In this document: positions 1 through 64,000 of the stretch, piece by piece
Position numbering within the stretch: the first letter of the stretch is position 1
Layout: each line of letters begins with the position of its first letter
Assembly (NCBI RefSeq): GCF_017498525.1
Contig: NZ_CP071796.1
Coordinates: forward strand, 558,001-622,000
Length of the DNA: 64,000 nucleotides
Direction: 5' to 3'
From: Ottowia testudinis
Lineage (GTDB): Bacteria; Pseudomonadota; Gammaproteobacteria; Burkholderiales; Burkholderiaceae_C
Position numbers and translations under genes: made by a program
The notes under the pieces: generated by a model
Seen by the model: only the letters and a program-made list of their open reading frames with translations
Told to the model about the DNA's origin: nothing
The model's database searches: none

Positions 1-2
1 AA

Positions 3-1079
3 ACCTGCGCCGAAGGCTGCGAGCAGCTGGCCGCGATGCCCGACGTGATCGGCGACATCGTGGGCCTGAAGCAGCAGCCCAGCGGCATCCGCGTGGGGCA
101 GATGCGGGTGCCGATCGGCGTGTTCGGCATGATCTACGAGAGCCGGCCCAATGTGACGATCGAGGCGGCCAGCCTGAGCATCAAGAGCGGCAACGCCTGC
201 ATCCTGCGCGGCGGCAGCGAGGCGATTGAATCGAACAAGGCGCTGGCGGCGCTGGTGCAGCAGGCACTGGAATCGGCCGGGCTGCCGCGCGAGGCGATGC
301 AGCTGGTGCCCACCACCGACCGCGCCGCCGTGGGCCAGCTCATCGCCATGCCGGATTTCGTCGACGTCATCATCCCGCGCGGTGGCAAGGGGCTGATCGA
401 GCGCATCAGCGCCGAGGCGAAAGTGCCCGTCATCAAGCACCTGGACGGCAACTGCCACACCTATGTGGACGACCCGTGCGACCTCGACATGGCGGTGAAG
501 GTGGTGGACAACGCCAAGACGCAAAAGTACAGCCCCTGCAACGCCACCGAGAGCCTGCTGGTGGCGCGCGGCGTGGCGGCGCGGTTCTTGCCGCGCATCG
601 GCGCCGTGCTGGCGGCCAAGGGCGTCGAGTTGCGCTGTGATCCCGAGAGCGCTGAGATTTTCAAGAAGAATGAGCCTCTAGCGCTTGATGGGCAAGCGCA
701 GGCAGCTATTAAAAACGTAGTAAACGTGGTGCCGGCGCAAGAGCAGGATTGGTACGAGGAATACCTCGCGCCCATCCTCAGTATCAAGGTGGTGGCGGGC
801 GTGGAAGAGGCTATTGAGCACATCAACCGCTATTCCAGCCACCACACCGACGCCATCCTGACCACCGACCACGGGCATGCGCAGCGCTTTCTGCGCGAGG
901 TGGATTCGGCCAGTGTGATGGTCAACGCCAGCACGCGCTTTGCCGACGGCTTCGAGTACGGGCTGGGCGCGGAGATCGGCATCAGCACGGACAAGTTTCA
1001 TGCGCGCGGGCCGGTGGGGATCGAGGGGTTGACGTCGTTGAAGTGGGTGGTGTTGGGGGGGGGAGAGGTGCGCGGCTGA
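3..1079 (+). CDS. proA: Gamma-glutamyl phosphate reductase, 5'-truncated
   Basis: NADPH-dependent reduction of glutamyl-5-phosphate to glutamate semialdehyde, second step of proline synthesis in the cytoplasm. The frame is open from the window edge, so only about 358 C-terminal residues of an enzyme normally near 420 aa are present. The YESRPNVT motif (codons near 138-161) and the active-site cysteine in [10 protein letters not shown] (Cys codon 537-539) are typical of ProA. Oddity: between the catalytic domain and the C-terminal part, codons near 676-717 are an R1 repeat read in frame (peptide [12 protein letters not shown]), an insertion not expected in the family. The protein continues normally after it, so the gene is probably functional. 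Confidence 0.95.
676..717 (-). repeat. R1 palindromic element inside proA
   Basis: Reverse-orientation copy of the R1 family, with hairpin arms GCGCTTG and CAAGCGC around a short loop, followed by AGCTATTAAAA. It is read through in frame by proA and adds about 14 residues. Confidence 0.8.
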
Positions 1080-1472
1080 GTCTCGTTGGGCGGCTGCTGG
1101 GCTGGATGCGCGGCTGGCCGGGATGTGCGCCCGGCGGCGCAGTCACTTTCTTTTGCTCCGCCAAAAGAAAGTAACCAAAGAAAAGGCGGCCCCGCTGGCC
1201 GTGTCCCTCCGCTTCGCTGCGGGCAACCTGCGATGCTCGCGCGTGGGGCGGCGCTGCGGAACTCGCTTCGCGGCTGCGCCGCTCCGCTCAAACAACCGCA
1301 GCGAGTCAGTGCACGAAGCCGGCATGCTGCGCTGCCGGCCCGCCCCACGCCCTGCGCTTCTCGGCACGGCCAGAGGGGGGGTGAAAGCCCACTCGGGCCA
1401 TCGCTGCGCTCGGCCCTCGGACTGTTTCTCGACACCCATACGCCCGGGGCTGCGCAGCAAGCCCCTTCCCAT
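1080..1472. other. Non-coding GC-rich spacer after proA
   Basis: About 390 bases between the proA stop and the R2 repeat. No frame in it resembles a protein. It starts with a perfect hairpin (1145-1172) followed by AACCAAAGAAAAGGCGG, then a GC-rich stretch with many short palindromes such as CGCTTCGC and CTGCGCTGCCGG. I remember similar hairpin-led blocks as interspersed non-coding repeats in betaproteobacteria, but this was not searched. Confidence 0.5.
1145..1172. repeat. Perfect 11-bp hairpin, ACTTTCTTTTG type
   Basis: ACTTTCTTTTG (1145-1155), a 6-base loop CTCCGC, then CAAAAGAAAGT (1162-1172). There is no T-tract after it on the + strand, so it is not a classic intrinsic terminator. Confidence 0.75.
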
Positions 1473-1573
1473 GGCCGCGGAGCAGGCCATTCACGGCCGC
1501 GCGAGCCGGGGTCCCCCCGGCCACCAGCGTTGTCCCCCTGGGGGGATGGCGGCCGCAGGCCGACTCAGGGGGG
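1473..1573 (-). repeat. R2 stop-anchored GC-rich repeat
   Basis: About 100 bp beginning immediately after the leftward trkA stop codon. Read on the minus strand it runs CCCCCCTGAGTCGG, a GCCTGCGGC palindrome, a CCCCCAGGGGG palindrome, ACAACGC, a GGCCGGGG / CCCCGGC pair, then GGCCTGCTCCGCGGCC. Related copies lie at 35858, 36713 (partial), 38317, 45806 and 54770. Confidence 0.75.
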
Positions 1574-2272
1574 TCAAGTTTCTCCAGCGAAGCGCTCCAC
1601 CTTGGGCGTGAGGCCGGCGACGATCAGCAGGTCGCCCGGTTCCACGCGCGATTCGGGCACGGCGTAGATGAAGTCCTGGTGCGCACGCTTGATGCCGACG
1701 ATGGTGACCTCGAAGCGCGGGCGGATGTTGGATTCGGCCAGCGTCCGCCCGTGCATCTCGCGCGGGGCGCGTGTCTTGGCCAGCGCGAAGCCGTCGGTGA
1801 ATTCGATGAAATCCATCATCTTGCCGGTGACCAGGTGCGCCACGCGCGAGCCCATGTCGGCTTCGGGGAACACCACGTGGTGCGCGCCCAGGCGCTCGAC
1901 AATGCGGCCGTGCTGCGCGGTCGCCGCCTTCACCCAGATGTCGCGCACGCCCATCTGGCTGAGGTTGAGTACCGTCAGCACGCTGGCCTCCAGGTTCTGG
2001 CCGATGCTGACCACCACGTGGTCGAAGCCCGTCACGTCCAGTTGCTTGAGCACGTCGGCGTCGGTGGTGTCGGCCCGCAGCAGGTTGGGCAACTCGTCCG
2101 CCAGTTCCTCCACCAGCTCCTGGCTTGCATCCACCGCGAGCACCTCGTGGCCCAGCCGCACCAGCGCGCGCGCCACGGCGGTGCCGAAGCGGCCCAGGCC
2201 GATGACCATGATCGAGCCGGCGACGCCGGCGGCATCCGCCGCGGCGCGGCGCTTGAACAGCTTATCCAACAA
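1574..2272 (-). CDS. TrkA/KtrA-type potassium channel regulatory protein
   Basis: Cytoplasmic RCK-domain subunit that gates the partner K+ translocating protein in response to nucleotides. 232 aa: an RCK_N Rossmann domain with the GLGRFG nucleotide motif at residues 25-30 and an acidic residue (VDASQ) ending the second strand, then an RCK_C domain from about residue 150. One RCK unit fits KtrA/CglK-type proteins better than the two-unit TrkA of E. coli. Its ATG lies inside the 3' end of the upstream transporter gene (11-bp overlap), so the two are translationally coupled. The stop codon abuts an R2 repeat. Confidence 0.88.
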   Translation of the reverse strand: MLDKLFKRRAAADAAGVAGSIMVIGLGRFGTAVARALVRLGHEVLAVDASQELVEELADELPNLLRADTTDADVLKQLDVTGFDHVVVSIGQNLEASVLTVLNLSQMGVRDIWVKAATAQHGRIVERLGAHHVVFPEADMGSRVAHLVTGKMMDFIEFTDGFALAKTRAPREMHGRTLAESNIRPRFEVTIVGIKRAHQDFIYAVPESRVEPGDLLIVAGLTPKVERFAGET

Positions 2273-3638
2273 GGGGTTTCTCCTCGGGGTAACGAACGCG
2301 CGGCTTGTGCGCCCGCGCGGCCAGGGCCACGGCCAGCGTCACCACGCCGACCCGGCCCGAGAACATCAGCAGCAGCAGTACGAACTGGCCGGCCGGCGGC
2401 AGCGTGCCCACCACGCCGGCCGACAGGCCCACGTTGCCGGCGGCGGACACCACCTCGAACAGCACTTTCTCGTAAGGCTGGTCGCTCATGGGCATCACCG
2501 CCATCAGGCCCAGCACGATCACGCCCGAGCTCAGCACCAGGATGGTGAGCGCCTGGCGCAGCACCGAGGGCGTGATGCGGCGGCCGCGGAACTGCGTGTC
2601 GGGGTAGCCGCGTACCTCGCTCCACACGGCCACCATCAGGATGAAGAAGGTGGTCACCTTCACGCCGCCGCCGGTGCCCGCGCTGCCGGCGCCCACGTAC
2701 ATCAGGAAATAGTGCAGCACCATGGCGTCGTCCGTCATGGCGGCGGTGTCGATGGCGTTGAAGCCCACCGAGCGCGCCGCCACCGACGTGAACAGCGCCG
2801 CCAGCAGCTTGTGCGGCCAGTCCAGCGCGCCCAGTGTCTTGGCGTTGCCCCATTCCGCCAGCAGCATGATGACGACGCCCAGCACCAGCAAGACCGCCGA
2901 GCCCCACAACGTGAGCACGGTGTGCATCGAATAATGGTGCTGACGCTGGCGGCGGTAGGTCCACAGCTCATGGATCACCGGAAAACCCAGCCCGCCGATG
3001 ATGATGGCCGCCATCACCGGCCCCAGCACCACGCCGTCGCGCACGAACTGCGACAAGCTGTCGCCCCACAGCCCGAAGCCGGCATTGCAAAAGCCCGACA
3101 CGGCATGGAACAGCCCCGCCCACGCCGCCTGGCCCCAGGGCATGCCGTAACCGAGCGCAAAGCGCAGCGTCAGCCAGGTGGCCACCGTCAGCTCCACCGA
3201 CACGGTGACGATGAACACCAGCTTGGCCACGCTGCGCACGTCGCCCAGGCTGGCCGAGCGCGTTTCGGCCTGCAGCAGCAGGCGCGAGCGCAGCCGCATG
3301 GCGCCGCCGGCCCACAGGATCAGCAGCGTGGCCGAGGTCATCATGCCGAAGCCGCCGGTCTGGATCAGCATCAGGATCACGGCCTGGCCAAAGCCGGACC
3401 AGTAGGTGCCAGTGTCGACGATGGTCAGGCCGTTGATGCACACCGCCGACCAGGCGGTGAAGAACGCCGCCATGAAAGGCGCGCCGCCCGGCTCGGCGCG
3501 CGAGACGGGCAGCAGCAGCAGCAGGGTGCCGAGGGCGATCACGCCCAGAAACGCGCACACCAGCACCAGCGCGGGATTGAGGGGCTGACGGCGTGACGGG
3601 CCGCGGGTCATGATGGCCGGTGGCGGCGGGCTGGGCAT
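2262..3638 (-). CDS. TrkH/KtrB-family potassium uptake membrane protein
   Basis: Inner-membrane K+ (or Na+-coupled K+) translocating subunit. 458 aa, hydrophobic throughout, with the repeated M1-P-M2 pore architecture of the SKT superfamily; pore-loop-like segments with selectivity glycines include WSAVCINGLT and VSGFCNAGFG. Length matches KtrB (about 450 aa). An internal ATG nine codons downstream (MTRGPSRR) is an equally good start because the first residues are a proline run. It is the promoter-proximal gene of a leftward two-gene operon with the RCK subunit. Confidence 0.88.
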   Translation of the reverse strand: MPSPPPPAIMTRGPSRRQPLNPALVLVCAFLGVIALGTLLLLLPVSRAEPGGAPFMAAFFTAWSAVCINGLTIVDTGTYWSGFGQAVILMLIQTGGFGMMTSATLLILWAGGAMRLRSRLLLQAETRSASLGDVRSVAKLVFIVTVSVELTVATWLTLRFALGYGMPWGQAAWAGLFHAVSGFCNAGFGLWGDSLSQFVRDGVVLGPVMAAIIIGGLGFPVIHELWTYRRQRQHHYSMHTVLTLWGSAVLLVLGVVIMLLAEWGNAKTLGALDWPHKLLAALFTSVAARSVGFNAIDTAAMTDDAMVLHYFLMYVGAGSAGTGGGVKVTTFFILMVAVWSEVRGYPDTQFRGRRITPSVLRQALTILVLSSGVIVLGLMAVMPMSDQPYEKVLFEVVSAAGNVGLSAGVVGTLPPAGQFVLLLLMFSGRVGVVTLAVALAARAHKPRVRYPEEKPLVG

Positions 3639-3806
3639 TCTGGAGACGATGGTAACGTGCGCTCAGGGGCCCAATCCCCCCATTCGCGGGCTGCCAAGCG
3701 CTCCTGAAATGGCGAAGAAGCCTGCCGCCGGATAGGAGGCTGCGACCTCGCTCAAGTGGGTCAGCGCCGGGCGAGGGCCAGGTGAGCAAGTGATAAGCTA
3801 CCCAGC

Positions 3807-5342
3807 ATGGACACGACATGCGCAGCCGCCGAGTTTGCCAACACCGGGGCCGCGCCCGCACAACGCTGGATCATTGGGCTCGTACAACCGCCAGGCTATG
3901 TTCACAGCGCGGCCTTGTTCGAAGTGGCGGAAACCCTGCTGCATGGTCTTCAGGCGCTTGGCATGCAAGCGCGCTTTGGCTCGCTGGCCGAGGAGTGCGA
4001 TGCCCTGCTGATATTTGGCGCCCATCTGTTGCCGCCCGATTTCAAGTTGCCGGCACACGCCATCATCTACAACCTGGAGCAATTGGTTGACTGGTCGCGG
4101 GAGAATGCCGCGTCCCCCTATTTCGAGCGGCTCAAGCAGCATGAGGTTTGGGACTACTCGGAAGTCAACATGTCGGTATTGCGCGAGCAAGGGCATGAGC
4201 GCGCGAAGCATGTGCCCTTGGGCTACGCCCCGCAATTGGCCCGCATCGCGCATGCGCGGCAGGACATCGACGTCTTGTTTTATGGTTCGATGAACGAGCG
4301 CCGCCAACAAATCATCGTTCAGTTGAAGGCCAAGGGCCTCAAGGTCGAAACCTTGTTTGGCGTTTATGGAGAGCAGCGCGATCGCGTGATCGCCCGCGCC
4401 AAGGTGGTGCTGAACATGCACTACTACCCATCGGGCACATTCGAAATTGCCCGCGTGTCCTATTTGCTCGCCAACCGCAAGGCCGTGGTTTGCGAGCATT
4501 CGGCCATGACGCCGGCCTATGCGCATTTGAGCGAGGCCATGGCCTACGTTCCCTACGAAGAGCTGGTGTCTTCCTGCGCACGGCTTGTGGCCGACGAAAC
4601 CCAACGCAAGGCGCTGGAGCTGCGAGCGTTCGAGTGTTTCATTCAGCGCCCGCAGCCGGCGCTGCTGGCCACCGCGCTGGGCCTGAGCCCGCCAGCGCCG
4701 CATCCCGCGTCTGGAAAGCTGCCGACTACGCTGCATTTGGGCAGCGGCAAGGATTTCCGGCAGGATCATCTCAATGTGGATATCGATCCATTCTGGCAAC
4801 CTGATTTATTGATGGATTTTGGCGGACCCTTGCCATGGGGCGACAAGCTCGCGACCGAGCGCTTTGGTGATTTCAGGCTGACCGGTAATTTGTTCGAGAT
4901 CCTGATCGCCAACGACGTGCTGGAGCATATTCCCAACCTCGTGCGCGCCATGACCAACGCGATCACGCTGCTGCGTCCAGGCGGGGAATTTCACATCTCG
5001 GTGTGTTACGACCTGTCGCTGGGCGCGTGGCAAGATCCCACCCACGTGCGCGCCTTCAATGAAAACAGCTGGCTGTATTACACCGACTGGTTCTGGTATC
5101 TGGGCTGGGACGAAGCACGTTTCGACTTGGTGCAGCAAGGGTTTCAGCTTTCCGAGATGGGGCAGCAGTTGATGAAGAAAACCAAGGATCTTCCCTTGGT
5201 GTTGCGTACGCCCCGCGCGGTGGATTCGATGACGGTTCGGCTGCGCAAGCGATACCTGAGCGCCTCCGAGATTTCGGCCTTGAAGGAGCGGCGTGCAAGA
5301 GTCAAGGCGGCCCCATCGGTCAATTCGCCGGATGCGTCATGA
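3807..5342 (+). CDS. Glycosyltransferase-methyltransferase fusion protein
   Basis: 511 aa with two recognisable halves. Residues about 20-285 resemble a GT-B glycosyltransferase of the Glyco_trans_1_2 kind: DVLFYGSMNERR opens the nucleotide-binding half and MHYYPSGTFEIAR is the usual donor-binding segment. Residues about 305-450 are a class I SAM-dependent methyltransferase with motif I LHLGSGK, an acidic NVDIDPF segment, NDVLEHI and LRPGGEFHISV. The substrate is unknown; such fusions often act on surface or capsular glycans. It stands alone between the K+ operon and gshA, with slightly lower GC than its neighbours, so horizontal acquisition is possible. No signal peptide or membrane segment is seen. 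Confidence 0.75.
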   Translation: MDTTCAAAEFANTGAAPAQRWIIGLVQPPGYVHSAALFEVAETLLHGLQALGMQARFGSLAEECDALLIFGAHLLPPDFKLPAHAIIYNLEQLVDWSRENAASPYFERLKQHEVWDYSEVNMSVLREQGHERAKHVPLGYAPQLARIAHARQDIDVLFYGSMNERRQQIIVQLKAKGLKVETLFGVYGEQRDRVIARAKVVLNMHYYPSGTFEIARVSYLLANRKAVVCEHSAMTPAYAHLSEAMAYVPYEELVSSCARLVADETQRKALELRAFECFIQRPQPALLATALGLSPPAPHPASGKLPTTLHLGSGKDFRQDHLNVDIDPFWQPDLLMDFGGPLPWGDKLATERFGDFRLTGNLFEILIANDVLEHIPNLVRAMTNAITLLRPGGEFHISVCYDLSLGAWQDPTHVRAFNENSWLYYTDWFWYLGWDEARFDLVQQGFQLSEMGQQLMKKTKDLPLVLRTPRAVDSMTVRLRKRYLSASEISALKERRARVKAAPSVNSPDAS

Positions 5343-5407
5343 GCTGGCTGCTCAGAGCCTGACTCAGGATATGCAAGGCACGGTTTTGTAGAACGGCTGG
5401 TCTCGCC

Positions 5408-6697
5408 ATGGTTCCCCACCTCGTCACCGCGCTCACCGGCCCCATCAACGAGTTGGAGCAGCGCATTCTCGACGCCACGCCGGTGATCGAGCGCTGGTTC
5501 CGCCTCGAATGGATGGAGCACACGCCGCCGCTGTACTGCTCGGTGGACATCCGCAACGCCGGTTTCAAGCTGGCCCCGGTGAATACGAATCTTTTTCCCG
5601 GCGGCTGGCACAACCTGTCGCCCGACACGCTGCCGCTGGCGGTCCAGGCGGGGCAGGCGGCGATCGAGAAGATCTGCCCCGAGGCGCGCAACCTGCTCAT
5701 CGTGCCCGAGAACGGCAAGCCCAGCAGTTTTTATCTGGCCAGCTTGGTGCGGCTGCAGGAAATCTTCCGCATGGCGGGCTTGAACGTGCGCTTCGGCTCG
5801 ATCGACCCGGCGGTCAAGCGCAGCCAGACCATCGCGCTGCCCGATGGCGAAAAAATGACGCTGGAGCCCGCGCAACGCACGCGCTACCGGCTGGGCGTGA
5901 AGAACTTCGACCCCTGCACCATCCTGCTCAACAACGACCTGTCGGCCGGCCCGCCCGGCATTCTGGAAGAACTGCACGAGCAATACCTGCTGCCGCCGCT
6001 GCAGGCCGGCTGGAGCGTGCGCCGCAAGAGCCGCCACTTCAGGTGCTATGAGGAAGTGAGCAAGCGCTTTGGCAAGCTGCTCGGCATCGACCCCTGGCTG
6101 ATCAATCCCATGTTCGCCAGTTGCGGCGAGATCGACATCCATGAGCCGAGCGGCGGCGAATGCCTGCGCACCAACGTCGATGCGCTGTTGACCAAGATCC
6201 GCCGCAAGTACAAGGAATACGGCATCAACGAAAAGCCCTTTGTCGTCGTCAAGGCCGACCAGGGCACGCGCGGCTTGGGGATGATGACGGTGCGCGATGT
6301 GCGCGACCTTGACGCGCCAGGCCAGTGGGTGCGCGGCAAGGCGGCGGCGTCCGTGGTGCCGCGGGGCGAGGTCATCATCCAGGAAGGCGTGTTGACCAAT
6401 GAACGCATCCACGACGCCGTGGCCGAGCCGGTGGTCTACATGATCGACCGCTACGTGGTGGGCGGCTTCTACCGCGTGCACGCCGACCGTACCACCGACG
6501 AGAACCTGAACGCGCTGGGCGCGCATTTCGTGCCGCTGGCCTTCGACGGCGGTGCGCAGATCCCCAAGCCTGGCGTGCGCGCCGGCGCCAGCGCGCCCAA
6601 CCGCTTCTACATGTACGGCGTGGTCGCGCGCCTGGCCCTGGTGGCCGCCAGCTACGAACTGGAGGCGACCGACCCCGACCTCCAAGACACCGATTAA
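5408..6697 (+). CDS. gshA: Glutamate--cysteine ligase, Thiobacillus/betaproteobacterial type
   Basis: First step of glutathione synthesis: ATP-dependent joining of glutamate and cysteine in the cytosol. The 429-aa protein matches the GshA form of Acidithiobacillus and Burkholderiales (TIGR02049 family), not the E. coli or plant types; characteristic segments are VNTNLFPGGWHNLS, VKADQGTRGLGMM and YMIDRYVVGGFYRVH. The ATG is 65 bases after the preceding gene. In many Burkholderiales gshA and gshB are neighbours; here gshB (13428) lies about 6.7 kb away with kup and the acdS cassette in between. Confidence 0.92.
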   Translation: MVPHLVTALTGPINELEQRILDATPVIERWFRLEWMEHTPPLYCSVDIRNAGFKLAPVNTNLFPGGWHNLSPDTLPLAVQAGQAAIEKICPEARNLLIVPENGKPSSFYLASLVRLQEIFRMAGLNVRFGSIDPAVKRSQTIALPDGEKMTLEPAQRTRYRLGVKNFDPCTILLNNDLSAGPPGILEELHEQYLLPPLQAGWSVRRKSRHFRCYEEVSKRFGKLLGIDPWLINPMFASCGEIDIHEPSGGECLRTNVDALLTKIRRKYKEYGINEKPFVVVKADQGTRGLGMMTVRDVRDLDAPGQWVRGKAAASVVPRGEVIIQEGVLTNERIHDAVAEPVVYMIDRYVVGGFYRVHADRTTDENLNALGAHFVPLAFDGGAQIPKPGVRAGASAPNRFYMYGVVARLALVAASYELEATDPDLQDTD

Positions 6698-6718
6698 GGG
6701 GTGTCATCTGCCGCGATC

Positions 6719-6785
6719 GCTATACTAACGATAGCTGTTCGCGCTGATTGGGCAAGCGTTGGAGCCTGTTTATGGTCGGCTTGGA
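6719..6785 (+). repeat. R1 palindromic element, intergenic
   Basis: Forward copy between gshA and kup: GCTAT leader, ATAGCTGTTCGCGCT, GGCAAGCGTT, then the GGAGCC-TTT tail ending near TTGG. Confidence 0.8.
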
Positions 6786-6906
6786 TAAGCGTTGTCGCGC
6801 CACCACAATGCGGCGCGCGTTGTCAGCCACGCCGTGCCCGCGCCGACGCACAATAGCCGCACTTCCACTTGGGTGCGCACGGCGGGCCGGGCGCTATTAG
6901 CGAGTT

Positions 6907-8775
6907 GTGTCTGCCTCCAAATCCTCCCTCCCGGCGCTGACCCTGGCCGCCATCGGCGTCGCCTTTGGCGACATTGGCACCAGCGTGCTGTACACCATCA
7001 AGGAGGTGTTCGGCTCCGGCCACGTGCAGTTCACCCCCGACAACGTGTACGGCATCCTGTCGATGGTGTTCTGGACGTTGACCGTCGTCGTTTCGCTCAA
7101 GTACGTGACACTGGTGCTGCGCGCCGACAACAATGGCGAGGGTGGCCTGATCGCCATGCTCACGCTGGCCAGCCGCGCCGTCGCCGACCGCCCGGCGCTG
7201 CGCCGCAAGATGCTGCTGGTGGGCATCTTCGGCGCCTGCCTGTTCTATGGCGACGGCGTCATCACCCCGGCCATCACGGTGCTGTCGGCGGTCGAGGGGC
7301 TGGAGGTGGTCTCGCCCACCTTCAAGGAGTGGGTGATTCCGCTCACGCTGCTGATCCTGTTCGGCCTGTTCTTCGTGCAAAAGCGCGGCACGGCCGACAT
7401 CGGCAAGTTCTTCGGGCCGGTGATGATTCTGTGGCTGCTCGTGATCGGCGTGCTGGGCCTGTGGCAGATCATCGGCCACCCCGAAATCCTGTGGGCGCTG
7501 CTGCCCTGGTACGCCTGGAAGTTCACCTGGCAGCACCCGGGCATCACCTTCATCATCCTGGGCGCGGTGATCCTGTGCGTGACCGGGGCCGAGGCGTTGT
7601 ACGCCGACATGGGCCACTTCGGCAAGAAGCCGATCCGCATCGCCTGGTTCTTCATCGCCATGCCCTGCCTGGCGATGAACTACTTCGGCCAGGGCGCACT
7701 GCTGCTGGCCGACCCGAGCGCGGTGATCAACCCGTTCTTCAACCTGGCGCCCGACTGGGCGCAGATTCCGCTCGTCATCCTGGCGGCGGCGGCGGCGGTG
7801 ATCGCCTCGCAGGCGCTGATCTCCGGCGCCTTCAGCGTCACCAAGCAGGTGATTCAGCTCGGCTACCTGCCGCGCTTGCAAATACGGCACACCAGCGTCA
7901 AGGAAACGGGGCAGATCTACGCGCCCTTCGTCAACTGGATGCTGTTCGCCATGATCGTGCTGGCCGTGGGCATGTTCCGCACCTCCAGCAACCTGGCGGC
8001 GGCCTACGGCATCGCGGTGACCACCGACATGCTGATCACCACCGTGCTCACCTTCTTCGTCATCCGCTACGCCTGGAAGCTGCCGCTCTTGCTGTGCCTG
8101 GGCGCCACCGGGATGTTCTTCGTGGTCGACATCGCCTTCTGGGCCTCCAACTTGATGAAGCTCACGCACGGCGGCTGGTTTCCGCTGGCGATTGCCGGCG
8201 TGGTGTTCACGCTGATGGTGACCTGGAAGGACGGGCGCGCGCTGCTCAACCGGTCGCTGCATGACGCGTCGATCTCGCTGAAGGATTTTCTGGAGTCGAT
8301 TTTCGTCGCGCCCCCCACGCGGGTGTCCGGCACGGCGGTGTTCCTCACGGCGGAGCCCGGCACCGTGCCCAACGCGCTGATGCACAACCTCAAGCACAAC
8401 AAGGTGCTGCACGAGCAGAACCTGTTCGTCACCGTGCGCAGCCACGAGGTGCCGTGGATTGGCCTGAACAAGCGGCTGGAGATCGAGCCGCTGGGCCACG
8501 ACTGCTGGCAGGTGATCGTGAACTACGGCTTCAAGAACGACCCCCACCTGCCGAAGGCCTTGTCGCACATCACCGGCCGCGGTGTTGACCTCAATCCGAT
8601 GACCACCAGCTACTTCCTCTCGCGCGACATCGTGGTGCCCACCATCGGCAAGGGCATGGCGCCCTGGCGCGAGAAGCTGTTTGCCCAGATGCACCACAAC
8701 GCCAGCGCAGCGGCCGAGTTTCTGGGCCTGCCGAGCAACGCGGTGGTGGAGCTGGGCAGCAAGGTGGAAATATGA
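6907..8775 (+). CDS. kup: Kup-family low-affinity potassium uptake protein
   Basis: Proton-coupled K+ importer of the KUP/HAK family in the inner membrane. 622 aa, matching E. coli Kup (622 aa). The N-terminal segment [20 protein letters not shown] contains the family's GDIGTSxLY signature; about 12 hydrophobic helices follow to residue 450, then a soluble C-terminal domain. The start taken is GTG at 6907 ([11 protein letters not shown]); no strong ribosome-binding site precedes it, so an upstream start is possible. With the TrkH/KtrB pair this makes two K+ uptake systems within 9 kb. Confidence 0.93.
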
Positions 8776-8862
8776 GCCTGGGCCAAATGCACGCGGCCCA
8801 TTCTTGACCCACGGCGCAATTTTTGGGCGCTGCCAAGGCGCCTGTGGGCCGCAATCCGAGAG

Positions 8863-8924
8863 TTGAACCAAAAAGGCCGCTCGCGCTTTTCCATCAAGCG
8901 CGAGCAGCTATCAATATTGAAGCA
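8863..8924 (-). repeat. R1 palindromic element, intergenic
   Basis: Reverse copy between kup and the Lrp-type regulator, one of the cleanest: TTGAACCAAAAAGGCCGC tail, CGCGCTTTTCCATCAAGCG hairpin, then GAGCAGCTATCAATATTGAAGC. It lies between two convergent genes. Confidence 0.85.
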
Positions 8925-8942
8925 TTCACGGCGGTGACCGCC

Positions 8943-9440
8943 TCATGCCAGCGGCAGCTCGGTGGTTGACAGCACCTGCTTGAGCGCCATGAACGTGCGG
9001 ATTTGACGCACGCCGGGCAAATACAGCAGCTGCTCGGCATGCAGGCGGTTGAAGCTGTCGCTGTCGCGCGTGCGCAGCAGCAGCAGGTAGTCGAACTCGC
9101 CCGTCACCACGTGGCATTCCATGCAGCCGCTGATCTTGGCGGCGGCGCGCTCGAAGGCGGCAAACGCCTCGGGCGTGGAGCGGTCCAGCACCACGCCGAT
9201 CATCACCAGCATGCCCGCGCCCAGCGCCTGCGGGTTGAGCAGCGCCACCGTGGCCCGTATGAAGCCATCGCGCCGCAGGCGCTCGACCCGGCGCAGGCAG
9301 GCCGCGGCGCTCAGGTGCACCTTGGCGGCCAGCGCGACATTGGAGATGCTGGCGTCGCGCTGCAACTGGCGCAGGATGGCGCGGTCGGTGCGGTCAAGCT
9401 GGGCGTACGGCGCAGCGGCTGAGGGGGTTTGCAATTTCAT
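8943..9440 (-). CDS. Lrp/AsnC-family regulator, AcdR-like
   Basis: 165 aa. N-terminal winged helix-turn-helix (residues about 14-62, LDRTDRAILRQLQRDA and LSAAACLRRVERL) followed by a RAM/AsnC ligand-binding domain (about 80-155, including HVVTGEFDYLLLL). It is divergent from acdS across 152 bases. In Pseudomonas and Burkholderiales an Lrp-type protein, AcdR, in this position activates acdS in response to ACC, so the same role is inferred here. An Lrp-type regulator, MdeR, also controls the mdeAB genes of P. putida. Confidence 0.85.
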   Translation of the reverse strand: MKLQTPSAAAPYAQLDRTDRAILRQLQRDASISNVALAAKVHLSAAACLRRVERLRRDGFIRATVALLNPQALGAGMLVMIGVVLDRSTPEAFAAFERAAAKISGCMECHVVTGEFDYLLLLRTRDSDSFNRLHAEQLLYLPGVRQIRTFMALKQVLSTTELPLA

Positions 9441-9592
9441 TGCGTCAAAATAATAGCAAACAAAATTGAAGCGCTAACAACCAATTTCTTGCGCATTGAA
9501 TGATTGATAAGGAAGAGATTTACGCAAGCACGTTCGGTGCCGTTCTGGCTACGATCAAACGCATCCACAACCCCCCTGGCCGGAGCCCCACC
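9441..9592. promoter_or_regulatory. Divergent acdR-acdS control region
   Basis: 152 bases between two divergent start codons, clearly AT-richer than the surroundings (stretches such as AAAATAATAGCAAAC and TTGAATGATTGATAAGG). Position and composition fit a shared promoter and Lrp-type operator region; no individual -35/-10 boxes are asserted. Confidence 0.55.
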
Positions 9593-10609
9593 ATGAACCT
9601 GCAAAAGTTTCCCCGCCACAGCCTGACCTTTGGCCCGACGCCGATTCAGCCCCTCAAGCGCCTGTCTGCCCATCTGGGCGGCAAGGTGCAGCTGTGGGCC
9701 AAGCGCGAAGACTGCAACAGCGGCCTGGCCTTTGGCGGCAACAAGACGCGCAAGCTGGAATACCTGATTCCCGACGCCATCGCCGGCGGTTACGACACGC
9801 TGGTCTCCATCGGCGGCATCCAGTCCAACCAAACGCGCCAGGTCGCCGCCGTGGCCGCGCACCTGGGCATGAAGTGCGTGCTGGTGCAGGAGAACTGGGT
9901 CAACTACAGCGACGCCGTGTACGACCGCGTGGGCAACATCGAGATGAGCCGCATCATGGGCGCCGAAGTCACGCTCGATGCCGCCGGCTTTGACATCGGC
10001 ATCCGCCCGAGCTGGGAAGACGCGATGGAGCGCGTGAAAAAGGCCGGTGGCAAACCGTTTCCGATCCCCGCCGGCTGCTCCGAGCACCCCAAGGGCGGAC
10101 TGGGGTTTGTCGGCTTTGCCGAAGAAGTGCGCGAGCAGGAGAAAGAACTGGGCTTCAAGTTCGACTACATCGTGGTCTGCTCCGTCACCGGCAGCACGCA
10201 GGCGGGCATGGTGGTGGGCTTTGCGGCCGACGGCCGTGCCGACCGCGTGATCGGCATCGACGCCTCGGCCAAGCCCGAGCAGACCCACGCGCAGATTTTG
10301 CGCATTGCACAAAACACCGCCCAGCTGGTGGAGCTGGGCCGCGACATCAGCGCCGCCGACGTGGTGCTGAACACCGAATACGGCGGTCCCGAATACGGCC
10401 TGCCCAACGACGGCACGCTGGAAGCCATCCGCCTGTGCGCGCGGCAAGAAGGCATGCTGACCGACCCCGTGTACGAAGGCAAAAGCATGGCCGGCATGAT
10501 CGGCATGGTGCGCAAGGGCCAGTTCCCCGAAGGCAGCAAGGTGCTGTATGCCCACCTGGGCGGCGTGCCGGCGCTGAACGCCTACAGTTTCATATTCAAG
10601 AACGGTTGA
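9593..10609 (+). CDS. acdS: 1-aminocyclopropane-1-carboxylate deaminase
   Basis: PLP enzyme that opens the ring of ACC, the plant ethylene precursor, to give 2-oxobutyrate and ammonia; the hallmark of many plant-associated bacteria. Starting at the ATG in CCACCATGAACCTG the protein is 338 aa, exactly the usual AcdS length. The functional residues fall at canonical positions: PLP lysine 51 (GGNKTRK), Ser78 (IQSNQ), Tyr294 and Glu295 (VYEGKS) and Leu322 (HLGGVP). Glu295 and Leu322 are the residues used to separate true ACC deaminase from D-cysteine desulfhydrase. The E1 gene follows after 55 bases on the same strand. Confidence 0.96.
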
Positions 10610-10664
10610 CCGCGCCAGCCCGCCTGGGCAGTCAACAGCCCGCCATCGCAGCGCCCGCAAGCCC

Positions 10665-13274
10665 ATGATTGCACCCACCGACCCCCTCGATCCGCAGGAA
10701 ATCCAGGAATGGCTTGACGCCCTCGACAGCGTCGTGGCCACCGCCGCCACGCCGCGCGCCGGGCGCGAGCGGGCGGTGCAGCTGCTGGACGAGTTGCTGG
10801 CCCACGCGCGCGCGCACCGCCTGTCGTGGAACCCGCAGGCCGTCACGCCCTACCTGAACACCGTGCCGGTCGAAGAGCAGCCGCCTTACCCCGGCGATCT
10901 GGAGCTGGAGCGGCGCCTGTCGGCCATCCTGCGCTGGAACGCCATGGCCATGGTGGTGCGCGCCAACCAGGTGCATGGTGAGCTGGGTGGGCACATCGGC
11001 AGCTACGCCTCGGCGGCGGATTTGTTCGAGGCGGGCTTTCAGCACTTCTTCAAAGGGCCGCAGGCGCCGGGTGGCGCCGATCTGGTGTACTTTCAGCCGC
11101 ATTCGTCGCCCGGCGTGTACGCCCGCGCCTTTCTGGAAGGGCGCCTGAGCGAAGACAACCTGCGCCATTACCGGCAGGAGCTTGGGGCCGAGCAGCGCGG
11201 CGTGCCGGGGCTCACCTCGTACCCGCACCCGTACCTGATGCCGCGGTTCTGGCAGTTTCCCACCGGCTCCATGGGCATTGGGCCGATCAACGCCATTTAC
11301 CAGGCGCGCTTCATGCGTTATCTGTCGCACCGGGGCCTGGCCGACACGCAGGACCGCAAGGTGTGGGGCTTTTTTGGCGACGGCGAAATGGACGAGCCCG
11401 AGTCGATCGCCGCGCTCACCCTGGCCACGCGCGAGGGGCTGGACAACTGCGTCTTCGTCATCAACTGCAACCTGCAGCGGCTCGACGGCCCGGTGCGCGG
11501 CAATGGCCGCATCGTGGATGAGCTGGAGTCGCTCTTCGCCGGCGCCGGCTGGAACGTGGTCAAGTGCCTGTGGGGCTCGGAGTGGGACGCGCTGCTGGCG
11601 CGCGACAGCAGCCACGCCATTGCCCGCGCCTTCGCCGACACGGTCGATGGCGAGTTCCAGACGCTCTCGGCCAACGACGGCGCCTACAACCGCCGCAGCT
11701 TTTTCAGCAAGACGCCCGAGTTGCAGGCGCTGGTCGCGCATCTGAGCGACGACGACATCGACCGCCTGCGCCGCGGCGGGCACGATCCGGTGAAAATCCA
11801 CGCCGCCTTTGCCCGCGCCGCCAGCACGCGTGGGCGCCCCAGCGTGGTGCTGGCCATGACGATGAAGGGCTACGGCATGGGCACGGCCGCGCAAGGCCGC
11901 ATGACGGTGCACCAGCACAAGAAGCTGGGCGCCGACGAGCTGCTGGCCATGCGCGAGCGCTTTCAGCTGCCGCTGACCGACGAGCAAGTGGCGCAAGCGG
12001 CGTTCTACAAACCCGCCGACAGCAGCCCCGAAATGCGCTACTTGCGCGAGCGGCGCCGTGCCCTGGGCGGCTTTCTGCCCACCCGTGGCACCACCGCGCC
12101 CACCTTGCCCGTGCCCGACCTGGCCACCAGCGCCGCCTTTGCGTTGCACGCCGACGGCAAGGTCATGAGCACCACCATGGCCTTCGTGCGCCAGCTGGGT
12201 GGCCTGATGAAAGCCCCCACGCTGGGCCCGCGCATCGTGCCCATCGTCGCCGACGAAGCGCGCACCTTCGGCATGGCCAATTTGTTCAAGCAGGTCGGCA
12301 TTTACGCGCCTTTCGGCCAGCTCTACCAGCCCGAGGACGCGGGCTCCATCCTGGCCTACAAGGAAGACAAGAGCGGGCAGATTCTGGAAGAAGGCATCAC
12401 CGAAGCCGGCGCGCTGGCCTCGTGGACGGCCGCAGCCACCAGCTACTCCACGCACGGGCTGGCGATGCTGCCGTTCTTCATCTTCTACAGCATGTTTGGC
12501 TTTCAGCGCGTGGGCGATCTGATCTGGGCCGCCGCCGACCAGCGCGCGCGCGGCTTTTTGATCGGCGCCACCTCGGGCCGCACCACGCTCGGCGGCGAAG
12601 GGCTGCAGCACCAGGACGGCAGCAGCCTGCTGGTGGCCAGCACCGTGCCCAACTGCCGCAGCTACGACCCGGCTTTCGCGGGCGAGCTGGCCGTCATCGT
12701 CGACCACGGCATGCGCCGCATGCTGCAACAGCAGGTGGACGAGTTCTTCTACGTCACCGTCACCAACGAAAACGTCGCCAACCCCAACCTGCCGCCCGAG
12801 GCGCACGAAGGCGTCATCCGCGGCATGTACCGCGTGCAGGCCGCGCCCGGCGACGGCCCGCGCGTGCAATTGCTGGGCAGCGGCGCCATCCTGGGCGAAG
12901 TGCTCAAGGCCGCCGAACAGCTGCGCGCCGGCCACGGCATTGCCGCCGATGTGTGGAGCGTGACCAGCTTTGTCGAACTGGCGCGCGACGGCGCGCAGGC
13001 CGAGCGCGCCTGGCGTGAAGGCCGCGCGGCGGACGCCACAGACAACTGGTGCACCCGGCAACTGGCGCCCAGCCACGGCCCCGTGATTGCCGCCACCGAT
13101 TACGTGCGCGCCCTGCCCGAGCTGGTGCGTGCCCACATACCCGCCGGCCGCCGCTACGTCACCCTGGGCACCGATGGCTTCGGCCGCAGCGACAGCCGCG
13201 CCGCGCTGCGCGCCCACTTTGGCGTTGACGCCGCGGCCATCGTGCAGGCGGCGCTGCGTGCGATGCCGGGCTGA
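10665..13274 (+). CDS. Homodimeric 2-oxoacid dehydrogenase E1 (AceE/MdeB-like)
   Basis: 869 aa, thiamine-diphosphate enzyme of the AceE family (transketolase fold; about 885-900 aa is usual). The ThDP motif begins at FFGDGEMDEPES (about residue 236) and ends at NCNLQRLDGPV; family segments LGGHIGSYAS, YFQPHSSPGVYAR and RRSFFSKTPEL are all present. No E2 or E3 gene is nearby, and its place after acdS suggests a specialised role. P. putida MdeB, a homologous E1 next to methionine gamma-lyase, prefers 2-oxobutyrate; by analogy this one may oxidise the 2-oxobutyrate released by AcdS towards propionyl-CoA. It could also be an ordinary pyruvate dehydrogenase E1 paralogue. Confidence 0.85.
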   Translation: MIAPTDPLDPQEIQEWLDALDSVVATAATPRAGRERAVQLLDELLAHARAHRLSWNPQAVTPYLNTVPVEEQPPYPGDLELERRLSAILRWNAMAMVVRANQVHGELGGHIGSYASAADLFEAGFQHFFKGPQAPGGADLVYFQPHSSPGVYARAFLEGRLSEDNLRHYRQELGAEQRGVPGLTSYPHPYLMPRFWQFPTGSMGIGPINAIYQARFMRYLSHRGLADTQDRKVWGFFGDGEMDEPESIAALTLATREGLDNCVFVINCNLQRLDGPVRGNGRIVDELESLFAGAGWNVVKCLWGSEWDALLARDSSHAIARAFADTVDGEFQTLSANDGAYNRRSFFSKTPELQALVAHLSDDDIDRLRRGGHDPVKIHAAFARAASTRGRPSVVLAMTMKGYGMGTAAQGRMTVHQHKKLGADELLAMRERFQLPLTDEQVAQAAFYKPADSSPEMRYLRERRRALGGFLPTRGTTAPTLPVPDLATSAAFALHADGKVMSTTMAFVRQLGGLMKAPTLGPRIVPIVADEARTFGMANLFKQVGIYAPFGQLYQPEDAGSILAYKEDKSGQILEEGITEAGALASWTAAATSYSTHGLAMLPFFIFYSMFGFQRVGDLIWAAADQRARGFLIGATSGRTTLGGEGLQHQDGSSLLVASTVPNCRSYDPAFAGELAVIVDHGMRRMLQQQVDEFFYVTVTNENVANPNLPPEAHEGVIRGMYRVQAAPGDGPRVQLLGSGAILGEVLKAAEQLRAGHGIAADVWSVTSFVELARDGAQAERAWREGRAADATDNWCTRQLAPSHGPVIAATDYVRALPELVRAHIPAGRRYVTLGTDGFGRSDSRAALRAHFGVDAAAIVQAALRAMPG

Positions 13275-13310
13275 GCCTGGGTCGGCCCATGCCGATGGGG
13301 ATGTAAAAAC

Positions 13311-13400
13311 AATAGCTGCCTGCGCTTGTTCCTAAGGGTTTCAGGTGGATATCCAGGTGAAGTCTTTATCTGGCAAGCGCAGGCAGCTCATAAACAAATA
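13311..13400. repeat. Paired R1 half-elements forming a long inverted repeat
   Basis: AGCTGCCTGCGCTTG at 13314-13328 and its exact reverse complement at 13374-13388 enclose 45 bases, flanked by AAAAACAAT and ATAAACAAATAGC. It looks like an R1 element with extra sequence in the loop, or two head-to-head halves. It lies directly upstream of gshB. Confidence 0.75.
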
Positions 13401-13427
13401 GCAGCTACTTGTGCCACATTACGCGCC

Positions 13428-14372
13428 ATGCACCTGCTTTTCGTTGCCGACCCCATCGCGTCCTTCAAGACCCACAAGGACACCACTTACACCATGATGC
13501 GCGAGGCCACCCGGCGCGGCCACGCCATCACCGTGTGCGAGCCGCGCCACCTGCGCTGGCAAAGCGGCCAGCAGGTGATGGCGCAAGTGCGCGACATCGC
13601 GCTGACCGGTGACGAGAAAGCCTGGTTCACCGAAAGCGCCCCTCGCGACGCCGCGCTGGCCGATTTCGACGCCGTGCTGATGCGCAAGGACCCGCCCTTC
13701 GACGCTGAATTCATCTACGCCACCCACCTGCTGGAGCAGGCCGAGCGCGAAGGCGCGCGCGTCATCAACAAGCCGGCGGCGCTGCGCAACCACCCCGAAA
13801 AGCTGGCGGTGATGGAGTTTCCGCGGTTTGTCGGCCCCACCCTCGTCACGCGTTCGCCAGACGATGTGAAGCGCTTTCACGCCGAGCACGGCGACATCGT
13901 GCTGAAACCGCTCGACGGCATGGGCGGCATGGGCATCTTCCGTGTCGGGCCGGACGGCTTGAACTTAGGCAGCATCACCGAGACGCTGAACCACCACGGC
14001 GCCACCACCTTCATGGTGCAGAAGTTCCTGCCCGAAATCACCGCTGGCGACAAGCGCATCATCCTCATCGACGGCGAGCCCGCGCCCTTCGTGCTGGCGC
14101 GCATCCCGCAAGGCAGCGAAGTGCGCGGCAACCTGGCCGCCGGCGGCAAAGGCGTGGCGCAACCCATCACCGAAGCCGACCGCGCCACCGCCCGCGCCAT
14201 TGGCGCCGTGCTGGCACCGCGCGGGCTGCTGCTGATTGGCCTGGACATCATCGGCACCAAGGTGACCGAGATCAACGTCACCAGCCCGACGGGCTTTCGC
14301 GAAATCCTCGATCAGACCGGCTGCGACGTGCCGGGGATGTTTGTGGATGCGGTGGAGAGGGCTGGTCGATGA
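13428..14372 (+). CDS. gshB: Glutathione synthetase
   Basis: ATP-grasp ligase adding glycine to gamma-glutamylcysteine. 314 aa from the ATG at 13428 (MHLLFVADPIASFKTHKDTT); the frame is open further upstream but the family alignment starts here. Typical GshB blocks are DAVLMRKDPPFD, LKPLDGMGGMGIFRV (ATP-grasp glycine-rich loop), EITAGDKRIILIDGEP and IGTKVTEINVTSPTG near the end. It is the last housekeeping gene before the low-GC defence islet. Confidence 0.95.
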   Translation: MHLLFVADPIASFKTHKDTTYTMMREATRRGHAITVCEPRHLRWQSGQQVMAQVRDIALTGDEKAWFTESAPRDAALADFDAVLMRKDPPFDAEFIYATHLLEQAEREGARVINKPAALRNHPEKLAVMEFPRFVGPTLVTRSPDDVKRFHAEHGDIVLKPLDGMGGMGIFRVGPDGLNLGSITETLNHHGATTFMVQKFLPEITAGDKRIILIDGEPAPFVLARIPQGSEVRGNLAAGGKGVAQPITEADRATARAIGAVLAPRGLLLIGLDIIGTKVTEINVTSPTGFREILDQTGCDVPGMFVDAVERAGR

Positions 14373-14646
14373 CGAGCAGCAACTCTTCCTGTACATGAAA
14401 CCGTAGCGCTCCAGGCTATGAGCGTCAGTCACTTCACCAAATAACCGACTGGTCGACGCACAGGAGTCTTGTACAAGTTCGATAGCGTGCTGGAAAAGCA
14501 GACGCTAGATGTGCACTAAACGCAAGCCAGCAGTGGCATGCGGCCCGATTGATTGTTCTTCTAAGCCCCAAGCGTTTGGGGTGCTCGCATCATAGTGAAG
14601 CATCACGTATCAATTAGCATGAACCTCACAGAAGGAAAATTAGGTA
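14373..14646 (+). promoter_or_regulatory. Upstream region of the PARIS-like islet
   Basis: 274 bases without a convincing gene, and the point where GC visibly falls. It contains a small perfect hairpin CCCCAA-GCGT-TTGGGG (14566-14581) and ends in a good ribosome-binding site GAAGGA at 14631-14636, ten bases before the ATG of the ATPase gene. It probably carries the promoter of the two-gene defence operon; no promoter boxes are claimed. Confidence 0.45.
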
Positions 14647-16038
14647 ATGGGGTATAAAATGACGCAGCTCACTAGCTTCCGCTTGAACGGGTTATACGGT
14701 TATAAGAACCTTGGTATCACCTCGGAAGAGAAGGCCGCAATTGTTTTGGCGGAGAACGGGGTTGGCAAGACGACTCTTCTGAACACTCTCTACGCCTTGC
14801 TATCAGGCCGTACCTCCCGGCTAATCTCAACTGATTTCAAAGAAGCCATACTCACCTTCGGTAGTGAGGAAATTGTCTTCAACAAGGAGCTAGCCTTTAA
14901 GTCTAGCCATTCGTTCGATTTGAGCCAACTCATTTCAAAACGCCCTGCGCGCGAGCTCGTCGAATACGGTGCACGACCTGATCAGGTCATGGAACTTTTG
15001 AAAAGTTATATTGAAGGCGGGCAGTCTGGGGTGAGTAGACTGCCTGCGTTCCGGCGTATCTATACAAGCAGCCCGTTTGACGAAGATGACATTTTTCAGC
15101 GCCTTGAGCGTTTGCGATCTGTAATGTACGACTCGGGGTACATGTCGGATTTTCGAAAGAAGGTCATCGAAGCCATGGAGGGAGTACAGGTGCTCTATCT
15201 CCCAACGTACCGCCGAATTGAGGCGAACTTCGAGGATGTGAGCTTGGCGAGAAACGCGCCAAGGCGAAAGGTCGTCGCAGAGCTCTCGGAGACTGAGCCT
15301 GAGCGCGACGAACTGATATTTTTTGGCCTTACTGATGTTGAGCAGAAGCTCGCAGCAATGACGCAGTTCATTCAGCGCTCAATGGTTGAAGCCTACTCCC
15401 GCTTGAGTGGAAATTTAATCGATACCTTGCTCGACACGAGGCAATATAACCTTCAACTGGATGAAAACTTCGACCTAGCGGCCGTTCGACTCATGTTGGG
15501 AAGACTTGGAAAGTCGAACACGGTGACCGAAGACAACCTAGAGCGAGCAATTCGGGGGGCCAGTCTGGCCGATGAGCGGTATCGGCCTTTGGCATACTTC
15601 CTCCGAGAGTTACTCAAGAGCTACGAGGCCTCCAGACCACAGGAGCTCGCTATCGAAGCGTTCGCCGAGGTAGTCAATGCGTACTTGACTGCTGGCGAGG
15701 TGCCGGAGAAAGCTGTTAGGTTTGACAAGGTTAGGTTGAAGGTAGAGATTTGGCATGAAGCGCTGGAAAAGTCGCTGCCGTTCGGAAGTTTGAGCTCAGG
15801 TGAAAAACAGATCGTTAGCGTGTTTGCTAGGCTATTGTTAGACTACGAGAGACGATTTTTAATCTTGATCGATGAGCCCGAATTGTCGTTGTCGATCGAG
15901 TGGCAACGTCGTTTTCTTCCTGATATTCTGCAGACGCAAAGTTGCTCTCAACTGATCGCAATAACGCACTCTCCGTTTGTTTTTGAGAATGGATTGGACC
16001 ATCTGGCACAGTCTATCAATGTCTCGCGAGAGGGCTAG
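14647..16038 (+). CDS. AAA/ABC-type ATPase, PARIS AriA-like
   Basis: 463 aa ATPase of the AAA_15/OLD-like group. Walker A ENGVGKTT at residues 36-43, an ABC-type signature LSSGEKQ near 383-388, Walker B LILIDEPELS near 405-413, and a switch histidine in AITHSPF (His441); the middle is a long helical insertion. This is the layout of AriA, the sensor ATPase of PARIS, which forms an assembly that holds and then releases the AriB effector when a phage anti-restriction protein is detected. The next gene, 5 bases on, encodes a DUF4435 protein, the defining AriB partner. The ATG at 14647 is preferred over 14659 because GAAGGA lies ten bases upstream. GC is lower than in the flanks. Confidence 0.8.
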   Translation: MGYKMTQLTSFRLNGLYGYKNLGITSEEKAAIVLAENGVGKTTLLNTLYALLSGRTSRLISTDFKEAILTFGSEEIVFNKELAFKSSHSFDLSQLISKRPARELVEYGARPDQVMELLKSYIEGGQSGVSRLPAFRRIYTSSPFDEDDIFQRLERLRSVMYDSGYMSDFRKKVIEAMEGVQVLYLPTYRRIEANFEDVSLARNAPRRKVVAELSETEPERDELIFFGLTDVEQKLAAMTQFIQRSMVEAYSRLSGNLIDTLLDTRQYNLQLDENFDLAAVRLMLGRLGKSNTVTEDNLERAIRGASLADERYRPLAYFLRELLKSYEASRPQELAIEAFAEVVNAYLTAGEVPEKAVRFDKVRLKVEIWHEALEKSLPFGSLSSGEKQIVSVFARLLLDYERRFLILIDEPELSLSIEWQRRFLPDILQTQSCSQLIAITHSPFVFENGLDHLAQSINVSREG

Positions 16039-16043
16039 AGGCC

Positions 16044-16976
16044 ATGACTAGGGTTGAAAAACTTAGGGCCGCACGAGGTGGCGCGCATGTTGCCTTCGCA
16101 GAGTACTTGAAGGTTCGGTCAACAGGACTACCTGTGCTAGTCTTTGAAGGAAAGCTGTGCCCTGCCTTCTACATCAATAAAATAGTACTCGTGCTCGGCA
16201 CGCTAGACCATCGTCAAGTTATCGCGCGGGGAAAGCGCAATGTCCTTGAATTGCGAGATTTAATTAGAAGGAATCTGGCTACGGCCAAGGACGTAGTTCT
16301 CTTCTTCGTGGATAAGGACTACGACAGGGAACCCACGTCCGGGGAGTTCGACGACGTCTATGTCACCCCAGGCTACTCGATTGAGAATGAGTGCGTTAGA
16401 TGGTCAGTGGTTGAAGCGTACATAAGGGCCAACTTTGATGTGGCCGATGCCGATGACGAGGCTGCGATCGCATCTATCAGAACCATGTACGAGAGCGGTT
16501 GGAACACCTATGTACGGGAGTCCAAGGACCTACACAAAGCTGTCTTTATCTGCAGATACGCGTCGACTAGATGTCTTCCTGGTGACGATCTTGGCGCGTA
16601 CTTCCGAGTTAATTGGGAGGAAGGAACTGTATCGGCCACGTTTGGGACCCAGAACGAGTTGTTGGAACGCCTTCAAATAGGGGAGACGGATCGTTCGACT
16701 GTCATCGCGCAACTTGCGAACGCATTGGCATTTGACAGTCTGGACGCGCTCCGCGAATGGAGAGGCAAGTTTCACCTGAGCTTTGTGCGGTCTCTTCTCT
16801 CGCACGTTGCGCAAAGACGCATAGGTGGGCTTGCCCCGTTCAAAAGGGCTGCGCGCATAGGTGTCGATCCGAAACATCCAAGCCTTCTGGCCATGATGAG
16901 CGCGTATGTGCAAGTTCCAGAGTGCCTGGAACGCTTCATACGAGCCGGGTTTGCTCATAGGTCAGCCGCGCCGTAG
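16044..16976 (+). CDS. DUF4435 Toprim-like effector, PARIS AriB-like
   Basis: 310 aa. The N-terminal third has the DUF4435/Toprim pattern: a strand ending in the acidic motif VFEGK (Glu35), then FFVDKDYD (Asp90, Asp92), then PGYSIENECV (Glu114). In PARIS, AriB is a Toprim nuclease that once released cleaves host tRNA and stops phage growth by halting translation. The gene follows the ATPase with a 5-base gap and shares its lower GC, so they form one operon. A generic overcoming-lysogenization-defect type pair is the main alternative, but DUF4435 rather than an OLD-type C-terminus favours PARIS. Confidence 0.8.
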   Translation: MTRVEKLRAARGGAHVAFAEYLKVRSTGLPVLVFEGKLCPAFYINKIVLVLGTLDHRQVIARGKRNVLELRDLIRRNLATAKDVVLFFVDKDYDREPTSGEFDDVYVTPGYSIENECVRWSVVEAYIRANFDVADADDEAAIASIRTMYESGWNTYVRESKDLHKAVFICRYASTRCLPGDDLGAYFRVNWEEGTVSATFGTQNELLERLQIGETDRSTVIAQLANALAFDSLDALREWRGKFHLSFVRSLLSHVAQRRIGGLAPFKRAARIGVDPKHPSLLAMMSAYVQVPECLERFIRAGFAHRSAAP

Positions 16977-17107
16977 AGGTGGCCAATGCGGTCCAGCGCG
17001 ACGTGAGCCAGCGAGCAGGCCGTATCGCGTCAGTCTGTGAGTCCGACCCTTCGCCTTGAGCACTTGACTGACACCCGCCCCGCGCCACGCAAGGCACACT
17101 TTGACCG

Positions 17108-17743
17108 ATGACCGCGCCTACCACAGCCCCACCCAAAAAGCCCTTCTCCATGATCCGCGAGTTCCACCTCGCGGACTGGTTCACGCTGGCCAACGCGGTG
17201 TGCGGCGTGGGGGCGATGTTCGCCATCATCACGTTCATCCAGACCGGCGGTGTCGAGCACGTGTACTACGCCTGCGCGCTGGTGCTGGCGGCGCTGGTGT
17301 TCGATGTGTTTGATGGGCGCGTGGCGCGCTGGCGGCAGAAGTCGTCGCTGATGGGGCGCGAACTGGATTCGCTGGCCGACGTGATCTCGTTCGGCGTGGC
17401 GCCGGCGCTGATCGCCTACGGCTGCGGCATGCAGGGGCTGTGGGATCGCATCGTGCTGGGCTACTTCGTGGCCTGCGGCGTGTCGCGGCTGGCGCGCTTC
17501 AACGTCACGGCAGAGGCGCTGTCGGCGGGCACGGGCAAGGTCAAGCATTTCGAGGGCACGCCGATTCCGACCTCGATCGCGCTGGTGTTCATGCTGTGGG
17601 CCGCCGCCGCCTTGGACGCCATTGGCCCCAACCTGTGGGGCGGCGCGGTCAAACTGGCGGGCTATACGCTGCACCCGCTGGTGCTGCTGTATGCGCTGTC
17701 GGGTTCGCTGATGATCAGCCGCATCCCCATCCCAAAGCTGTGA
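17108..17743 (+). CDS. pssA: CDP-diacylglycerol--serine O-phosphatidyltransferase
   Basis: Integral membrane enzyme making phosphatidylserine, precursor of phosphatidylethanolamine. 211 aa with the complete CDP-alcohol phosphotransferase signature: Asp66, Asp69, Gly70, Ala73, Arg74, Gly83, Asp87 and Asp91 in the expected D-x2-DG-x2-AR-x8-G-x3-D-x3-D spacing. About six hydrophobic helices. PssA of the Bacillus/betaproteobacterial integral-membrane type, not the E. coli PLD-like type. It is preceded by the end of the defence islet and followed by an R1 element; no psd gene is near. Confidence 0.92.
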   Translation: MTAPTTAPPKKPFSMIREFHLADWFTLANAVCGVGAMFAIITFIQTGGVEHVYYACALVLAALVFDVFDGRVARWRQKSSLMGRELDSLADVISFGVAPALIAYGCGMQGLWDRIVLGYFVACGVSRLARFNVTAEALSAGTGKVKHFEGTPIPTSIALVFMLWAAAALDAIGPNLWGGAVKLAGYTLHPLVLLYALSGSLMISRIPIPKL

Positions 17744-17757
17744 TTCGAACGGAAAAT

Positions 17758-17822
17758 TCAGATCAAATCGGCCGCGAGTCGTGACGAATCAAGCGCAAGC
17801 AGCTATCGAAATAATAGTATCC
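17758..17822 (-). repeat. R1 palindromic element, intergenic
   Basis: Reverse copy between pssA and the MFS gene: TTCAGATCAAATCGGCCGCG tail, AATCAAGCGCAAGCAGCTAT core, TCGAAATAATAGTATCC end. Confidence 0.8.
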
Positions 17823-17871
17823 AGGAGCTGGTCGGCCGTGCCCCGCGTGGCCGGCCTATCATCGTTCGCTG

Positions 17872-19551
17872 ATGCCTGATTCCGACCAAGAAGCCAAATC
17901 GCCGCTGCCGGGCGACGACGATCTCGGCGCGCTGGCGCCGTTTCGCCATGGCGTGTTCACCCTGCTGTGGAGCACCTGGCTGGTCGCCAACCTGTGCATG
18001 TGGATGAACGACGTGGCGGCGGCGTGGCTGATGACCACGCTCACCGCCAAGCCGATCTGGGTGGCGCTGGTGCAGACGGCGGCCACGCTGCCGGTATTTC
18101 TGCTGGGCCTGCCCTCCGGCGCGCTGGCCGACATCCTGAACCGCAAGCACTTTCTGTTCTTCACCCAGGTGTGGGTGGCGGTGGTGGGCGCGCTGCTGGC
18201 GCTGGCGGTGTTCATGCAGGTGGTCACGCCGCCGCTTTTGCTGATGCTGCTGTTCATGAACGGCGTGGGGCTGGCGCTGCGCTGGCCGGTGTTTTCGGCC
18301 ATCGTGCCCGAGCTGGTGCCGCGCGCGCAGTTGCCGGCGGCGCTGGCGCTGAATGGCGTGTCGATGAACGCCTCGCGCATCCTGGGGCCGCTGGTGGCCG
18401 GCAGCATCATCGCCAGCCTGGGCAGCGCCTGGGTGTTTCTGCTCAACGCCGTGCTGTCGGTGGGCGCGGCGGTGGTCATCACGCGCTGGCAGCGCGAACA
18501 CAAGCCCGACCCGCTGGGCCGCGAAAGCCTGCGCGGCGCCATGCGCGTGGGGCTGCAATACGTGGCGCAGTCGTACCACCTGAAGGGCGTGCTGCTGCGC
18601 ATCGCCATTTTCTTCTTTCACTCCACCGCGCTGATGGCGCTGCTGCCGCTGGTGGCGCGGCAGATCAAGGGCGGCGACGCGGGCACCTTCACCGTGCTGC
18701 TGGCGGCCATGGGCGCGGGCGCCATCGCGTCCACCTTTGCGCTGCCGCGCCTGCGCCAGGCGTGGTCGCGCGACCGGCTGGTGCTGGCGGGCGCGGCCAC
18801 GCAGGCGCTCAGCATGGCGGTGATGGCGGTCAATACCAGCTTGTGGCTGGGCGTGCCTGCCATGGCCATCGGCGGCGCGGCGTGGCTGACCACGGCCAAC
18901 TCGCTCAGCGTGTCGGCGCAGATGAGCCTGCCCGACTGGGTGCGCGCGCGCGGCATGTCGATGTACCAGATGGCGATCATGGGCGCGGCCGCGTCGGGCG
19001 CCGCCGTGTGGGGCCAGGTGGCCACCTGGAGCAGCGTGCCTTGGGCGCTGGCGCTGGGCGCCGTCAGCGGCGTCGCGGCGATGGCGCTGGCCATGGGGCT
19101 GTGGCCCGACCGCGGCGTGATGGAAGACCCCACGCCCGCGGGCCCGCTGCCGCGCCCCAGCGTCACCACGCCGCCCGAGCGCGGCCATGTGCTGGTCAGC
19201 ATCGAATACCTGATCGACCCCGCCACGGCGCCGGCGTTTCGCGCGCTGATGGAGCAAAGCCGCCGCGCGCGCCTGCGCCAGGGCGCGGTGGCGTGGGAGC
19301 TGCTGTCCGACATCAACGACCCGCGCCGCTTCGTCGAGCTGATCGAGGACGCGTCGTGGACCGACCACCTGCGCCGCTTCGAGCGCAGCACCACCAGCGA
19401 TGTGGCGCTGCGCGAGCGCAAGCTGGGTTTTCACATCGGCGACGAGCCTCCGGTGGTGCGGCGCACGCTGCGCGAAAGCACGGCGCGGGCCGGGTTTACC
19501 GAGGGGTTGTTGGGCCAGATCGGCTTGCAGCGGGCGTCGGACAGGCGCTGA
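17872..19551 (+). CDS. MFS_3-type transporter with C-terminal soluble domain
   Basis: 559 aa inner-membrane major facilitator of the transmembrane secretion effector group (PF05977, related to the enterobactin exporter EntS). Residues about 20-420 carry 11-12 hydrophobic helices with the loop motif GALADILNRK between helices 2 and 3. From about residue 440 a soluble tail (HVLVSIEYLIDPATAPAF, then SDINDPRRFVELIEDASW) resembles an antibiotic biosynthesis monooxygenase-like ferredoxin fold, known in this subfamily. The substrate is unknown; export of a small molecule or siderophore is the family expectation. Confidence 0.82.
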   Translation: MPDSDQEAKSPLPGDDDLGALAPFRHGVFTLLWSTWLVANLCMWMNDVAAAWLMTTLTAKPIWVALVQTAATLPVFLLGLPSGALADILNRKHFLFFTQVWVAVVGALLALAVFMQVVTPPLLLMLLFMNGVGLALRWPVFSAIVPELVPRAQLPAALALNGVSMNASRILGPLVAGSIIASLGSAWVFLLNAVLSVGAAVVITRWQREHKPDPLGRESLRGAMRVGLQYVAQSYHLKGVLLRIAIFFFHSTALMALLPLVARQIKGGDAGTFTVLLAAMGAGAIASTFALPRLRQAWSRDRLVLAGAATQALSMAVMAVNTSLWLGVPAMAIGGAAWLTTANSLSVSAQMSLPDWVRARGMSMYQMAIMGAAASGAAVWGQVATWSSVPWALALGAVSGVAAMALAMGLWPDRGVMEDPTPAGPLPRPSVTTPPERGHVLVSIEYLIDPATAPAFRALMEQSRRARLRQGAVAWELLSDINDPRRFVELIEDASWTDHLRRFERSTTSDVALRERKLGFHIGDEPPVVRRTLRESTARAGFTEGLLGQIGLQRASDRR

Positions 19552-19573
19552 GGGTTGTGGTTCTTGAGGTTTT

Positions 19574-19670
19574 TTGAACGCAAAGGGCGCAAAGATCACG
19601 CAGAAGCCGCAAAAGATTCATCAAGAAACCTTTGCGACTTTTGCGAAACCTCTGCGCCCTTTGCGTTCAA
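19574..19670. repeat. Long imperfect hairpin with perfect 18-bp ends
   Basis: TTGAACGCAAAGGGCGCA (19574-19591) is the exact reverse complement of TGCGCCCTTTGCGTTCAA (19653-19670). The interior adds a second short pair, CGCAAAAG against CTTTTGCG, so the 97 bases could fold into one long stem. It lies between convergent genes (MFS transporter and yafJ-type gene) and is unlike R1 and R2. Confidence 0.8.
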
Positions 19671-19690
19671 GGGTATTCAGAAGCAGCTGG

Positions 19691-19757
19691 ATTTCAAGCC
19701 AAATCGGCCCTCGCCGCTTGCATATCAAGCGCAAGCAGCTATCAAATCAGGAGTATC
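19691..19757 (-). repeat. R1 palindromic element, intergenic
   Basis: Reverse copy ending seven bases from the amidotransferase stop codon: ATTTCAAGCCAAATCGGCCC tail, ATCAAGCGCAAGCAGCTATC core. Confidence 0.8.
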
Positions 19758-19763
19758 GTGCGA

Positions 19764-20531
19764 TCACGCTGAAAGCGGCGCGCCATCCACGAACACCTTC
19801 AGCTCGCCCGGCGCGAACGGCGTCCACTGCTCGCCCACCGTCAGCGGCGTGGTCGCCACCACGGCCACGCGGTCGTCGGGCGTGGTGTGCTCGGCAAAGT
19901 TGACGCTGAGCTCCTCGTCGGCCAGCCGCGCCGTGGCAAACGGGTGCTGGCGCACCACGTAGCACAGCTTGGTCGAGGCGTGCGCCCACAGCGCCTCGCC
20001 GTTGGACAGCAGCATGTTGAACGTGCCGTGGCGCGACACCCGCGGCAGCAGCTCGCGCAGCGTGCGCGTCAGCTCATCCACCGGCGGCACCTGCGCGTGC
20101 GCCTTGGCCAGCTCCTGCATCAGCCAGCAGAAGGCCTGCTCGCTGTCGGTGCCGCCCACGGGGCGAAACTGGCCGTGCAGGCGCGGCGCGTAGTCCTTCA
20201 AGTCGCCGTTGTGCGCAAACACCCAGGTGCGGCCCCACAGCTCGCGCATGAAGGGGTGGCAGTTTTCCAGCAGCACCGCGCCCACCGTGGCCTTGCGGAT
20301 GTGCGAGATCACGTTGCGGCTCTTGATGGGGTAGCGGCGGATCAGCTCGGCCACCGGTGAATCGGCGGCGGCGCTGGGGTCGATGAACAGGCGCGCGCCG
20401 CGCCCTTCGAAAAAGGCGATGCCCCAGCCGTCGGCGTGGTGGTCGGTGCGCCCGCCGCGCTGCGCGAAGCCGGCAAAGGAAAATGTCACGTCGGTCGGCG
20501 TGTTGCAGTTCATCCCCAGCAGCTGGCACAT
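19764..20531 (-). CDS. Class II glutamine amidotransferase, YafJ type
   Basis: 255 aa starting at MCQLLGMNCN, so that after removal of Met the catalytic Cys2 becomes the N-terminal nucleophile of an Ntn-hydrolase glutaminase domain. Supporting motifs are HHADGWGIAF, VISHIRKATVG, HPFMRELWGRTWVFAHNGDL and GGTDSEQAFCWLM. The frame is open further upstream but starting elsewhere would bury the catalytic cysteine. The physiological acceptor of YafJ proteins is not established. The CWC gene lies 8 bases upstream on the same strand, so they are probably co-transcribed. Confidence 0.9.
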   Translation of the reverse strand: MCQLLGMNCNTPTDVTFSFAGFAQRGGRTDHHADGWGIAFFEGRGARLFIDPSAAADSPVAELIRRYPIKSRNVISHIRKATVGAVLLENCHPFMRELWGRTWVFAHNGDLKDYAPRLHGQFRPVGGTDSEQAFCWLMQELAKAHAQVPPVDELTRTLRELLPRVSRHGTFNMLLSNGEALWAHASTKLCYVVRQHPFATARLADEELSVNFAEHTTPDDRVAVVATTPLTVGEQWTPFAPGELKVFVDGAPLSA

Positions 20532-20539
20532 GGCGGTGA

Positions 20540-20773
20540 TTATGAAATCGTGCGCGGCGTTGGCGCGTGGCGCTCGGCGCAGGCACGGCAAATGCAGGCC
20601 GTGCCGCGCGCCGCGTCGGGCAGTCGATCGAACAGGCGCGCATCGAACACCGCCTGCGTGCACCAGCACGGCGGCTGCGGCTGGCCACTGGCGCGTCCAT
20701 GCTCCATGGCGCAGGCGTTGGGCACGCCGCACAGCGGGCAACGTGTGGGATCGGTCACGGCAACGGGTGTCAT
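20540..20773 (-). CDS. Small cysteine-rich CWC-family protein
   Basis: 77 aa beginning MTPVAVTDPTRCPLCG. Eight or more cysteines in the pattern CPLCG, NAC, PCWC, ACICRAC match the small cysteine-rich CWC proteins common in proteobacteria, which probably bind a metal such as zinc. No function is established. It shares an operon with the YafJ-type gene (8-base gap) and is divergent from the dksA-family gene. The same frame is open upstream to about 21265, antisense to the dksA-family gene; that extension is not credible. Confidence 0.78.
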   Translation of the reverse strand: MTPVAVTDPTRCPLCGVPNACAMEHGRASGQPQPPCWCTQAVFDARLFDRLPDAARGTACICRACAERHAPTPRTIS

Positions 20774-20833
20774 GCGGGTGGTATTCTGCGGGATGAGCGA
20801 TTCTGATGAACCGTTGATTGCAGGAGAGAGAAC

Positions 20834-21211
20834 ATGAGCCAAGCCTTGACCGCGTCCCAACTGAAGGAATTGAAGGAGCTGCTGCTGACGCGCCGCAAGG
20901 AGCTGCAGGCCGAGATGGAGCAGAACCGCGCCAACCTGGCGCCCGCTGAACTCAGCAGCAGCGTGTCGCAGGACGAAAGCGCGCGCCTGAAGAACCAGAC
21001 GCGCGAGGTCGATGCCGTGCTGACCGGCCTGGACGCCGCCGATCTGGCGCGCATCGACCGCGCGCTCGAAGCCATGGAGGCGGGCGACTACGGTCTGTGC
21101 GACGAATGCGGCTGCCACATCCCGTTCGAGCGCTTGAAGATCGAGCCCATGACGCAGCACTGCGTGGCCTGCAAATCCAAGTGGGAGCAAAAGCAGGGCG
21201 TGCACGGCTGA
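20834..21211 (+). CDS. DksA/TraR-family zinc-finger protein
   Basis: 125 aa. An N-terminal coiled-coil helix pair (residues about 5-85) is followed by a four-cysteine zinc finger, CDECGCHIPFERL then HCVACKS. Proteins of this family enter the RNA polymerase secondary channel and modulate transcription, DksA together with ppGpp. The coiled-coil tip of DksA usually has an Asp-x-x-Asp-x-Ala sequence; here the region reads SQDESARLKNQ, so it is a paralogue and not certain to be canonical DksA. A GGAG ribosome-binding site lies just before the ATG, and a strong terminator follows. Confidence 0.85.
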   Translation: MSQALTASQLKELKELLLTRRKELQAEMEQNRANLAPAELSSSVSQDESARLKNQTREVDAVLTGLDAADLARIDRALEAMEAGDYGLCDECGCHIPFERLKIEPMTQHCVACKSKWEQKQGVHG

Positions 21212-21234
21212 TTTTTGGCCACCCCAAGAAAAAA

Positions 21235-21256
21235 GGGCGCCGCTGGCGCCCTTTTT
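21235..21256 (+). terminator. Rho-independent terminator after dksA-family gene
   Basis: GGGCGCC (21235-21241), loop GCT, GGCGCCC (21245-21251), then TTTTT; five A's precede the stem, so it can also work towards the left. Confidence 0.9.
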
Positions 21257-21261
21257 CATGG

Positions 21262-21318
21262 TCATTTCGGCCGCTTACGTTGTTCAGACAAGCGCAAGCA
21301 GCTATCAATACCGAAGCA
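21262..21318 (-). repeat. R1 palindromic element, intergenic
   Basis: Reverse copy between the terminator and the malate synthase stop codon: CATTTCGGCCGC tail, GACAAGCGCAAGCAGCTATC core, AATACCGAAGC end. Confidence 0.75.
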
Positions 21319-21320
21319 AA

Positions 21321-23543
21321 TCAAGCTCCCGCCTTCACCTTCTGCCGCCATGCGTGCAGCAGCGGCTCGGTGTAGCCGCTGGGCTGTTCCACGCCTTTGA
21401 ACACCAGGTCGCACGCGGCCTGGAAGGCGGCGGACTTCTTGAAGTTGCCGTGCATCTTGCGGTACAGCTTGTCGCCCGAATTCTGCTGGTCGACCAGCGC
21501 CGCCATGCGCTCCAGCGTGGCCTGCACCTGGCCTTTGCTGACCACGCCGTGCAGCAGCCAGTTGGCCATGTGCTGGCTGCTGATGCGCAGCGTGGCACGG
21601 TCTTCCATCAGGCCGACGTGGTGGATGTCGGGCACCTTGGAGCAGCCCACGCCCTGGTCCACCCAGCGCACCACGTAGCCCAGGATGCCCTGGGCGTTGT
21701 TGTCGAGCTCCTGCTGCTTTTCGGCGTCCGTCCACTTGGCCTCGGCCACCACGGGGATGGACAGCAGGCCGGTGAGCAGCTCGTCGCGCAGCGCGGCCAG
21801 GTCGGCCTTGGCCAGGTCGGCTTCCATCTGCTTCTGCACGTCGCCCACCAGCAGCTGGTGGTAGTGCATGGCGTGCAGCGTGGCGCCGGTGGGGCTGGGC
21901 ACCCAGGCGGTGTTGGCGCCGGCCTTCGGGTGGCCGATCTTCTGCTTCATCATCTCGGCCATCAAATCGGGCATGGCCCACATGCCCTTGCCGATTTGCG
22001 CCTTGCCGCGCAGGCCGCAGGCCAGGCCCGTCAGCACGTTGTTGCGCTCATAGGCCTGGATCCAGGCGCTGGTCTTCATGTCGCCCTTGCGGTACACCGG
22101 GCCGGCCTGCATGCAGCTGTGCATCTCGTCGCCGGTGCGGTCGAGGAAACCTGTGTTGATGAAGGCCACGCGCGCCTTGGCGGCCTCGATGCAGGCTTTC
22201 AGGTTGACGCTGGTGCGGCGCTCCTCGTCCATGATGCCCAGCTTGACGGTGTTTTGTTTCAGGCCCAGCAGCTTCTCGACGCGGCCGAACAGCTCGGCGG
22301 CAAAAGCCACCTCGGCGGGGCCGTGCATCTTGGGCTTGACGATGTAGACGCTGCCGGTGCGCGAGTTGCGCAGGCCGTGGGCGCCCTTGCGCTGCAAATC
22401 GTGCATGGCGATGGCGGTGGTGATGGCCGCGTCCATGATGCCTTCGGGGATTTCCTTCCAGGCGCCGGCTGCGTCCTTCCACAGGATGGCCGGGTTGGTC
22501 ATCAAATGGCCGACGTTGCGCACGAACATGAGCGAGCGGCCGTGCAGCGTCACCTCGCCCTCGCCGTCAGGGGCGGTGTAGACGCGGTCGGGGTTCAGCC
22601 CGCGCGTCATCATCTTGCCGCCCTTGTCAAAGCTCTCGGTCAGCGTGCCGCGCAGAATGCCCAGCCAGTTGCGGTAGCCCAGCACCTTGTCCTCGGCGTC
22701 CACGCAGGCCACCGAATCTTCCAGGTCGAGGATGGTGGAAACGGCCGCTTCCACCACCAGGTCGGCCACGCCGGCCGGGTCGTTCTTGCCGATGGGCGAC
22801 TTGGGGTCGATGCGAATGTCCAGGTGCAGGCCGTTGTGCACCAGCAGGATCGACGTGGGCGCCTTGGCCGGCCCCTGGTAGCCCACGAACTGGCTGTTGT
22901 CGGCCAGCTTGCGGCTCTTGCCGCCCTTGAGCTTGACGATGAGTTCGCCGTGCTTGTTGACCACGTAGCCGGTCGAATCGACGTGCGAGCCTTTCTTGAG
23001 CGGCGCGGTGCGGTCCAGCACGTGGCGCGCCCATTCGATCACCTTGGCGCCGCGCTTGGCGTTGTACTTGGCGCCTTTTTCCAGGCCCTTGGTTTCGGGG
23101 ATCACGTCGGTGCCGTAGAGCGCGTCGTACAGGCTGCCCCAGCGCGCGTTGGCGGCGTTGAGCGCGTAGCGCGCGTTCAGGATCGGCACCACCAGCTGCG
23201 GGCCGGCCTGCACGGCCAGCTCGTCATCGACGTTGGCGGTGGTGATCTGCACACTTTTCGGCTGCGGCACCAGGTAGCCGATGCCTTCGAGGAAGGCGCG
23301 GTAGGCGCGCATGTCCTTGATGGGGCCGGGGTTGGCGCGGTGCCATTTGTCCAGCTCGGCCTGCAGGCGGTCGCGCTCGGCCAGCAGGGCGGCGTTCTTG
23401 GGCGCCAGCTCGGTCACGATGGCCGAAAAGCCCTGCCAGAAGTCGGCCGGCGCCACGCCCACGTCGGGCAACACCTCTTGGTTGACGAAGTCGTACAGCT
23501 CGGTGGCAACCTGCAGGTCGTGGGCGGGGGTGCGTTGGGTCAT
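21321..23543 (-). CDS. glcB: Malate synthase G
   Basis: Condenses glyoxylate with acetyl-CoA to malate in the glyoxylate pathway or for glycolate use. 740 aa from [18 protein letters not shown], matching the G isoform (about 720-740 aa), not the shorter A form. Recognisable parts are [59 protein letters not shown] (active-site Arg and Glu region) and [15 protein letters not shown]. No isocitrate lyase or glycolate oxidase gene is adjacent. The divergent CoA-transferase gene starts 178 bases away, so the two may share a promoter region. Confidence 0.96.
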
Positions 23544-23721
23544 GGCGGGCCTTCCTGAAAACAAATGAAACGGTGCGCGCGGGGCGCGGCTGTCTCGGTC
23601 ACTGTATTCGATTTGTTTTGAGCAATAAAGAACGGCGGGATTGAAAAACCTTTGACTTTTTTGCAATGGTGAAGCGTTTGCCGCCCGCCTTATGCTGCAC
23701 GCATCACGAGGAGGAGACACC
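23544..23721. promoter_or_regulatory. Divergent glcB / CoA-transferase control region
   Basis: 178 bases between two divergent start codons with an AT-rich centre (TTTGTTTTGAGCAATAAAG and TTTGACTTTTTTGC). A strong ribosome-binding site GAGGAGGAG precedes the CoA-transferase ATG. The pairing of acetate- and acyl-CoA-related genes suggests shared control, which is an inference. Confidence 0.4.
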
Positions 23722-25650
23722 ATGCCCGGCTTCGACCCGCAGCAGCTGCACGCCAGCCCGTACAAGAACAAGATCGTCACCGCCGCCGAGGCGGTGCAGT
23801 TGATCCACGACGGCGACACGGTGGCCACCGGCGGCTTTGTCGGCATCGGCTTTGCCGAAGGCGTGGCGGTGGCGCTGGAAGAGCGCTTCGTCGCCTCGCG
23901 GCACCCGCGCGACCTCACCCTGGTCTACGCCGCCGGGCAGGGCGACGGCAAGACGCGCGGGCTGAACCACTTCGGCCACGCCGGGCTGCTCAAGCGCGTC
24001 ATCGGCGGCCACTGGGGCCTGGTGCCCACGGTGCAGAAGCTGGCGGTGGACAACCTGATCGAGGCCTGGAACCTGCCTCAGGGCGTGATCACGCACCTGT
24101 TCCGCGACATCGCCGCCGGCAAGCCCGGCACGCTGACGCGCGTGGGACTCGATACGTTCGTCGACCCGCGCCACGGCGGCGGCAAGCTGAACGCGCGCAC
24201 CACCGAAGACCTGGTGCAGCTGCTGAAGATCGGCGACGAGGAGGTGCTGCTGTACAAGGCCTTCCCGATCCACGTCGGCATCATCCGCGCCACCACGGCC
24301 GACCCCGACGGCAACCTGACGATGGAGCGCGAGGCGCTGACGCTGGAGGCGCTGGCCATCGCCATGGCGGCGCGCAACTCGGGCGGCGTGGTGATCGCGC
24401 AGGTCGAGCGGCTGGCCGAGCGCGGCAGCCTGCACCCGCGCCAGGTCAAGGTGCCGGGCGTGCTGGTGGATGCCGTGGTGGTGGCGCAAGAGCCGGCGCA
24501 CCACCAGCAGACCTTTGCCGAGCCGTACAACCCGGCGTTCGCGGCCGAAATCCGCGTGCCCATCGACCGACTGCCACCCATGGGCCTGTCGGAGCGCAAG
24601 GTCATCGCCCGCCGAGCCGCGCTGGAATTGCGCCCGCACCAGGTCGTCAACCTGGGGATCGGCATGCCCGAGGGCGTGGCCAACGTGGCGGCGGAAGAAA
24701 AAATCATCGACCTGCTGACGCTCACCGCCGAGCCGGGCGTGATCGGCGGCCTGCCGGCGGGCGGCCTGAACTTTGGCGCCGCCGTGAACCCGCAGGCCAT
24801 CATCGACCAGCCGTATCAGTTCGATTTCTACGATGGCGGCGGCCTCGACATCGCCGTGCTGGGGCTGGCGCAGGCCGATAGCCAAGGCAACCTGAACGTC
24901 AGCAAGTTCGGCCCCCGGCTGGCGGGCGCGGGCGGCTTCATCAACATCAGCCAGAACGCGCGCACCGTGGTGTTCGTGGGCACCTTCACCGCCGGGCAGC
25001 TGGAAGTGCGGCTGGACGGCGGGCAAGTGGCCATCGCGCGCGAGGGAGGCGCCCGCAAGTTCGTGCGCGAGGTGGAGCACCGCACCTTCAGCGGCGCCGA
25101 AGCGGTGCGGCGCGGCCAGCGCGTGCTGTACGTGACCGAGCGCGCCGTGTTCCGCCTGGTGCCGCGCGAAGACGGCGCGGGCGGCGAGCTGGAGCTGTTC
25201 GAGATCGCGCCGGGCATCGACCTGGCGCGCGACGTGCTGGCGCACATGTCGTTCAAGCCGCGCATCGCGGCCGACTTGAAGCCGATGGACGAGCGCCTGT
25301 TCCGCCCCGAGCCGCTGGGCCTGCGCGCGCAACTGCTGGAGCGCCCCTTGCCCGAGCGCATGCACCTGGACCGCGCCGCGCGCGTGCTGCACATCGACTT
25401 TTCGGGCCTGCAAGTCAACTCGTCGGCCACCATCGCCGCCATCGACGCGGCCGTGCGCGCGCTGCTGGCGCCGTTCGGCGAGCGGGTGGATGCGGTGGTC
25501 AACTACGACCACTTCGGCATCGTGCCCGAACTGGTCGACGGCTATGCGGCCATGGTGCGCCAGCTGGCGGCCGACCACTACCAGCGCGTCACGCGTTATG
25601 GCACCACGGGGTTCATCAAGTCGCGGCTGAAAGCCGCTCAGGACGCTTGA
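23722..25650 (+). CDS. Family I acyl-CoA:acetate/3-ketoacid CoA-transferase, fused subunits
   Basis: 642 aa with alpha-like (about 1-290) and beta-like (about 300-520) CoA-transferase domains in one chain, as in YdiF/propionate CoA-transferase. [11 protein letters not shown] is the alpha-domain glycine loop; [13 protein letters not shown] contains the E-x-G catalytic glutamate that forms the CoA thioester. A C-terminal part of about 110 residues ([17 protein letters not shown]) goes beyond the E. coli YdiF length (531 aa). It probably activates short-chain acids such as acetate, propionate or acetoacetate. The start at 23722 is supported by GAGGAGGAG a few bases upstream. Confidence 0.87.
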
Positions 25651-25652
25651 TA

Positions 25653-25716
25653 GCTATATAAAACATAGCTGTTCGCGCTTGTTGAGTGGGCGCTAGGGGC
25701 CGTTTTTAGCTTGAAG
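25653..25716 (+). repeat. R1 palindromic element, intergenic
   Basis: Near-complete forward copy directly after the CoA-transferase stop: GCTATATAAAACATAGCTG, TTCGCGCTTGTT, GGGCGCTAGGGGCCG, TTTTTAGCTTGAAG. It reaches the stop codon of the convergent membrane-protein gene. Confidence 0.85.
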
Positions 25717-26397
25717 TCACTCGAGCGGCTCGCGCACCGGCCGCACCAACATCCACAGCGCGGGAATCCACAGCGCCGCTGCCTGCGCGAGCGCCATGGC
25801 CACGCTGCCGCCCCCCGCGAACCAAGCCCAGCCCATCGCCACCAACAGCAGCCCGCCGTGCAGCACCATCGCCCAGCGGCTGCTTTGCATCAGCAGCCAG
25901 CCGACGGCGGCCGAGCCGGCGCCGCAAAACAGGTAATACAGCGCGCCGCCGCGTCCCAGCATCACCAGCGCGCCGAAAAGCATCAGCACGCCCCAGCCGA
26001 TGAGCACCATGCCGACCAGGCGCGGCGGGCCGTGCGCGCGGGCGCGGGCCTCGTCCTGCTGCGCCATCAGCTGCAGCTGTTCGGCCATGTTGTCGTGGTA
26101 AGTCCTGGGCGGCTCGGGCGCGGCGTCGGCCATCGGCATGGGCAGCGGCGGTACAGCGCGGGGCGATGCCGCGTCGGCGCGCACCATCAGAGTGGGGATG
26201 TCGGCGGCGGGCGGTGCCGTGCGGGCTGGCGCCGCCGTGGCCGCCTGCGCCGCCAGCACCGAGGCGCGCATGCGGCCTTCCAGCTCGGCGCGGGCGCGCC
26301 GGCTGCCGCGATCGGCCAGCATTTGCAGCTGCACCAGGCTCAGCGTGCGGACATCAACGCTGGACTTGGAGGCGGACGGAGGCGGCGCGGCGGACAT
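25717..26397 (-). CDS. Predicted membrane protein of unknown function
   Basis: 226 aa, not recognised. Residues about 1-125 are soluble and rich in alanine, proline and arginine, with a helical segment RTLSLVQLQMLADRGSRRARAELEGR read in two parts. Four hydrophobic segments fill about 128-215 (for example LVGMVLIGWGVLMLFGALVM and LHGGLLLVAMGWAWFAGG). It is convergent with the CoA-transferase gene and divergent from the LysR gene. Codon use is like its neighbours, so it is probably a real lineage-specific gene. Confidence 0.65.
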   Translation of the reverse strand: MSAAPPPSASKSSVDVRTLSLVQLQMLADRGSRRARAELEGRMRASVLAAQAATAAPARTAPPAADIPTLMVRADAASPRAVPPLPMPMADAAPEPPRTYHDNMAEQLQLMAQQDEARARAHGPPRLVGMVLIGWGVLMLFGALVMLGRGGALYYLFCGAGSAAVGWLLMQSSRWAMVLHGGLLLVAMGWAWFAGGGSVAMALAQAAALWIPALWMLVRPVREPLE

Positions 26398-26507
26398 GGC
26401 GGTGGGCAGAGGGTTGCGCGGAATGATCGCACAGCGTGGCCGTTTCGCGCCGTGGGTGTGGCGTGCAGGCTGCAGCCAACGCGCCGTCCTGCGGATAATT
26501 CCCGTCC

Positions 26508-27491
26508 ATGGACAAGCTCAAGGCCTTCGAGACCTTCGCCTCGGTGGCCACGCGCGGCTCCTTGAGCGCCGCCGCCCGTGCCGAGGGCGTGGCGCCGGCG
26601 GTGGTCAGCCGCCGGCTCGACGCGCTGGAGGAACACTTGGGCGTCAAGCTGCTGGTGCGCACCACGCGCCGCCTGGTGCTCACGCACGAGGGCACGGCGT
26701 TTCTCGACGATTGCCAGCGCATCCTGGCCGAGGTGGCGGGCGCCGAAGCCAGCGTGTCGGCCGGCGGGGTGCAGGCCAGCGGCCATTTGCGCATCACCGC
26801 GCCGGCGGGCTTTGGGCGGCGGCACGTGGCGCCACTGGTGCCGGGCTTTCACGCCGCGCACCCGCGCCTGCGCGTCTCGCTCAACCTGTCCGACCGCGTG
26901 GTCGATCTGGCCGGCGAGGGCTACGACTGCGCGGTGCGCGTGGGCGACCTGCCCGACTCGTCGCTGGTCAGCATCCGCTTAGCCGACAACCGGCGCCTGA
27001 TCGTGGCCGCCCCCGATTACTTGCGCCGGCGCGGCACACCCGGCCATCCGCGCGATCTGGCGCGGCACGATTGCCTGGTGCTTTCGTCCGACGCCTCGCA
27101 GACGCGCGGCTGGTCGTTTCGCGTTCCGCGAACCGTCCAAGCCGAGCATGCTGACGGCAGCGAGTTGATCTACCTGCGCCCCGGCGGCCCGCTGGATTGC
27201 TCCGACGGGCAGGTGTTGCACGACTGGTGTCTGGCCGGCCTGGGGCTTGCCTGGCGCAGCACCTGGGAGGTGGAGGGCGAAATCGCCGCCGGCCTGCTGG
27301 TGCCGGTACTGGAGGAGTTTGCCGCGCCGCCCAACGGCATTTACGCCATCCTCCCGCACGCCATGCGGCATGCCCCGCTGCGGGTGCGGCTGTGGGTCGA
27401 TCACCTGCGCGAGCGCTATGGCGACGCGGCCTACTGGCTGTCTCGGGCGGCGGTTGGCGACGGCAACGGGTACATGAGAAAATCACCTTAA
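26508..27491 (+). CDS. LysR-family transcriptional regulator
   Basis: 327 aa. N-terminal winged helix-turn-helix (residues 3-62, FETFASVATRGSLSAAARAE, then VSRRLDALEEHLGVKLLVRT) and a periplasmic-binding-protein-like effector domain from about 90 (GHLRITAPAGFGRRHVAPLV). This is the CrgA/AaeR-like subgroup. No divergent metabolic gene suggests its target: the adjacent gene on the left encodes the unknown membrane protein, 110 bases away and transcribed away from it. Confidence 0.9.
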   Translation: MDKLKAFETFASVATRGSLSAAARAEGVAPAVVSRRLDALEEHLGVKLLVRTTRRLVLTHEGTAFLDDCQRILAEVAGAEASVSAGGVQASGHLRITAPAGFGRRHVAPLVPGFHAAHPRLRVSLNLSDRVVDLAGEGYDCAVRVGDLPDSSLVSIRLADNRRLIVAAPDYLRRRGTPGHPRDLARHDCLVLSSDASQTRGWSFRVPRTVQAEHADGSELIYLRPGGPLDCSDGQVLHDWCLAGLGLAWRSTWEVEGEIAAGLLVPVLEEFAAPPNGIYAILPHAMRHAPLRVRLWVDHLRERYGDAAYWLSRAAVGDGNGYMRKSP

Positions 27492-27623
27492 AGTATTCAT
27501 ATTTAGGTGCCCACGGTCGTCCAAGATTGAACATTTCGCTCGCGGCATCCGCACCCGCACATTGATGTGCGCTCTTTAACGTGAACCGGGGGCCTCTTCC
27601 GCCCTGAACCGATCGCGCACCAC

Positions 27624-28067
27624 ATGCTCGAACCCTGGCTTGCCTTTTTTCACATCAGCGCCTTTTTGGGGTGGATCGTGTTCGCCTCGGCCCAGGCGGC
27701 GCTGTGCCGCACGGAATGGCTCAACGCCGCCGTGGTGCGCCGGCTGGCGCGGCTGGACACCATCCTGTGGGTCGCCACCGCCGCCGTGCTGCTGACGGGC
27801 CTGGCGCGCGTTTACTGGGGCGCCAAGGGCCCGGCCTGGTACTGGGGCAATCCGTTGCTGCATGTGAAGCTGACGCTGTTTTTCGTCGCCGCGCTGCTGC
27901 AGCTCGGCCCCACGCGCCAATACCGGCGCTGGCAGGCGGCGGTGCAGGCGGGCGGCGCGCTGCCGCCCGAGGCCCAGGTGCGCGGCGCGCGCCGCCTGGT
28001 GATGATCGCCACGCACCTGGTGGCCTTGATCCCGTTGGCGGCGGTGTTCATGGCGCGCGGGTGGTAG
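27624..28067 (+). CDS. DUF2214-family membrane protein
   Basis: 147 aa, four predicted membrane helices (for example LAFFHISAFLGWIVFASAQA and LFFVAALLQLGPT). HISAF and a second histidine region resemble the CopD/DUF2214 group of small membrane proteins, for which no activity is established. It is the first gene of the rightward envelope glycosylation cluster, with the next start 5 bases after its stop; whether it is functionally linked is unknown. Confidence 0.7.
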   Translation: MLEPWLAFFHISAFLGWIVFASAQAALCRTEWLNAAVVRRLARLDTILWVATAAVLLTGLARVYWGAKGPAWYWGNPLLHVKLTLFFVAALLQLGPTRQYRRWQAAVQAGGALPPEAQVRGARRLVMIATHLVALIPLAAVFMARGW

Positions 28068-28072
28068 CGGCG

Positions 28073-29623
28073 GTGAACGCGCCGGCGCTGCCGGACACCC
28101 GCCGCCCGGGCGCGGCGGTCACCGTGGCCGTGGCCTTGTTTGCCGCGCTGTGGTGGGCGGTGCTGCTGCTGACGCAGCGCACGCCGCCGATCGACAACGT
28201 GGAGCAATGGGTGTGGTCGCACGGTCTGGCCTGGGGCTACTACAAGCACCCGCCGCTGCCCAGCTGGATCGCCGCCGCCGCCCAAGCCGTGCTGGGGCGC
28301 GCGCCGTGGGTGATCGACCTGCTGGGTGCCGCCTGCGGCGTGGTCACCTTCGTCATCTTCTGGCGCCTGCTGCGGCGCATGCGCGGAGCCGCCTTTGCCA
28401 CGCTGGCGCTGCTGGCGGTGTTGTGCCTGACGTATTCGACCCAGCGGCTCAACTATTTCAACCACAACACGGTGCTGATGCCGCTGGCGGCGGCGGTGAT
28501 CGCCCTGAGCTGGCGCGTGACGCTGCGCCCGTCGCGCTGGACCTGGGGCGCCATTGGTGCGCTCCTGGGCCTGGGGCTGCTGGCCAAGTACCAGATGGTG
28601 CTGGTGGTGGTGTGCGTGACGTTGTGGTGGCTGCGCATCGGCGGCTGGCGCGGCGCCGAGCATCGATGGGGTGCGCTGCTGGGCGGCGCGGCGGCGCTGG
28701 CGGTGTTCGTGCCGCATCTGGTGTGGCTGGTGCAGTCCGGCTGGGTGCCGCTGAACTACGCGCGCGCCAGCGCGCTGGGCGCTCACCTGCCGTGGGGTGC
28801 GCGCCCGGTGCACGTCTTCCACTGGATGGCCGACTGGTTCGGCAACCGGCTGATGCCCGCCTGGGTGCTGTTGGCGATCGCCTCGTGGGCCTTGGCGCGC
28901 ATGCCCGCCGATGCGCCGGCCAGCGCGCCCGGCCACCCCGGCGCGGCGCTGTCGCGGCCGTTTTTGCTGCTGTGGGGCCTGGGGCCGCTGCTTCTGATGA
29001 TGGCGATGTCGCTGGCCACCGGTTCGCGCCTGCCGTTCAAGTGGAGCACCAGCTTCGCGCTTTGGACGGTGCCGGCCGTGATGGCCTGCCTGCCGCTGGC
29101 GGCGGCGCTGGCGCGCGTGCGCGCGCTGCCCTGGCCCGTGGGCGCGGGCTTCGCGGCGCTGCAGCTCATGCTGCTGGTGGCGATGCAGCATGGCGCGCAC
29201 CAGCCGACCCCGATCGGGCCGTCGAAGAAGGCGCGTGAATGGCGGCAGCGCGATTTCGCGCCGGCCGCACGCGTGCTGGACGCGCAGGCGCGCGCCGAGC
29301 TGGGCGGCCCGGCCCAGATCATCAGCGGCGCCTACGGGGTGGCTGGCGCCTTGGCGCAGCAGCTGCCCGGCCATCCGCTGGTGCTCATCGACGGCGACCT
29401 GGGCAAAAGCCCCTGGCTGCGCGCCGACGACCTGCGCGATGCGCGCGTGATGTGGGTCGAGCCCGCCTGCGGCGTGCCCGCGGGCGCGCAGGCCCTGATG
29501 CCTGGCTGGATCGTCTGGCCGCTGCCGCCGGGCGCGGTGCTGCAGGGCCGCGCACCCACCGACCCGCGGCGCTGGCACCAGGCGATGGCTCAGGGTGGCG
29601 TTTCGATCAGGGCCTGCCCATGA
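28073..29623 (+). CDS. ArnT/PMT-type membrane glycosyltransferase (GT-C)
   Basis: 516 aa from a GTG at 28073 (an alternative GTG lies at 28061, overlapping the previous gene). Multi-pass membrane protein of the GT39/GT83-like GT-C fold: an acidic residue in the first periplasmic loop (PPIDNVEQWVWSHGLAWGYY, followed by KHPPLPSWI) and about 10-12 helices, then a soluble periplasmic tail (from about 370). Such enzymes use polyprenyl-phosphate sugars as donors and modify lipid A, glycans or proteins. It overlaps the deacetylase gene by 4 bases (ATGA). Confidence 0.8.
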   Translation: MNAPALPDTRRPGAAVTVAVALFAALWWAVLLLTQRTPPIDNVEQWVWSHGLAWGYYKHPPLPSWIAAAAQAVLGRAPWVIDLLGAACGVVTFVIFWRLLRRMRGAAFATLALLAVLCLTYSTQRLNYFNHNTVLMPLAAAVIALSWRVTLRPSRWTWGAIGALLGLGLLAKYQMVLVVVCVTLWWLRIGGWRGAEHRWGALLGGAAALAVFVPHLVWLVQSGWVPLNYARASALGAHLPWGARPVHVFHWMADWFGNRLMPAWVLLAIASWALARMPADAPASAPGHPGAALSRPFLLLWGLGPLLLMMAMSLATGSRLPFKWSTSFALWTVPAVMACLPLAAALARVRALPWPVGAGFAALQLMLLVAMQHGAHQPTPIGPSKKAREWRQRDFAPAARVLDAQARAELGGPAQIISGAYGVAGALAQQLPGHPLVLIDGDLGKSPWLRADDLRDARVMWVEPACGVPAGAQALMPGWIVWPLPPGAVLQGRAPTDPRRWHQAMAQGGVSIRACP

Positions 29624-30450
29624 GCGCGGCCAAATCGCTGGTGCTGTGCGCCGACGACTACGCCGCCGATGAAGGCGTCACCCGCGGCGTGCTGGCGCTG
29701 GCGCGCCGCGGGCGGCTGACGGCCACCAGCGCCATGGTGCTGTCGCCGCGCTGGCGCGAAGACGCGGCGCCGCTGCGCGAATGGCGCGCGCAGTGCGACG
29801 TCGGCCTGCATTTGGACTTCACCAGCGATTTCGCGCGCGCGCAGGGGCACGGCCTGCCCTTGGGCGCGGCCATGCGGCGCGCGCTGCTGGGCGGTTTCGA
29901 TCAAGCGGCGGCGCGCGAGGTGATCGAGCGCCAGCTCGACGCCTTCGAGGCCGCCTGGGGCGCGCCGCCAGACCATGTGGACGGCCACCAGCACGTTCAG
30001 CAATTCAACGGCATCCGCCAGCCGCTGGTGGCGGCCCTGGCGCGCCGCTACGGGCCGCGCGCACCCTGGCTGCGCGTGTCGCGCGGAGCGCCGGGGCAGC
30101 ACGGCCTGAAAACCCGTGTGATCGCGTGGCTCGGCGCGGATGCTATTGAAAAAATAGCTGCTTGCGCTTGTCTGGCAAGCGCGGAGTGGTTGTCAGGCAT
30201 ATATGACTTCAGCGGCGGCGAGGCCGTCTACGCCGAGCGCATGGCGCGTTGGCTGGCCGCCGCGCCCAGCGGCACGGTGCTGATGTGCCATCCGGCCGAT
30301 CCGGCGGCAGGCTCGCAAGACAACGACCCCATCGCGGCAGCGCGCCACTGGGAATTCAACCACTTGAGCGGCCCAGGCTTTGCGGCGCAGTGCGCGGCGG
30401 CCGGCGTTCATCTTGTCAAGGGCAGCGCGCTCTACGTTGCAAATTCGTGA
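29620..30450 (+). CDS. YdjC/ChbG/HpnK-family carbohydrate deacetylase, NaxD-like
   Basis: 276 aa starting MSAAKSLVLCADDYAADEG. Metal ligands and catalytic residues of the YdjC family are visible: ADD near residue 12, HLDFTSD, DHVDGHQHVQ and LMCHPAD. In Francisella NaxD and Bordetella LgmC, homologues deacetylate polyprenyl-phosphate N-acetyl-hexosamine before an ArnT-type enzyme moves it to lipid A; the flanking ArnT-type genes suggest the same here. An R1 element is inserted in frame (peptide AIEKIAACACLAS, about residues 175-187), between the conserved blocks. Four-base overlaps on both sides (ATGA, GTGA) show tight coupling. Confidence 0.83.
   Translation: MSAAKSLVLCADDYAADEGVTRGVLALARRGRLTATSAMVLSPRWREDAAPLREWRAQCDVGLHLDFTSDFARAQGHGLPLGAAMRRALLGGFDQAAAREVIERQLDAFEAAWGAPPDHVDGHQHVQQFNGIRQPLVAALARRYGPRAPWLRVSRGAPGQHGLKTRVIAWLGADAIEKIAACACLASAEWLSGIYDFSGGEAVYAERMARWLAAAPSGTVLMCHPADPAAGSQDNDPIAAARHWEFNHLSGPGFAAQCAAAGVHLVKGSALYVANS
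30142..30205 (+). repeat. R1 palindromic element inside the YdjC-type gene
   Basis: Forward copy: GCTATTGAAAAAATAGCTG, CTTGCGCTTG, TCTGG, CAAGCGCGG. Read in frame, adding about 20 residues between the VSRGAPGQHG and YDFSGGEAVYAERM blocks. Confidence 0.85.
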
Positions 30451-32054
30451 CCAAGCTTTCTTCAGATTCCGTGCACGCCGCCGAAGGGCGGCCGCGCCGC
30501 CTCGGCTGGGTGCTGGCCGCCTTCGTGCTGCTGCTGGCCGTGCTGGCGGCGCTGCGCCCGCTGTCGGTGCCTGACGAAGGGCGCTACGCCGAAGTCAGCC
30601 GCTGGATGCTGGTGTCGGGCGACTGGCTGATTCCGCGCCTGAACGGGTTGCCGTTTTTCCACAAGCCGCCGCTCACGCACTGGCTGCAGGCGGCCAGCAT
30701 GGCGGTGTTTGGCGTCAGCCCCTGGGCCGCGCGGCTGCCGCAGATCGCGCTGGCGGTGTTGATGCTGGCCGGCCTGCATGCCGCAGCCCGGCGTCTGGCG
30801 GACGATGCGTTGGCCGCGCGCGCGGCGATCATCCTGGCGGCCAGCGGCGGCTGGCTCATTGGCGGCCAGTACGTCAACCACGATCTGGGCGTGGCCACCT
30901 GGATCGCCACCACCATCTGGTGCTTCGCGCTGGCGCTGCAGGGCGAGCGGCCGCGCGCCGGCTGGGCGTATGCGGGCTTTGCCGCCAGCGCGCTGGGCCT
31001 GCTGACCAAGGGGCTGATCGGCGTGGCCTTGCCGGGCCTGGTGCTGCTGTTGTGGGTCGGCTGGACGCGCCGCTGGCGCGCCGCCTGGCGGCTGCCGTGG
31101 CTTGGCGGCGTGCTGCTGTCCGGGCTGATCGCCGTGCCCTGGTTCGTGCTGGCCGGCCAGCGCTATCCGGACATGTGGGGTTATCTGTTTGGCGTGCAGC
31201 AGTTCACGCGCTACACCGGCAGCGGCTTCAACAACCCGCAGCCGGTGTGGTTCTACCCGGTGGCGCTGCTGTTGCTGTTGTTTCCGTGGGCATTTTGGGC
31301 ATGCTATGAGGCGCTGGCGCAGGCCAGGAAAGCGCGGCCAGCTATTGTTTCAAGAGTAAGCGGGCTGGTGCCCCTGTGCTGGATCTGGCTGGGCGCCATC
31401 GTGCTGTTCTTTTCGATCCCGCGCTCCAAGCTGATCGGCTACATCCTGCCCGTGCTGCCGCCGCTGGCGGTGCTGGCCGCGCTGGGCTGGCAGCGCGCCA
31501 TGGGCGGGCGCCGGCACGCCGGGCGCTGGTTCGCCGGCATGGCGGCGCTGGCGGCGCTGCTCACGGCGGTGCTGTCCGTGGCGCTTCCGGGCATCCAGCG
31601 CGAGCGGCTGTCCGGGGATGTCGCCCGCGTGCTGGCGTGCCGGGCCAGCCCGGGCGACACGGTGCTGGTGTTGGGCGGCTACCCGTTCGAGCTGCCTTTT
31701 GTCGCCCAGACGCACCAGCCGCTGGTGGTGGTGCAAGATTGGCCGTTGGTGCGTATCGAGGCGGGCGACAGCTGGCGGCGCGAGCTGTTCGAAGCGGGCG
31801 ACTTCGAACCCGCGCTGGCCGAGCGGCTGCTGCGCACGCCCGAGTTGCTGGAGACGGCGGCGCGGCAGCCCGGCCAGTGGCTGGTCGAGCGCGTGCACGA
31901 CGAGCCATCGCCGCCCGTTCCGCCCACCTGGCAGCCGGTGACCGAGGGGCGCGGCTGGCGGTTGTACCGCTCAGCGCCGGAACGCCCAGAACCGGCTCAG
32001 CACAAAGGTCTGCCCGGCTGCCACGATCAGCGCGGCGATCAGCGCCGGCCATGA
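30447..32054 (+). CDS. ArnT-like lipid A / glycan glycosyltransferase
   Basis: 535 aa from the GTG at 30447. Closer to true ArnT than the GT-C gene upstream: the periplasmic loop reads VPDEGRYAEVSRWM with the DE-x-RYA acidic motif and then FFHKPPLTHWL, and LLTKGLIGVALPGLV is also typical. ArnT moves an amino sugar from undecaprenyl phosphate to lipid A phosphates. A degenerate R1 copy (31315-31357) sits in frame between helices. The last 28 codons run antisense into gtrA (84-base convergent overlap), so the natural C-terminus may have been lost by erosion of the spacer. Confidence 0.84.
   Translation: MTKLSSDSVHAAEGRPRRLGWVLAAFVLLLAVLAALRPLSVPDEGRYAEVSRWMLVSGDWLIPRLNGLPFFHKPPLTHWLQAASMAVFGVSPWAARLPQIALAVLMLAGLHAAARRLADDALAARAAIILAASGGWLIGGQYVNHDLGVATWIATTIWCFALALQGERPRAGWAYAGFAASALGLLTKGLIGVALPGLVLLLWVGWTRRWRAAWRLPWLGGVLLSGLIAVPWFVLAGQRYPDMWGYLFGVQQFTRYTGSGFNNPQPVWFYPVALLLLLFPWAFWACYEALAQARKARPAIVSRVSGLVPLCWIWLGAIVLFFSIPRSKLIGYILPVLPPLAVLAALGWQRAMGGRRHAGRWFAGMAALAALLTAVLSVALPGIQRERLSGDVARVLACRASPGDTVLVLGGYPFELPFVAQTHQPLVVVQDWPLVRIEAGDSWRRELFEAGDFEPALAERLLRTPELLETAARQPGQWLVERVHDEPSPPVPPTWQPVTEGRGWRLYRSAPERPEPAQHKGLPGCHDQRGDQRRP
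31315..31357 (-). repeat. Degenerate R1 element inside the ArnT-like gene
   Basis: CAGGAAAGCGCGGCCAGCTA then TTGTTTCAAGAGTA resembles the reverse R1 core (AAGCGCGAGCAGCTAT). The AT-rich GCTATTGTTTCA stands out from its GC-rich frame. The match is partial. Confidence 0.45.
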
Positions 32055-32345
32055 CGGCCAGCCAAAACCCCGCAGCAGCAGCACGAAGACCCCTTCGTTG
32101 ACCGCAAAGCCGAGCAGCGCCGTGGCACCAAAGCGCCGCAGGCTCTGCCAGACGCTGGTGCCCGCGTCCTGAAAGCTCAGGAGGCGGTGGCCGAAGAAGC
32201 TGACGAAAAACGCCACCCCGAAGCCCGCCGCGTTGGCCAGCTCTGGCCACAGCCAAGCCTTGGCCAGGCCGAACACGGCCGCGTGCGTCAGCGCCGCGCT
32301 GGCGCCCACGGCGATGAACCACAGACCGGTGCGCGCCGCGCTCAC
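31971..32345 (-). CDS. GtrA-family polyprenyl-phosphate sugar flippase-like protein
   Basis: 124 aa, four membrane helices, GTG start at 32345 (MSAARTGLWFIAVGASAAL). GtrA-like proteins are thought to move polyprenyl-phosphate-linked sugars across the inner membrane and typically pair with a GtrB-type transferase, which is the gene just upstream (4-base overlap). Conserved features are the FFVSFFGHRLLSF stretch after helix 2 and the C-terminal LSRFWAFRR. Its 3' end overlaps the convergent ArnT-like gene by 84 bases. Confidence 0.85.
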   Translation of the reverse strand: MSAARTGLWFIAVGASAALTHAAVFGLAKAWLWPELANAAGFGVAFFVSFFGHRLLSFQDAGTSVWQSLRRFGATALLGFAVNEGVFVLLLRGFGWPSWPALIAALIVAAGQTFVLSRFWAFRR

Positions 32346-33316
32346 GGTGCCCGATCGGCGGCCGGCGGCAGCCCGCGCCCCGCCTCGCGCGCCACCAGGT
32401 AAAGCGGGCGGCGCTTGACCTCGTCGTAGATGCGCGCCACGTATTCCGACAGCAGGCCGATCGCCATCAGCTGCACGCCCGATAGAAACATCATGCCCGC
32501 CGCCAGCGTGGCGTAGCCCGGTACGCTGATGCCGAAGAAGAAATACTCCAGCACCACCCACATGCCGTACAGCAAAGACGCCAGCGACAGCAGCAAGCCC
32601 AGCGCGCCCATCAGGCGCAGCGGCGCGGCCGAGAAGGCCAGCAGGCCCGTGGTGCCGAGCCGGAAGGCGCCGCCCAGGCCGTAGTGGCTCTGGCCGCCCA
32701 GGCGCGGCAACGGCTCGTAGTCGAGGGCCACGCTGCGATAGCCGACCCAGGCGTACAGCCCCTTCATGAAGCGATGGCGCTCGGGCATCGCCCCCAGCGC
32801 CCGCACCACGCGCGCGTCCAGCAGGCGGAAATCGCCCGCGTCGGCCGGCACCTGCACGCGGCTGCCCCAGTTGATGAGGCCGTAAAACAGCCGCGCCAGC
32901 CGCCGGTGCAGCGGCGTCTGGTCGGCGCGCGTGCGCCGCACCGTGTACACCACGTCGGCGCCTTGCTGCCATTCCTGCAGCATGCGGGGCAGCAGCGACA
33001 CGGGGTGCTGGCCATCCGAATCCATCAGAACGACGGCGTCGCCGCGCGCGTGGTCGAGCCCGGCGGCCAGCGCCGCTTCCTTGCCGAAGTTGCGCGACAG
33101 ATCGACCAGCCGCACCTGCGGGTGTCCGGCGCACAGCGCCAGCGCGACGGCGGCGGTGTCGTCGCGGCTGCCGTCGTTGACGATGATCAGTTCCACCTCG
33201 GGCGACAGCGCCGTCAACGCCGCCAATACCTCCGGCACCACGCGCGGCAAGTTCATGGCTTCGTTGTAGGCCGGCATGACGCAGGACAGGCGGGGGGGGG
33301 GCGGGCGCGGGTTCAC
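32342..33316 (-). CDS. GT2 glycosyltransferase, DPM1/GtrB/ArnC type
   Basis: 324 aa. GT-A domain with VMPAYNEAMNL, IIVNDGSRDDT and MDSDGQHP (DxD metal motif), followed by the RNFGKEAALAAGL block before it; the C-terminus has two membrane helices (about 228-285). These enzymes attach a nucleotide-sugar-derived sugar to undecaprenyl phosphate on the cytoplasmic side. With GtrA and the ArnT-like genes it forms a plausible make - flip - deacetylate - transfer route. A run of ten G's at about 33291-33300 lies near the start codon and could be phase-variable. Confidence 0.88.
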   Translation of the reverse strand: MNPRPPPPRLSCVMPAYNEAMNLPRVVPEVLAALTALSPEVELIIVNDGSRDDTAAVALALCAGHPQVRLVDLSRNFGKEAALAAGLDHARGDAVVLMDSDGQHPVSLLPRMLQEWQQGADVVYTVRRTRADQTPLHRRLARLFYGLINWGSRVQVPADAGDFRLLDARVVRALGAMPERHRFMKGLYAWVGYRSVALDYEPLPRLGGQSHYGLGGAFRLGTTGLLAFSAAPLRLMGALGLLLSLASLLYGMWVVLEYFFFGISVPGYATLAAGMMFLSGVQLMAIGLLSEYVARIYDEVKRRPLYLVAREAGRGLPPAADRAP

Positions 33317-33362
33317 GGGACGCGATCATGCCAGCGCCGGAGTGGCCTTCTAGAATCCGCCC

Positions 33363-35036
33363 ATGCAATCCGTGAAGAACGAACTGCTCGCCGCCCTGGC
33401 GGCCGAGCTTGAAAAAATCGCGCCCGGTGCCGGCGGCAAGGCCGCCTTCGAGTCGCCCAAGCAAGCCGCGCACGGCGATCTGGCGGTGACCGCCGCCATG
33501 CAGCTGGCCAAGCCGCTCAAGAGCAACCCGCGCGCGCTGGGCGAGCAGCTCAAGGCGGCGCTCGAGGCCGCGCCGGCTTTTCAGCAATGGGTGGATGCCA
33601 TTGAGCTGGCTGGCCCGGGCTTTCTCAACATCCGCCTGAAGCCCGCCGCCAAGCAGCAGGTGGTGCGCGAGGTGCTATCAAAAAAAGAGCTATTTGGGCA
33701 ATCTGGACAAGCGCCAGGCCGTGTTTTGGTGGAGTTCGTATCGGCCAACCCGACCGGTCCGTTGCACGTCGGTCACGGGCGCCAAGCGGCGCTGGGCGAC
33801 GCCATTTGCAAGCTGTTCGCCACCCAGGGCTGGCAGGTGCATCGCGAGTTCTATTACAACGACGCCGGCGTGCAGATCGAAACGCTGGCCCACTCGGTGC
33901 AGCTGCGCGCCAAGGGGCTGAAGCCGGGCGGCGAGGGCTGGCCCGACGCGGCCTACAACGGCGACTACATCGCGGACATCGCGGCCGATTTCATGGCGAA
34001 AAAGACCGTGCAGGCCGACGGCCGCGGCTTGACCGCCAGCGGCGACGTGAACGACCGGGACGGCATCCGCCAATTTGCCGTCGCCTACCTGCGCCACGAA
34101 CAGGACAAGGATCTGCAAGCCTTCCGGCTGGCCTTTGACGAGTACTACCTCGAGTCGAGTCTCTACACCAGCGGCCGCGTCGATGCAACGGTGCAAAAGC
34201 TGATCGACGCTGGCAAGACCTACGAGGAGGGCGGCGCGCTGTGGCTGCGCACCACCGACTACGGCGACGACAAGGACCGCGTCATGCGCAAGCAGGACGG
34301 CGGCTATACCTATTTCGTGCCCGACGTGGCCTATCACATCAGCAAGTGGGAGCGCGGCTACACCAAGGTCGTCAACATCCAGGGCACCGACCACCACGGC
34401 ACCATTGCCCGCGTGCGCGCCGGCCTGCAGGCGGCGGGCGTCGGCATTCCCAAAGGTTATCCCGACTACGTGCTGCACACCATGGTGCGCGTGATGAAGG
34501 GCGGCGAAGAGGTCAAGATCAGCAAGCGCGCCGGCAGCTACGTCACGCTGCGCGATCTGATCGAGTGGACCAGCGCCGATGCGGTGCGCTTTTTTCTGCT
34601 CAGCCGCAAGCCAGACACCGAATACACCTTCGACGTCGACCTGGCGGTGCAAAAGAACAACGACAACCCGGTGTATTACGTGCAGTACGCGCACGCCCGC
34701 ATCTGCTCGGTGCTCGACGCCTGGGGCGGCGACGTGGCGGCACTCGCCGATGCCGATCTGGCGCCGCTCGACACCCCGGCCGCGCAGGCGCTGATGCTGC
34801 AGCTGGCCAAGTATCCCGAGATGCTCACCGCCGCCGCGCAGGACTTTGCCCCGCACGACGTCAGCTTCTATCTGCGCGAGCTGGCCGCCAGCTACCACAG
34901 CTATTACGACGCCGAGCGCATCCTGGTGGACGACGAAACGGTGAAAAAAGCCCGTCTGGCGCTGGTCGCCGCCACCGCCCAGGTGTTGCACAATGGCCTG
35001 CTGGTGCTGGGCGTGTCGGCCCCGACCCGGATGTAA
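33363..35036 (+). CDS. argS: Arginyl-tRNA synthetase
   Basis: Essential enzyme charging tRNA-Arg. 557 aa, class I. The N-terminal additional domain (about 1-105) is followed by [13 protein letters not shown] (HIGH motif as HVGH), ITTT-type regions, [28 protein letters not shown] (KMSK-like) and a C-terminal anticodon-binding helical domain. Oddity: between the N-terminal domain and the catalytic core an R1 repeat (33673-33730) encodes [17 protein letters not shown] in frame. It is the first gene of argS - SPOR - dsbA, an order conserved in Burkholderiales. Confidence 0.96.
33673..33730 (+). repeat. R1 palindromic element inside argS
   Basis: Forward, somewhat diverged copy: GCTATCAAAAAAAGAGCTAT, TTGGGCAATCTGG, ACAAGCGCCAGGCCG, TGTTTTGG. 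It runs in frame in the essential argS gene just before the HIGH-motif block. Confidence 0.75.
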
Positions 35037-35050
35037 AGCGTTATCCCACC

Positions 35051-35857
35051 ATGAATTTGAGTCTCATTCGTGCGCGCCAGGCGCAGCGCGGCGGCAGCAC
35101 GTTCCTCGGCATCATCCTGGGCGTCGTGGTTGGCTTGGCGGCGGCGCTGGGCGTTGCTATCTACGTGGCCAAGGTGCCCGTGCCCTTTGTCAACAAGAAC
35201 ACCTCGCGCACCAGCGGCCAGGACGCCGCAGAGGCCGAGAAGAACCGCGACTGGGATCCCAACAGCCCCCTGCGCGGCCGCAATGGCGCCCGCCCGAGCG
35301 CACCCAACAGCGGCGTGGCCACCGGCTCGGTGGCACCGGCGCCCGGGACCGCCCCCATCCCGGCCCCTGCCGAGATCACGCGCACCACGCCACGAGCGCC
35401 GGTGGTGCCGGCGCCGGCCGAGGTCAAGCCGGCGGACGATTCGCGCACCGCTGCCCGCCCGCCCGCGCGTGGCACCGACAAGCCCACCGAACCTTCGGCG
35501 CCCACCGCGGCTGCGCGCCAGCCGGCACCGGCGCAGTTGCCCTCGCGCGCGCCGTCCAACGATCCGTTGGGCGACCTGGCCGCCGCGCGGTCCGGTGCCG
35601 CACCCGCGCCCAGCGCCGACCCGTTCACCTATTTCGTGCAGGCCGGCGCCTTTCGCACCCCGGAAGACGCCGACGGACAGCGTGCGCGGCTTTCGCTGAT
35701 GGGCGTCGAGGCGCGCGTGACCGAGCGCGAGCAGGCCGGCCGCACGGTGTATCGCGTCCGTGTGGGGCCTTTCCAGAACAAGGATGCCGCCGACCGGGTG
35801 AAAGACCGGCTCGACGGCAGCGGCTTCGACGCGGCGCTGGTGCGCGTGCAGAAATGA
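35051..35857 (+). CDS. SPOR-domain protein, FtsN-like
   Basis: 268 aa with a short cytoplasmic N-terminus, one membrane helix (about 18-40, STFLGIILGVVVGLAAALGV), a long Pro/Ala-rich linker (about 55-190) and a C-terminal SPOR domain (about 193-265, YFVQAGAFRTPEDADGQRAR, then RVRVGPFQNKDAADRV). SPOR domains bind denuded septal peptidoglycan; this is the FtsN topology and the protein probably acts in cell division. It starts 14 bases after argS. The stop codon is followed directly by an R2 repeat. Confidence 0.88.
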   Translation: MNLSLIRARQAQRGGSTFLGIILGVVVGLAAALGVAIYVAKVPVPFVNKNTSRTSGQDAAEAEKNRDWDPNSPLRGRNGARPSAPNSGVATGSVAPAPGTAPIPAPAEITRTTPRAPVVPAPAEVKPADDSRTAARPPARGTDKPTEPSAPTAAARQPAPAQLPSRAPSNDPLGDLAAARSGAAPAPSADPFTYFVQAGAFRTPEDADGQRARLSLMGVEARVTEREQAGRTVYRVRVGPFQNKDAADRVKDRLDGSGFDAALVRVQK

Positions 35858-35959
35858 TCCCCCCTGTGGCGCTGCGCGCCTTCCCCCCCGGATGGGGGAC
35901 AACGCCAGTGGCCGGGCCAAGCCCGGCCACTGGCGTTCCCGGCTGGCCTGCTCCGCGGC
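35858..35959 (+). repeat. R2 stop-anchored GC-rich repeat
   Basis: Starts at the base after the SPOR gene's TGA: TCCCCCCTGTGGCG, CTGCGCGCC, CCCCCCCGG, GACAACGCCAGTGGCCGGGC, the GCCCGGCCAC return arm, and GGCCTGCTCCGCGG. Confidence 0.75.
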
Positions 35960-36076
35960 TCTTTCTGGGCTTGCTGCGCAGCCCGATGTGCAAATTCGTC
36001 ACGGGGGGAGCGCGGCTTGCGGAACTACGTGCGCGCGTACGGCCTCTGAGAATGGTTACAACGGAGTCTTGAGAAC

Positions 36077-36712
36077 ATGAAACGTCGTGAATTCACCTTG
36101 GCCGCCACCCTGGCCGCCGTGCCTGGCCTGCTGACGCTGCCCGCCCATGCCCAATCCGGCCCTGGCTACGTCACATTGAAGGATCGCGCGCCGGTCGATG
36201 CGCCGGCCGGGCAGGTCGAGGTGATCGAGTTCTTCTCCTACGGCTGCTCGCACTGCAAGAACTTCGAGCCGATCTTCCAGGCCTGGAAGAAGGCCGCGCC
36301 TAAGGACGTGGCGGTGCGCATGGTGCACGTGAGCTTTCAGAGCAGCTTCGAGCCGCTGCAGCGCATCTACTACGCACTGGAGACGATGGGGCCGGCGGCG
36401 CTGGACAAGGTGCACGCCAAGGTGTTCGAGGCGCTGCAGACCGAGCACAAACGCCTGGACAAACCCGAAGTGCTGTTCCCCTGGATTGCTGAGCAGGGCG
36501 TTGACCGCGCCAAGTTCGAGCAAGCCTACAAGTCCTTTGGCGTCGCCAGCAAGGTGCGCCGCGCGGTGCAACTGCAAGAGGCCTACAAGGTTGAAGGCAC
36601 GCCGGCGCTCGGCATTGCCGGCAAGTACTACACCGATGGCTCGATGGCTGGCGGCTTTGAGCGCATGATCCAGATCACCAACAATCTGATCGCGCAGGAA
36701 AAAAAGAAATGA
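36077..36712 (+). CDS. dsbA: Thiol:disulfide interchange protein DsbA
   Basis: Periplasmic oxidase that introduces disulfides into secreted proteins. 211 aa with a signal peptide (residues 1-26, cleavage after AHA). Thioredoxin fold with the active-site pair Cys57-Ser-His-Cys60; the dipeptide is Ser-His, not the Pro-His of E. coli DsbA. The cis-proline loop is EGTPALGI. Third gene of argS - SPOR - dsbA, about 220 bases downstream with an R2 element between, followed by a terminator. Confidence 0.93.
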   Translation: MKRREFTLAATLAAVPGLLTLPAHAQSGPGYVTLKDRAPVDAPAGQVEVIEFFSYGCSHCKNFEPIFQAWKKAAPKDVAVRMVHVSFQSSFEPLQRIYYALETMGPAALDKVHAKVFEALQTEHKRLDKPEVLFPWIAEQGVDRAKFEQAYKSFGVASKVRRAVQLQEAYKVEGTPALGIAGKYYTDGSMAGGFERMIQITNNLIAQEKKK

Positions 36713-36753
36713 CCTCCTGAGCCGCCAGCGGCGTTTTCCCCCAGGGCATGCGC
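36713..36753 (+). repeat. Partial R2 repeat after dsbA
   Basis: Starts immediately after the dsbA TGA: CCTCCTGAGCCGCCAGCGGC, then GTTTTCCCCCAGGGCATG. It has the first two R2 blocks but not the GGCCGGGG part. Confidence 0.55.
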
Positions 36754-36776
36754 AGTGGTTGGAAGGCTCGGTCAGA

Positions 36777-36798
36777 AGCCCGCTTCGGCGGGCTTTTT
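36777..36798 (+). terminator. Rho-independent terminator after dsbA
   Basis: AGCCCGC (36777-36783), tetraloop TTCG, GCGGGCT (36788-36794) followed by TTTT. It separates dsbA from lptA. Confidence 0.9.
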
Positions 36799-36859
36799 CA
36801 CGCCTGCGGCGTGCTCCCCGTACAATCAAAGCAGCCATAAAGCAAAAAACGTGCCTTCA

Positions 36860-37501
36860 ATGACACCTTCCGTTTTCAGCCGTGCCTGCCGCTTGGGATT
36901 GGCGGCTTTGTGTGTGTGGTTCGCTGGCGCGGCCTGGGCCGAGCGCGCCGACCGCGACAAGCCGATGAACATCGAGGCCGACGCCCTGCGTTACGAAGAC
37001 CAGAAGCAGTTGTCGACCTTCACCGGCCGGGTGCTGGTGACCAAGGGCACCATCGTGATGCGCGGCGCGCGCCTGGAAGTGCGCCAGGACGCGGCGGGCA
37101 ACCAGTTTGGCGTGATGTTCGCCGAGCCCGGCAAGCGGGCGTTCTTCCGCCAGAAGCGCGAGGGCGCCGATGAATACATCGAAGGCGAGGGCGAAACCAT
37201 CGAATACGACGGCAAGACCGACGTCGTGCGCTTTATCCGACGCGCTGAAATGCGCCGACTGTCGGGTGCCACGTTACAGGATCAGGTGCTGGGCAGCGTG
37301 ATCGTCTACAACAATGTCACCGAGGTGTACACGGTGGATGGCGCGCCGCGCTCGGACGGTGCGCCGTCGGCCGCGCCGGGCGGCCGCGTGCGCGCCACGC
37401 TGGCACCGCGCAGCCCGGGAGCCGCCGGCGGGGTGCCCGGCGCGGCCCCGCCGCTGCCCTTGCGGCCGGCGCCCGCGCTGCCGCCAGGAGCGGGCCAGTG
37501 A
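36860..37501 (+). CDS. lptA: Lipopolysaccharide transport periplasmic protein LptA
   Basis: 213 aa from the ATG at 36860 (a GTG three codons earlier is possible). Signal peptide to about residue 26 (ending AAWAERAD). OstA/LptA beta-jellyroll segment: [50 protein letters not shown]. LptA bridges inner and outer membranes in LPS export. The C-terminal 45 residues are a Pro/Ala/Gly tail. The stop overlaps the lptB GTG. lptC and kdsC, often upstream, are absent. Confidence 0.92.
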
Positions 37502-38316
37502 GCGGGCCGGAGATCGAAGACCTGGCCTCGACCTTTACCGCCAGCGCGCCGGGCGTGCTGGCGGTGGAAACCGGCCAGAGCCTGCTGCAGGTGCGCGGCC
37601 TGCGCAAAAGCTATGGCGCGCGCCGCGTGGTGCACGACGTGTCGCTCGACGTGCGCAACGGCGAGGTGGTCGGGCTGCTGGGGCCCAACGGTGCTGGCAA
37701 GACGACGTCGTTCTACATGATCGTCGGCTTGGTGCGCGCCGACGCGGGCGGCATCGCCATCGACGGGCAGGCGATCGAGCACATGCCGATTCACCAGCGC
37801 TCGCGCCTGGGCCTGTCCTATCTGCCGCAGGAAGCGTCGATTTTCCGCAAGCTGACCGTCGCCGAGAACGTGCGCGCCGTGCTGGAGCTGCAGCGCGGCC
37901 CCGATGGCCATCCGCTGTCGCGCGCCGAGATCGAGCGCCGCCTGACCGAGCTGCTGGAGCAGCTGCACGTCAACTCCCTGCGCGACTCGCCCGCGCCCTC
38001 GCTCTCGGGCGGCGAGCGGCGGCGCGTGGAAATCGCCCGCGCGCTGGCGACGCAGCCGCGCTTCATCCTGCTGGACGAGCCGTTTGCCGGCATCGACCCG
38101 ATCGCCGTCATCGAGATTCAGCGCATCATCGCCTTCCTGAAAAGCCGCGGCATCGGCGTGCTGATCACCGACCACAACGTGCGCGAGACGCTGGGCATTT
38201 GCGACCACGCGGTCATCATCAGCGAGGGGCGCGTGCTGACCACCGGCACGCCGGCCGAGATCGTGGCCGACCCGGATGTGCGGCGTGTCTATCTCGGCGA
38301 GCATTTCAGGCTGTGA
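37498..38316 (+). CDS. lptB: LPS export ABC transporter ATPase LptB
   Basis: 272 aa. Walker [12 protein letters not shown]-loop LPQEASIF, signature [15 protein letters not shown], Walker [14 protein letters not shown] and switch His in ITDHNVRET. It powers LptB2FG extraction of LPS from the inner membrane. The GTG start overlaps the lptA stop (GTGA). About 25 N-terminal residues precede the usual LptB start. An R2 repeat follows the stop and rpoN comes next. Confidence 0.95.
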
Positions 38317-38420
38317 TGATCCCCCTGTGTCGCCCGCGGCGCCTTGCCCCGCCAGGGGAGGATGCCAGTGGCCGGGCCAAGCTTGCCGCGCGGCGTCCCC
38401 GGGTGGCCCGCCGCGCGGCC
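38317..38420 (+). repeat. R2 stop-anchored GC-rich repeat
   Basis: Begins after the lptB TGA: TGATCCCCCTGTGTCGCC, CGCGGCGCCTTGCCCC, GATGCCAGTGGCCGGGCC, then a diverged end CCCGCCGCGCGGCC. It fills the whole lptB-rpoN spacer. Confidence 0.65.
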
Positions 38421-38443
38421 GTTCGATCTGTGGGTGACGCGGC

Positions 38444-40024
38444 GTGAAACCGGGGCTGTCTCTCCGCGTCTCGCAGCATTTGGCGCTCACGCCGCAACTG
38501 CAGCAGTCGATTCGGCTGCTGCAACTGTCCACGCTCGAGCTGGCAAGCGAGGTCGAGCAGATGCTCGACGACAACCCCTTTCTGGAGCGCGGCGACGACA
38601 GCGCGCCGCGCGAGGAATTCGGCCTGACACGTGCCGACGCGCGCGTCAGCGACGGCGATCGAATTCAAGAGACTGCTACAGAAAACGAAGCTGCTGGCGA
38701 TGATTCCACAAGCGCTGAATCCGGTTTTGATGCTGAATCCTCCGTGCCCGACAGCTGGGAGGGCGATGGCAGCGTCGAACTGCGGCCCGACGACGGTGAA
38801 TGGGGCGGCGATGCCCCGGCCCGCGCCAACAATCTGGGCGACGACGACGAACTCGACCCCGGCGAGCGTGGCGGCGGCCAGGAGTCGCTGGCCGAGCACC
38901 TGAGCCGCCAGGCCTTGTCGCTGCGCCTGTCGCCCGAGGACACGGCGGCACTGCGCTTTCTGATCGAATCGCTGAACGACGATGGCTACCTTGAGGACTC
39001 GCTGGCCCAGCTTGCCGCCACGCTGACCGATACCGACGACGACCTGGAGCATCTGGAGGAGCTGGTGCATCGATTCACGATGGCCTTGAAGCTGCTGCAA
39101 TCGCTGGAGCCGGCGGGCGTGGGCGCGCGCCACCTCGCCGAGTGCCTGGCGCTGCAGCTGAAAAGCCGCCAGGCCGAGCGCGATGTGGGGGCCGATGAGC
39201 GGGCCGACATCGCCGTCGCGCTGAAAATTTGCGCGCAGCACGGGGCTGTCGACCTGCTGGCCCGGCGCGACGCCAAGCGCCTGGCGCAGCTCACATGCGA
39301 AAGCGAAGCCGCGGTGCGCGGCGCCATGGCGCGCATTGGCCGGCTCGACCCCAAGCCGGGCCGCCAGTTTGCCGACGTCGAGCGCAATGCCATCGTGCCC
39401 GACGTCATCGTCTCCAGCGCCGGCGGTGGCGGTCAAGCGCGCTTTCGCGTGCAGCTCAACCCCGACGTCATGCCCAAGTTGCGCGTGCACGACGTCTATG
39501 CCAACGCACTGCGGGGCGGCAAGGGCGGAGACAACCACCAGGCGCTCGCCCAGCGCTTGCAGGAGGCGCGCTGGTTCATCAAGAACATCCAGCAGCGCTT
39601 CGACACCATCTTGCGCGTGTCGCAGGCCATCGTCGCGCGGCAGAGCAATTTTTTCATCCATGGCGAGGTGGCGATGCGGCCCATGGTGCAGCGCGAGCTG
39701 GCCGACGAACTGGGCGTGCACGAATCCACCATCAGCCGCGTGACGACCGCCAAGTACATGGCCACGCCGCGCGGCACTTTCGAGCTGAAATATTTCTTCG
39801 GTTCGGCGCTTGGCACCGAAGCCGGCGGCAACGCCAGCAGCACGGCGGTGCGCGCGCTCATCAAGCAGCTGATCGCCGCCGAAGACCCGGCCAAGCCGCT
39901 GTCCGACAGCCAACTCGCCGAGATGCTGAAAGAGCAGGGCATCGACTGCGCGCGCCGCACGGTGGCCAAATACCGCGAAGGCCTGCGCATCCCGGTGGCG
40001 ACCCTGCGCAAAATCGTCGCCTGA
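38444..40024 (+). CDS. rpoN: RNA polymerase sigma-54 factor
   Basis: 526 aa from a GTG start (MKPGLSLRVSQHLALTPQLQ). Region I is Gln/Leu-rich (QQSIRLLQLSTLELASEVEQ); region II is a long acidic linker (about 50-145); region III contains the core-binding part, the HTH (ELGVHESTISRVTTAKYM) and the RpoN box ARRTVAKYRE near the end. Linker residues about 77-98 (ATENEAAGDDSTSAESGFDA) are a degenerate R1 element in frame. Location after lptB is conserved, but the usual hpf gene is not downstream. Confidence 0.95.
   Translation: MKPGLSLRVSQHLALTPQLQQSIRLLQLSTLELASEVEQMLDDNPFLERGDDSAPREEFGLTRADARVSDGDRIQETATENEAAGDDSTSAESGFDAESSVPDSWEGDGSVELRPDDGEWGGDAPARANNLGDDDELDPGERGGGQESLAEHLSRQALSLRLSPEDTAALRFLIESLNDDGYLEDSLAQLAATLTDTDDDLEHLEELVHRFTMALKLLQSLEPAGVGARHLAECLALQLKSRQAERDVGADERADIAVALKICAQHGAVDLLARRDAKRLAQLTCESEAAVRGAMARIGRLDPKPGRQFADVERNAIVPDVIVSSAGGGGQARFRVQLNPDVMPKLRVHDVYANALRGGKGGDNHQALAQRLQEARWFIKNIQQRFDTILRVSQAIVARQSNFFIHGEVAMRPMVQRELADELGVHESTISRVTTAKYMATPRGTFELKYFFGSALGTEAGGNASSTAVRALIKQLIAAEDPAKPLSDSQLAEMLKEQGIDCARRTVAKYREGLRIPVATLRKIVA
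38674..38736 (+). repeat. Degenerate R1 element inside rpoN
   Basis: GCTACAGAAAACGAAGCTGC, TGGCGATGATTCC, ACAAGCGCTGAATCCGG, TTTTGATGCTGAA follows the R1 layout with substitutions in the left hairpin arm. It encodes part of the acidic region II linker, the most variable part of sigma-54. Confidence 0.55.
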
Positions 40025-40101
40025 CGGGCAGCAGCCATCTTCGTGCGCTATGTCGTCCGACATAGCGGTGCCGAACGCCCGCCGGTTAAACTGAGCTTCT
40101 C

Positions 40102-40734
40102 ATGTCCGCCTTATCCCCTGCTGCCGAGTACGCGGAACACTTCGGCGGTCATGGTGGCTTGCGCGCCGAGCTGCGCGCCGCCACCACCGCGCTGCACGCG
40201 CGCATCGATGTGGCCATGCCGCTGGCCCGCCGGGCGCCCGATCTGGCCGATTATCTTGAACACCTGCTGCTGTTGCGCGACTGGCTGAGCGCGCTGCGGT
40301 GCGCGCTGCCCGGCTTGCCGGGGATGGGCGGCGAATACGAGGCGGTGATTGCCGATGCCGAGCTGGCGGCCACGCTGACCGGCCAGGCCGTGCCGCCGTT
40401 CAACCCCACGCCGGCGCCGGAGGCGGCCGCCCTGCGTGCGCTGGATGCTGGCCCGCACGCCGCTGCCGCGCGCCTGGGCGTGCGCTACGTGATCGAGGGC
40501 TCGCACCTGGGCGGCAAGGTGCTGCGCCGCCGCTGGAGCGAGCGCCTGGCGCCGCACCCCTTGAATTATCTGAACGCCGGCGGCGGCAGCCGGTGGGCGG
40601 CCTTCTTGACCGAGTTGGCGGGCCGCGCCTGGACCGCCGGCGAGCGCGCGGCCGCGTGCCGCGGCGCCGTGCTGGCGTTCGAGCTGTTGCAGCGCGGCGC
40701 CGCCGAACCGGCTGCTGCTGAAAGGGCTTCATGA
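40102..40734 (+). CDS. bphO: Heme oxygenase, BphO type
   Basis: 210 aa. Opens heme to biliverdin, iron and CO. His32 in TTALHARID fits the proximal heme ligand, and the distal helix signature appears as YVIEGSHLGGKVL. It overlaps the start of the phytochrome gene by 4 bases (ATGA), the usual bphO-bphP arrangement in which the oxygenase supplies the biliverdin chromophore. No heme uptake genes are near. Confidence 0.9.
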   Translation: MSALSPAAEYAEHFGGHGGLRAELRAATTALHARIDVAMPLARRAPDLADYLEHLLLLRDWLSALRCALPGLPGMGGEYEAVIADAELAATLTGQAVPPFNPTPAPEAAALRALDAGPHAAAARLGVRYVIEGSHLGGKVLRRRWSERLAPHPLNYLNAGGGSRWAAFLTELAGRAWTAGERAAACRGAVLAFELLQRGAAEPAAAERAS

Positions 40735-42878
40735 ACGCTCCCCGTGATCTGCCCGAAACCGGTGCGCCGCGGTCCGTCGACTTGAGCAACTGCGACCGTG
40801 AGCCGATTCATATCCCCGGACTGATTCAGCCGCACGGCGCCCTGTTGGCACTGGATGCCGAGCTGCGCGTGGCCTACGCCAGTGACAACCTGGCCGAGCT
40901 GTTGCCGGGCGCGCCGGCGTTGGGCGAGGTGCTGACGCCTGCGCATTTCGAAGATGCGGCGGTGTACGCCTTGCTGACGCAGGTGGCCGCCCTGGCGCCG
41001 GTCGATGTGCTGCAGGAGCGCCATGCGCTCATCGAGGCGGGGGGCCGCGCCTTCGATCTGCTGGTTCACCAGTCTCACGCCTGGGTGATGGCCGAATTCG
41101 AGTTGCGTCAGTCCAGCGCGGGGCGCTACGACGAAGGGGCGGCCTTGTACGCCGTCGTCAAGCGCTTCCGTCAGCAGCCCGATGTGCTCGGCCTGCTGCA
41201 GGAGGCCGTGCGCGCCGTGCGCGAGCTGACCGGCTTCGATCGCGTGATGGCCTATTGTTTCCGGGCCGACGACAGCGGCGACGTGGTGGCCGAGGAGCGC
41301 GTGGACGCGCTGGAGCCCTATCTCGGCCAGCGCTTTCCCGCCAGCGACATTCCGGCCCAGGCGCGGCGCCTGTACACCGAGAACACCATGCGGCTGATCG
41401 CCGACGTGGGCAGCGCGCCGGTGCCGGTGCGCGCGGCGCCCGGCGTGGGCCAGCCGCTCGACATGAGCCACGGCGTGCTGCGCAGCGTGTCGCCGATTCA
41501 CATCGAGTACCTGCAGAACATCGGCGTTGGCGCCTCGATGAGTCTGTCGATCGTGCTGGGCGGCCGGTTGTGGGGCATGCTGGCCTGTCACCACCGCACG
41601 CCACGCCAGGTGCCGTATGCCATGCGCGCCGTATGCGATGTGCTGGCGCACCTGCTGGCAGCCCATGTGCGCGCGCATCTCACGGCCGAGCAAGCGCAAG
41701 AGGAGCGCCTCCACGAGCGCTTGCGCGCCCGCGTCCTTGATCAGGTGCAGTACGCCGTGCAGCCGGCGCAAGTGTTGATGGCCGAAGCGGCGGAGATCGC
41801 GCGCGTGTTCCGGGCCGACGCGGTGCTGGCCACCAACCACGCGGGGCTCCACTGCCACGGCGATGTGCCCGTCACCTTGCGATCGCACCTGCTGCGCTGG
41901 CTGACCGAGCAAGAGCTGGCCGGCGAGCCGGTCTTGGTCACCTCGTCCATCGCCGACATGGCGCCTGGGTTGCGCGAGCACCTGAGCGGCTGGGCCGGGT
42001 TGCTGGCCATCAGCTACCAGCCGCGCGCGCAAGCCGCGCTGGTGTTGTTGCGGCGCGAGCAAACCGAAACCATCGACTGGGGCCACCACCCCGCCAAGGC
42101 CACGGTGATCGGCCCCCTGGGCCCGCGCCTGACGCCGCCGGGCTCCTTCGAACTGTGGCGTGAAACCGTGCGCCACCGTGCCGAACCCTGGACGGCCATG
42201 CAGGTGGCTGCCATGGGCCAGCTGCGCGCCGACCTGAGCCGGATCGTGGTCACCCGAATGGCCGAGCTGGAGCGCCAGCGCGCCGCCGTCGCATCGGTGC
42301 TGGACGACAGCGGCCGCCAGACCGGGCTGCCCGACGACGCGGGCCGCATGGAGCGCTTGCTGCGCCAGGGGCTCGAATTCGGCCTGCTGCGCCAGGGCCG
42401 CATGGCGCTGGCGCGCCAGCCGCTCGACGTGGCCGCGCTGGTGGCTGGGCGGCTGGAGGCCGCCCAGCGCCGCCACGGCGGCATCGCGGCGTTCCTCGAG
42501 CGGCCGGGCAAGCCGCCCCATCACACGCCCGTCAACGTCAGCGGCGATCGGGTGCGGCTTGAGCAGTTGGTTGACAACCTGCTCGACAACGCCGCGCAGC
42601 ATGGTGCCGTCGGCGAGGCGCTGGTGATCCGCGTCGACGTGGTGGATGCCTTCGCGGTCATTGAAGTCAGCAACATCAGCCCCCCGATGGATCCACAGAT
42701 GGTGACCGCGCTGTTCGACCCGCTGGTGTCCCCTGCGGTGGTCGATGCCAGCTCCGGCCTGGGTTACGGCCTGTACATCAGCCAAGCCGTCGCCGTGGCG
42801 CACGGGGGCGACCTGGCTTACACCTACGACGACCCCTTCGTCACCATGACGGCGCGGCTGCCCCTCGCCCTGCCCTGA
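40731..42878 (+). CDS. bphP: Bacteriophytochrome with degenerate kinase half
   Basis: 715 aa red/far-red sensor: PAS (about 18-120), GAF (about 140-310), PHY (about 320-500), then a histidine-kinase-like region. Biliverdin-attachment Cys21 is in DLSNCDREPIHIPG, and PASDIP with Asp206 is intact. Two oddities: the PHY tongue motif PRxSF reads PPGSF (Pro470 in place of the arginine that salt-bridges Asp206 in the far-red state), and no H-box His-Glu/Asp-Leu-Arg is visible between the PHY domain and the ATPase (about 505-560), although the N-box DNLLDNAAQHG and the GLGYGLYIS G2 box are present. No response regulator gene is adjacent. Confidence 0.88.
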   Translation: MNAPRDLPETGAPRSVDLSNCDREPIHIPGLIQPHGALLALDAELRVAYASDNLAELLPGAPALGEVLTPAHFEDAAVYALLTQVAALAPVDVLQERHALIEAGGRAFDLLVHQSHAWVMAEFELRQSSAGRYDEGAALYAVVKRFRQQPDVLGLLQEAVRAVRELTGFDRVMAYCFRADDSGDVVAEERVDALEPYLGQRFPASDIPAQARRLYTENTMRLIADVGSAPVPVRAAPGVGQPLDMSHGVLRSVSPIHIEYLQNIGVGASMSLSIVLGGRLWGMLACHHRTPRQVPYAMRAVCDVLAHLLAAHVRAHLTAEQAQEERLHERLRARVLDQVQYAVQPAQVLMAEAAEIARVFRADAVLATNHAGLHCHGDVPVTLRSHLLRWLTEQELAGEPVLVTSSIADMAPGLREHLSGWAGLLAISYQPRAQAALVLLRREQTETIDWGHHPAKATVIGPLGPRLTPPGSFELWRETVRHRAEPWTAMQVAAMGQLRADLSRIVVTRMAELERQRAAVASVLDDSGRQTGLPDDAGRMERLLRQGLEFGLLRQGRMALARQPLDVAALVAGRLEAAQRRHGGIAAFLERPGKPPHHTPVNVSGDRVRLEQLVDNLLDNAAQHGAVGEALVIRVDVVDAFAVIEVSNISPPMDPQMVTALFDPLVSPAVVDASSGLGYGLYISQAVAVAHGGDLAYTYDDPFVTMTARLPLALP

Positions 42879-42923
42879 CACAATCGGGTGCCAGCGCCCG
42901 CGGTGGCGCGCCCATCCGACGAC

Positions 42924-44246
42924 ATGACACCCCTGACCCTGTTTTTGCCCTGCGCCGCCGGCGTGGAGGGCTACCTCGCCGACGAAGTGCACGGGCTCAC
43001 CGGGCTGGCCGGTGACGATCTGCTCACCGTGCGCGGCGGCGTGCGCGTGCGCGGCGACTGGGCACTGGTCATGCGCCTGAACCTGCACAGCCGCCTGGCG
43101 CAGCGCGTGCTGATCGAACTGGCTCACGGCCCCTACGGTGACGAACACGATTTGTACGCTTTGGCCGCCAGCGTGGCGTGGGAAGACTGGTTCAGCCCGC
43201 GCCAGACCTTCCGCGTCGACGTCACCGCGCAGGCCAGCCCGCTCAAGAGCCTGAACTTCGCCACCCTGCGCGTCAAGGACGCCGTGGCCGACCGTTTCCG
43301 CGAGCGCGCCGGCGGCGTGCGGCCCAGCATCGACACCCGCGCGCCCGACGTGCGCGTGCAGGCCCATCTGGGCCCCGCCGAAGCCACGCTTTACATCGAC
43401 ACCAGCGGCGAGCCGCTGTTCAAGCGTGGCTGGCGCCAGGACAAGGGCGACGCGCCGCTGAAGGAAACCCTGGCCGCCGCCATGCTCGCCGCCAGCGGTT
43501 GGTGGCAGCCGGCCGAGCGGCGGGTGAGCGATCTGCCCCTGTACGACCCGTGCTGCGGCAGCGGCACCATCGTCATCGAAGCGGCGCAGCTGCGCTTGGG
43601 GCTGCCCGCCGGCGGCCAGCGGCGCTTTGCCTTCGAGCGCCTCAAGCCGTTGGACCCCGCGCGGTGGAATGCTATCAAAACAGAAGCTGCTCGCGCTTAT
43701 CGGACGGGCGCTACGGGCCAATTTGATTCAAAGGATGCCACGATTCACGTATTCGGCAGCGACGTCGCGCACCGCATGGTTGACTTCGCGCAGCGCAACG
43801 CCGAGCGCGCCGGCGTCGCCCACGCGGTGCAACTGCGCGGCGGCGACGCGCTGCAGCGCATGCCGCCCACCGTGCGGCCCGGCGTGCTGCTGATGAACCC
43901 ACCGTATGGCGAACGCATTGCCGCCGCGGGCGTGGCGGGGGTGCGTGCGGGCGGGCGCGAAGCGTTTCAAAGCGGCCCGCTGGGGCGGGCGCGCGACGCG
44001 GCGCCGGACGATGCGAACGCCGGCGATGAATTTTTCGCCCGCCTGGCCGCGCACTGGAAGGGCCACTACGCCGGCTGGGCGGCCTGGTTGCTCACGCCAG
44101 ATCTGAAACTGCCGGGCCGGCTGCGCCTGAAGGAATCGCGCCGCGTGCCGCTGTGGAACGGGCCGATCGAATGCCGCTTGTTCCGCTTCGATCTGACCGC
44201 CAGGCAACGCGGCGATTCAGAGCCCAAAACGCCCCCCAGCGCTTGA
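42924..44246 (+). CDS. rlmL: THUMP-domain 23S rRNA (guanine-N2) methyltransferase, RlmL N-half type
   Basis: 440 aa from the ATG at 42924 (a GTG at 42888 is an alternative). N-terminal ferredoxin-like/THUMP region (about 1-160), then a Rossmann methyltransferase with YDPCCGSGTIVIEAA (motif I) and the catalytic MNPPYGERI. It corresponds to the RlmL half of E. coli RlmKL, methylating G2445 of 23S rRNA; the RlmK half is absent, as in many betaproteobacteria. An R1 element is inserted in frame (NAIKTEAARAYRTGATGQ, 43671-43733) between motif I and the catalytic motif. Confidence 0.87.
   Translation: MTPLTLFLPCAAGVEGYLADEVHGLTGLAGDDLLTVRGGVRVRGDWALVMRLNLHSRLAQRVLIELAHGPYGDEHDLYALAASVAWEDWFSPRQTFRVDVTAQASPLKSLNFATLRVKDAVADRFRERAGGVRPSIDTRAPDVRVQAHLGPAEATLYIDTSGEPLFKRGWRQDKGDAPLKETLAAAMLAASGWWQPAERRVSDLPLYDPCCGSGTIVIEAAQLRLGLPAGGQRRFAFERLKPLDPARWNAIKTEAARAYRTGATGQFDSKDATIHVFGSDVAHRMVDFAQRNAERAGVAHAVQLRGGDALQRMPPTVRPGVLLMNPPYGERIAAAGVAGVRAGGREAFQSGPLGRARDAAPDDANAGDEFFARLAAHWKGHYAGWAAWLLTPDLKLPGRLRLKESRRVPLWNGPIECRLFRFDLTARQRGDSEPKTPPSA
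43671..43733 (+). repeat. R1 palindromic element inside rlmL
   Basis: Almost full-length forward copy: GCTATCAAAACAGAAGCTG, CTCGCGCTTATCGG, ACGGGCGCTACGGGCC, AATTTGATTCAAA. It is read in frame in the methyltransferase domain. Confidence 0.88.
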
Positions 44247-44280
44247 TGGACAAGCGCGAGAAGCTCCTGATTGAATAGCA
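44222..44280 (-). repeat. R1 element at the rlmL end / PIN gene start
   Basis: Reverse copy: GCCCAAAACGCCCCCC tail, AGCGCTTGATGGACAAGCGC hairpin, GAGAAGCTCCTGATTGAATAG end. It provides the last codons and TGA of rlmL (TGA at 44244-44246) and ends just before the PIN gene. Confidence 0.8.
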
Positions 44281-44282
44281 AC

Positions 44283-44720
44283 GTGGAGGATGCGCTCAGC
44301 TCCGCCGCGACACCGGGCGCCGTCGTCATCGACACCAACGTCGCGCTCGACCTGCTGGTGTTTGGCGACCCGGCCGTTCAGGCGCTGCACGCCGCCTTGC
44401 GCGCTGGCACGCTGCGCTGGCTGTCGACGGCGGACATGAGGGCCGAACTCGCGCGCGTGCTGCACTACCCACGCATCGCGCCGCGGCTGGCGGCCGCTGG
44501 CCTGCACGAGGGCAGCGTGCTGGCTGGTTTTGACGCGCTGACCGTGCGCGTGCCCGCGCCGCCGCCCTGCGCGGCCCGCTGCCGCGACCCGGACGACCAG
44601 CCCTTCATCGACTTGGCGGTGCACTGTTGTGCCACGCTGCTGAGCAAGGACGCGTGCGTGTTGGGGTTGGCGCGCCACCTGGCGCCACTGGGGGTCACGG
44701 TGCGGCGCCGTTGGCCATGA
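44283..44720 (+). CDS. PIN-domain protein, putative toxin-type ribonuclease
   Basis: 145 aa from a GTG at 44283; an in-frame TTG at 44271 lies inside the R1 repeat. PIN fold with the acidic residues VIDTNVALD near the start, a central Glu (MRAELARVL) and CRDPDDQPFIDLA. It belongs to the COG1569-like group annotated as putative toxin-antitoxin system toxin components. No antitoxin gene precedes it, since rlmL is immediately upstream, so it is an orphan and may not be a toxin. A terminator follows. Confidence 0.7.
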   Translation: MEDALSSAATPGAVVIDTNVALDLLVFGDPAVQALHAALRAGTLRWLSTADMRAELARVLHYPRIAPRLAAAGLHEGSVLAGFDALTVRVPAPPPCAARCRDPDDQPFIDLAVHCCATLLSKDACVLGLARHLAPLGVTVRRRWP

Positions 44721-44723
44721 AAA

Positions 44724-44745
44724 AAGCGCCTTTCAGGCGCCTTTT
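44724..44745. terminator. Bidirectional terminator between PIN gene and livM
   Basis: GCGCCT (44726-44731), loop TTC, AGGCGC (44735-44740), with A-rich sequence on the left and CTTTT on the right, between two convergent genes. Confidence 0.75.
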
Positions 44746-44764
44746 GACCTGCGTGCCCGGCGGC

Positions 44765-45748
44765 TCAGAGCGACTTCTTCAGCAGGTGGCCGATCTCGCC
44801 CACGATGCCGCGGCGGAACAGCAGCACGCAGACCACGAAGATCCCGCCCTGCACGACGGTCACCCACGCGCCCAGCTCGGCCAGATAGTTCTGCATGGTC
44901 ACCATCACGGCGGCGCCCAGCACGGGGCCGAAGATGGTGCCCAGCCCGCCCACCAGGGTCATCAGCACCACCTCGCCCGACATGCTCCAGTGCACGTCGG
45001 TCAGCGACGCCAGCTGGAACACCAGCGACTTGGTGCCGCCCGCCAAACCCGCCAGCGCCGCCGACAGCACGAAGGCGCGGTGCTTGAACTTGTCGGCGTC
45101 GTAGCCGAGCGAGATGGTGCGTGGCTCGTTCTCGCGGATCGCCTTCAGCACCTGGCCGTAGGGCGAGTGGATGATGCGGTAGATCAGCAGAAAGCCGCCC
45201 AGGAAGATGGCCAGCACGAACGCGTACATGGCGTTGGTGCTCGACAGGTCGATCAGGCCGAAAAGCTTGCCGCGCGGCACCGCCTGGATGCCGTCCTCGC
45301 CCCCCGTGAACGGCGCCTGAAGCGCGAAGAAGAACACCATTTGCGCCAGCGCCAGCGTGATCATGGTCAGGTAGATGCCCTGGCGGCGGATGGCCAGTTT
45401 GCCCACCACCCAGCCCAGCGCCGCCGCGCACAGCGTGCCGACGGCAATCGACAGCTCGGGCGTCAGCCCCCACACCTTGGCGGCGTGCGCCGTCACGTAG
45501 CCGGCGCTGCCCAGAAACATCGCGTGGCCGAACGACAGCAGCCCGCCAAAACCCAGCAGCAGGTTGAAGGCGCAGGCGAACAGCGCGAAGCACATCACCT
45601 TCATCATGAACACCGGGTACACGCCGACCAGAGGTGCGCCGATGAACAACAGCGCCATCACGACAAAGGCCATGCGGTGCGTGCGCGCTGCGTCCTGCGT
45701 GGCGGGTTTCATCGCCGAGCTTGGGAGGGGAATTGCGGATTCAGCCAT
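44765..45748 (-). CDS. livM: Branched-chain amino acid ABC permease LivM
   Basis: 327 aa from MAESAIPLPSS (45748); longer starts at 45757 and 45823 are open but would add an R2-proximal stretch unlike the family. Eight to ten membrane helices; LivM-type signature FNLLLGFGGLLSFGHAMF near the N-terminus and the EAA-like cytoplasmic loop KAIRENEPRTISLGYD. Last gene of the leftward livG-F-K-H-M operon. The ligand could be branched-chain amino acids, amides or urea. Confidence 0.92.
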   Translation of the reverse strand: MAESAIPLPSSAMKPATQDAARTHRMAFVVMALLFIGAPLVGVYPVFMMKVMCFALFACAFNLLLGFGGLLSFGHAMFLGSAGYVTAHAAKVWGLTPELSIAVGTLCAAALGWVVGKLAIRRQGIYLTMITLALAQMVFFFALQAPFTGGEDGIQAVPRGKLFGLIDLSSTNAMYAFVLAIFLGGFLLIYRIIHSPYGQVLKAIRENEPRTISLGYDADKFKHRAFVLSAALAGLAGGTKSLVFQLASLTDVHWSMSGEVVLMTLVGGLGTIFGPVLGAAVMVTMQNYLAELGAWVTVVQGGIFVVCVLLFRRGIVGEIGHLLKKSL

Positions 45749-45805
45749 GTGGGGCATCCATGGCGCTGGCACACCGGCCAGCGCACGAAACGTAAACACA
45801 CGAGA

Positions 45806-45907
45806 GGCCGCGGAGCAGGCCATGCCAAAACGCCGTGGCCGGGGTCCCCCCGGCCACTGGCGTTGTCCCCCTGGGGGGAAGGCGCCGCAGGCGACTCAGG
45901 GGGGACG
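45806..45907 (-). repeat. R2 stop-anchored GC-rich repeat inside the liv operon
   Basis: Starts directly after the livH stop, read on the minus strand: GTCCCCCCTGAGTCGCCTG, CGGCGCCTTCCCCCC, AGGGGGACAACGCCAGTG, GGCCGGGGGGACCCCGGCC, GGCCTGCTCCGCGGCC. It lies between livH and livM within one presumed transcript. Confidence 0.8.
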
Positions 45908-46792
45908 TCATTTCTGAGTTCCGAACAGGCCTGCTGGCCGAATCAGCAGCACGATCGTCATGATGATGAAGATGACGGTGGTCGAGGCTTCGGGATAGAA
46001 CACCTTGGTCAGCCCCTCGATCAACCCCAGGCCGAAGCCGGTGACGATGGCGCCCATGATCGAGCCCATGCCGCCGATCACCACCACGGCGAACACCACG
46101 ATGATCAGGTCGGCCCCCATCTGCGGGCTGACCTGGTAGATCGGCGCGGCCATCACGCCGGCCAGCGCCGCCAGCGCCACGCCGAAACCGTAGGTGAGCG
46201 TGATCATGCGCGGCACGTTGATGCCGAAGGCCTGCACGATCTGCGGGTTCTCGGTGGCCGCGCGCAGGTAGCCGCCCAGCTTGGTGCGCTCAATCACATA
46301 CCACGTCGCCAGGCACACCACCAACGAGGCGATGATGACCCAGCCACGATAAATGGGCAGGAACATGAAGCCCAGGTTGACACCGCCCTGCAACTGCTCG
46401 GGCATGGAGTAGGGCAGGCCGGTGGAGCCGTATTCGTTGCGGAACAGGCCCTGGATGATGAGCGCCAGGCCAAAGGTCAGCAGCAGGCCGTACAGGTGGT
46501 CGAGCTTGTACAGGCGCGACAGCATGGTGCGCTCGATCACGACGCCGGTGGCGCCTACCACCAGCGGCACGATGAGCAGCGACCACCAGTAGCCCAGGCC
46601 CAGCTTGTTCAGCAGCAGATAGGCGCCGAACGCCCCCAGCATGTACTGCGCGCCGTGGGCGAAGTTGATGATGTTGAGCAGGCCGAAGATGACGGCCAGC
46701 CCGAGCGACAGCAGGGCGTAGAACGAGCCATTGATGAGGCCGATGAGCAACTGGCCCATCATGGCCTGGATCGGGATGCCGAAAATTTCCAT
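45908..46792 (-). CDS. livH: Branched-chain amino acid ABC permease LivH
   Basis: 294 aa, about eight membrane helices. LivH blocks LLIGLINGSFYALLSLGLAV, NIINFAHGAQYMLGAF and the cytoplasmic loop LRAATENPQIVQAFGIN. With LivM it forms the inner-membrane channel. It starts 35 bases after livK. Confidence 0.95.
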   Translation of the reverse strand: MEIFGIPIQAMMGQLLIGLINGSFYALLSLGLAVIFGLLNIINFAHGAQYMLGAFGAYLLLNKLGLGYWWSLLIVPLVVGATGVVIERTMLSRLYKLDHLYGLLLTFGLALIIQGLFRNEYGSTGLPYSMPEQLQGGVNLGFMFLPIYRGWVIIASLVVCLATWYVIERTKLGGYLRAATENPQIVQAFGINVPRMITLTYGFGVALAALAGVMAAPIYQVSPQMGADLIIVVFAVVVIGGMGSIMGAIVTGFGLGLIEGLTKVFYPEASTTVIFIIMTIVLLIRPAGLFGTQK

Positions 46793-46827
46793 GCGCGTCC
46801 TACGCCTTGCGTGTCACCTGGTGCCGA

Positions 46828-48048
46828 TTACTTCTTCGCCACCAGCGGGCAGTTGCCCTCGGCCATGGGGCGGAACGCTTGCTCGGCCGGGATGGTGGCA
46901 CGCAGCTTGTAATAGTCGTAGGGGTTCTTTGACTCGGAGGGTTTTTTCACTTCGAACAGATAGGCCGGGTGAATCTTGCGGCCGTCGGCGCGGATCGAGC
47001 CCTTGCCGAACAGCGGGTCATCGGTGGGCATGGTCTTCATCTGGGCGATGGTCTTGGTGCCGTCGTCGGTTTTGCCGGCATCCACCGCCTTGAGGTAATG
47101 CAGCACGGCTGAATAGACGCCAGCGTGTGTCATGGTGGGGTGCTTGGCCTTGAGCGCGCTGGCAAAACGGCGCGACCATTGGCGGGTACCCTCGTTCATG
47201 TCCCAGTAAAAGGTTTCCGTGAGGAACAGGCCCTGCGCTTTTTCAAGCCCGATGCCATGAATGTCGGACAAAAAGATCAGCAGGCCCGCCAGGTTCTGGC
47301 CGCCCTTGACGATGCCGAACTCCGACGCCTGCTTGATGGCGTTGATGGTGTCTCCGCCCGCGTTGGCCAGGCCGATGATCTTGGCCTTGGACGATTGGGC
47401 CTGCAGCAGGAACGAGGAGAAGTCCTGCGTGCCCGTGGGGTGGCGAACCTTGCCCAGCACCTTGCCGCCGTTCTTGAGCACCACTGCTTCGGTGTCGCGC
47501 TCCAGCGCGTGGCCAAAGGCGTAGTCCGAGGTCAGAAAGAACCAGGTATTGCCGCCATTCTTGACGATGGCGCTGCCGGTGCCGTTGGCCAGCATCCAGG
47601 TGTCGTAGGCCCAATGGATGGTGTTGGGCGAGCAATCCTTGCCCGTCAGGTCGGAGCTGCCGCCGCCCGACACCAGCATGGCCTTGCCCTTTTCGCGCGT
47701 GACCTGGCTGACGGCCAGCGCGACCGACGACGTTGGCACGTCGACGATGACGTCGACCTTGTCGGTGTCGTACCACTGGCGCGCGATGTTGGAGCCCACG
47801 TCCGGTTTGTTCTGGTGATCGGCCGACACCACCTCGATCTTGAAGTTGGGCTTGTTGGACTTCTGGAAATCTTCCACCGCCATCTTGGCGGCCAGCACCG
47901 AACCCTGGCCGCTGATGTCGGAGTACAGGCCCGACATGTCGCCCAGCACGCCGATCTTGACGACGTTGTCGGACACCTGCGCCTGCGCCGCCGTGGCGGT
48001 GATCAGGCCCATGCCGGCCAGCAGGCTGCAAAGCAAAGTGCGTTTCAT
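46828..48048 (-). CDS. ABC transporter periplasmic binding protein, LivK type
   Basis: 406 aa with a signal peptide (cleavage after AQA, residue about 23). Type I periplasmic binding fold (Peripla_BP_6): VVKIGVLGDMSGLYSDISG, KVDVIVDVPTSSVALAVSQV, TSDYAFGHALERD. The gene is highly expressed in such operons and lies between livF and livH. Many Burkholderiales paralogues bind aromatic or other organic acids rather than leucine, so the ligand is open. Confidence 0.9.
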   Translation of the reverse strand: MKRTLLCSLLAGMGLITATAAQAQVSDNVVKIGVLGDMSGLYSDISGQGSVLAAKMAVEDFQKSNKPNFKIEVVSADHQNKPDVGSNIARQWYDTDKVDVIVDVPTSSVALAVSQVTREKGKAMLVSGGGSSDLTGKDCSPNTIHWAYDTWMLANGTGSAIVKNGGNTWFFLTSDYAFGHALERDTEAVVLKNGGKVLGKVRHPTGTQDFSSFLLQAQSSKAKIIGLANAGGDTINAIKQASEFGIVKGGQNLAGLLIFLSDIHGIGLEKAQGLFLTETFYWDMNEGTRQWSRRFASALKAKHPTMTHAGVYSAVLHYLKAVDAGKTDDGTKTIAQMKTMPTDDPLFGKGSIRADGRKIHPAYLFEVKKPSESKNPYDYYKLRATIPAEQAFRPMAEGNCPLVAKK

Positions 48049-48081
48049 GATGTTGTCTCCTGGTTGAACTGCTATGAAAAA

Positions 48082-48795
48082 CTAAACGCCGAGATACTCT
48101 TGCAGCATCTGCATGTTGTCCTGCAACTGGCCGGCGGAGAATTCGCGCACGATCAGGCCGCGCTCCATGATGTAGAAGCGGTCGGCCAGTGGCGCGGCGA
48201 AGCGGAAGTTCTGCTCCACCATCAGCACCGTGAAGCCGCGCGCGCGCAGCTCGCGGATCATGCGCGCCAGCGCCTGCACGATGACGGGCGCCAGGCCCTC
48301 CGAGATTTCATCCAGCAGCAGCGTCTTGGCGCCGGTGCGCAGAATGCGCGCCACCGCCAGCATCTGCTGCTCGCCGCCCGAAAGGCGCCCGCCTGGGCTG
48401 TTGCGGCGTGACTTGAGGTTGGGGAACATGTCGTAGATCTCGTCCACGCCCATGCCGCCTTCGGCCACCTTGGGCGGCAGCATCAGGTTCTCTTCACAGG
48501 TGAGCGAGGTCATGATGGCGCGCTCTTCCGGGCAATAGCCCAGGCCCAGGCGCGCGATCTGGTGCGGCGCCATGCGTACTGTCTCGACGCCGTCCACCTG
48601 GATCGAGCCGGTGCGCTTGCCCACCAGGCCCATGATGGCGCGCAGCGTGGTGGTACGGCCCGCGCCGTTGCGGCCCAACAGAGTGACCACTTCGCCGGGC
48701 ATGACGTCGATGTTCACGCCGTGCATGATGTGCGACTCGCCGTACCACGAGTGCACATCCTTCAGGCGGATGGCGGGGCTGTTTGATGTGTTCAT
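48082..48795 (-). CDS. livF: Branched-chain amino acid ABC ATPase LivF
   Basis: 237 aa from MNTSNSPAIRLKDVHSWYG. ABC signature LSGGEQQMLAVARIL, Walker B TLLLDEISEGLAP, switch His replaced by Gln in MVEQNFRFA as usual for LivF. Oddity: the Walker A reads GRNGAGRTTT, with Arg (codon CGT) in place of the near-universal Lys. Such a change would normally abolish ATP hydrolysis at that site; either it is tolerated in this subfamily or only the LivG site hydrolyses ATP. Confidence 0.93.
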   Translation of the reverse strand: MNTSNSPAIRLKDVHSWYGESHIMHGVNIDVMPGEVVTLLGRNGAGRTTTLRAIMGLVGKRTGSIQVDGVETVRMAPHQIARLGLGYCPEERAIMTSLTCEENLMLPPKVAEGGMGVDEIYDMFPNLKSRRNSPGGRLSGGEQQMLAVARILRTGAKTLLLDEISEGLAPVIVQALARMIRELRARGFTVLMVEQNFRFAAPLADRFYIMERGLIVREFSAGQLQDNMQMLQEYLGV

Positions 48796-48805
48796 GCGCT
48801 GAACT

Positions 48806-49579
48806 TCAGTGGGCGCCGGCCAGCTCTTCGTCGGCGCTGCCCATGTACGCCTCCAGCACCTGCGGGTTGCGCGAAACCTCGGCATACGGGCCTTCGGCGA
48901 TGACCTGGCCGAACTGCAACACGGTAATGACGTCGGCGATGTTGCCGACCACGCCCATGTTGTGCTCGACCATCAGCACGGTGCGGTTGGCGGCCACTTT
49001 CTTGATCAGCTGCGTGATCATGTCCACGTCTTCGGAGCCCATGCCTTGCGTGGGCTCGTCCAGCAGCATCAGCTTGGGGTCCATGGCCAGGGTGGTGGCG
49101 ATCTCCAGCGCGCGCTTGCGGCCGTAGGGCAGCTCCATCGCCTTCAGGTGCGCGAATTCGGCCAGGCCGACGAAGCCGAGCAGTTCCATGCAGCGCCCGT
49201 TCAACTGGTCGAGCGTGCGCTCGGACCGCCAGAAGCTGAAGGCCGTGCCCAGCGTCTGCTGCAGCGCCACGCGCACGTTCTCCAGCACGCTCATGTTGGG
49301 GAAGGTGGACGAAATCTGGAACGAGCGCACCACGCCGCGGCGCGCGATGTCGGCTGGCTTGTCGCGGGTGATGTCGTGACCGTCGAACAGGATCTGGCCG
49401 CGCGTCGGCTCCAGAAACTTGGTCAGCAGGTTGAAGCAGGTGGTCTTGCCCGCGCCGTTGGGGCCGATCAGCGCGTGGATGGTGCCGCGACGCACTTGCA
49501 GGTTGACGTCGCCCACGGCCACGAAACCTTTGAACTCCTTGACGAGTCCCCGCGTTTCCAAAATGATGTCCGAACTCAT
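48806..49579 (-). CDS. livG: Branched-chain amino acid ABC ATPase LivG
   Basis: 257 aa from MSSDIILETRGLVKEF. Standard Walker [10 protein letters not shown], LivG-type insertion with RSFQISSTFPNMSVLENV, signature LPYGRKRALEIATTLA, Walker B LMLLDEPTQGMG and VEHNMGVV. First gene of the leftward operon, 10 bases before livF. Its Walker A lysine is intact, unlike that of LivF. Confidence 0.94.
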   Translation of the reverse strand: MSSDIILETRGLVKEFKGFVAVGDVNLQVRRGTIHALIGPNGAGKTTCFNLLTKFLEPTRGQILFDGHDITRDKPADIARRGVVRSFQISSTFPNMSVLENVRVALQQTLGTAFSFWRSERTLDQLNGRCMELLGFVGLAEFAHLKAMELPYGRKRALEIATTLAMDPKLMLLDEPTQGMGSEDVDMITQLIKKVAANRTVLMVEHNMGVVGNIADVITVLQFGQVIAEGPYAEVSRNPQVLEAYMGSADEELAGAH

Positions 49580-49720
49580 GCGGCTCGTCGTGCCTTGAAG
49601 GGGGAAAACGGGCGGATTATGCGTGACGCACCGCAGCAGACCGATAGGGGTTTTTACCCGGCGAAACCGCATCGGCACGCCGTCAGGGAGAACCCGGGCG
49701 CAATGCCGTGTTTTTGGGTC

Positions 49721-49777
49721 TTTTGGCCGCTCGCGATTGCGGGACAAGCGCGAGCGGCTATCAAATTAATAGTTATC
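49721..49777 (-). repeat. R1 element at the 3' end of the FMN-binding protein gene
   Basis: Reverse copy: TTTTGGCCGCTCGCG, GACAAGCGCGAGCGGCTATC, AAATTAATAGTTATC. Its AT-rich end supplies the last codons and TAA stop of the leftward gene (stop at 49766-49768). Confidence 0.8.
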
Positions 49778-51685
49778 TGGTGCGCGATCCACCGCGGTTG
49801 CGGCGGGTGAAGTTGCCTCATCCGGCGCCGAGCCGCGCCAACTGGGCGGCACGTCGGTCGGCGAGGCGGGCGCGCTGCCCGGCGGTGGCGCCTGCTCAGG
49901 CACAACCTGCGTTTCAGGCGGCGGCTCTGGCGGCGTTCGCGGCCGAAGTTGCTGCGCCACCTCATGCGCCGAAGCCGGCGCATTGCCCTTGCGAGAATTG
50001 GCCACGGCGCGCAGATCGGGTGGCGCCTCGTCCGCCGCTGGCGTGCGCGGCGCAAAGCCGTGGGCGTCGGCCAGTGGCCAATACAGCCTGAACACGTTGG
50101 GCAGATGCGCCAGGTCTTGCAGGATGGCGCCGGGCGCCACCTCGGGCATCAGCGACGACAGCAAGCGCACCTCGGCGTCGTCGATGCGGCGCACGATGTG
50201 GTGCATGGTCACCTCGTCGGGGTGCTTCAGCCCGGCGGCCTGCAGAAGCTCTTTCAGCGCATGCAGGGTGTTGGCGTGAAACTGTGCCACGCGCGGCGCC
50301 TTGTCGGCCACCACCAGCGCGCGCTGGCGCACCGGGTCTTGCGTCGTGACGCCGGTGGGACAGCGGCCGGTGTGGCAGGTCTGCGCCTGGATGCAGCCCA
50401 CCGCCATCATGAAGGCGCGGCCCGAGTTGCACCAATCGGCGCCCAGCGCCAGCATGCGCGCGATGTCGAACGCATTGGTCACCTTGCCGGCGCAGCCCAG
50501 CTTGATGCGCTCGCGCAACCCCGCGCCGCGCAGCGTGTTGTGCGCCAGGCGCAGGCCTTCCTGCAGCGGTGTGCCGACGTGGTCGGTGAACTCGACCGGC
50601 GCCGCGCCGGTGCCGCCCTCGGCGCCGTCGATGACGATGAAGTCGGGCGTGATGCCGGTCGCCAGCATCGCCTTGACGATGGCGAACCATTCCCAAGGGT
50701 GGCCGATGCACAGCTTGAAACCCGTGGGCTTGCCGCCCGACAGCTGGCGCAGCCGCGCCACGAACTGCATCAGCTCGGCCGGCGTCGAGAACGCGCTGTG
50801 CGCCGAGGGCGAAATGCAGTCCACGCCCACCGGCACGCCGCGCGCGGCGGCGATCTCGGGCGTGACCTTGGCTCCCGGCAGCACGCCGCCGTGCCCGGGC
50901 TTGGCGCCTTGGCTCAGCTTCAGCTCGATCATCTTCACCTGGGACTCGCGCGCCTGTTCGGCAAAGCGATCCGGGTTGAAGCTGCCGTCGGCATTGCGGC
51001 AGCCGAAGTAGCCGGAGCCGATCTCCCAGATCAGATCGCCGCCGTGCACGCGGTGGTATTGCGAGATCGAGCCCTCGCCCGTGTCGTGCGCGAAGCCGCC
51101 GATCTTGGCGCCCTGGTTGAGCGCCAGCACGGCGTTGGCCGACAGCGCGCCAAAGCTCATGGCCGAGATGTTGAACACGCTGGCGCTGTAGGGCTGCGTG
51201 CAGCTCTGGTCGCCCGCGTTGGGCGCACCTGGCCGCCCGCCGATCCAGATGCGGAAATCGTGCGAATCGATCTTCGTCGGATGCAGCGAATGGTTGATCC
51301 ACTCGTAGCCCTCGGCGCCCACATCAAGCTGGGTGCCAAACGGCCGGTTGTCCGGATCGCCCTTGGCGCGCTGGTACACCACCGAGCGTTGCGCGCGCGA
51401 GAAAGGCTGCGCCTCGGTATCGCTCTCGATGAAATACTGGCGGATTTCGGGCCGGATGAATTCCAGCGCAAAGCGCAGATGCCCCAGCACGGGATAGTTG
51501 CGCAGGATGGCGTGGCGCGTTTGCGTCAGGTCGTGCACGCCCAGCGCCAGCAGCGCGCCCGCCAGCAGAAACCACGGCAGACCGCGGCCGAACGCGATCA
51601 TGGAGAACAGGCTGAGCATGAGCACCACGGCGCACAGCGCCAGTGTGCTGTAGCGGACGGTGCGGGCGAAAGTAATGGCGGGCAT
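49766..51685 (-). CDS. FMN-binding glutamate synthase-family protein
   Basis: 639 aa from MPAITFARTVRYSTLAL. One or two N-terminal membrane helices (about 8-50), then a GltB-type FMN/central domain (about 130-480): ISAMSFGALSANAVLALNQG, KPGHGGVLPGAKVTPEIAA, VIDGAEGGTGAAP and the 3Fe-4S cysteine cluster CIQAQTCHTGRCPTGV. It lacks the glutaminase domain, so it is a stand-alone GltB2-like protein of unknown substrate. The last 110 residues are a Pro/Ala-rich tail that ends inside an R1 element. Confidence 0.85.
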   Translation of the reverse strand: MPAITFARTVRYSTLALCAVVLMLSLFSMIAFGRGLPWFLLAGALLALGVHDLTQTRHAILRNYPVLGHLRFALEFIRPEIRQYFIESDTEAQPFSRAQRSVVYQRAKGDPDNRPFGTQLDVGAEGYEWINHSLHPTKIDSHDFRIWIGGRPGAPNAGDQSCTQPYSASVFNISAMSFGALSANAVLALNQGAKIGGFAHDTGEGSISQYHRVHGGDLIWEIGSGYFGCRNADGSFNPDRFAEQARESQVKMIELKLSQGAKPGHGGVLPGAKVTPEIAAARGVPVGVDCISPSAHSAFSTPAELMQFVARLRQLSGGKPTGFKLCIGHPWEWFAIVKAMLATGITPDFIVIDGAEGGTGAAPVEFTDHVGTPLQEGLRLAHNTLRGAGLRERIKLGCAGKVTNAFDIARMLALGADWCNSGRAFMMAVGCIQAQTCHTGRCPTGVTTQDPVRQRALVVADKAPRVAQFHANTLHALKELLQAAGLKHPDEVTMHHIVRRIDDAEVRLLSSLMPEVAPGAILQDLAHLPNVFRLYWPLADAHGFAPRTPAADEAPPDLRAVANSRKGNAPASAHEVAQQLRPRTPPEPPPETQVVPEQAPPPGSAPASPTDVPPSWRGSAPDEATSPAATAVDRAPDNY

Positions 51686-51784
51686 GCGAGAGACCTTGCA
51701 AGGGAGCGGGCCCGAGCCTATCACCCAAGCATTTCATCCACGAAAGCGCTATTGAATGAGTAGTGATTTGCGTTCGCCCAGTAA

Positions 51785-51849
51785 GGATTTCAGGGCCATT
51801 TGTCTTGAAGACTGGGTGTATCAAGCGCGAGCAGCTATTCTTTTAACAG
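51785..51849 (-). repeat. R1 palindromic element, intergenic
   Basis: Reverse copy: GATTTCAGGGCCATTTG tail, GTATCAAGCGCGAGCAGCTA core, TTCTTTTAACAG end, upstream of the solute-binding protein gene. A shorter R1-like fragment (AAAGCGCTATTGAATGAG) lies at about 51745. Confidence 0.8.
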
Positions 51850-51944
51850 TGAGGCCAAAAATGTCAGGGACTTCCCTGTGCCGCCGCGCCATGGGCGGCT
51901 TGCATACTTCCGGGTTCTTACATTTGAAGAGGGAAGATCCCATG

Positions 51945-53525
51945 AAACTTCGTACCGTGAGCCTGGCCGCGCTGGCCATTTGCTGCGCGCTGCCCCTGCA
52001 CGCCAAAACCTTCCGATGGACCAGCGCCAGCGACATTCCCACGCTGGACGTGCATTCGCAGAACAACGCGCTGGGCAACGGCGTGCACGCTGCGGTGTAC
52101 GAATCGCTGGTCTACTACAACAGCAAGACCTTCAAGCTGGAGCCGATGCTGGCCACGGCCTGGAAGCAGGTCAGCCCCACGCAAATGCAGCTCACGCTGC
52201 GCCAGGGCGTGAAGTTCAGCGACGGCAGTCCCATGACGGCCGAAGACGTGAAGTACTCGCTCGAGCGCGCCATGGCCAAGACGTCGAACTACAACGTCTA
52301 CACCCAGGGTATCGACAAGATCGAGGTGACGAGCCCCGGCACGGTGGACGTGTTCACCAAGGCGCCTAATCCGGTGCTGCTGAACCAGCTGACCGAGCTG
52401 CGCATCATGAGCCGCGCATGGGCCGAGAAGAACAAATCGCTTGAACCCAAGGACATCAAGACCAAGGACGAAAGCCATGCCCACCGCAACGCCATGGGCA
52501 CCGGCCCCTTCATGGTGAAAGAGTGGCAGCCTGACCAAAAGCTGGTCATGGTGAACAACCCCAACTGGTGGGGCCACGCCGCCAAGGCCAAGCCGGGCAA
52601 CGTGACCGAGATCATCTACACCCCCATCAAGTCCGAGGCCACGCGCATGGCGGCGCTGCTGTCGGGCGAGGTCGATCTGGTGCTCGACCCCACGCCGCAG
52701 GACTTGCAGCGCGTGCAAAGCAACAAGGCCTTGAAGGTGGTGACCGGCCCCGAGAACCGCACCATCTTCTTCGGCATGGACCAGCACCGCGACGAACTGC
52801 CGGGCAGCAACATCAAGGGCAAGAACCCGCTGAAGGACCAGCGCGTGCGCCAGGCGCTGTACCAGGCGATCGACATGGATTCGATCCACAAGGTGGTGAT
52901 GCGCGGTCTGAGTCAGAAAACCGGCACGCTGATCGCGCCGCAGGTCAACGGCTGGACCAAGAAGGCCGATCAGCGTTACCCGTTCAACGTGGCGGCGGCG
53001 CAAAAGCTGCTGGCCGACGCCGGCTACAAGGACGGCTTCGAGGTCGACTTTGCCTGCCCCAACAACCGCTACATCGCCGACGAGCGCATCTGCCAGGCGG
53101 TGGCGGCGATGTGGTCCAAGGTGGGCGTGAAGGCCAAGCTGCGCACGCTGCCGCTGGTCACCTACTTCCCGATGATCCAGCGCTACGAGGCCAGCATTTA
53201 CATGCTGGGCTGGGGCGTGCCGACGTTTGATGCGCTGTACAGCTTGCAATCGCTGACGCGGACCGTGGGTGCGGGTGGCGACGGCAACTACAACGTCGGC
53301 CGCTACAGCAACCCGCAGATGGACGCGCTGATCGAGCGCATCAAGGTCGAGACCGACCACAAGCGCCGCAGCGAGTTGATCGAGCAAGCGCTGGTGTTGG
53401 AACATCAGGACATCAGCCACCTGCCGTTGCACAACCAGGTGATCCCCTGGGCCATGAAGAACAACATCGACGTGGTACACCGCGCCGACAACCGGCTGGA
53501 TTGGCGGCTGATCAGCGTGAAGTGA
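51945..53525 (+). CDS. Family 5 ABC solute-binding protein (peptide/opine type), orphan
   Basis: 526 aa from the ATG at 51945 (AGAGGGAAGA precedes it). Signal peptide MKLRTVSLAALAICCALPLHA, then the SBP_bac_5 fold: FRWTSASDIPTLDVHSQNN, LRQGVKFSDGSPMTAEDVKY, GTGPFMVKEWQPDQ, NPLKDQRVRQALYQAIDMDS. Members bind dipeptides, oligopeptides, nickel or plant compounds. No permease or ATPase genes follow (the next gene is convergent pncC), so it must use a transporter encoded elsewhere. Confidence 0.9.
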   Translation, partial: KLRTVSLAALAICCALPLHAKTFRWTSASDIPTLDVHSQNNALGNGVHAAVYESLVYYNSKTFKLEPMLATAWKQVSPTQMQLTLRQGVKFSDGSPMTAEDVKYSLERAMAKTSNYNVYTQGIDKIEVTSPGTVDVFTKAPNPVLLNQLTELRIMSRAWAEKNKSLEPKDIKTKDESHAHRNAMGTGPFMVKEWQPDQKLVMVNNPNWWGHAAKAKPGNVTEIIYTPIKSEATRMAALLSGEVDLVLDPTPQDLQRVQSNKALKVVTGPENRTIFFGMDQHRDELPGSNIKGKNPLKDQRVRQALYQAIDMDSIHKVVMRGLSQKTGTLIAPQVNGWTKKADQRYPFNVAAAQKLLADAGYKDGFEVDFACPNNRYIADERICQAVAAMWSKVGVKAKLRTLPLVTYFPMIQRYEASIYMLGWGVPTFDALYSLQSLTRTVGAGGDGNYNVGRYSNPQMDALIERIKVETDHKRRSELIEQALVLEHQDISHLPLHNQVIPWAMKNNIDVVHRADNRLDWRLISVK

Positions 53526-53536
53526 GGGTGGCGGCG

Positions 53537-54058
53537 TCAGCCGCTTTGCAGCCAGTCATGCAGGTAGTGCAGCGCATGCGCCACCGTTTGCGCGCGCACG
53601 GCGGTGCGGTCGCCATCAAAGCGCTGGTGCTCGGTGTGCGTCTGGTCGCCCACGCACCAACCGAACCACACGGTGCCCACCGGCTTGTCTTCGCTCCCCC
53701 CGGCCGGCCCGGCAATGCCAGTGACGGCGATGCTGACCTGGGCGGCTGAGTGCGTCACGGCCCCCGCGGCCATGGCGCGCGCCACCGGCTCGCTGACCGC
53801 GCCGTGCCGTGCGATCAGCGCGGCTGGCACGCCCAGCAGCTCGGTCTTGGCGGCATTGCTGTAGGTGACGAATCCGCGCTCGAACCAGTCGGACGAGCCC
53901 GCCAGATCGGTGCAGGCGGCGGCGATCATGCCGCCGGTGCAGCTCTCTGCCGTGGCCAGCCACCAGCCGCGCTGGCGCAGCACGGCCGCCAGTTTTTGAA
54001 CGATTTCGGCCTCTGGCGCTTTTGTGGCAAGCGCGAGAAGCTCTTCATTTAATAGCAT
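53537..54058 (-). CDS. pncC: Nicotinamide-nucleotide amidohydrolase, CinA C-terminal type
   Basis: 173 aa. Deamidates NMN to NaMN in pyridine nucleotide recycling. CinA C-terminal domain motifs LATAESCTGGMIAA, VTYSNAAKTELLGV, GAVSEPVARAMA and VTGIAGPAGGSEDKPVGTVW. The first 22 codons (MLLNEELLALATKAPEAE) lie inside an R1 element, which supplies the ATG. It sits 6 bases after pgpA in the pgpA-pncC part of the usual thiL-pgpA-cinA order. Confidence 0.92.
   Translation of the reverse strand: MLLNEELLALATKAPEAEIVQKLAAVLRQRGWWLATAESCTGGMIAAACTDLAGSSDWFERGFVTYSNAAKTELLGVPAALIARHGAVSEPVARAMAAGAVTHSAAQVSIAVTGIAGPAGGSEDKPVGTVWFGWCVGDQTHTEHQRFDGDRTAVRAQTVAHALHYLHDWLQSG
53996..54057 (-). repeat. R1 element forming the 5' end of pncC
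   Basis: Reverse copy: TTGAACGATTTCGGCCTC tail, GGCGCTTTTGTGGCAAGCGC hairpin, GAGAAGCTCTTCATTTAATAGC end, so the start codon ATG (54056-54058) is at its outer edge. Confidence 0.85.
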
Positions 54059-54064
54059 TGTGAA

Positions 54065-54727
54065 TCACCATGCGTGCCACAGCGCGATCACCAGCAGCGT
54101 GCAGAACGCGGCCACCAGGTCGTCCAGCACGATGCCGAAGCCGCCGCGCCAGCCGCGCGCGCCGTGCAACAGCTGGTCGGCCCAGCCCACCGGACCGGGC
54201 TTGACGGCGTCGAAAAAGCGGAACAGTGCAAACGCCGCGCATTGCGCCCAGAAGCCCGCCGGCAGCAGCAGCCAAAGCACGAGCCAAAAGGCGACGATCT
54301 CGTCGATGACGATGGCGCCCGGGTCGACCGTGCGCAGGTGGCGCGCGGTGACGGTGCTGGCCCAGCACGCGGCAGCCAGCGTGATGAGCAGCAGCCCGCC
54401 CTGCCCGGCCGGCGTGGCGAGCCACCGCGTCAGCACCGCCCAGCTCAGCCACGCCCACAGCGTGCCGACGGTGCCCGGCGCGATGGGCGACAGGCCGGCG
54501 CCAAAGCCGAGCGCGATCCAGTGCGCCGGGTGCGCACGCATGAAGCGCGCGCTGGGCCGCACCGCGCCGGCGGGGGGCGGGCCGTCGCTGGGAGCGAGGG
54601 GATCCGGCGCCATGGATCGCGCGCTACCGCCACGCGAAGCGCCGACGCCGGGCCGCCCGAGCGGCCGTGCCTGCACGTCGCTCACGTCGTCGCGCGGCTG
54701 ATCGGCCAATGAGGCGCGCTCAGGCAT
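54065..54727 (-). CDS. pgpA: Phosphatidylglycerophosphatase A
   Basis: 220 aa as drawn. Removes the phosphate of phosphatidylglycerol phosphate; inner membrane. The family domain starts near residue 66 (HPAHWIALGFGAGLSPIAPG) and includes VDPGAIVIDEIVAFWLVL (acidic metal site) and FRFFDAVKPGPVGWADQ. The first 60 residues are not expected, so the true start is probably later: ATG at codon 39 (MAPDPLAP) or 63 (MRAHPAHW). It is co-directional with pncC; thiL, the usual upstream partner, is 7 kb away. Confidence 0.88.
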   Translation of the reverse strand: MPERASLADQPRDDVSDVQARPLGRPGVGASRGGSARSMAPDPLAPSDGPPPAGAVRPSARFMRAHPAHWIALGFGAGLSPIAPGTVGTLWAWLSWAVLTRWLATPAGQGGLLLITLAAACWASTVTARHLRTVDPGAIVIDEIVAFWLVLWLLLPAGFWAQCAAFALFRFFDAVKPGPVGWADQLLHGARGWRGGFGIVLDDLVAAFCTLLVIALWHAW

Positions 54728-54769
54728 TCAGCTTCCTGGCGCCGCGGGACGCAGGCCGCCCCGGCCAAT

Positions 54770-54871
54770 GGCCGCCGGAATAGGCCAGGCGGGAACGCCG
54801 TGGAACGGGCTTGGCTCGCCCGCTGGTGTCGTGCTCCTCTGGGGAAAGGCGCCGCAGGCGGCTCGGGGCGG
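54770..54871 (-). repeat. R2 stop-anchored GC-rich repeat
   Basis: Follows the leftward DUF4139 gene's stop: CCGCCCCGAGCCGCCTG, CGGCGCCTTTCCCC, AGAGGAGCACGACACCAGCG, CCACGGCGTTCCCGCCTGG. More diverged than the other copies, with the same block order. Confidence 0.6.
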
Positions 54872-56476
54872 TCATTGCCTTTCGCGCAGCCGCGCGTCCT
54901 TTGGCCAGGTGATCAAGTGTTCGGCGGAAAAGCGCTGCACGGCGCCCGCGGCCAGTGGCTGCTCCCACAGCACGCTGCCGGGCTGTTCGTTCCAGGCTTT
55001 GGTCTGCGGCTCGGGCTGATAGCGGGAGTCGATGCGCACGTCCTCATGCTCGGCCACGGGCGTGGCGTCCAGCAACTGCAGCGTGATGGACTCGCGGTGG
55101 CGGTTTTCGACCGTGTAGAGGCGGTTCACGCGGCGCTCGTTGCGCTGGCCGATGAAGCCGCCCGTGCCCTCTTTCCGCGCCGGTTGCTCCATGCGCACGC
55201 TCACCAGTTCGTCGCGCCCGAAGGCCAGGCCGTTGCGTGACAGCTGGGCCGTGTCGAAGCGGCCGTTGCCCACGTAAGCGCCGTCGCGGTAGAGGTTGAC
55301 GGGTCCGGCGGGCCACACGCCGGGCGGCGGGGTGATGGCGGCGATCAGATAGGCGCTCGCGTCCAGCGCCGGCGTGGTGCGCGTCAGCAGGCGGGTGTCC
55401 AGCGATTGCTCGCCCAGCGACAGCGTGATGCGCTGACCGCTGGAGGGCACACTGATCTTTTGCGGCACCGCGAACTCGGTGGCAAAGCTGCCCTGGAACA
55501 CGCTGACGTCGAAGCTGGGCATGGGTTCGGCCGCCTCAGCCGCATTCGCGCGCATGCGGGCCATGGGCGCGGGCGCTGCGGCCATGGCTGGCGCGGGCAT
55601 CGGTACGGGTTGGACGGGCGGCTCGATGCCCACGCGCCACGGCCTAGGCAGCGGCCCCTGCGTGGCGGCGCCGGGCTGGCCGGTGGACAGCGTCAATTGC
55701 ACGCCGTCCCAATCCTCACCCGTGCTTTGCGCCACCAGCGCCTGGCGCTCCAGCCGCAGCTTTTTGGTGGCACTGTCCAGCGTGGCGCGGTAGCTGGGCT
55801 GCCAGCTGGGGCCGCGCACCTGGTAGCTCAGGCGCAGCTCGCCGCCCTGCGGCGCGGCCAGCGTGACCTGCACGGTGCTGACGCTGGCCTCGCGCGCACC
55901 GGCGCGGTCGCGCTCGGCCAGCAGGGGCTTGAGCTCGCGCTCCAGCAGCTCTTGCTGGCGCTTGATCTGGTGCTGGCGCGTCAGCGCCTCGCGCGCGCCT
56001 TGGCGCAGCGCCTGCGCGGTGGCGCCGATCTGCGCCGGCGCCGTGGCGCGGCTGTCCGCACCGCTGGCGGCGTTCTCGAAGCTCTTGAAGTAGCCGGCGG
56101 CGTAGCCAATGCCGGCGCTCTCGGCGGTGAGCGTGGCCACCTGGTCTTCGAGCGCGCGAATGCGCTCGTCCAGCGGGCTGACGCAGGCCTTGCCCAGCAG
56201 CTCGCGCGGTTGCTGGCGCACCGCCAACTCGCCCACGCGCACCGTGGCGTCGCTGCTCACCTGCAAGCTGGCGGCGTCCAGCCCCGCCGGCAGGCAGGTA
56301 AACGTGGCCTGGCGTGCGCCCGGCGCCACGCGCAGCACGCGCTCCACCGTGGCGCTGCCGGGGTAGACCTTGACGGCGCTGATGCGCGCGGCCTCGGCTT
56401 GCGCCAGCGCGGCAGGCGGCAACAGCACGCTGGCGCCGATCAGTACGGCAAGCAATCGACGAATGTCACGGCGCAT
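54872..56476 (-). CDS. DUF4139 / mucoidy inhibitor MuiA-family protein
   Basis: 534 aa with a signal peptide (about 1-28, ending ALAQAEAA). DUF4140 N-terminal domain (about 32-130, KVYPGSATVERVLRVAPGA), a coiled-coil region (about 165-200, TRQHQIKRQQELLERELK) and a DUF4139 domain (about 215-530) with VRGPSWQPSYRATLDS and GEDWDGVQLTLSTGQP. An Ala/Pro/Met-rich insert occurs at about 285-315. Function is not established; homologues are periplasmic or exported. Confidence 0.83.
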   Translation of the reverse strand: MRRDIRRLLAVLIGASVLLPPAALAQAEAARISAVKVYPGSATVERVLRVAPGARQATFTCLPAGLDAASLQVSSDATVRVGELAVRQQPRELLGKACVSPLDERIRALEDQVATLTAESAGIGYAAGYFKSFENAASGADSRATAPAQIGATAQALRQGAREALTRQHQIKRQQELLERELKPLLAERDRAGAREASVSTVQVTLAAPQGGELRLSYQVRGPSWQPSYRATLDSATKKLRLERQALVAQSTGEDWDGVQLTLSTGQPGAATQGPLPRPWRVGIEPPVQPVPMPAPAMAAAPAPMARMRANAAEAAEPMPSFDVSVFQGSFATEFAVPQKISVPSSGQRITLSLGEQSLDTRLLTRTTPALDASAYLIAAITPPPGVWPAGPVNLYRDGAYVGNGRFDTAQLSRNGLAFGRDELVSVRMEQPARKEGTGGFIGQRNERRVNRLYTVENRHRESITLQLLDATPVAEHEDVRIDSRYQPEPQTKAWNEQPGSVLWEQPLAAGAVQRFSAEHLITWPKDARLRERQ

Positions 56477-56561
56477 GGCAAAACCTTTTTCAACCCGGTC
56501 AAGCCAGCAATGCTAGCCGCAGACGCGCCACAGGCTGCGCCGCGCCGCGCGGCGTTGCCCG

Positions 56562-57134
56562 TCAGCGCGCCCGGCCCGTGCCGCGCATGTGCTGCGCCTG
56601 GTGGGCGGCAAACTCGGCGGCATCCACCACGCCGTCGCGGTTGGTGTCGATGTCGGCAAAGCGCACGTCCTTCAGGTTGCGCATGGCGTAGCCCTGCCGC
56701 AGCCGGCCGCTGATGCGGTCGACGCGGGCCTTCTCGTATTCGGCTTCGGTGATGCGGCCATCGCCATTCAGGTCATAACTGGCAAAGCTGGGCATCGCCA
56801 TGCCGCGCCCGCCGCCCATGCCACCGCCGCCCATGCCCTGGCCCATGCCTCGCCCCCGGCCCATCGGGCGCGCGGCAAATTCCTCGGGCGACAGCTGGCC
56901 GTCGCGGTTGGCGTCCAGATCGGCAAAGCCGCGCGCGTTGCGCATCGGCTGGCCGGCGGCTCGGCGCTCGGCGCGCACCGCGTTGAACTCGGCTTCGCTG
57001 ATCAGGCCATTGCCGTCGCGGTCGTAGGTGGAAAAGGGCGCCGGGCCGGTTTGCGCGAGCACGGCGCCACTGGCGGCCCAGGCGGCCGCCAGCGCGGCGA
57101 ACAAGCCCAGTTGACGCAGTCGAAATGAGGTCAT
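56562..57134 (-). CDS. Secreted EF-hand calcium-binding protein
   Basis: 190 aa from the ATG at 57134, preceded by AAAGGAG eight bases upstream. Signal peptide to about residue 27 (AVLAQ). Four EF-hand loops: DRDGNGLISEAEF, DANRDGQLSPEEF, DLNGDGRITEAEY and DTNRDGVVDAAEF, in two pairs separated by a Gly/Met/Arg-rich segment (about 88-113). Each loop has the expected acidic residues at positions 1, 3, 5 and 12, so calcium binding is likely. Role unknown. Confidence 0.85.
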   Translation of the reverse strand: MTSFRLRQLGLFAALAAAWAASGAVLAQTGPAPFSTYDRDGNGLISEAEFNAVRAERRAAGQPMRNARGFADLDANRDGQLSPEEFAARPMGRGRGMGQGMGGGGMGGGRGMAMPSFASYDLNGDGRITEAEYEKARVDRISGRLRQGYAMRNLKDVRFADIDTNRDGVVDAAEFAAHQAQHMRGTGRAR

Positions 57135-57305
57135 GACAAGCTCCTTTGGTAAGCCTTGCCATTGCACCACTGCCGTCTTAGCGCCGACTGAAGACGGCCT
57201 GAGTAATGAGTCAAATAGCAGCCGAGTCGCGGTGAAATCCATGCCTGCTGCTATAAAAAATATACCAATCCCGTTCCTGCGGCGGGCGCGATGCACAGGC
57301 CCGGC
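57135..57305. other. Spacer between GST and EF-hand genes
   Basis: 171 bases, AT-richer than the flanks. It contains AATAGCAGCCGAGTCGCGG and CTGCTATAAAAAATATACC, which look like scattered pieces of an R1 element (AGCTGCT core and GCTATNAAAA end) too diverged to call. It probably holds the EF-hand gene promoter. Confidence 0.35.
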
Positions 57306-57932
57306 TCAGGCCGCACCGGGCGCCTGCGCGGGCAGCAGCGCATCGTCGATCTGGTTGGCGCGCTGCGCGGCGGGCCGCTGCGAATGCAGCTCGGCAAAGC
57401 GCGCAAAGGCCGGCCGCGCCGGGAGCAGCTTGAACTGCAAGTACCAGCCGATGTAGGCCGACACCAACAGGTCGGCGGCGGTGAAGTGCGCGCCCGCCAG
57501 GTGCGTGCGGTCTTTCACCGCGCCTTCGAGCGTGTCGAGCAGATCGGCCTCGGTGCCGTAGCCGGCCATCTTCGGGTCGGCCAGCTGGCCGGTCACCTTG
57601 GCCACCATCAACTGCTCCAGCGGCCCCATGAAGGCGATCCAGCGGTAGTAGGCGCCGCGCTCGGGCGTGCCCACGGGCGGGGCGAGGTGCTTCTCGGGCA
57701 CCAGGTCGGCCAGGTACATCACGATGGCGGCGACTTCCGTCACCACCGCGCCGCCGTGGCGGATCGCGGGCACCTTGCCCATGGGGTTGATCGCCAGGTA
57801 GTCGGGCGCCTTCATCGTGCTGCCGTAATCGAGCAGCACGGTCTCGTAGGGCAGGCCGGTTTCTTCGAGCATCCAGCGCGCGACGCGGCCGCGCGACATG
57901 GGGTGGGTGTAGAAGGTGAGAGATGTGGTCAA
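57306..57932 (-). CDS. Glutathione S-transferase family protein
   Basis: 208 aa from a TTG start at 57932, chosen because AGGAGA lies seven bases before it and the family alignment begins there (LTFYTHPMSRGRVARWMLEE). N-terminal thioredoxin-like domain with the cis-Pro GKVPAI and the VTEVAAIVMYLAD block; C-terminal helical domain with FTAADLLVSAYI. Substrate unknown. It is the last of three leftward genes after the WYL regulator and the VOC gene. Confidence 0.88.
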   Translation of the reverse strand: MTTSLTFYTHPMSRGRVARWMLEETGLPYETVLLDYGSTMKAPDYLAINPMGKVPAIRHGGAVVTEVAAIVMYLADLVPEKHLAPPVGTPERGAYYRWIAFMGPLEQLMVAKVTGQLADPKMAGYGTEADLLDTLEGAVKDRTHLAGAHFTAADLLVSAYIGWYLQFKLLPARPAFARFAELHSQRPAAQRANQIDDALLPAQAPGAA

Positions 57933-57951
57933 GATGGCTTCTCCTTTGAAG

Positions 57952-58356
57952 TCAAGCGGGAGGGGTCCAGGCCATGGCCTCGATTTTGTGGCCGTCCAGG
58001 TCGCGCACAAAGCAGGCGTAGTAGTCGTGACCATAGTCGGGTCGCGGGCTGGCGGGGCCGTCACAACGCGCACCGTGCGCCAATGCGGTCTGATAAAACG
58101 CGTCTACCTGAGCAGGGCCGTCGGCCAGAAAGGCCACGTGTACGCCGTTGGCGACTTGTGCCTTGCCGCCATCGTGTGGCCGCTGGATCCAGAACTCGGG
58201 AAACTGGCGGCCATAGCCGATACCGTGGTACTGGCTCAAATCAAGCACGCGGCGGATGCCTAGGGTGGCCAGCACGGCGTCGTAGAAGACAACGGCCTCG
58301 GTGAAGCAGTTGGTGCCCAGGCTGATGTGCGACAGGGCGCTTTTGGGAGTGGTCAT
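57952..58356 (-). CDS. VOC-family glyoxalase/dioxygenase-like protein
   Basis: 134 aa, one vicinal oxygen chelate module pair: LSHISLGTNCFTEAVVFYD at the N-terminus, GVHVAFLADGPAQVDAFYQ in the middle, and YYACFVRDLDGHKIEAM near the end (metal-ligand Glu in KIEAM). Substrate unknown. It lies 20 bases upstream of the GST gene. Confidence 0.87.
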   Translation of the reverse strand: MTTPKSALSHISLGTNCFTEAVVFYDAVLATLGIRRVLDLSQYHGIGYGRQFPEFWIQRPHDGGKAQVANGVHVAFLADGPAQVDAFYQTALAHGARCDGPASPRPDYGHDYYACFVRDLDGHKIEAMAWTPPA

Positions 58357-58431
58357 GGCGAGGCTCTCTTGGAGTGGCTGAGAGCTCGATGGTGACGGCC
58401 AGCGATGTCAGTTTCTGGCAGCAGCGCGTCT

Positions 58432-59136
58432 TCAGTTTTGCAGAGGGTAATTGAACTGCACACGCCAGCGCTGGATGAGTGCGTGCCGGCGCTCAGGGTA
58501 GTGCTCGCCGGTATTCACCAGCGCCACCACCCGGTCGGCGCGGAAGTGGCGAAAGTCCTGCCGCAGTTCGCACCAGGCGGCGATCAGGCGGGCGCGGTCG
58601 AAGAAGGCCATGGCAAAGGGCCAGATGCGGCGTTGCGTGGTGGCACCGTGTTCGTCGCGGTAGTCGAGCCGCAGGGCGTGCTCGTCGCGGATGGCGCGGC
58701 GCAGCGCGGGCAGCCAGGGGGCTGGCGCTATCGCGTGCAGGTCGTCGCACGGCGGCACGAACAGGCCGCTGGTCTGCACCGCCAGGCGCAAGTCGGCAGG
58801 CAGGACGCTGCCGATGCGGTTCATCACGCCGTGCGCGGCTTGTGCCAGCTCGGGGTCGGCGGCATGGCTGGCGACCCAGCGCGCGCCGAGGATCAGTGCT
58901 TCGAGCTCGTCCTCGCTGAACATCAGCGGCGGCAGCGTGAAGCCGGGGCGCAGCAGGTAACCGACGCCCGGGTCACCGTCAATCTGCGCACCCTGCCCGC
59001 GCAGCGTGGCGATGTCGCGGTACAGCGTGCGCAGGCTGATGCGCATCTCGCCCGCCAGCGTTTGACCGCTGACGGCATGGCGGCGCGTACGCAGCGCTTC
59101 GAGCAATTGCAGCAGGCGGGCCGTGCGGCTGGACAT
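58432..59136 (-). CDS. YafY-type WYL-domain transcriptional regulator
   Basis: 234 aa. N-terminal DeoR-like winged HTH (about 3-60, RLLQLLEALRTRRHAVSG, MRISLRTLYRDIATLR) and a WYL ligand domain (about 135-200), here with LRLDYRDEHGATTQRRIWPF. First of three leftward genes, so it probably controls the VOC and GST genes. Its ATG lies next to the thiL fragment. Confidence 0.87.
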   Translation of the reverse strand: MSSRTARLLQLLEALRTRRHAVSGQTLAGEMRISLRTLYRDIATLRGQGAQIDGDPGVGYLLRPGFTLPPLMFSEDELEALILGARWVASHAADPELAQAAHGVMNRIGSVLPADLRLAVQTSGLFVPPCDDLHAIAPAPWLPALRRAIRDEHALRLDYRDEHGATTQRRIWPFAMAFFDRARLIAAWCELRQDFRHFRADRVVALVNTGEHYPERRHALIQRWRVQFNYPLQN

Positions 59137-59144
59137 GGCAGGAG

Positions 59145-59385
59145 GGTTTCAGGCGAAGTGATCCAAGGCGCGCGCTGTCAGCGGCGCTGCCGTCGGCGCC
59201 TGCCAGGCGCAGGCCGGGTGCTGTCCCGGTGGACGCGAGAGATTTGGCGCCGAAGACCAGATCGTAATCGTCACCACCGGTGAGTGCAGCGTGCACAAGT
59301 CCTTGGTGGCAAATAGGCCATCAGCGCTTGCCATTCAAGCGCGAGAAGCTATTAAAAAAGAAGCGATTTCGGCCTCGGTGATGGC
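59145..59385 (-). pseudogene. thiL: thiL 3'-end fragment
   Basis: On the minus strand the stretch encodes, with frameshifts, pieces that match the end of the intact thiL at 61692-62711: LTGGDDYDLVF against LTGGDDYELVF, GLRLAGADGSAA against GLRLIDARGRAT, and ARALDHFA against ARAFDHFA. An internal deletion removed most of the segment between the first two blocks, and an R1 copy sits at the same relative place as in intact thiL. The fragment is a decayed duplicate and, with thiL, flanks the GH42-like gene in direct orientation. Confidence 0.8.
59310..59369 (-). repeat. R1 element in the thiL fragment
   Basis: Reverse copy: AAATAGGCCATC tail, AGCGCTTGCCATTCAAGCGC hairpin, GAGAAGCTATTAAAAAAGAAGC end. 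Its position relative to the LTGGDDYDLVF block matches the R1 copy inside intact thiL. Confidence 0.82.
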
Positions 59386-59533
59386 GTGATGCCCTCTTTA
59401 GGTGCTCTTGTCTCATCCAGCCCGGCACGGCACGGCACGGCGCGATGGCAGCTTGGCGCGTTGCCGTTGCGGGCGCAGGCCATCGCGCGAAGACGCCGCC
59501 CGAATGCATGGTTGGTCCCCGTGTAATGCGGGC

Positions 59534-61423
59534 TCAGCGCGGTGCAAGCAGCGCAAGGATTTCCTGCGTGAAGATCTGTCGCCACATGGGAGCCGAAGCA
59601 CCCTCGGCCAGTTGCGGCAGACAGCCGAACACCAGACTGCGCTTGCCTCGCAGGATCAACCCTTGATTGGGCGCGGCCACCGCTGGCGGGTTGCCGAAGA
59701 CCCGGCGGCGCAAGCGATCCAGCCGGCCGCCTGGCCATGGCGCCATGGCATTGGCCATCAGCTGAAAGCCGGGCCGTGCTTCCAGCACGGCGTGGTTGGC
59801 GTAGGCGCGGCCGCCCAAGTCCAGCTCGATGAGCTGTGCCTGATAGACGAAAGTGCCGGCCTGCCGCTGCCATTGAACGCTCTGGATGCCGAACACCTCG
59901 TGCAGCCAGTCGTTGGTGGGATAACCGTCGTCGCGGAACTCGCCCAGGCGCAGATCCTGGATCAGGATGCCGCCGGCGGCCCAATAAGCCTTGAGCTGCT
60001 GCTTGACCGATTCCGGCAAGGCCGCCTGGTGCGGCACGAGGATGGCTTGGAAGGAACGCAAGAGCTGGGCCACGTCGCGCAAATTGCGTTCACCAATCAC
60101 GGCAGCGTCGATGTCCGGGTGCTCGGACAACAGGGCGTAAGCCTGAATTAGTGCATCCTGATGGATGTTGCGGTTGTGCGAACGCTCGCCGTGCCAAAAA
60201 TAAAAATTGGATTTGGACGCAAAGATGCCGATTTTGTGGCGCTTAGCCAAGATCGGTGCACGGGTGGCGTTGATCCTCAGGCGTTGAAGCGCGGAAAAAT
60301 CCACCCCCGCGCTGCGAGTCTCCGAGATCGGCTTTTGCAGGCCGCCTATCTCGAAGCCAATGACCGCAGGGTTTTTCAATGAGGTTTCAATGGTTTTCCT
60401 GATGTAGGGCAAGAGCGCCGCCGCCTTGCCTGCCTGCATCCATTTCTCTGCATACGCCCCTACCAAGATTTTTCCATACCCACTGCTGGCCAGGTAGCTC
60501 GCCAGCAGCGGCAAGGTGTAAGGGCTGGGTTGCAGCGAGTAGCCATCGTAAAAATTGAAATCGATCACGGCGATATCGATGCAGTCGGCCAGCTCTTCCA
60601 CGATGCCGGTGGCGTAGATCGCATCGTGCGAGGTCAACGTTTCACCAAAATAGCCCACCACCTGTTGGCGATGCTGCCGAATGACATCGGCGTAGTGGCA
60701 TGTGGCATCGCGCAACTGTGCTTCTCGGAACAAGCGATGCGCAGTCAGCATTGGTTCCGGATGCGGCCTGACTTGCCCTATCTCATTGTTGTAATTGAGC
60801 ACCGGCAGCGGCTGACCATGGCGCGACTGGAAGGCCGCTTTAGATTTTTCGCTGTAATCGCGCCACCGGTAGCCTTCTTGCCCGAACTTAATCTCGTGCT
60901 CTTCTTGCAAACCAATCGCAAAACCAAGTATGGACTGCCCATGGCGCTGCGAGAGGTGCCGGACAGAGTTGTCTATAAAGCGATCAACCAGCTTGCGCGC
61001 GGCTGCATCGAATAAATTGATTTGGAAGGTGATGTTCCCGGAGAAATCCCTCATCAGAGTATTAGGGTGCTGGTTGATATACCAGGCGGGCAGCACCGTC
61101 TTGCCTGACTTGCTGCCGTCGTCATTGAAATACTTTCGGCCGCCAAAATCCAGCAACAGGATGACCGACAACCCGCTGGTCTTGAGTCGGTCAATCATCG
61201 CGTCGAACTTCTCGAAGCGGAACTGACCTGGTTCCGGTTCGACGTCAGTCCAGGAAATGTAGAGGGTGACGTGGTTGAACCCTGCTTTGGTCAGCTCCGT
61301 TTCCACAACCTCAGGACCGGCAAAGTCCCAGGGCATGAGCGTGATGGTCGACACCAGGCTGGATTTGGCCCAGGCGGTGGTTGACAGCAGGATCCAGCAA
61401 ACGAGCGCAAAAATGGTTTTCAT
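59534..61423 (-). CDS. Secreted GH42-like / beta-galactosidase-type TIM-barrel protein
   Basis: 629 aa from MKTIFALVCWILLSTTAWA, a clear signal peptide. An N-terminal TIM barrel (about 30-370) has VTLYISWTDVEPEPGQFRFE, typical of GH42/GH35-type strands, and AIGLQEEHEIKFGQE where an acid/base residue would be expected. A C-terminal part (about 390-600) resembles the GATase-like trimerisation domain of GH42 (IGIFASKSNFYFWHGE, LLRSFQAILVPHQAALPES). Substrate unknown. GC is lower than in the flanks and the gene is bracketed by thiL 3' ends, which suggests acquisition. Confidence 0.62.
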   Translation of the reverse strand: MKTIFALVCWILLSTTAWAKSSLVSTITLMPWDFAGPEVVETELTKAGFNHVTLYISWTDVEPEPGQFRFEKFDAMIDRLKTSGLSVILLLDFGGRKYFNDDGSKSGKTVLPAWYINQHPNTLMRDFSGNITFQINLFDAAARKLVDRFIDNSVRHLSQRHGQSILGFAIGLQEEHEIKFGQEGYRWRDYSEKSKAAFQSRHGQPLPVLNYNNEIGQVRPHPEPMLTAHRLFREAQLRDATCHYADVIRQHRQQVVGYFGETLTSHDAIYATGIVEELADCIDIAVIDFNFYDGYSLQPSPYTLPLLASYLASSGYGKILVGAYAEKWMQAGKAAALLPYIRKTIETSLKNPAVIGFEIGGLQKPISETRSAGVDFSALQRLRINATRAPILAKRHKIGIFASKSNFYFWHGERSHNRNIHQDALIQAYALLSEHPDIDAAVIGERNLRDVAQLLRSFQAILVPHQAALPESVKQQLKAYWAAGGILIQDLRLGEFRDDGYPTNDWLHEVFGIQSVQWQRQAGTFVYQAQLIELDLGGRAYANHAVLEARPGFQLMANAMAPWPGGRLDRLRRRVFGNPPAVAAPNQGLILRGKRSLVFGCLPQLAEGASAPMWRQIFTQEILALLAPR

Positions 61424-61600
61424 CACGAGGGATGTCAGGGGAAAAGTCAAAGGACATTGTTAGCGCGCGTTGGCGAATGCCTGTGGGAGTATCAGCCAAA
61501 GAACCGTGCCGGCTTCGACAAAGCCAACCCGTGTTCATGTCATTTCATGGAGTATCGATGGTGCGCGGCGGCGAAGGCGAGTCAGGTGCTGTTTCTGACT

Positions 61601-61691
61601 GAACGGCGCCCAGCCCCCGGCGACGGTCGCGTGGTCGACGAACAGCACGCCGCTGCCGATGTCGCGGGCCATGGCTTTGCCGCGTTGGGTT
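61601..61691 (-). pseudogene. Possible aldehyde dehydrogenase remnant
   Basis: A short minus-strand frame, QRGKAMARDIGSGVLFVDH, resembles the segment before the C-terminal strand of succinate-semialdehyde dehydrogenases (RG-x3-A-x2-I-x2-G-x-x-F-[VI]-[ND]-H). No flanking ALDH sequence is present. The call rests on one short block. Confidence 0.3.
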
Positions 61692-62711
61692 TCAGGCGAA
61701 GTGATCGAAGGCGCGCGCCGCGAATGGCGTCGCGCGGCCGCGGGCGTCGATGAGGCGCAGGCCGGAAGCTTCCTCAATGCGTCCGATGCGCGTGACGCAG
61801 GCGGCGGCGCGCTTGCCGGCCGCTTGCACGGCGGCGCGGACAGAGGGTGGGGCGGTGAAGACGAGTTCGTAGTCGTCGCCGCCGGTAAGCGTGAGTTTGA
61901 GTAGAAATTCTTTATCGAATGAGTCGCTGGCGCTTGATGGGCCAGCGCAAAACGCTATCAAATGAAAAGCATCCTTGCTGTCGATGGCGGCCCCGGCATT
62001 GCTCGCCTTGAGGATGTGCCCGAGATCGCCCGTCAGCCCATCACTGATGTCGGCCGCCGCGCTGGCGATGCCGCGCAGGGCCTGGCCCAGCGTCAGGCGC
62101 GGCGTGGGGCGCTCCAGCCGCTGGCGTGCGCTGGCCAGCACATCGGGCGGCAGCGTCCATTCGCCGCGCAGCGCGCCCAGCGCCAGCCGCGCATCGCCCA
62201 GCGTGCCGCTGACCCACACATCGTCGCCGACCTGCGCGCCGTCGCGCCGCAGCGCTTGACCGGCGGGCACCTGGCCGAACACGGTGATGCAGATGTTGAG
62301 CGGGCCGGCCGTGGTGTCGCCGCCGATCAGCGCGCAGCCGTGCGCGTCGGCCAGCGCGAACAGGCCGTGCGCGAAGGCGCCCAGCCAGCCTTCATCACGC
62401 GCGCGCTCGGGCGGCAAGGCCAGTGCCAGGGTGAAGGCCAGCGGCTCGGCGCCCATCGCGGCCAGGTCGCTCAGGTTGACGGCCAGCGCCTTGTGGCCGA
62501 GCGCGGCGGGGTCGACGTCGGCGAAGAAGTGGCGGCCTTCGACCAGCATGTCGGTGCTGACGGCCAGTTGCATGCCGGGCGCGGGCCGCAGCAGCGCGCA
62601 GTCGTCGCCGATGCCGAGGACTACTGAATTGATAGCTGGTTGCGCTTGTCCATCAAGCGTTGGGGGCTGATTTCGCTTGAAGAAGCGCTCGATCAGCTCG
62701 AATTCGCCCAT
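61692..62711 (-). CDS. thiL: Thiamine-monophosphate kinase
   Basis: 339 aa. Makes thiamine diphosphate from ThMP and ATP. AIRS-like fold: MGEFELIERFF start, GIGDDCALLRPAPGMQLAVS (metal-binding acidic residues), KALAVNLSDLAAMGAEPLAF, IGGDTTAGPLNI, ADISDGLTGDLGHI and LTGGDDYELVF. Two R1 elements are inserted in frame: PPTLDGQAQPAINS at about residues 15-28, just before the GIGDD motif, and LIAFCAGPSSASDSF at about 248-262, which explains its being longer than usual. It is separated from pgpA-pncC by about 7 kb. Confidence 0.94.
   Translation of the reverse strand: MGEFELIERFFKRNQPPTLDGQAQPAINSVVLGIGDDCALLRPAPGMQLAVSTDMLVEGRHFFADVDPAALGHKALAVNLSDLAAMGAEPLAFTLALALPPERARDEGWLGAFAHGLFALADAHGCALIGGDTTAGPLNICITVFGQVPAGQALRRDGAQVGDDVWVSGTLGDARLALGALRGEWTLPPDVLASARQRLERPTPRLTLGQALRGIASAAADISDGLTGDLGHILKASNAGAAIDSKDAFHLIAFCAGPSSASDSFDKEFLLKLTLTGGDDYELVFTAPPSVRAAVQAAGKRAAACVTRIGRIEEASGLRLIDARGRATPFAARAFDHFA
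61912..61971 (-). repeat. R1 element inside thiL, C-terminal part
   Basis: Reverse copy: TTATCGAATGAGTCG, CTGGCGCTTGATGGGCCAGC hairpin, GCAAAACGCTATCAAATG end; in frame between ISDGLTGDLGHI and LTGGDDYELVF. Confidence 0.82.
62621..62682 (+). repeat. R1 element inside thiL, N-terminal part
   Basis: Forward copy on the + strand (antisense to thiL): GAATTGATAGCTGGT, TGCGCTTGTCCATCAAGCG hairpin, TTGGGGGCTGATTTCGCTTG tail. In the gene it encodes PPTLDGQAQPAI, nearly the peptide found at the proA insertion ([11 protein letters not shown]). Confidence 0.85.
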
Positions 62712-62729
62712 GCCGCCTGCCGCGCCTGG

Positions 62730-63578
62730 TCAGCGCCCGCTCAGCGCGCCGGCGCGCTCGCGCACGCGGGCCACGCCATCGGCCAGGCGCCGCACACGGC
62801 CGGCGCGGCGCATGGCGGCTTTCAGGAAGGCCATCATCAACGGGCCGCTGTCGAGCACGCCGTCGCCGGGGTCGAAGCCGTTCATGTGGAACTCGGGGTG
62901 CCACTGCACGCCCATGACGAAGGGGTGGCCGGTGTGGCGAATGCCCTCGGGCACCCGGTCGATGGGGCTGCGCGCCTCCAGCACCAGGCCCTTGCCGAGC
63001 TGGTCGACGCACTGGTGGTGGATGCTGGTGACGCGCCGCGGCTCGTAGCCGTAGATGTCGGACAGCCGCGAGCCGGGCGTGAAATGCACCTCGTGGATCA
63101 GCCGGTCGTAGCGCTGCGTGTCGTTGTGCAGCACGGCGCCGGGCCACTGCGTGGGAATGTCCTGGATCAGCGTGCCGCCAAAGTACACGTTGAGCAGCTG
63201 GCAGCCCCGGCAGATGCCCAGCACCGGCTTGTCGGCCTCGATGAACCCGCGCAGCAGGCCCAGCTCGTAGTCGTCGCGGATGGGGTCGTATTCGGCCTTG
63301 TCGATCCAGGGTTTCTGGCCGTAGGTTTCGGGGCTGATGTCGATGCCGCCTTGCAGCACCAGGCCGTCCAGGTTGTCGACCAGATCGTGCAGCGGCGGGC
63401 GCTTGCGCTGGCGCGGCGCGCTCTGGTCGATGAAGGGAATCATCAACGCCACCACGCCGTGCGACATGATCCAGGTGGCCATGCCGCTTTCCAGGAATTG
63501 CAGGCGCTTGGTGGGCAGCCCCAGGCCGGGCGGCGGGTTGTGCAGCAGGCGGGCGGAGATGCCGATGCGCAGGGTCAT
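62730..63578 (-). CDS. Class I glutamine amidotransferase-like hydrolase (peptidase C26)
   Basis: 282 aa, gamma-glutamyl-GABA hydrolase (PuuD-like) family. Catalytic Cys in LGICRGCQLLNVYFGG and His/Glu in GVQWHPEFHMN; GLVLQGGIDISP near residue 72 is the usual oxyanion-strand block. It probably hydrolyses a gamma-glutamyl amide. Directly upstream (divided by an R1 element) is a YbdK-like carboxylate-amine ligase gene on the same strand, so a gamma-glutamyl ligation/hydrolysis pair is possible. Confidence 0.88.
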   Translation of the reverse strand: MTLRIGISARLLHNPPPGLGLPTKRLQFLESGMATWIMSHGVVALMIPFIDQSAPRQRKRPPLHDLVDNLDGLVLQGGIDISPETYGQKPWIDKAEYDPIRDDYELGLLRGFIEADKPVLGICRGCQLLNVYFGGTLIQDIPTQWPGAVLHNDTQRYDRLIHEVHFTPGSRLSDIYGYEPRRVTSIHHQCVDQLGKGLVLEARSPIDRVPEGIRHTGHPFVMGVQWHPEFHMNGFDPGDGVLDSGPLMMAFLKAAMRRAGRVRRLADGVARVRERAGALSGR

Positions 63579-63601
63579 GGCGGGATATGCGGCGGGTGGC
63601 T

Positions 63602-63666
63602 ACGAATAAAAGTGGCCGCTCGCGCTGGCGGAGAAAGCGCGAGCAGCTATCAAATATAGAGTATTC
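63602..63666 (-). repeat. R1 palindromic element, intergenic
   Basis: Reverse copy: ACGAATAAAAGTGGCCGC tail, TCGCGCTGGCGGAGAAAGCG hairpin, CGAGCAGCTATCAAATATAG end, filling the spacer between the ligase and the C26 hydrolase gene. Confidence 0.82.
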
Positions 63667-63673
63667 GAGCGGT

Positions 63674-64000
63674 TCATGCATCGCGCCCGCGAAACCGCTG
63701 CGCCGCTTGCCGGATGACTTCGCCCAGCAGGCGCTCCTTGGCTTGGCGCTCGCGCAGCCAGCGCGCGTCGTTGCGGTTGTCGAGCACGTCCTTGCGCAGC
63801 AGGGCCAGCGCATCGGTGGCCTGGCATGCGGTGGCAAAAGGCTGCAGGCGCTCCATGGTCGACAGCAGGTGGTCGCGCAGCGGCAGGTGCTCGCCGCCGA
63901 CGGGGTCGACATATACCGCGTCCAGCCCGAAGCGGCAGGCCTGAAAGCGGTTGTAGCCATAGACCAGGTAGTCGTCTTCCACCGGTGCAAAGGGCCGTTC
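63674..64000 (-). CDS. Carboxylate-amine ligase, YbdK-like, C-terminal part only
   Basis: The last 108 residues of a protein that runs beyond the window edge. [20 protein letters not shown] resembles the ENR/NRF-x3-RYGLDA-x3-DP block near the C-terminus of GCS2-type (YbdK) glutamate-cysteine ligase-like enzymes, followed by helices ([19 protein letters not shown]). It would be a second gamma-glutamyl ligase besides gshA. The 5' part is needed to confirm this. Confidence 0.65.

Follow-up and report, generated by a model that had tools for sequence, protein, structure and literature searches.

A double-palindromic repeat of 61–66 nt, here called R1, is read in frame inside unrelated housekeeping genes of Ottowia testudinis, and the data make it probable that R1 is a non-autonomous dispersed palindromic element whose in-gene peptides are tolerated by-products rather than adaptations. 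The R1 consensus folds into two hairpins (-18.3 kcal/mol). Sampling 400 kb evenly and extrapolating gives about 1,180 copies for the whole genome, a density of roughly one per 3.7 kb. In the 464 kb surveyed, 127 copies were kept, including 109 in the even sample; 30 lie wholly within called genes, 10 at gene edges and 87 in intergenic DNA. Coding sequence makes up 84% of the DNA surveyed, and R1 is, per base, about 17 times rarer in called genes than outside them. It tends to sit close to gene 3' ends. Scores in coding sequence are all-or-none: 30 of the 33 hits of at least 8 bits reach at least 25 bits, and only 3 fall between.

Copies were scored with a covariance model built from 16 sequences, among them the copies in proA, the YdjC-type gene, rlmL, pncC and both copies in thiL. 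Because these six were in the training set, a matrix built from 71 copies classed as intergenic was used as a check; the gene caller, which was home-made, had classed the pncC copy as intergenic, and its matrix score is therefore not independent. In the 400 kb sample, 24 of 133 model rows were removed (all those above E 0.0032 and, below it, one opposite-strand and one half-element row). Six rows, composites and half elements, were removed in the window, that is, the whole 64-kb stretch analysed, and the rpoN row at E 0.007 was retained. A search of Rfam over the window at E 0.5 gave a sole match, away from any R1 copy. The R1 copies and R1-like stretches of the window are as follows.

663..723, minus strand: R1 in proA, 62.9 bits, encoding 21 residues; the gene is open from 3 to 1079 on the plus strand, its 5' part lying outside the window
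6717..6777, plus strand: intergenic R1, 52.3 bits
8865..8925, minus strand: intergenic R1, 69.3 bits, the top score of the window
13304..13404, both strands: composite of two facing R1 half-elements, 26.1 and 20.4 bits, one per strand
17760..17820, minus strand: intergenic R1, 57.9 bits
19696..19756, minus strand: intergenic R1, 65.3 bits
21259..21319, minus strand: intergenic R1 at a gene's 3' end, 58.9 bits
25651..25711, plus strand: intergenic R1 between convergent gene ends, 59.5 bits
30140..30200, plus strand: R1 in the YdjC-type gene (29620–30450, plus strand; Pfam YdjC), 56.4 bits
31299..31359, minus strand: weak R1-like stretch in an ArnT/PMT-like gene (30447–32054, plus strand), 35.1 bits, E 1.7e-5
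33672..33732, plus strand: stretch in argS, no insertion; no model hit at E 0.1
38673..38733, plus strand: R1-like stretch of borderline score in rpoN, lying between the AID and core-binding domains, 24.3 bits, E 0.007
43669..43729, plus strand: R1 in rlmL (42924–44246, plus strand), 58.2 bits
44221..44281, minus strand: R1 across the rlmL 3' end, containing the stop codon at 44246, 63.8 bits
49715..49775, minus strand: intergenic R1, 59.1 bits
51748..51852, no strand assigned: second composite of R1 halves, 24.0 bits for 51784–51852
53998..54058, minus strand: R1 at the pncC 5' end (53537–54058, minus strand), 60.6 bits
59306..59366, minus strand: intergenic R1, 62.2 bits
61912..61972, minus strand: R1 in thiL, site 2, before GGDDYEL, 56.0 bits
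62618..62678, plus strand: R1 in thiL, site 1, after ERFFKR (gene on the minus strand), 64.4 bits
63604..63664, minus strand: intergenic R1, 64.5 bits

The preliminary description had placed R1 inside proA, a YdjC-type gene, rlmL, pncC and thiL (twice), and both scorers agree: 56–64 bits with the covariance model, which was trained on all six, and 71 (proA), 51 (YdjC), 58 (rlmL), 64 and 52 (thiL) and 71 bits (pncC) with the intergenic matrix. The rpoN and ArnT copies, neither of which was in the training set, are weak, as described (24 bits at E 0.007 and 35 bits at E 1.7e-5). The reading frame is unbroken in the genes named, as had been claimed; an in-frame reading within called genes is true by construction, and copies in broken genes elsewhere would have counted as intergenic.

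An exact element-sized insertion is clear for ProA only. The protein is 19 residues longer at the R1 site than in 9 of 11 other families, which rejects an ancestral origin of its peptide, and T. maritima 1o20 skips residues 209–227 in the alignment. R1 is present at this site at 47–71 bits in all eight scorable R1-rich genomes, our own included, while the six R1-poor congeners show no R1 likeness there and have 7–14 residues fewer. One relative with 45 R1 copies (G005) has a ProA loop of nearly equal length without R1 likeness. RlmL is 8–11 residues longer at R1 than in 7 of 11 other families (2–21 in the remaining ones), a partial insertion. In pncC, R1 supplies an ATG and the first 20 codons, with an alternative later start at 53983, so an R1-derived start is possible; seven of the nine other R1-rich congeners, and G001 as well, carry R1 at this place, and G014 and G008 do not.

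The other genes named in the preliminary description behave differently. YdjC shows little or no added length relative to the relatives compared, all of them R1-rich. Relative to G017 and G011, the ArnT-like gene is 9 and 12 nt shorter at its R1-like stretch, and rpoN differs from relatives by 0 to +6 nt; neither shows an insertion against relatives. The argS copy had to be given up, as the stretch adds no length wherever the whole site is comparable and, at E 0.1 over 353 kb, is not among the model's hits, its matrix score being 26.6 bits. A conversion tract in argS was considered and rejected: with G018 as one of two references, own-specific changes number 3 in 61 nt against 10–11 in 120 flanking nt, and without it 8 inside against 13 flanking.

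Outside the window, each of ten sampled in-gene host proteins that were submitted received an NCBIfam name: EarP, family-4 uracil-DNA glycosylase (UDG), MnmC, DapF, PurK, ComEC, PcnB, YgiQ, MetH and NadD. The length added at R1 ranges from 0 to about 25 residues, with net additions of 17 in MetH, 23–24 in DapF and about 25 in UDG. For ProA, MetH, DapF and UDG, other families or PDB homologues lack the added residues, whose DNA scores 50–63 bits by the model. An in-frame R1 that is absent from orthologues was found in these four and in ThiL, and was not found in argS, PurK or NadD. PDB alignment shows that R1 in NadD and MnmC adds no length. PurK carries R1 at 48–69 bits in 8 of 9 scored R1-rich genomes, R1-rich G003 being without it, and the copy makes no length change relative to any of 17 other congeners and a change of 0 or +1 relative to 11 of 12 other families, the twelfth being a fragment. 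It lies over a native helix, and the earlier statement that sites fall between conserved blocks fails for this protein.

ThiL carries two R1 inserts. Site 1 accounts for 12 residues more than in 3mcq. The site 2 copy is common to many Comamonadaceae genera and absent in G011 and G015; of 80 named loci, 41 still match R1 there as DNA at E 0.1. In a structure model the blocks at the two R1 sites score 57–67 and 56–72, and all others score at least 85 bar two chain ends, which supports a predicted placement of both sites in low-confidence loops. In G017 and G001 the loop that here bears R1 holds two unrelated palindromic repeats, also in frame. At site 2, Ile 252 is encoded by the rare codon ATA in all 39 sequences that have the insert and an Ile (39 of 42 over all 81), although these codon counts are inflated by shared ancestry and one sequence-search pattern overlapped the site. 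Among other Ile columns of ThiL, the next highest ATA share is 26% (also in the insert), the best outside it 22% and the median 4%. Position 251 is TTG or TTA in 71% (next column 23%), and GCT at positions 261, 253, 248, 254 and 256 is likewise extreme for that codon, while TTT at 265, at 84%, is unexceptional (next column 74%). In Acidovorax, protein identity is 59% in the insert as against 90% upstream. The DNA core TTGATAGCT of this old copy seems to be kept by something, and plain decay does not explain it.

Two of the six reading frames are used by 17 of the 20 in-gene copies of at least 40 bits (p=2.7e-4) and by 23 of the 29 in-gene copies overall (p=1.7e-4; one of two like RHS copies was dropped), against the 45% that the open frames of 68 intergenic copies predict. 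Two other frames are about as often open in intergenic R1, yet these two predominate in genes. Recurrent R1 peptides, one of them 11 residues long, appear in unrelated enzymes, and about twenty genes in the 464 kb surveyed encode similar ones; the peptides recur because the DNA repeat recurs. The peptide LDGQAQ-A/P-AI, which the preliminary description had reported as common to ProA and ThiL, is real and represents the commonest opposite-strand reading of R1.

Of 126 genera of the Burkholderiales family that were sampled, 47 have R1, as against none of 12 genomes of other families, and the congeners include both R1-rich and R1-poor genomes. Presence at a given site does not always track R1 abundance, as seen in G005 for ProA, G003 for PurK, G011 and G015 for ThiL site 2, and G014 and G008 for pncC. 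The best explanation is that R1 has long been present in one Burkholderiales family and is abundant in the clade of this genome. It had been proposed that the peptides would be ancestral if distant Burkholderiales carried the same residues without similarity to R1; other families mostly lack the residues, and the widely shared ThiL site 2 insert is still R1-like as DNA.

Searches for empty sites among congeners, which would give exact ends and duplications, yielded three weak candidates, none of them clean. No target site duplication or terminal inverted repeats were found over 70 intergenic copies, old copies of which could have lost the duplication, nor was a REP end tag found within 8 nt of the 70 (GTAG 6, CTAC 12, CGTC 8, GACG 11). 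A RAYT-like gene was considered as the mover of R1. Among six orthologues, R1 lies at the 3' end of three and is absent at three, the G018 gene being flanked on both sides by inverted copies; the gene is surrounded by its own GGGGTCAGA repeats, and the R1-rich G016 and G015 gave no Y1_Tnp match. Despite the arrangement in G018, these observations show no consistent or convincing link between the gene and R1.

Considering these data, a trans-acting machinery would spread R1 into any DNA, and most in-gene copies would be purged. Copies would survive where their length preserves the frame, the peptide read in that frame does no harm and, as a rule, the site is a tolerant surface loop. The earlier proposal that selection keeps only in-frame, loop-located copies is too simple, given that two frames dominate and that the PurK copy lies over a helix. 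Much less likely, R1 would act as a DNA or RNA site that selection or conversion between copies maintains even within genes, where it may overwrite compatible native codons. The retention of rare codons at ThiL site 2 while the insert protein drifts, and the PurK copy without length change, speak for such a site; the inflation of the ThiL codon counts and the overlapping search pattern, the unexceptional TTT at 265, the absence from argS of any burst of R1-directed changes in the own lineage and the age of the PurK copy, which allows for insertion followed by loss of the native stretch, all weaken it. Stem pairs in 71 intergenic copies also showed no covariation, being invariant or no better than shuffles. 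We hold it doubtful that the R1 core is actively maintained in coding sequence across the family, as the thiL ATA and its neighbours would indicate, and that R1 can replace native codons length-neutrally, as in purK. If true, this would be a dispersed element that enters genes by templated overwriting or acts as a DNA or RNA site within essential genes.

The dispersal near gene ends and in genes, the preferred frames and the length-neutral PurK copy would also suit spread in the manner of a DNA uptake sequence, in which point mutations create copies at permissive sites and biased uptake enriches them. Intermediates are nearly lacking, with merely 3 coding hits at 8–25 bits against 30 above, ProA, MetH and DapF hold true insertions, and known uptake sequences are far shorter than R1 at 57 bits; this origin is very unlikely. 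Even less probable is an adaptive role for the peptides on the protein surface, for instance as a tag for docking or solubility. Similar peptides in unrelated enzymes and the persistence of the ThiL copy across genera would fit, but the ThiL insert is less conserved than the remainder of the protein and R1-poor congeners manage without the ProA insert. Least credible is a chance resemblance to R1 of peptides that belonged to the proteins from the start. It fits argS, and in YdjC, ArnT and rpoN hardly any length, if any, is added relative to available relatives, but ProA, MetH, DapF and UDG have residues that are missing from other families or PDB homologues and are encoded by R1-matching DNA.

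Rickettsia is the best-known source of protein-coding palindromes. The same outcome is seen with R1 in genomes of 4 Mb that carry about a thousand copies (extrapolated), for which congeners with few or no copies serve as natural controls. As similar peptides occur in so many genes, the clade constitutes a natural insertion library, from which one could learn which places in ProA, ThiL, MetH, DapF or MnmC tolerate foreign residues. Moreover, the thiL codon conservation and the length-neutral purK copy make it possible to test directly if such repeats are selfish or functional.

The preliminary description had likened R1 to the Rickettsia palindromic elements (RPE-1 and others), described as dispersed and in frame within unrelated housekeeping genes in passages of PMC10969869 and PMC2229807. 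The likeness holds: R1 is a dispersed palindromic repeat read in frame inside such genes, and it is missing at ProA in other families and in six R1-poor congeners. RPEs are about 150 nt long, as against 61–66 nt for R1, which occurs in a different class and mostly uses two frames; we infer that R1 is independent of them, taxonomy rather than sequence comparison setting the two apart. GTAG- and CGTC-tagged REPs, treated in part of PMC3733652, are short palindromes near gene 3' ends, some lying wholly in ORFs, including repair and tRNA-modification genes; R1 shares both placements but lacks the end tag. Correia/NEMIS, ERIC/RU-1 and other bacterial MITEs are described in sections of PMC2229807 and PMC2759123 as non-autonomous and as forming in-frame gene fusions; R1 is likewise read in frame, but has no terminal inverted repeats or target duplication. 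The review PMC10969869 notes MITEs in Polaromonas in one passage, to which R1 may be linked. Neisserial and Pasteurellaceae DNA uptake sequences, dispersed in hundreds to thousands with an intragenic orientation bias (PMC2346458, in part), resemble R1 in dispersal and differ from it in its all-or-none scores and true insertions. Literature searches naming Acidovorax, Comamonadaceae, Polaromonas and Ottowia listed no paper that describes such a repeat, and an earlier description is possible. The kind of element is already known, from RPEs and from REPs inside genes; what is new is the ThiL copy common to Comamonadaceae genera with its rare codon kept, and the R1 sequence in PurK that brings no change in length.

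The majority base at each position of R1, taken over 71 intergenic copies, gives TTGCTATTAATTTGATAGCTGCTCGCGCTTGCCGGACAAGCGCTAGAGGCCGATTTGACTT, which folds into two hairpins. The copies align as a gap-poor family, and the information content of their flanks marks the left boundary sharply and puts the right one about 5 nt past the covariance model of R1, for a length of about 61–66 nt. A survey of 70 intergenic copies turned up neither terminal inverted repeats nor a target duplication nor a GTAG/CGTC end tag. The stem pairs are either fixed or, where they vary, uncompensated. Paired R1 halves in the window resemble composite REP clusters:

13304–13404, composite of inverted R1 halves facing each other
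51748–51852, composite of inverted R1 halves facing each other

The genome, in which one contig of 4,320,685 bases contains the window, holds at least 150 R1 copies (the lowest among the matches listed scoring 52.9 bits), and the 109 copies kept in 20 evenly spaced 20-kb stretches extrapolate to about 1,180 per genome. Among 18 congeners, with up to 150 candidates scored per genome, the count was 0 in G004, G006, G009 and G013, 1–45 in G002, G012, G001, G007 and G005, and at least 109 in each of the remaining nine. In a four-protein tree, read for its topology only, the R1-rich genomes form a group that includes G007 (25 copies); R1-poor genomes and G005 split off earlier. R1 was present, under stricter filters, in 53 of 150 genomes of its own family (47 of 126 genera); it was absent from 12 genomes representing 12 other families of the order.

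Other repeats lie in the window. One of about 130 nt (1445–1573, 45806–45904 and 35859–35984) has 10 matches in the window plus a 400-kb sample and accounts for more than 30 among the 50 matches listed, while one of about 320 nt (1098–1417) has at least 10 more long matches in the genome, at 78–93% identity. A 97-nt palindrome (19574–19670), with arms 83% complementary and relatives in three stretches of the 400-kb sample, gave a sub-threshold Rfam microRNA match, presumably by chance.

Using gene calls from a home-made caller (84% coding), of 127 R1 copies 87 fell between genes, 10 at gene edges and 30 entirely within called genes. Density per base is about 17 times lower in genes (30 copies in ~390 kb) than outside (97 in ~74 kb), a comparison in which a copy inside a called gene is read through by definition and gene-breaking copies would count as intergenic. 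Outside genes, the median distance is 17 nt to gene 3' ends versus 54.5 nt to 5' ends. Host proteins examined for 10 of the 30 in-gene copies were EarP, a family-4 uracil-DNA glycosylase (UDG), MnmC, DapF, PurK, ComEC, PcnB, YgiQ, MetH and NadD.

A scoring matrix built from the 71 copies classed as intergenic gave 33 coding matches at ≥8 bits, 30 at ≥25 and 27 at ≥30, compared with 10.3, 1.8 and 0.5, respectively, in synonymous shuffles of the same genes that keep the R1 peptides. No matches were found in about 28 kb of filtered coding DNA from each of the R1-poor genomes G012 and G004. Only three coding matches fall between 8 and 25 bits, and this scarcity of intermediates speaks against R1 having built up gradually in the manner of an uptake sequence.

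The 30 in-gene copies are read mostly in same-strand frame 2 (13 copies) and opposite-strand frame 0 (10). In 68 intergenic copies scoring ≥40 bits, frames 0, 1 and 2 are open in 7, 30 and 35 cases on the same strand and in 41, 17 and 39 on the opposite strand; two further frames, frame 1 on the same strand and frame 2 on the opposite one, are thus open similarly often, yet scarcely used in genes. Against a null of openness, the two favoured frames account for 17 of 20 in-gene copies at ≥40 bits (p=2.7e-4) and for 23 of 29 at all scores, one of two alike RHS copies being left out (p=1.7e-4). The filter therefore involves more than the avoidance of stop codons. Similar R1 peptides recur across unrelated proteins, namely ProA, ThiL (KRNQPPTLDGQAQPAINSVVL), MnmC (QKKPALALDHQARAAINLKAN) and DapF (KPNQPSALDSQAQEAIVNVAV), and the other reading also gives recurrent peptides (UDG EAINSIAVRADSESASGQIDS, EarP IAPEFIASRACSSSARGSFDL). 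The nature of the peptide seems to matter for which copies stay; alternatively, the frame preference may come from a target phase tied to R1 orientation. Two R1-like stretches at one locus (L321:12510–12570 and 15620–15680) encode the same peptide in a third reading frame, in putative RHS-type long proteins.

The preliminary description had placed R1 in frame inside proA, a YdjC-type gene, argS, rlmL, pncC and thiL (twice), and more weakly in rpoN and an ArnT-like gene, and had taken this for an independent instance of Rickettsia palindromic element behaviour. ProA and ThiL have gained residues. ProA is 19 residues longer than in 9 of 11 other families (16 and 20 in the remaining two), and the Thermotoga maritima structure 1o20 lacks residues 209–227. 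The site scores 47–71 bits in all eight scorable R1-rich genomes, including this one; it shows no R1 likeness and 7–14 fewer residues in all six R1-poor genomes, 18 bits at full length in G007 and G001, and no R1 likeness at almost full length in G005. ThiL gains 8–12 residues at site 1 (62618–62678) relative to 7 of 12 other families, at most 4 relative to the rest and 12 relative to 3mcq, and 7–8 at site 2 (61912–61972, before GGDDYEL) relative to 9 of 12 and 7 relative to 3mcq; four of six R1-poor congeners have about the same length at site 2 without R1 likeness. RlmL is 8–11 residues longer than in 7 of 11 other families, with R1 likeness in only part of the congeners, and in PncC R1 supplies a candidate ATG plus 20 codons, a copy common to seven of nine other R1-rich congeners and G001. 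Solved homologues lack the residues at R1 in MetH (17), DapF (23–24), UDG (~25) and EarP (~9); compared with Escherichia coli, MnmC has about 0 added residues at both its R1 sites, in poorly conserved stretches. The YdjC comparison covered R1-rich relatives only. The claim failed for ArgS, whose residues align without extra length in every comparison spanning the full site, with no burst of changes (27 bits here, 3 in the sister genome G018, 9 in G015), and comparison with relatives showed no insertion in RpoN or ArnT.

Simple insertion followed by decay does not fit every site. In PurK, eight of the nine R1-rich genomes that were scored carry R1 at 48–69 bits, and G003 has 2 bits. The copy overlies a native stretch with zero length change versus all 17 other congeners and, for 11 of the 12 other families, a length within one residue; scores there are −37 to 8 bits in R1-poor congeners and at most −26 in other families. 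NadD likewise has no added length at R1, being 0–19 residues shorter than in other families, in a variable region. Codon retention at ThiL site 2 does not fit either. Among 80 named thiL loci, the best 80 of 567 (Acidovorax, Polaromonas, Rhodoferax, Simplicispira and others), fetched with six peptide patterns of which one overlaps site 2, the R1 model matches site 2 in 41 loci at a threshold of E 0.1 and in 28 at 0.001, with 2 matches at site 1 and 7 in the flanks. The insert has a GC content of 0.38–0.50 versus 0.67–0.73 for the thiL genes (16 sequences), and beyond the codons given next it drifts, its protein identity being 59% versus 90% upstream and 80% downstream (91 Acidovorax-group pairs). 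Ile 252 is encoded by ATA in 39 of 39 sequences with insert and Ile (39 of 42 over all 81). The next Ile column, which the insert contains as well, has an ATA share of 26%, the best column outside one of 22%, and the median is 4%; further extremes are TTG/TTA at 251 and, at five positions of the insert, GCT, with TTT at 265 less extreme. Since common descent inflates these codon counts, the apparent maintenance of a DNA core of R1 at site 2 is a strong lead, not proof. In an AlphaFold2 model of ThiL from 38 sequences (mean pLDDT 86.5), ten-residue blocks score 57–67 at site 1 and 56–72 at site 2, with 86 at its edge. In G017 (loci L050/L096) and G001 (L054), two further, unrelated palindromic repeats (180 and 114 nt) occupy the site-2 loop in frame, each with relatives elsewhere in the congener DNA examined. 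This is the strongest argument for plain tolerance of the loop.

As for a candidate mover, Y1-type transposase genes are present in R1-rich and R1-poor genomes alike, with no match in R1-rich G016 and G015. Among six orthologous RAYT-like genes, three have R1 at the 3' end, one of them on both sides (G018), and the other three have none nearby; gene 3' ends often carry R1 anyway, and what recurs around the RAYT-like gene is GGGGTCAGA repeats, not R1.

Rickettsia palindromic elements are described as in-frame palindromic repeats in housekeeping genes (PMC10969869, PMC2229807), as are GTAG/CGTC REPs in genes of many species (PMC3733652) and ERIC/RU elements in frame within genes (PMC2759123). 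R1 adds a further family of in-frame palindromic repeats in housekeeping genes. The phenomenon is of a known kind; R1's own are its size, its taxon, its use of two frames and its codon behaviour.
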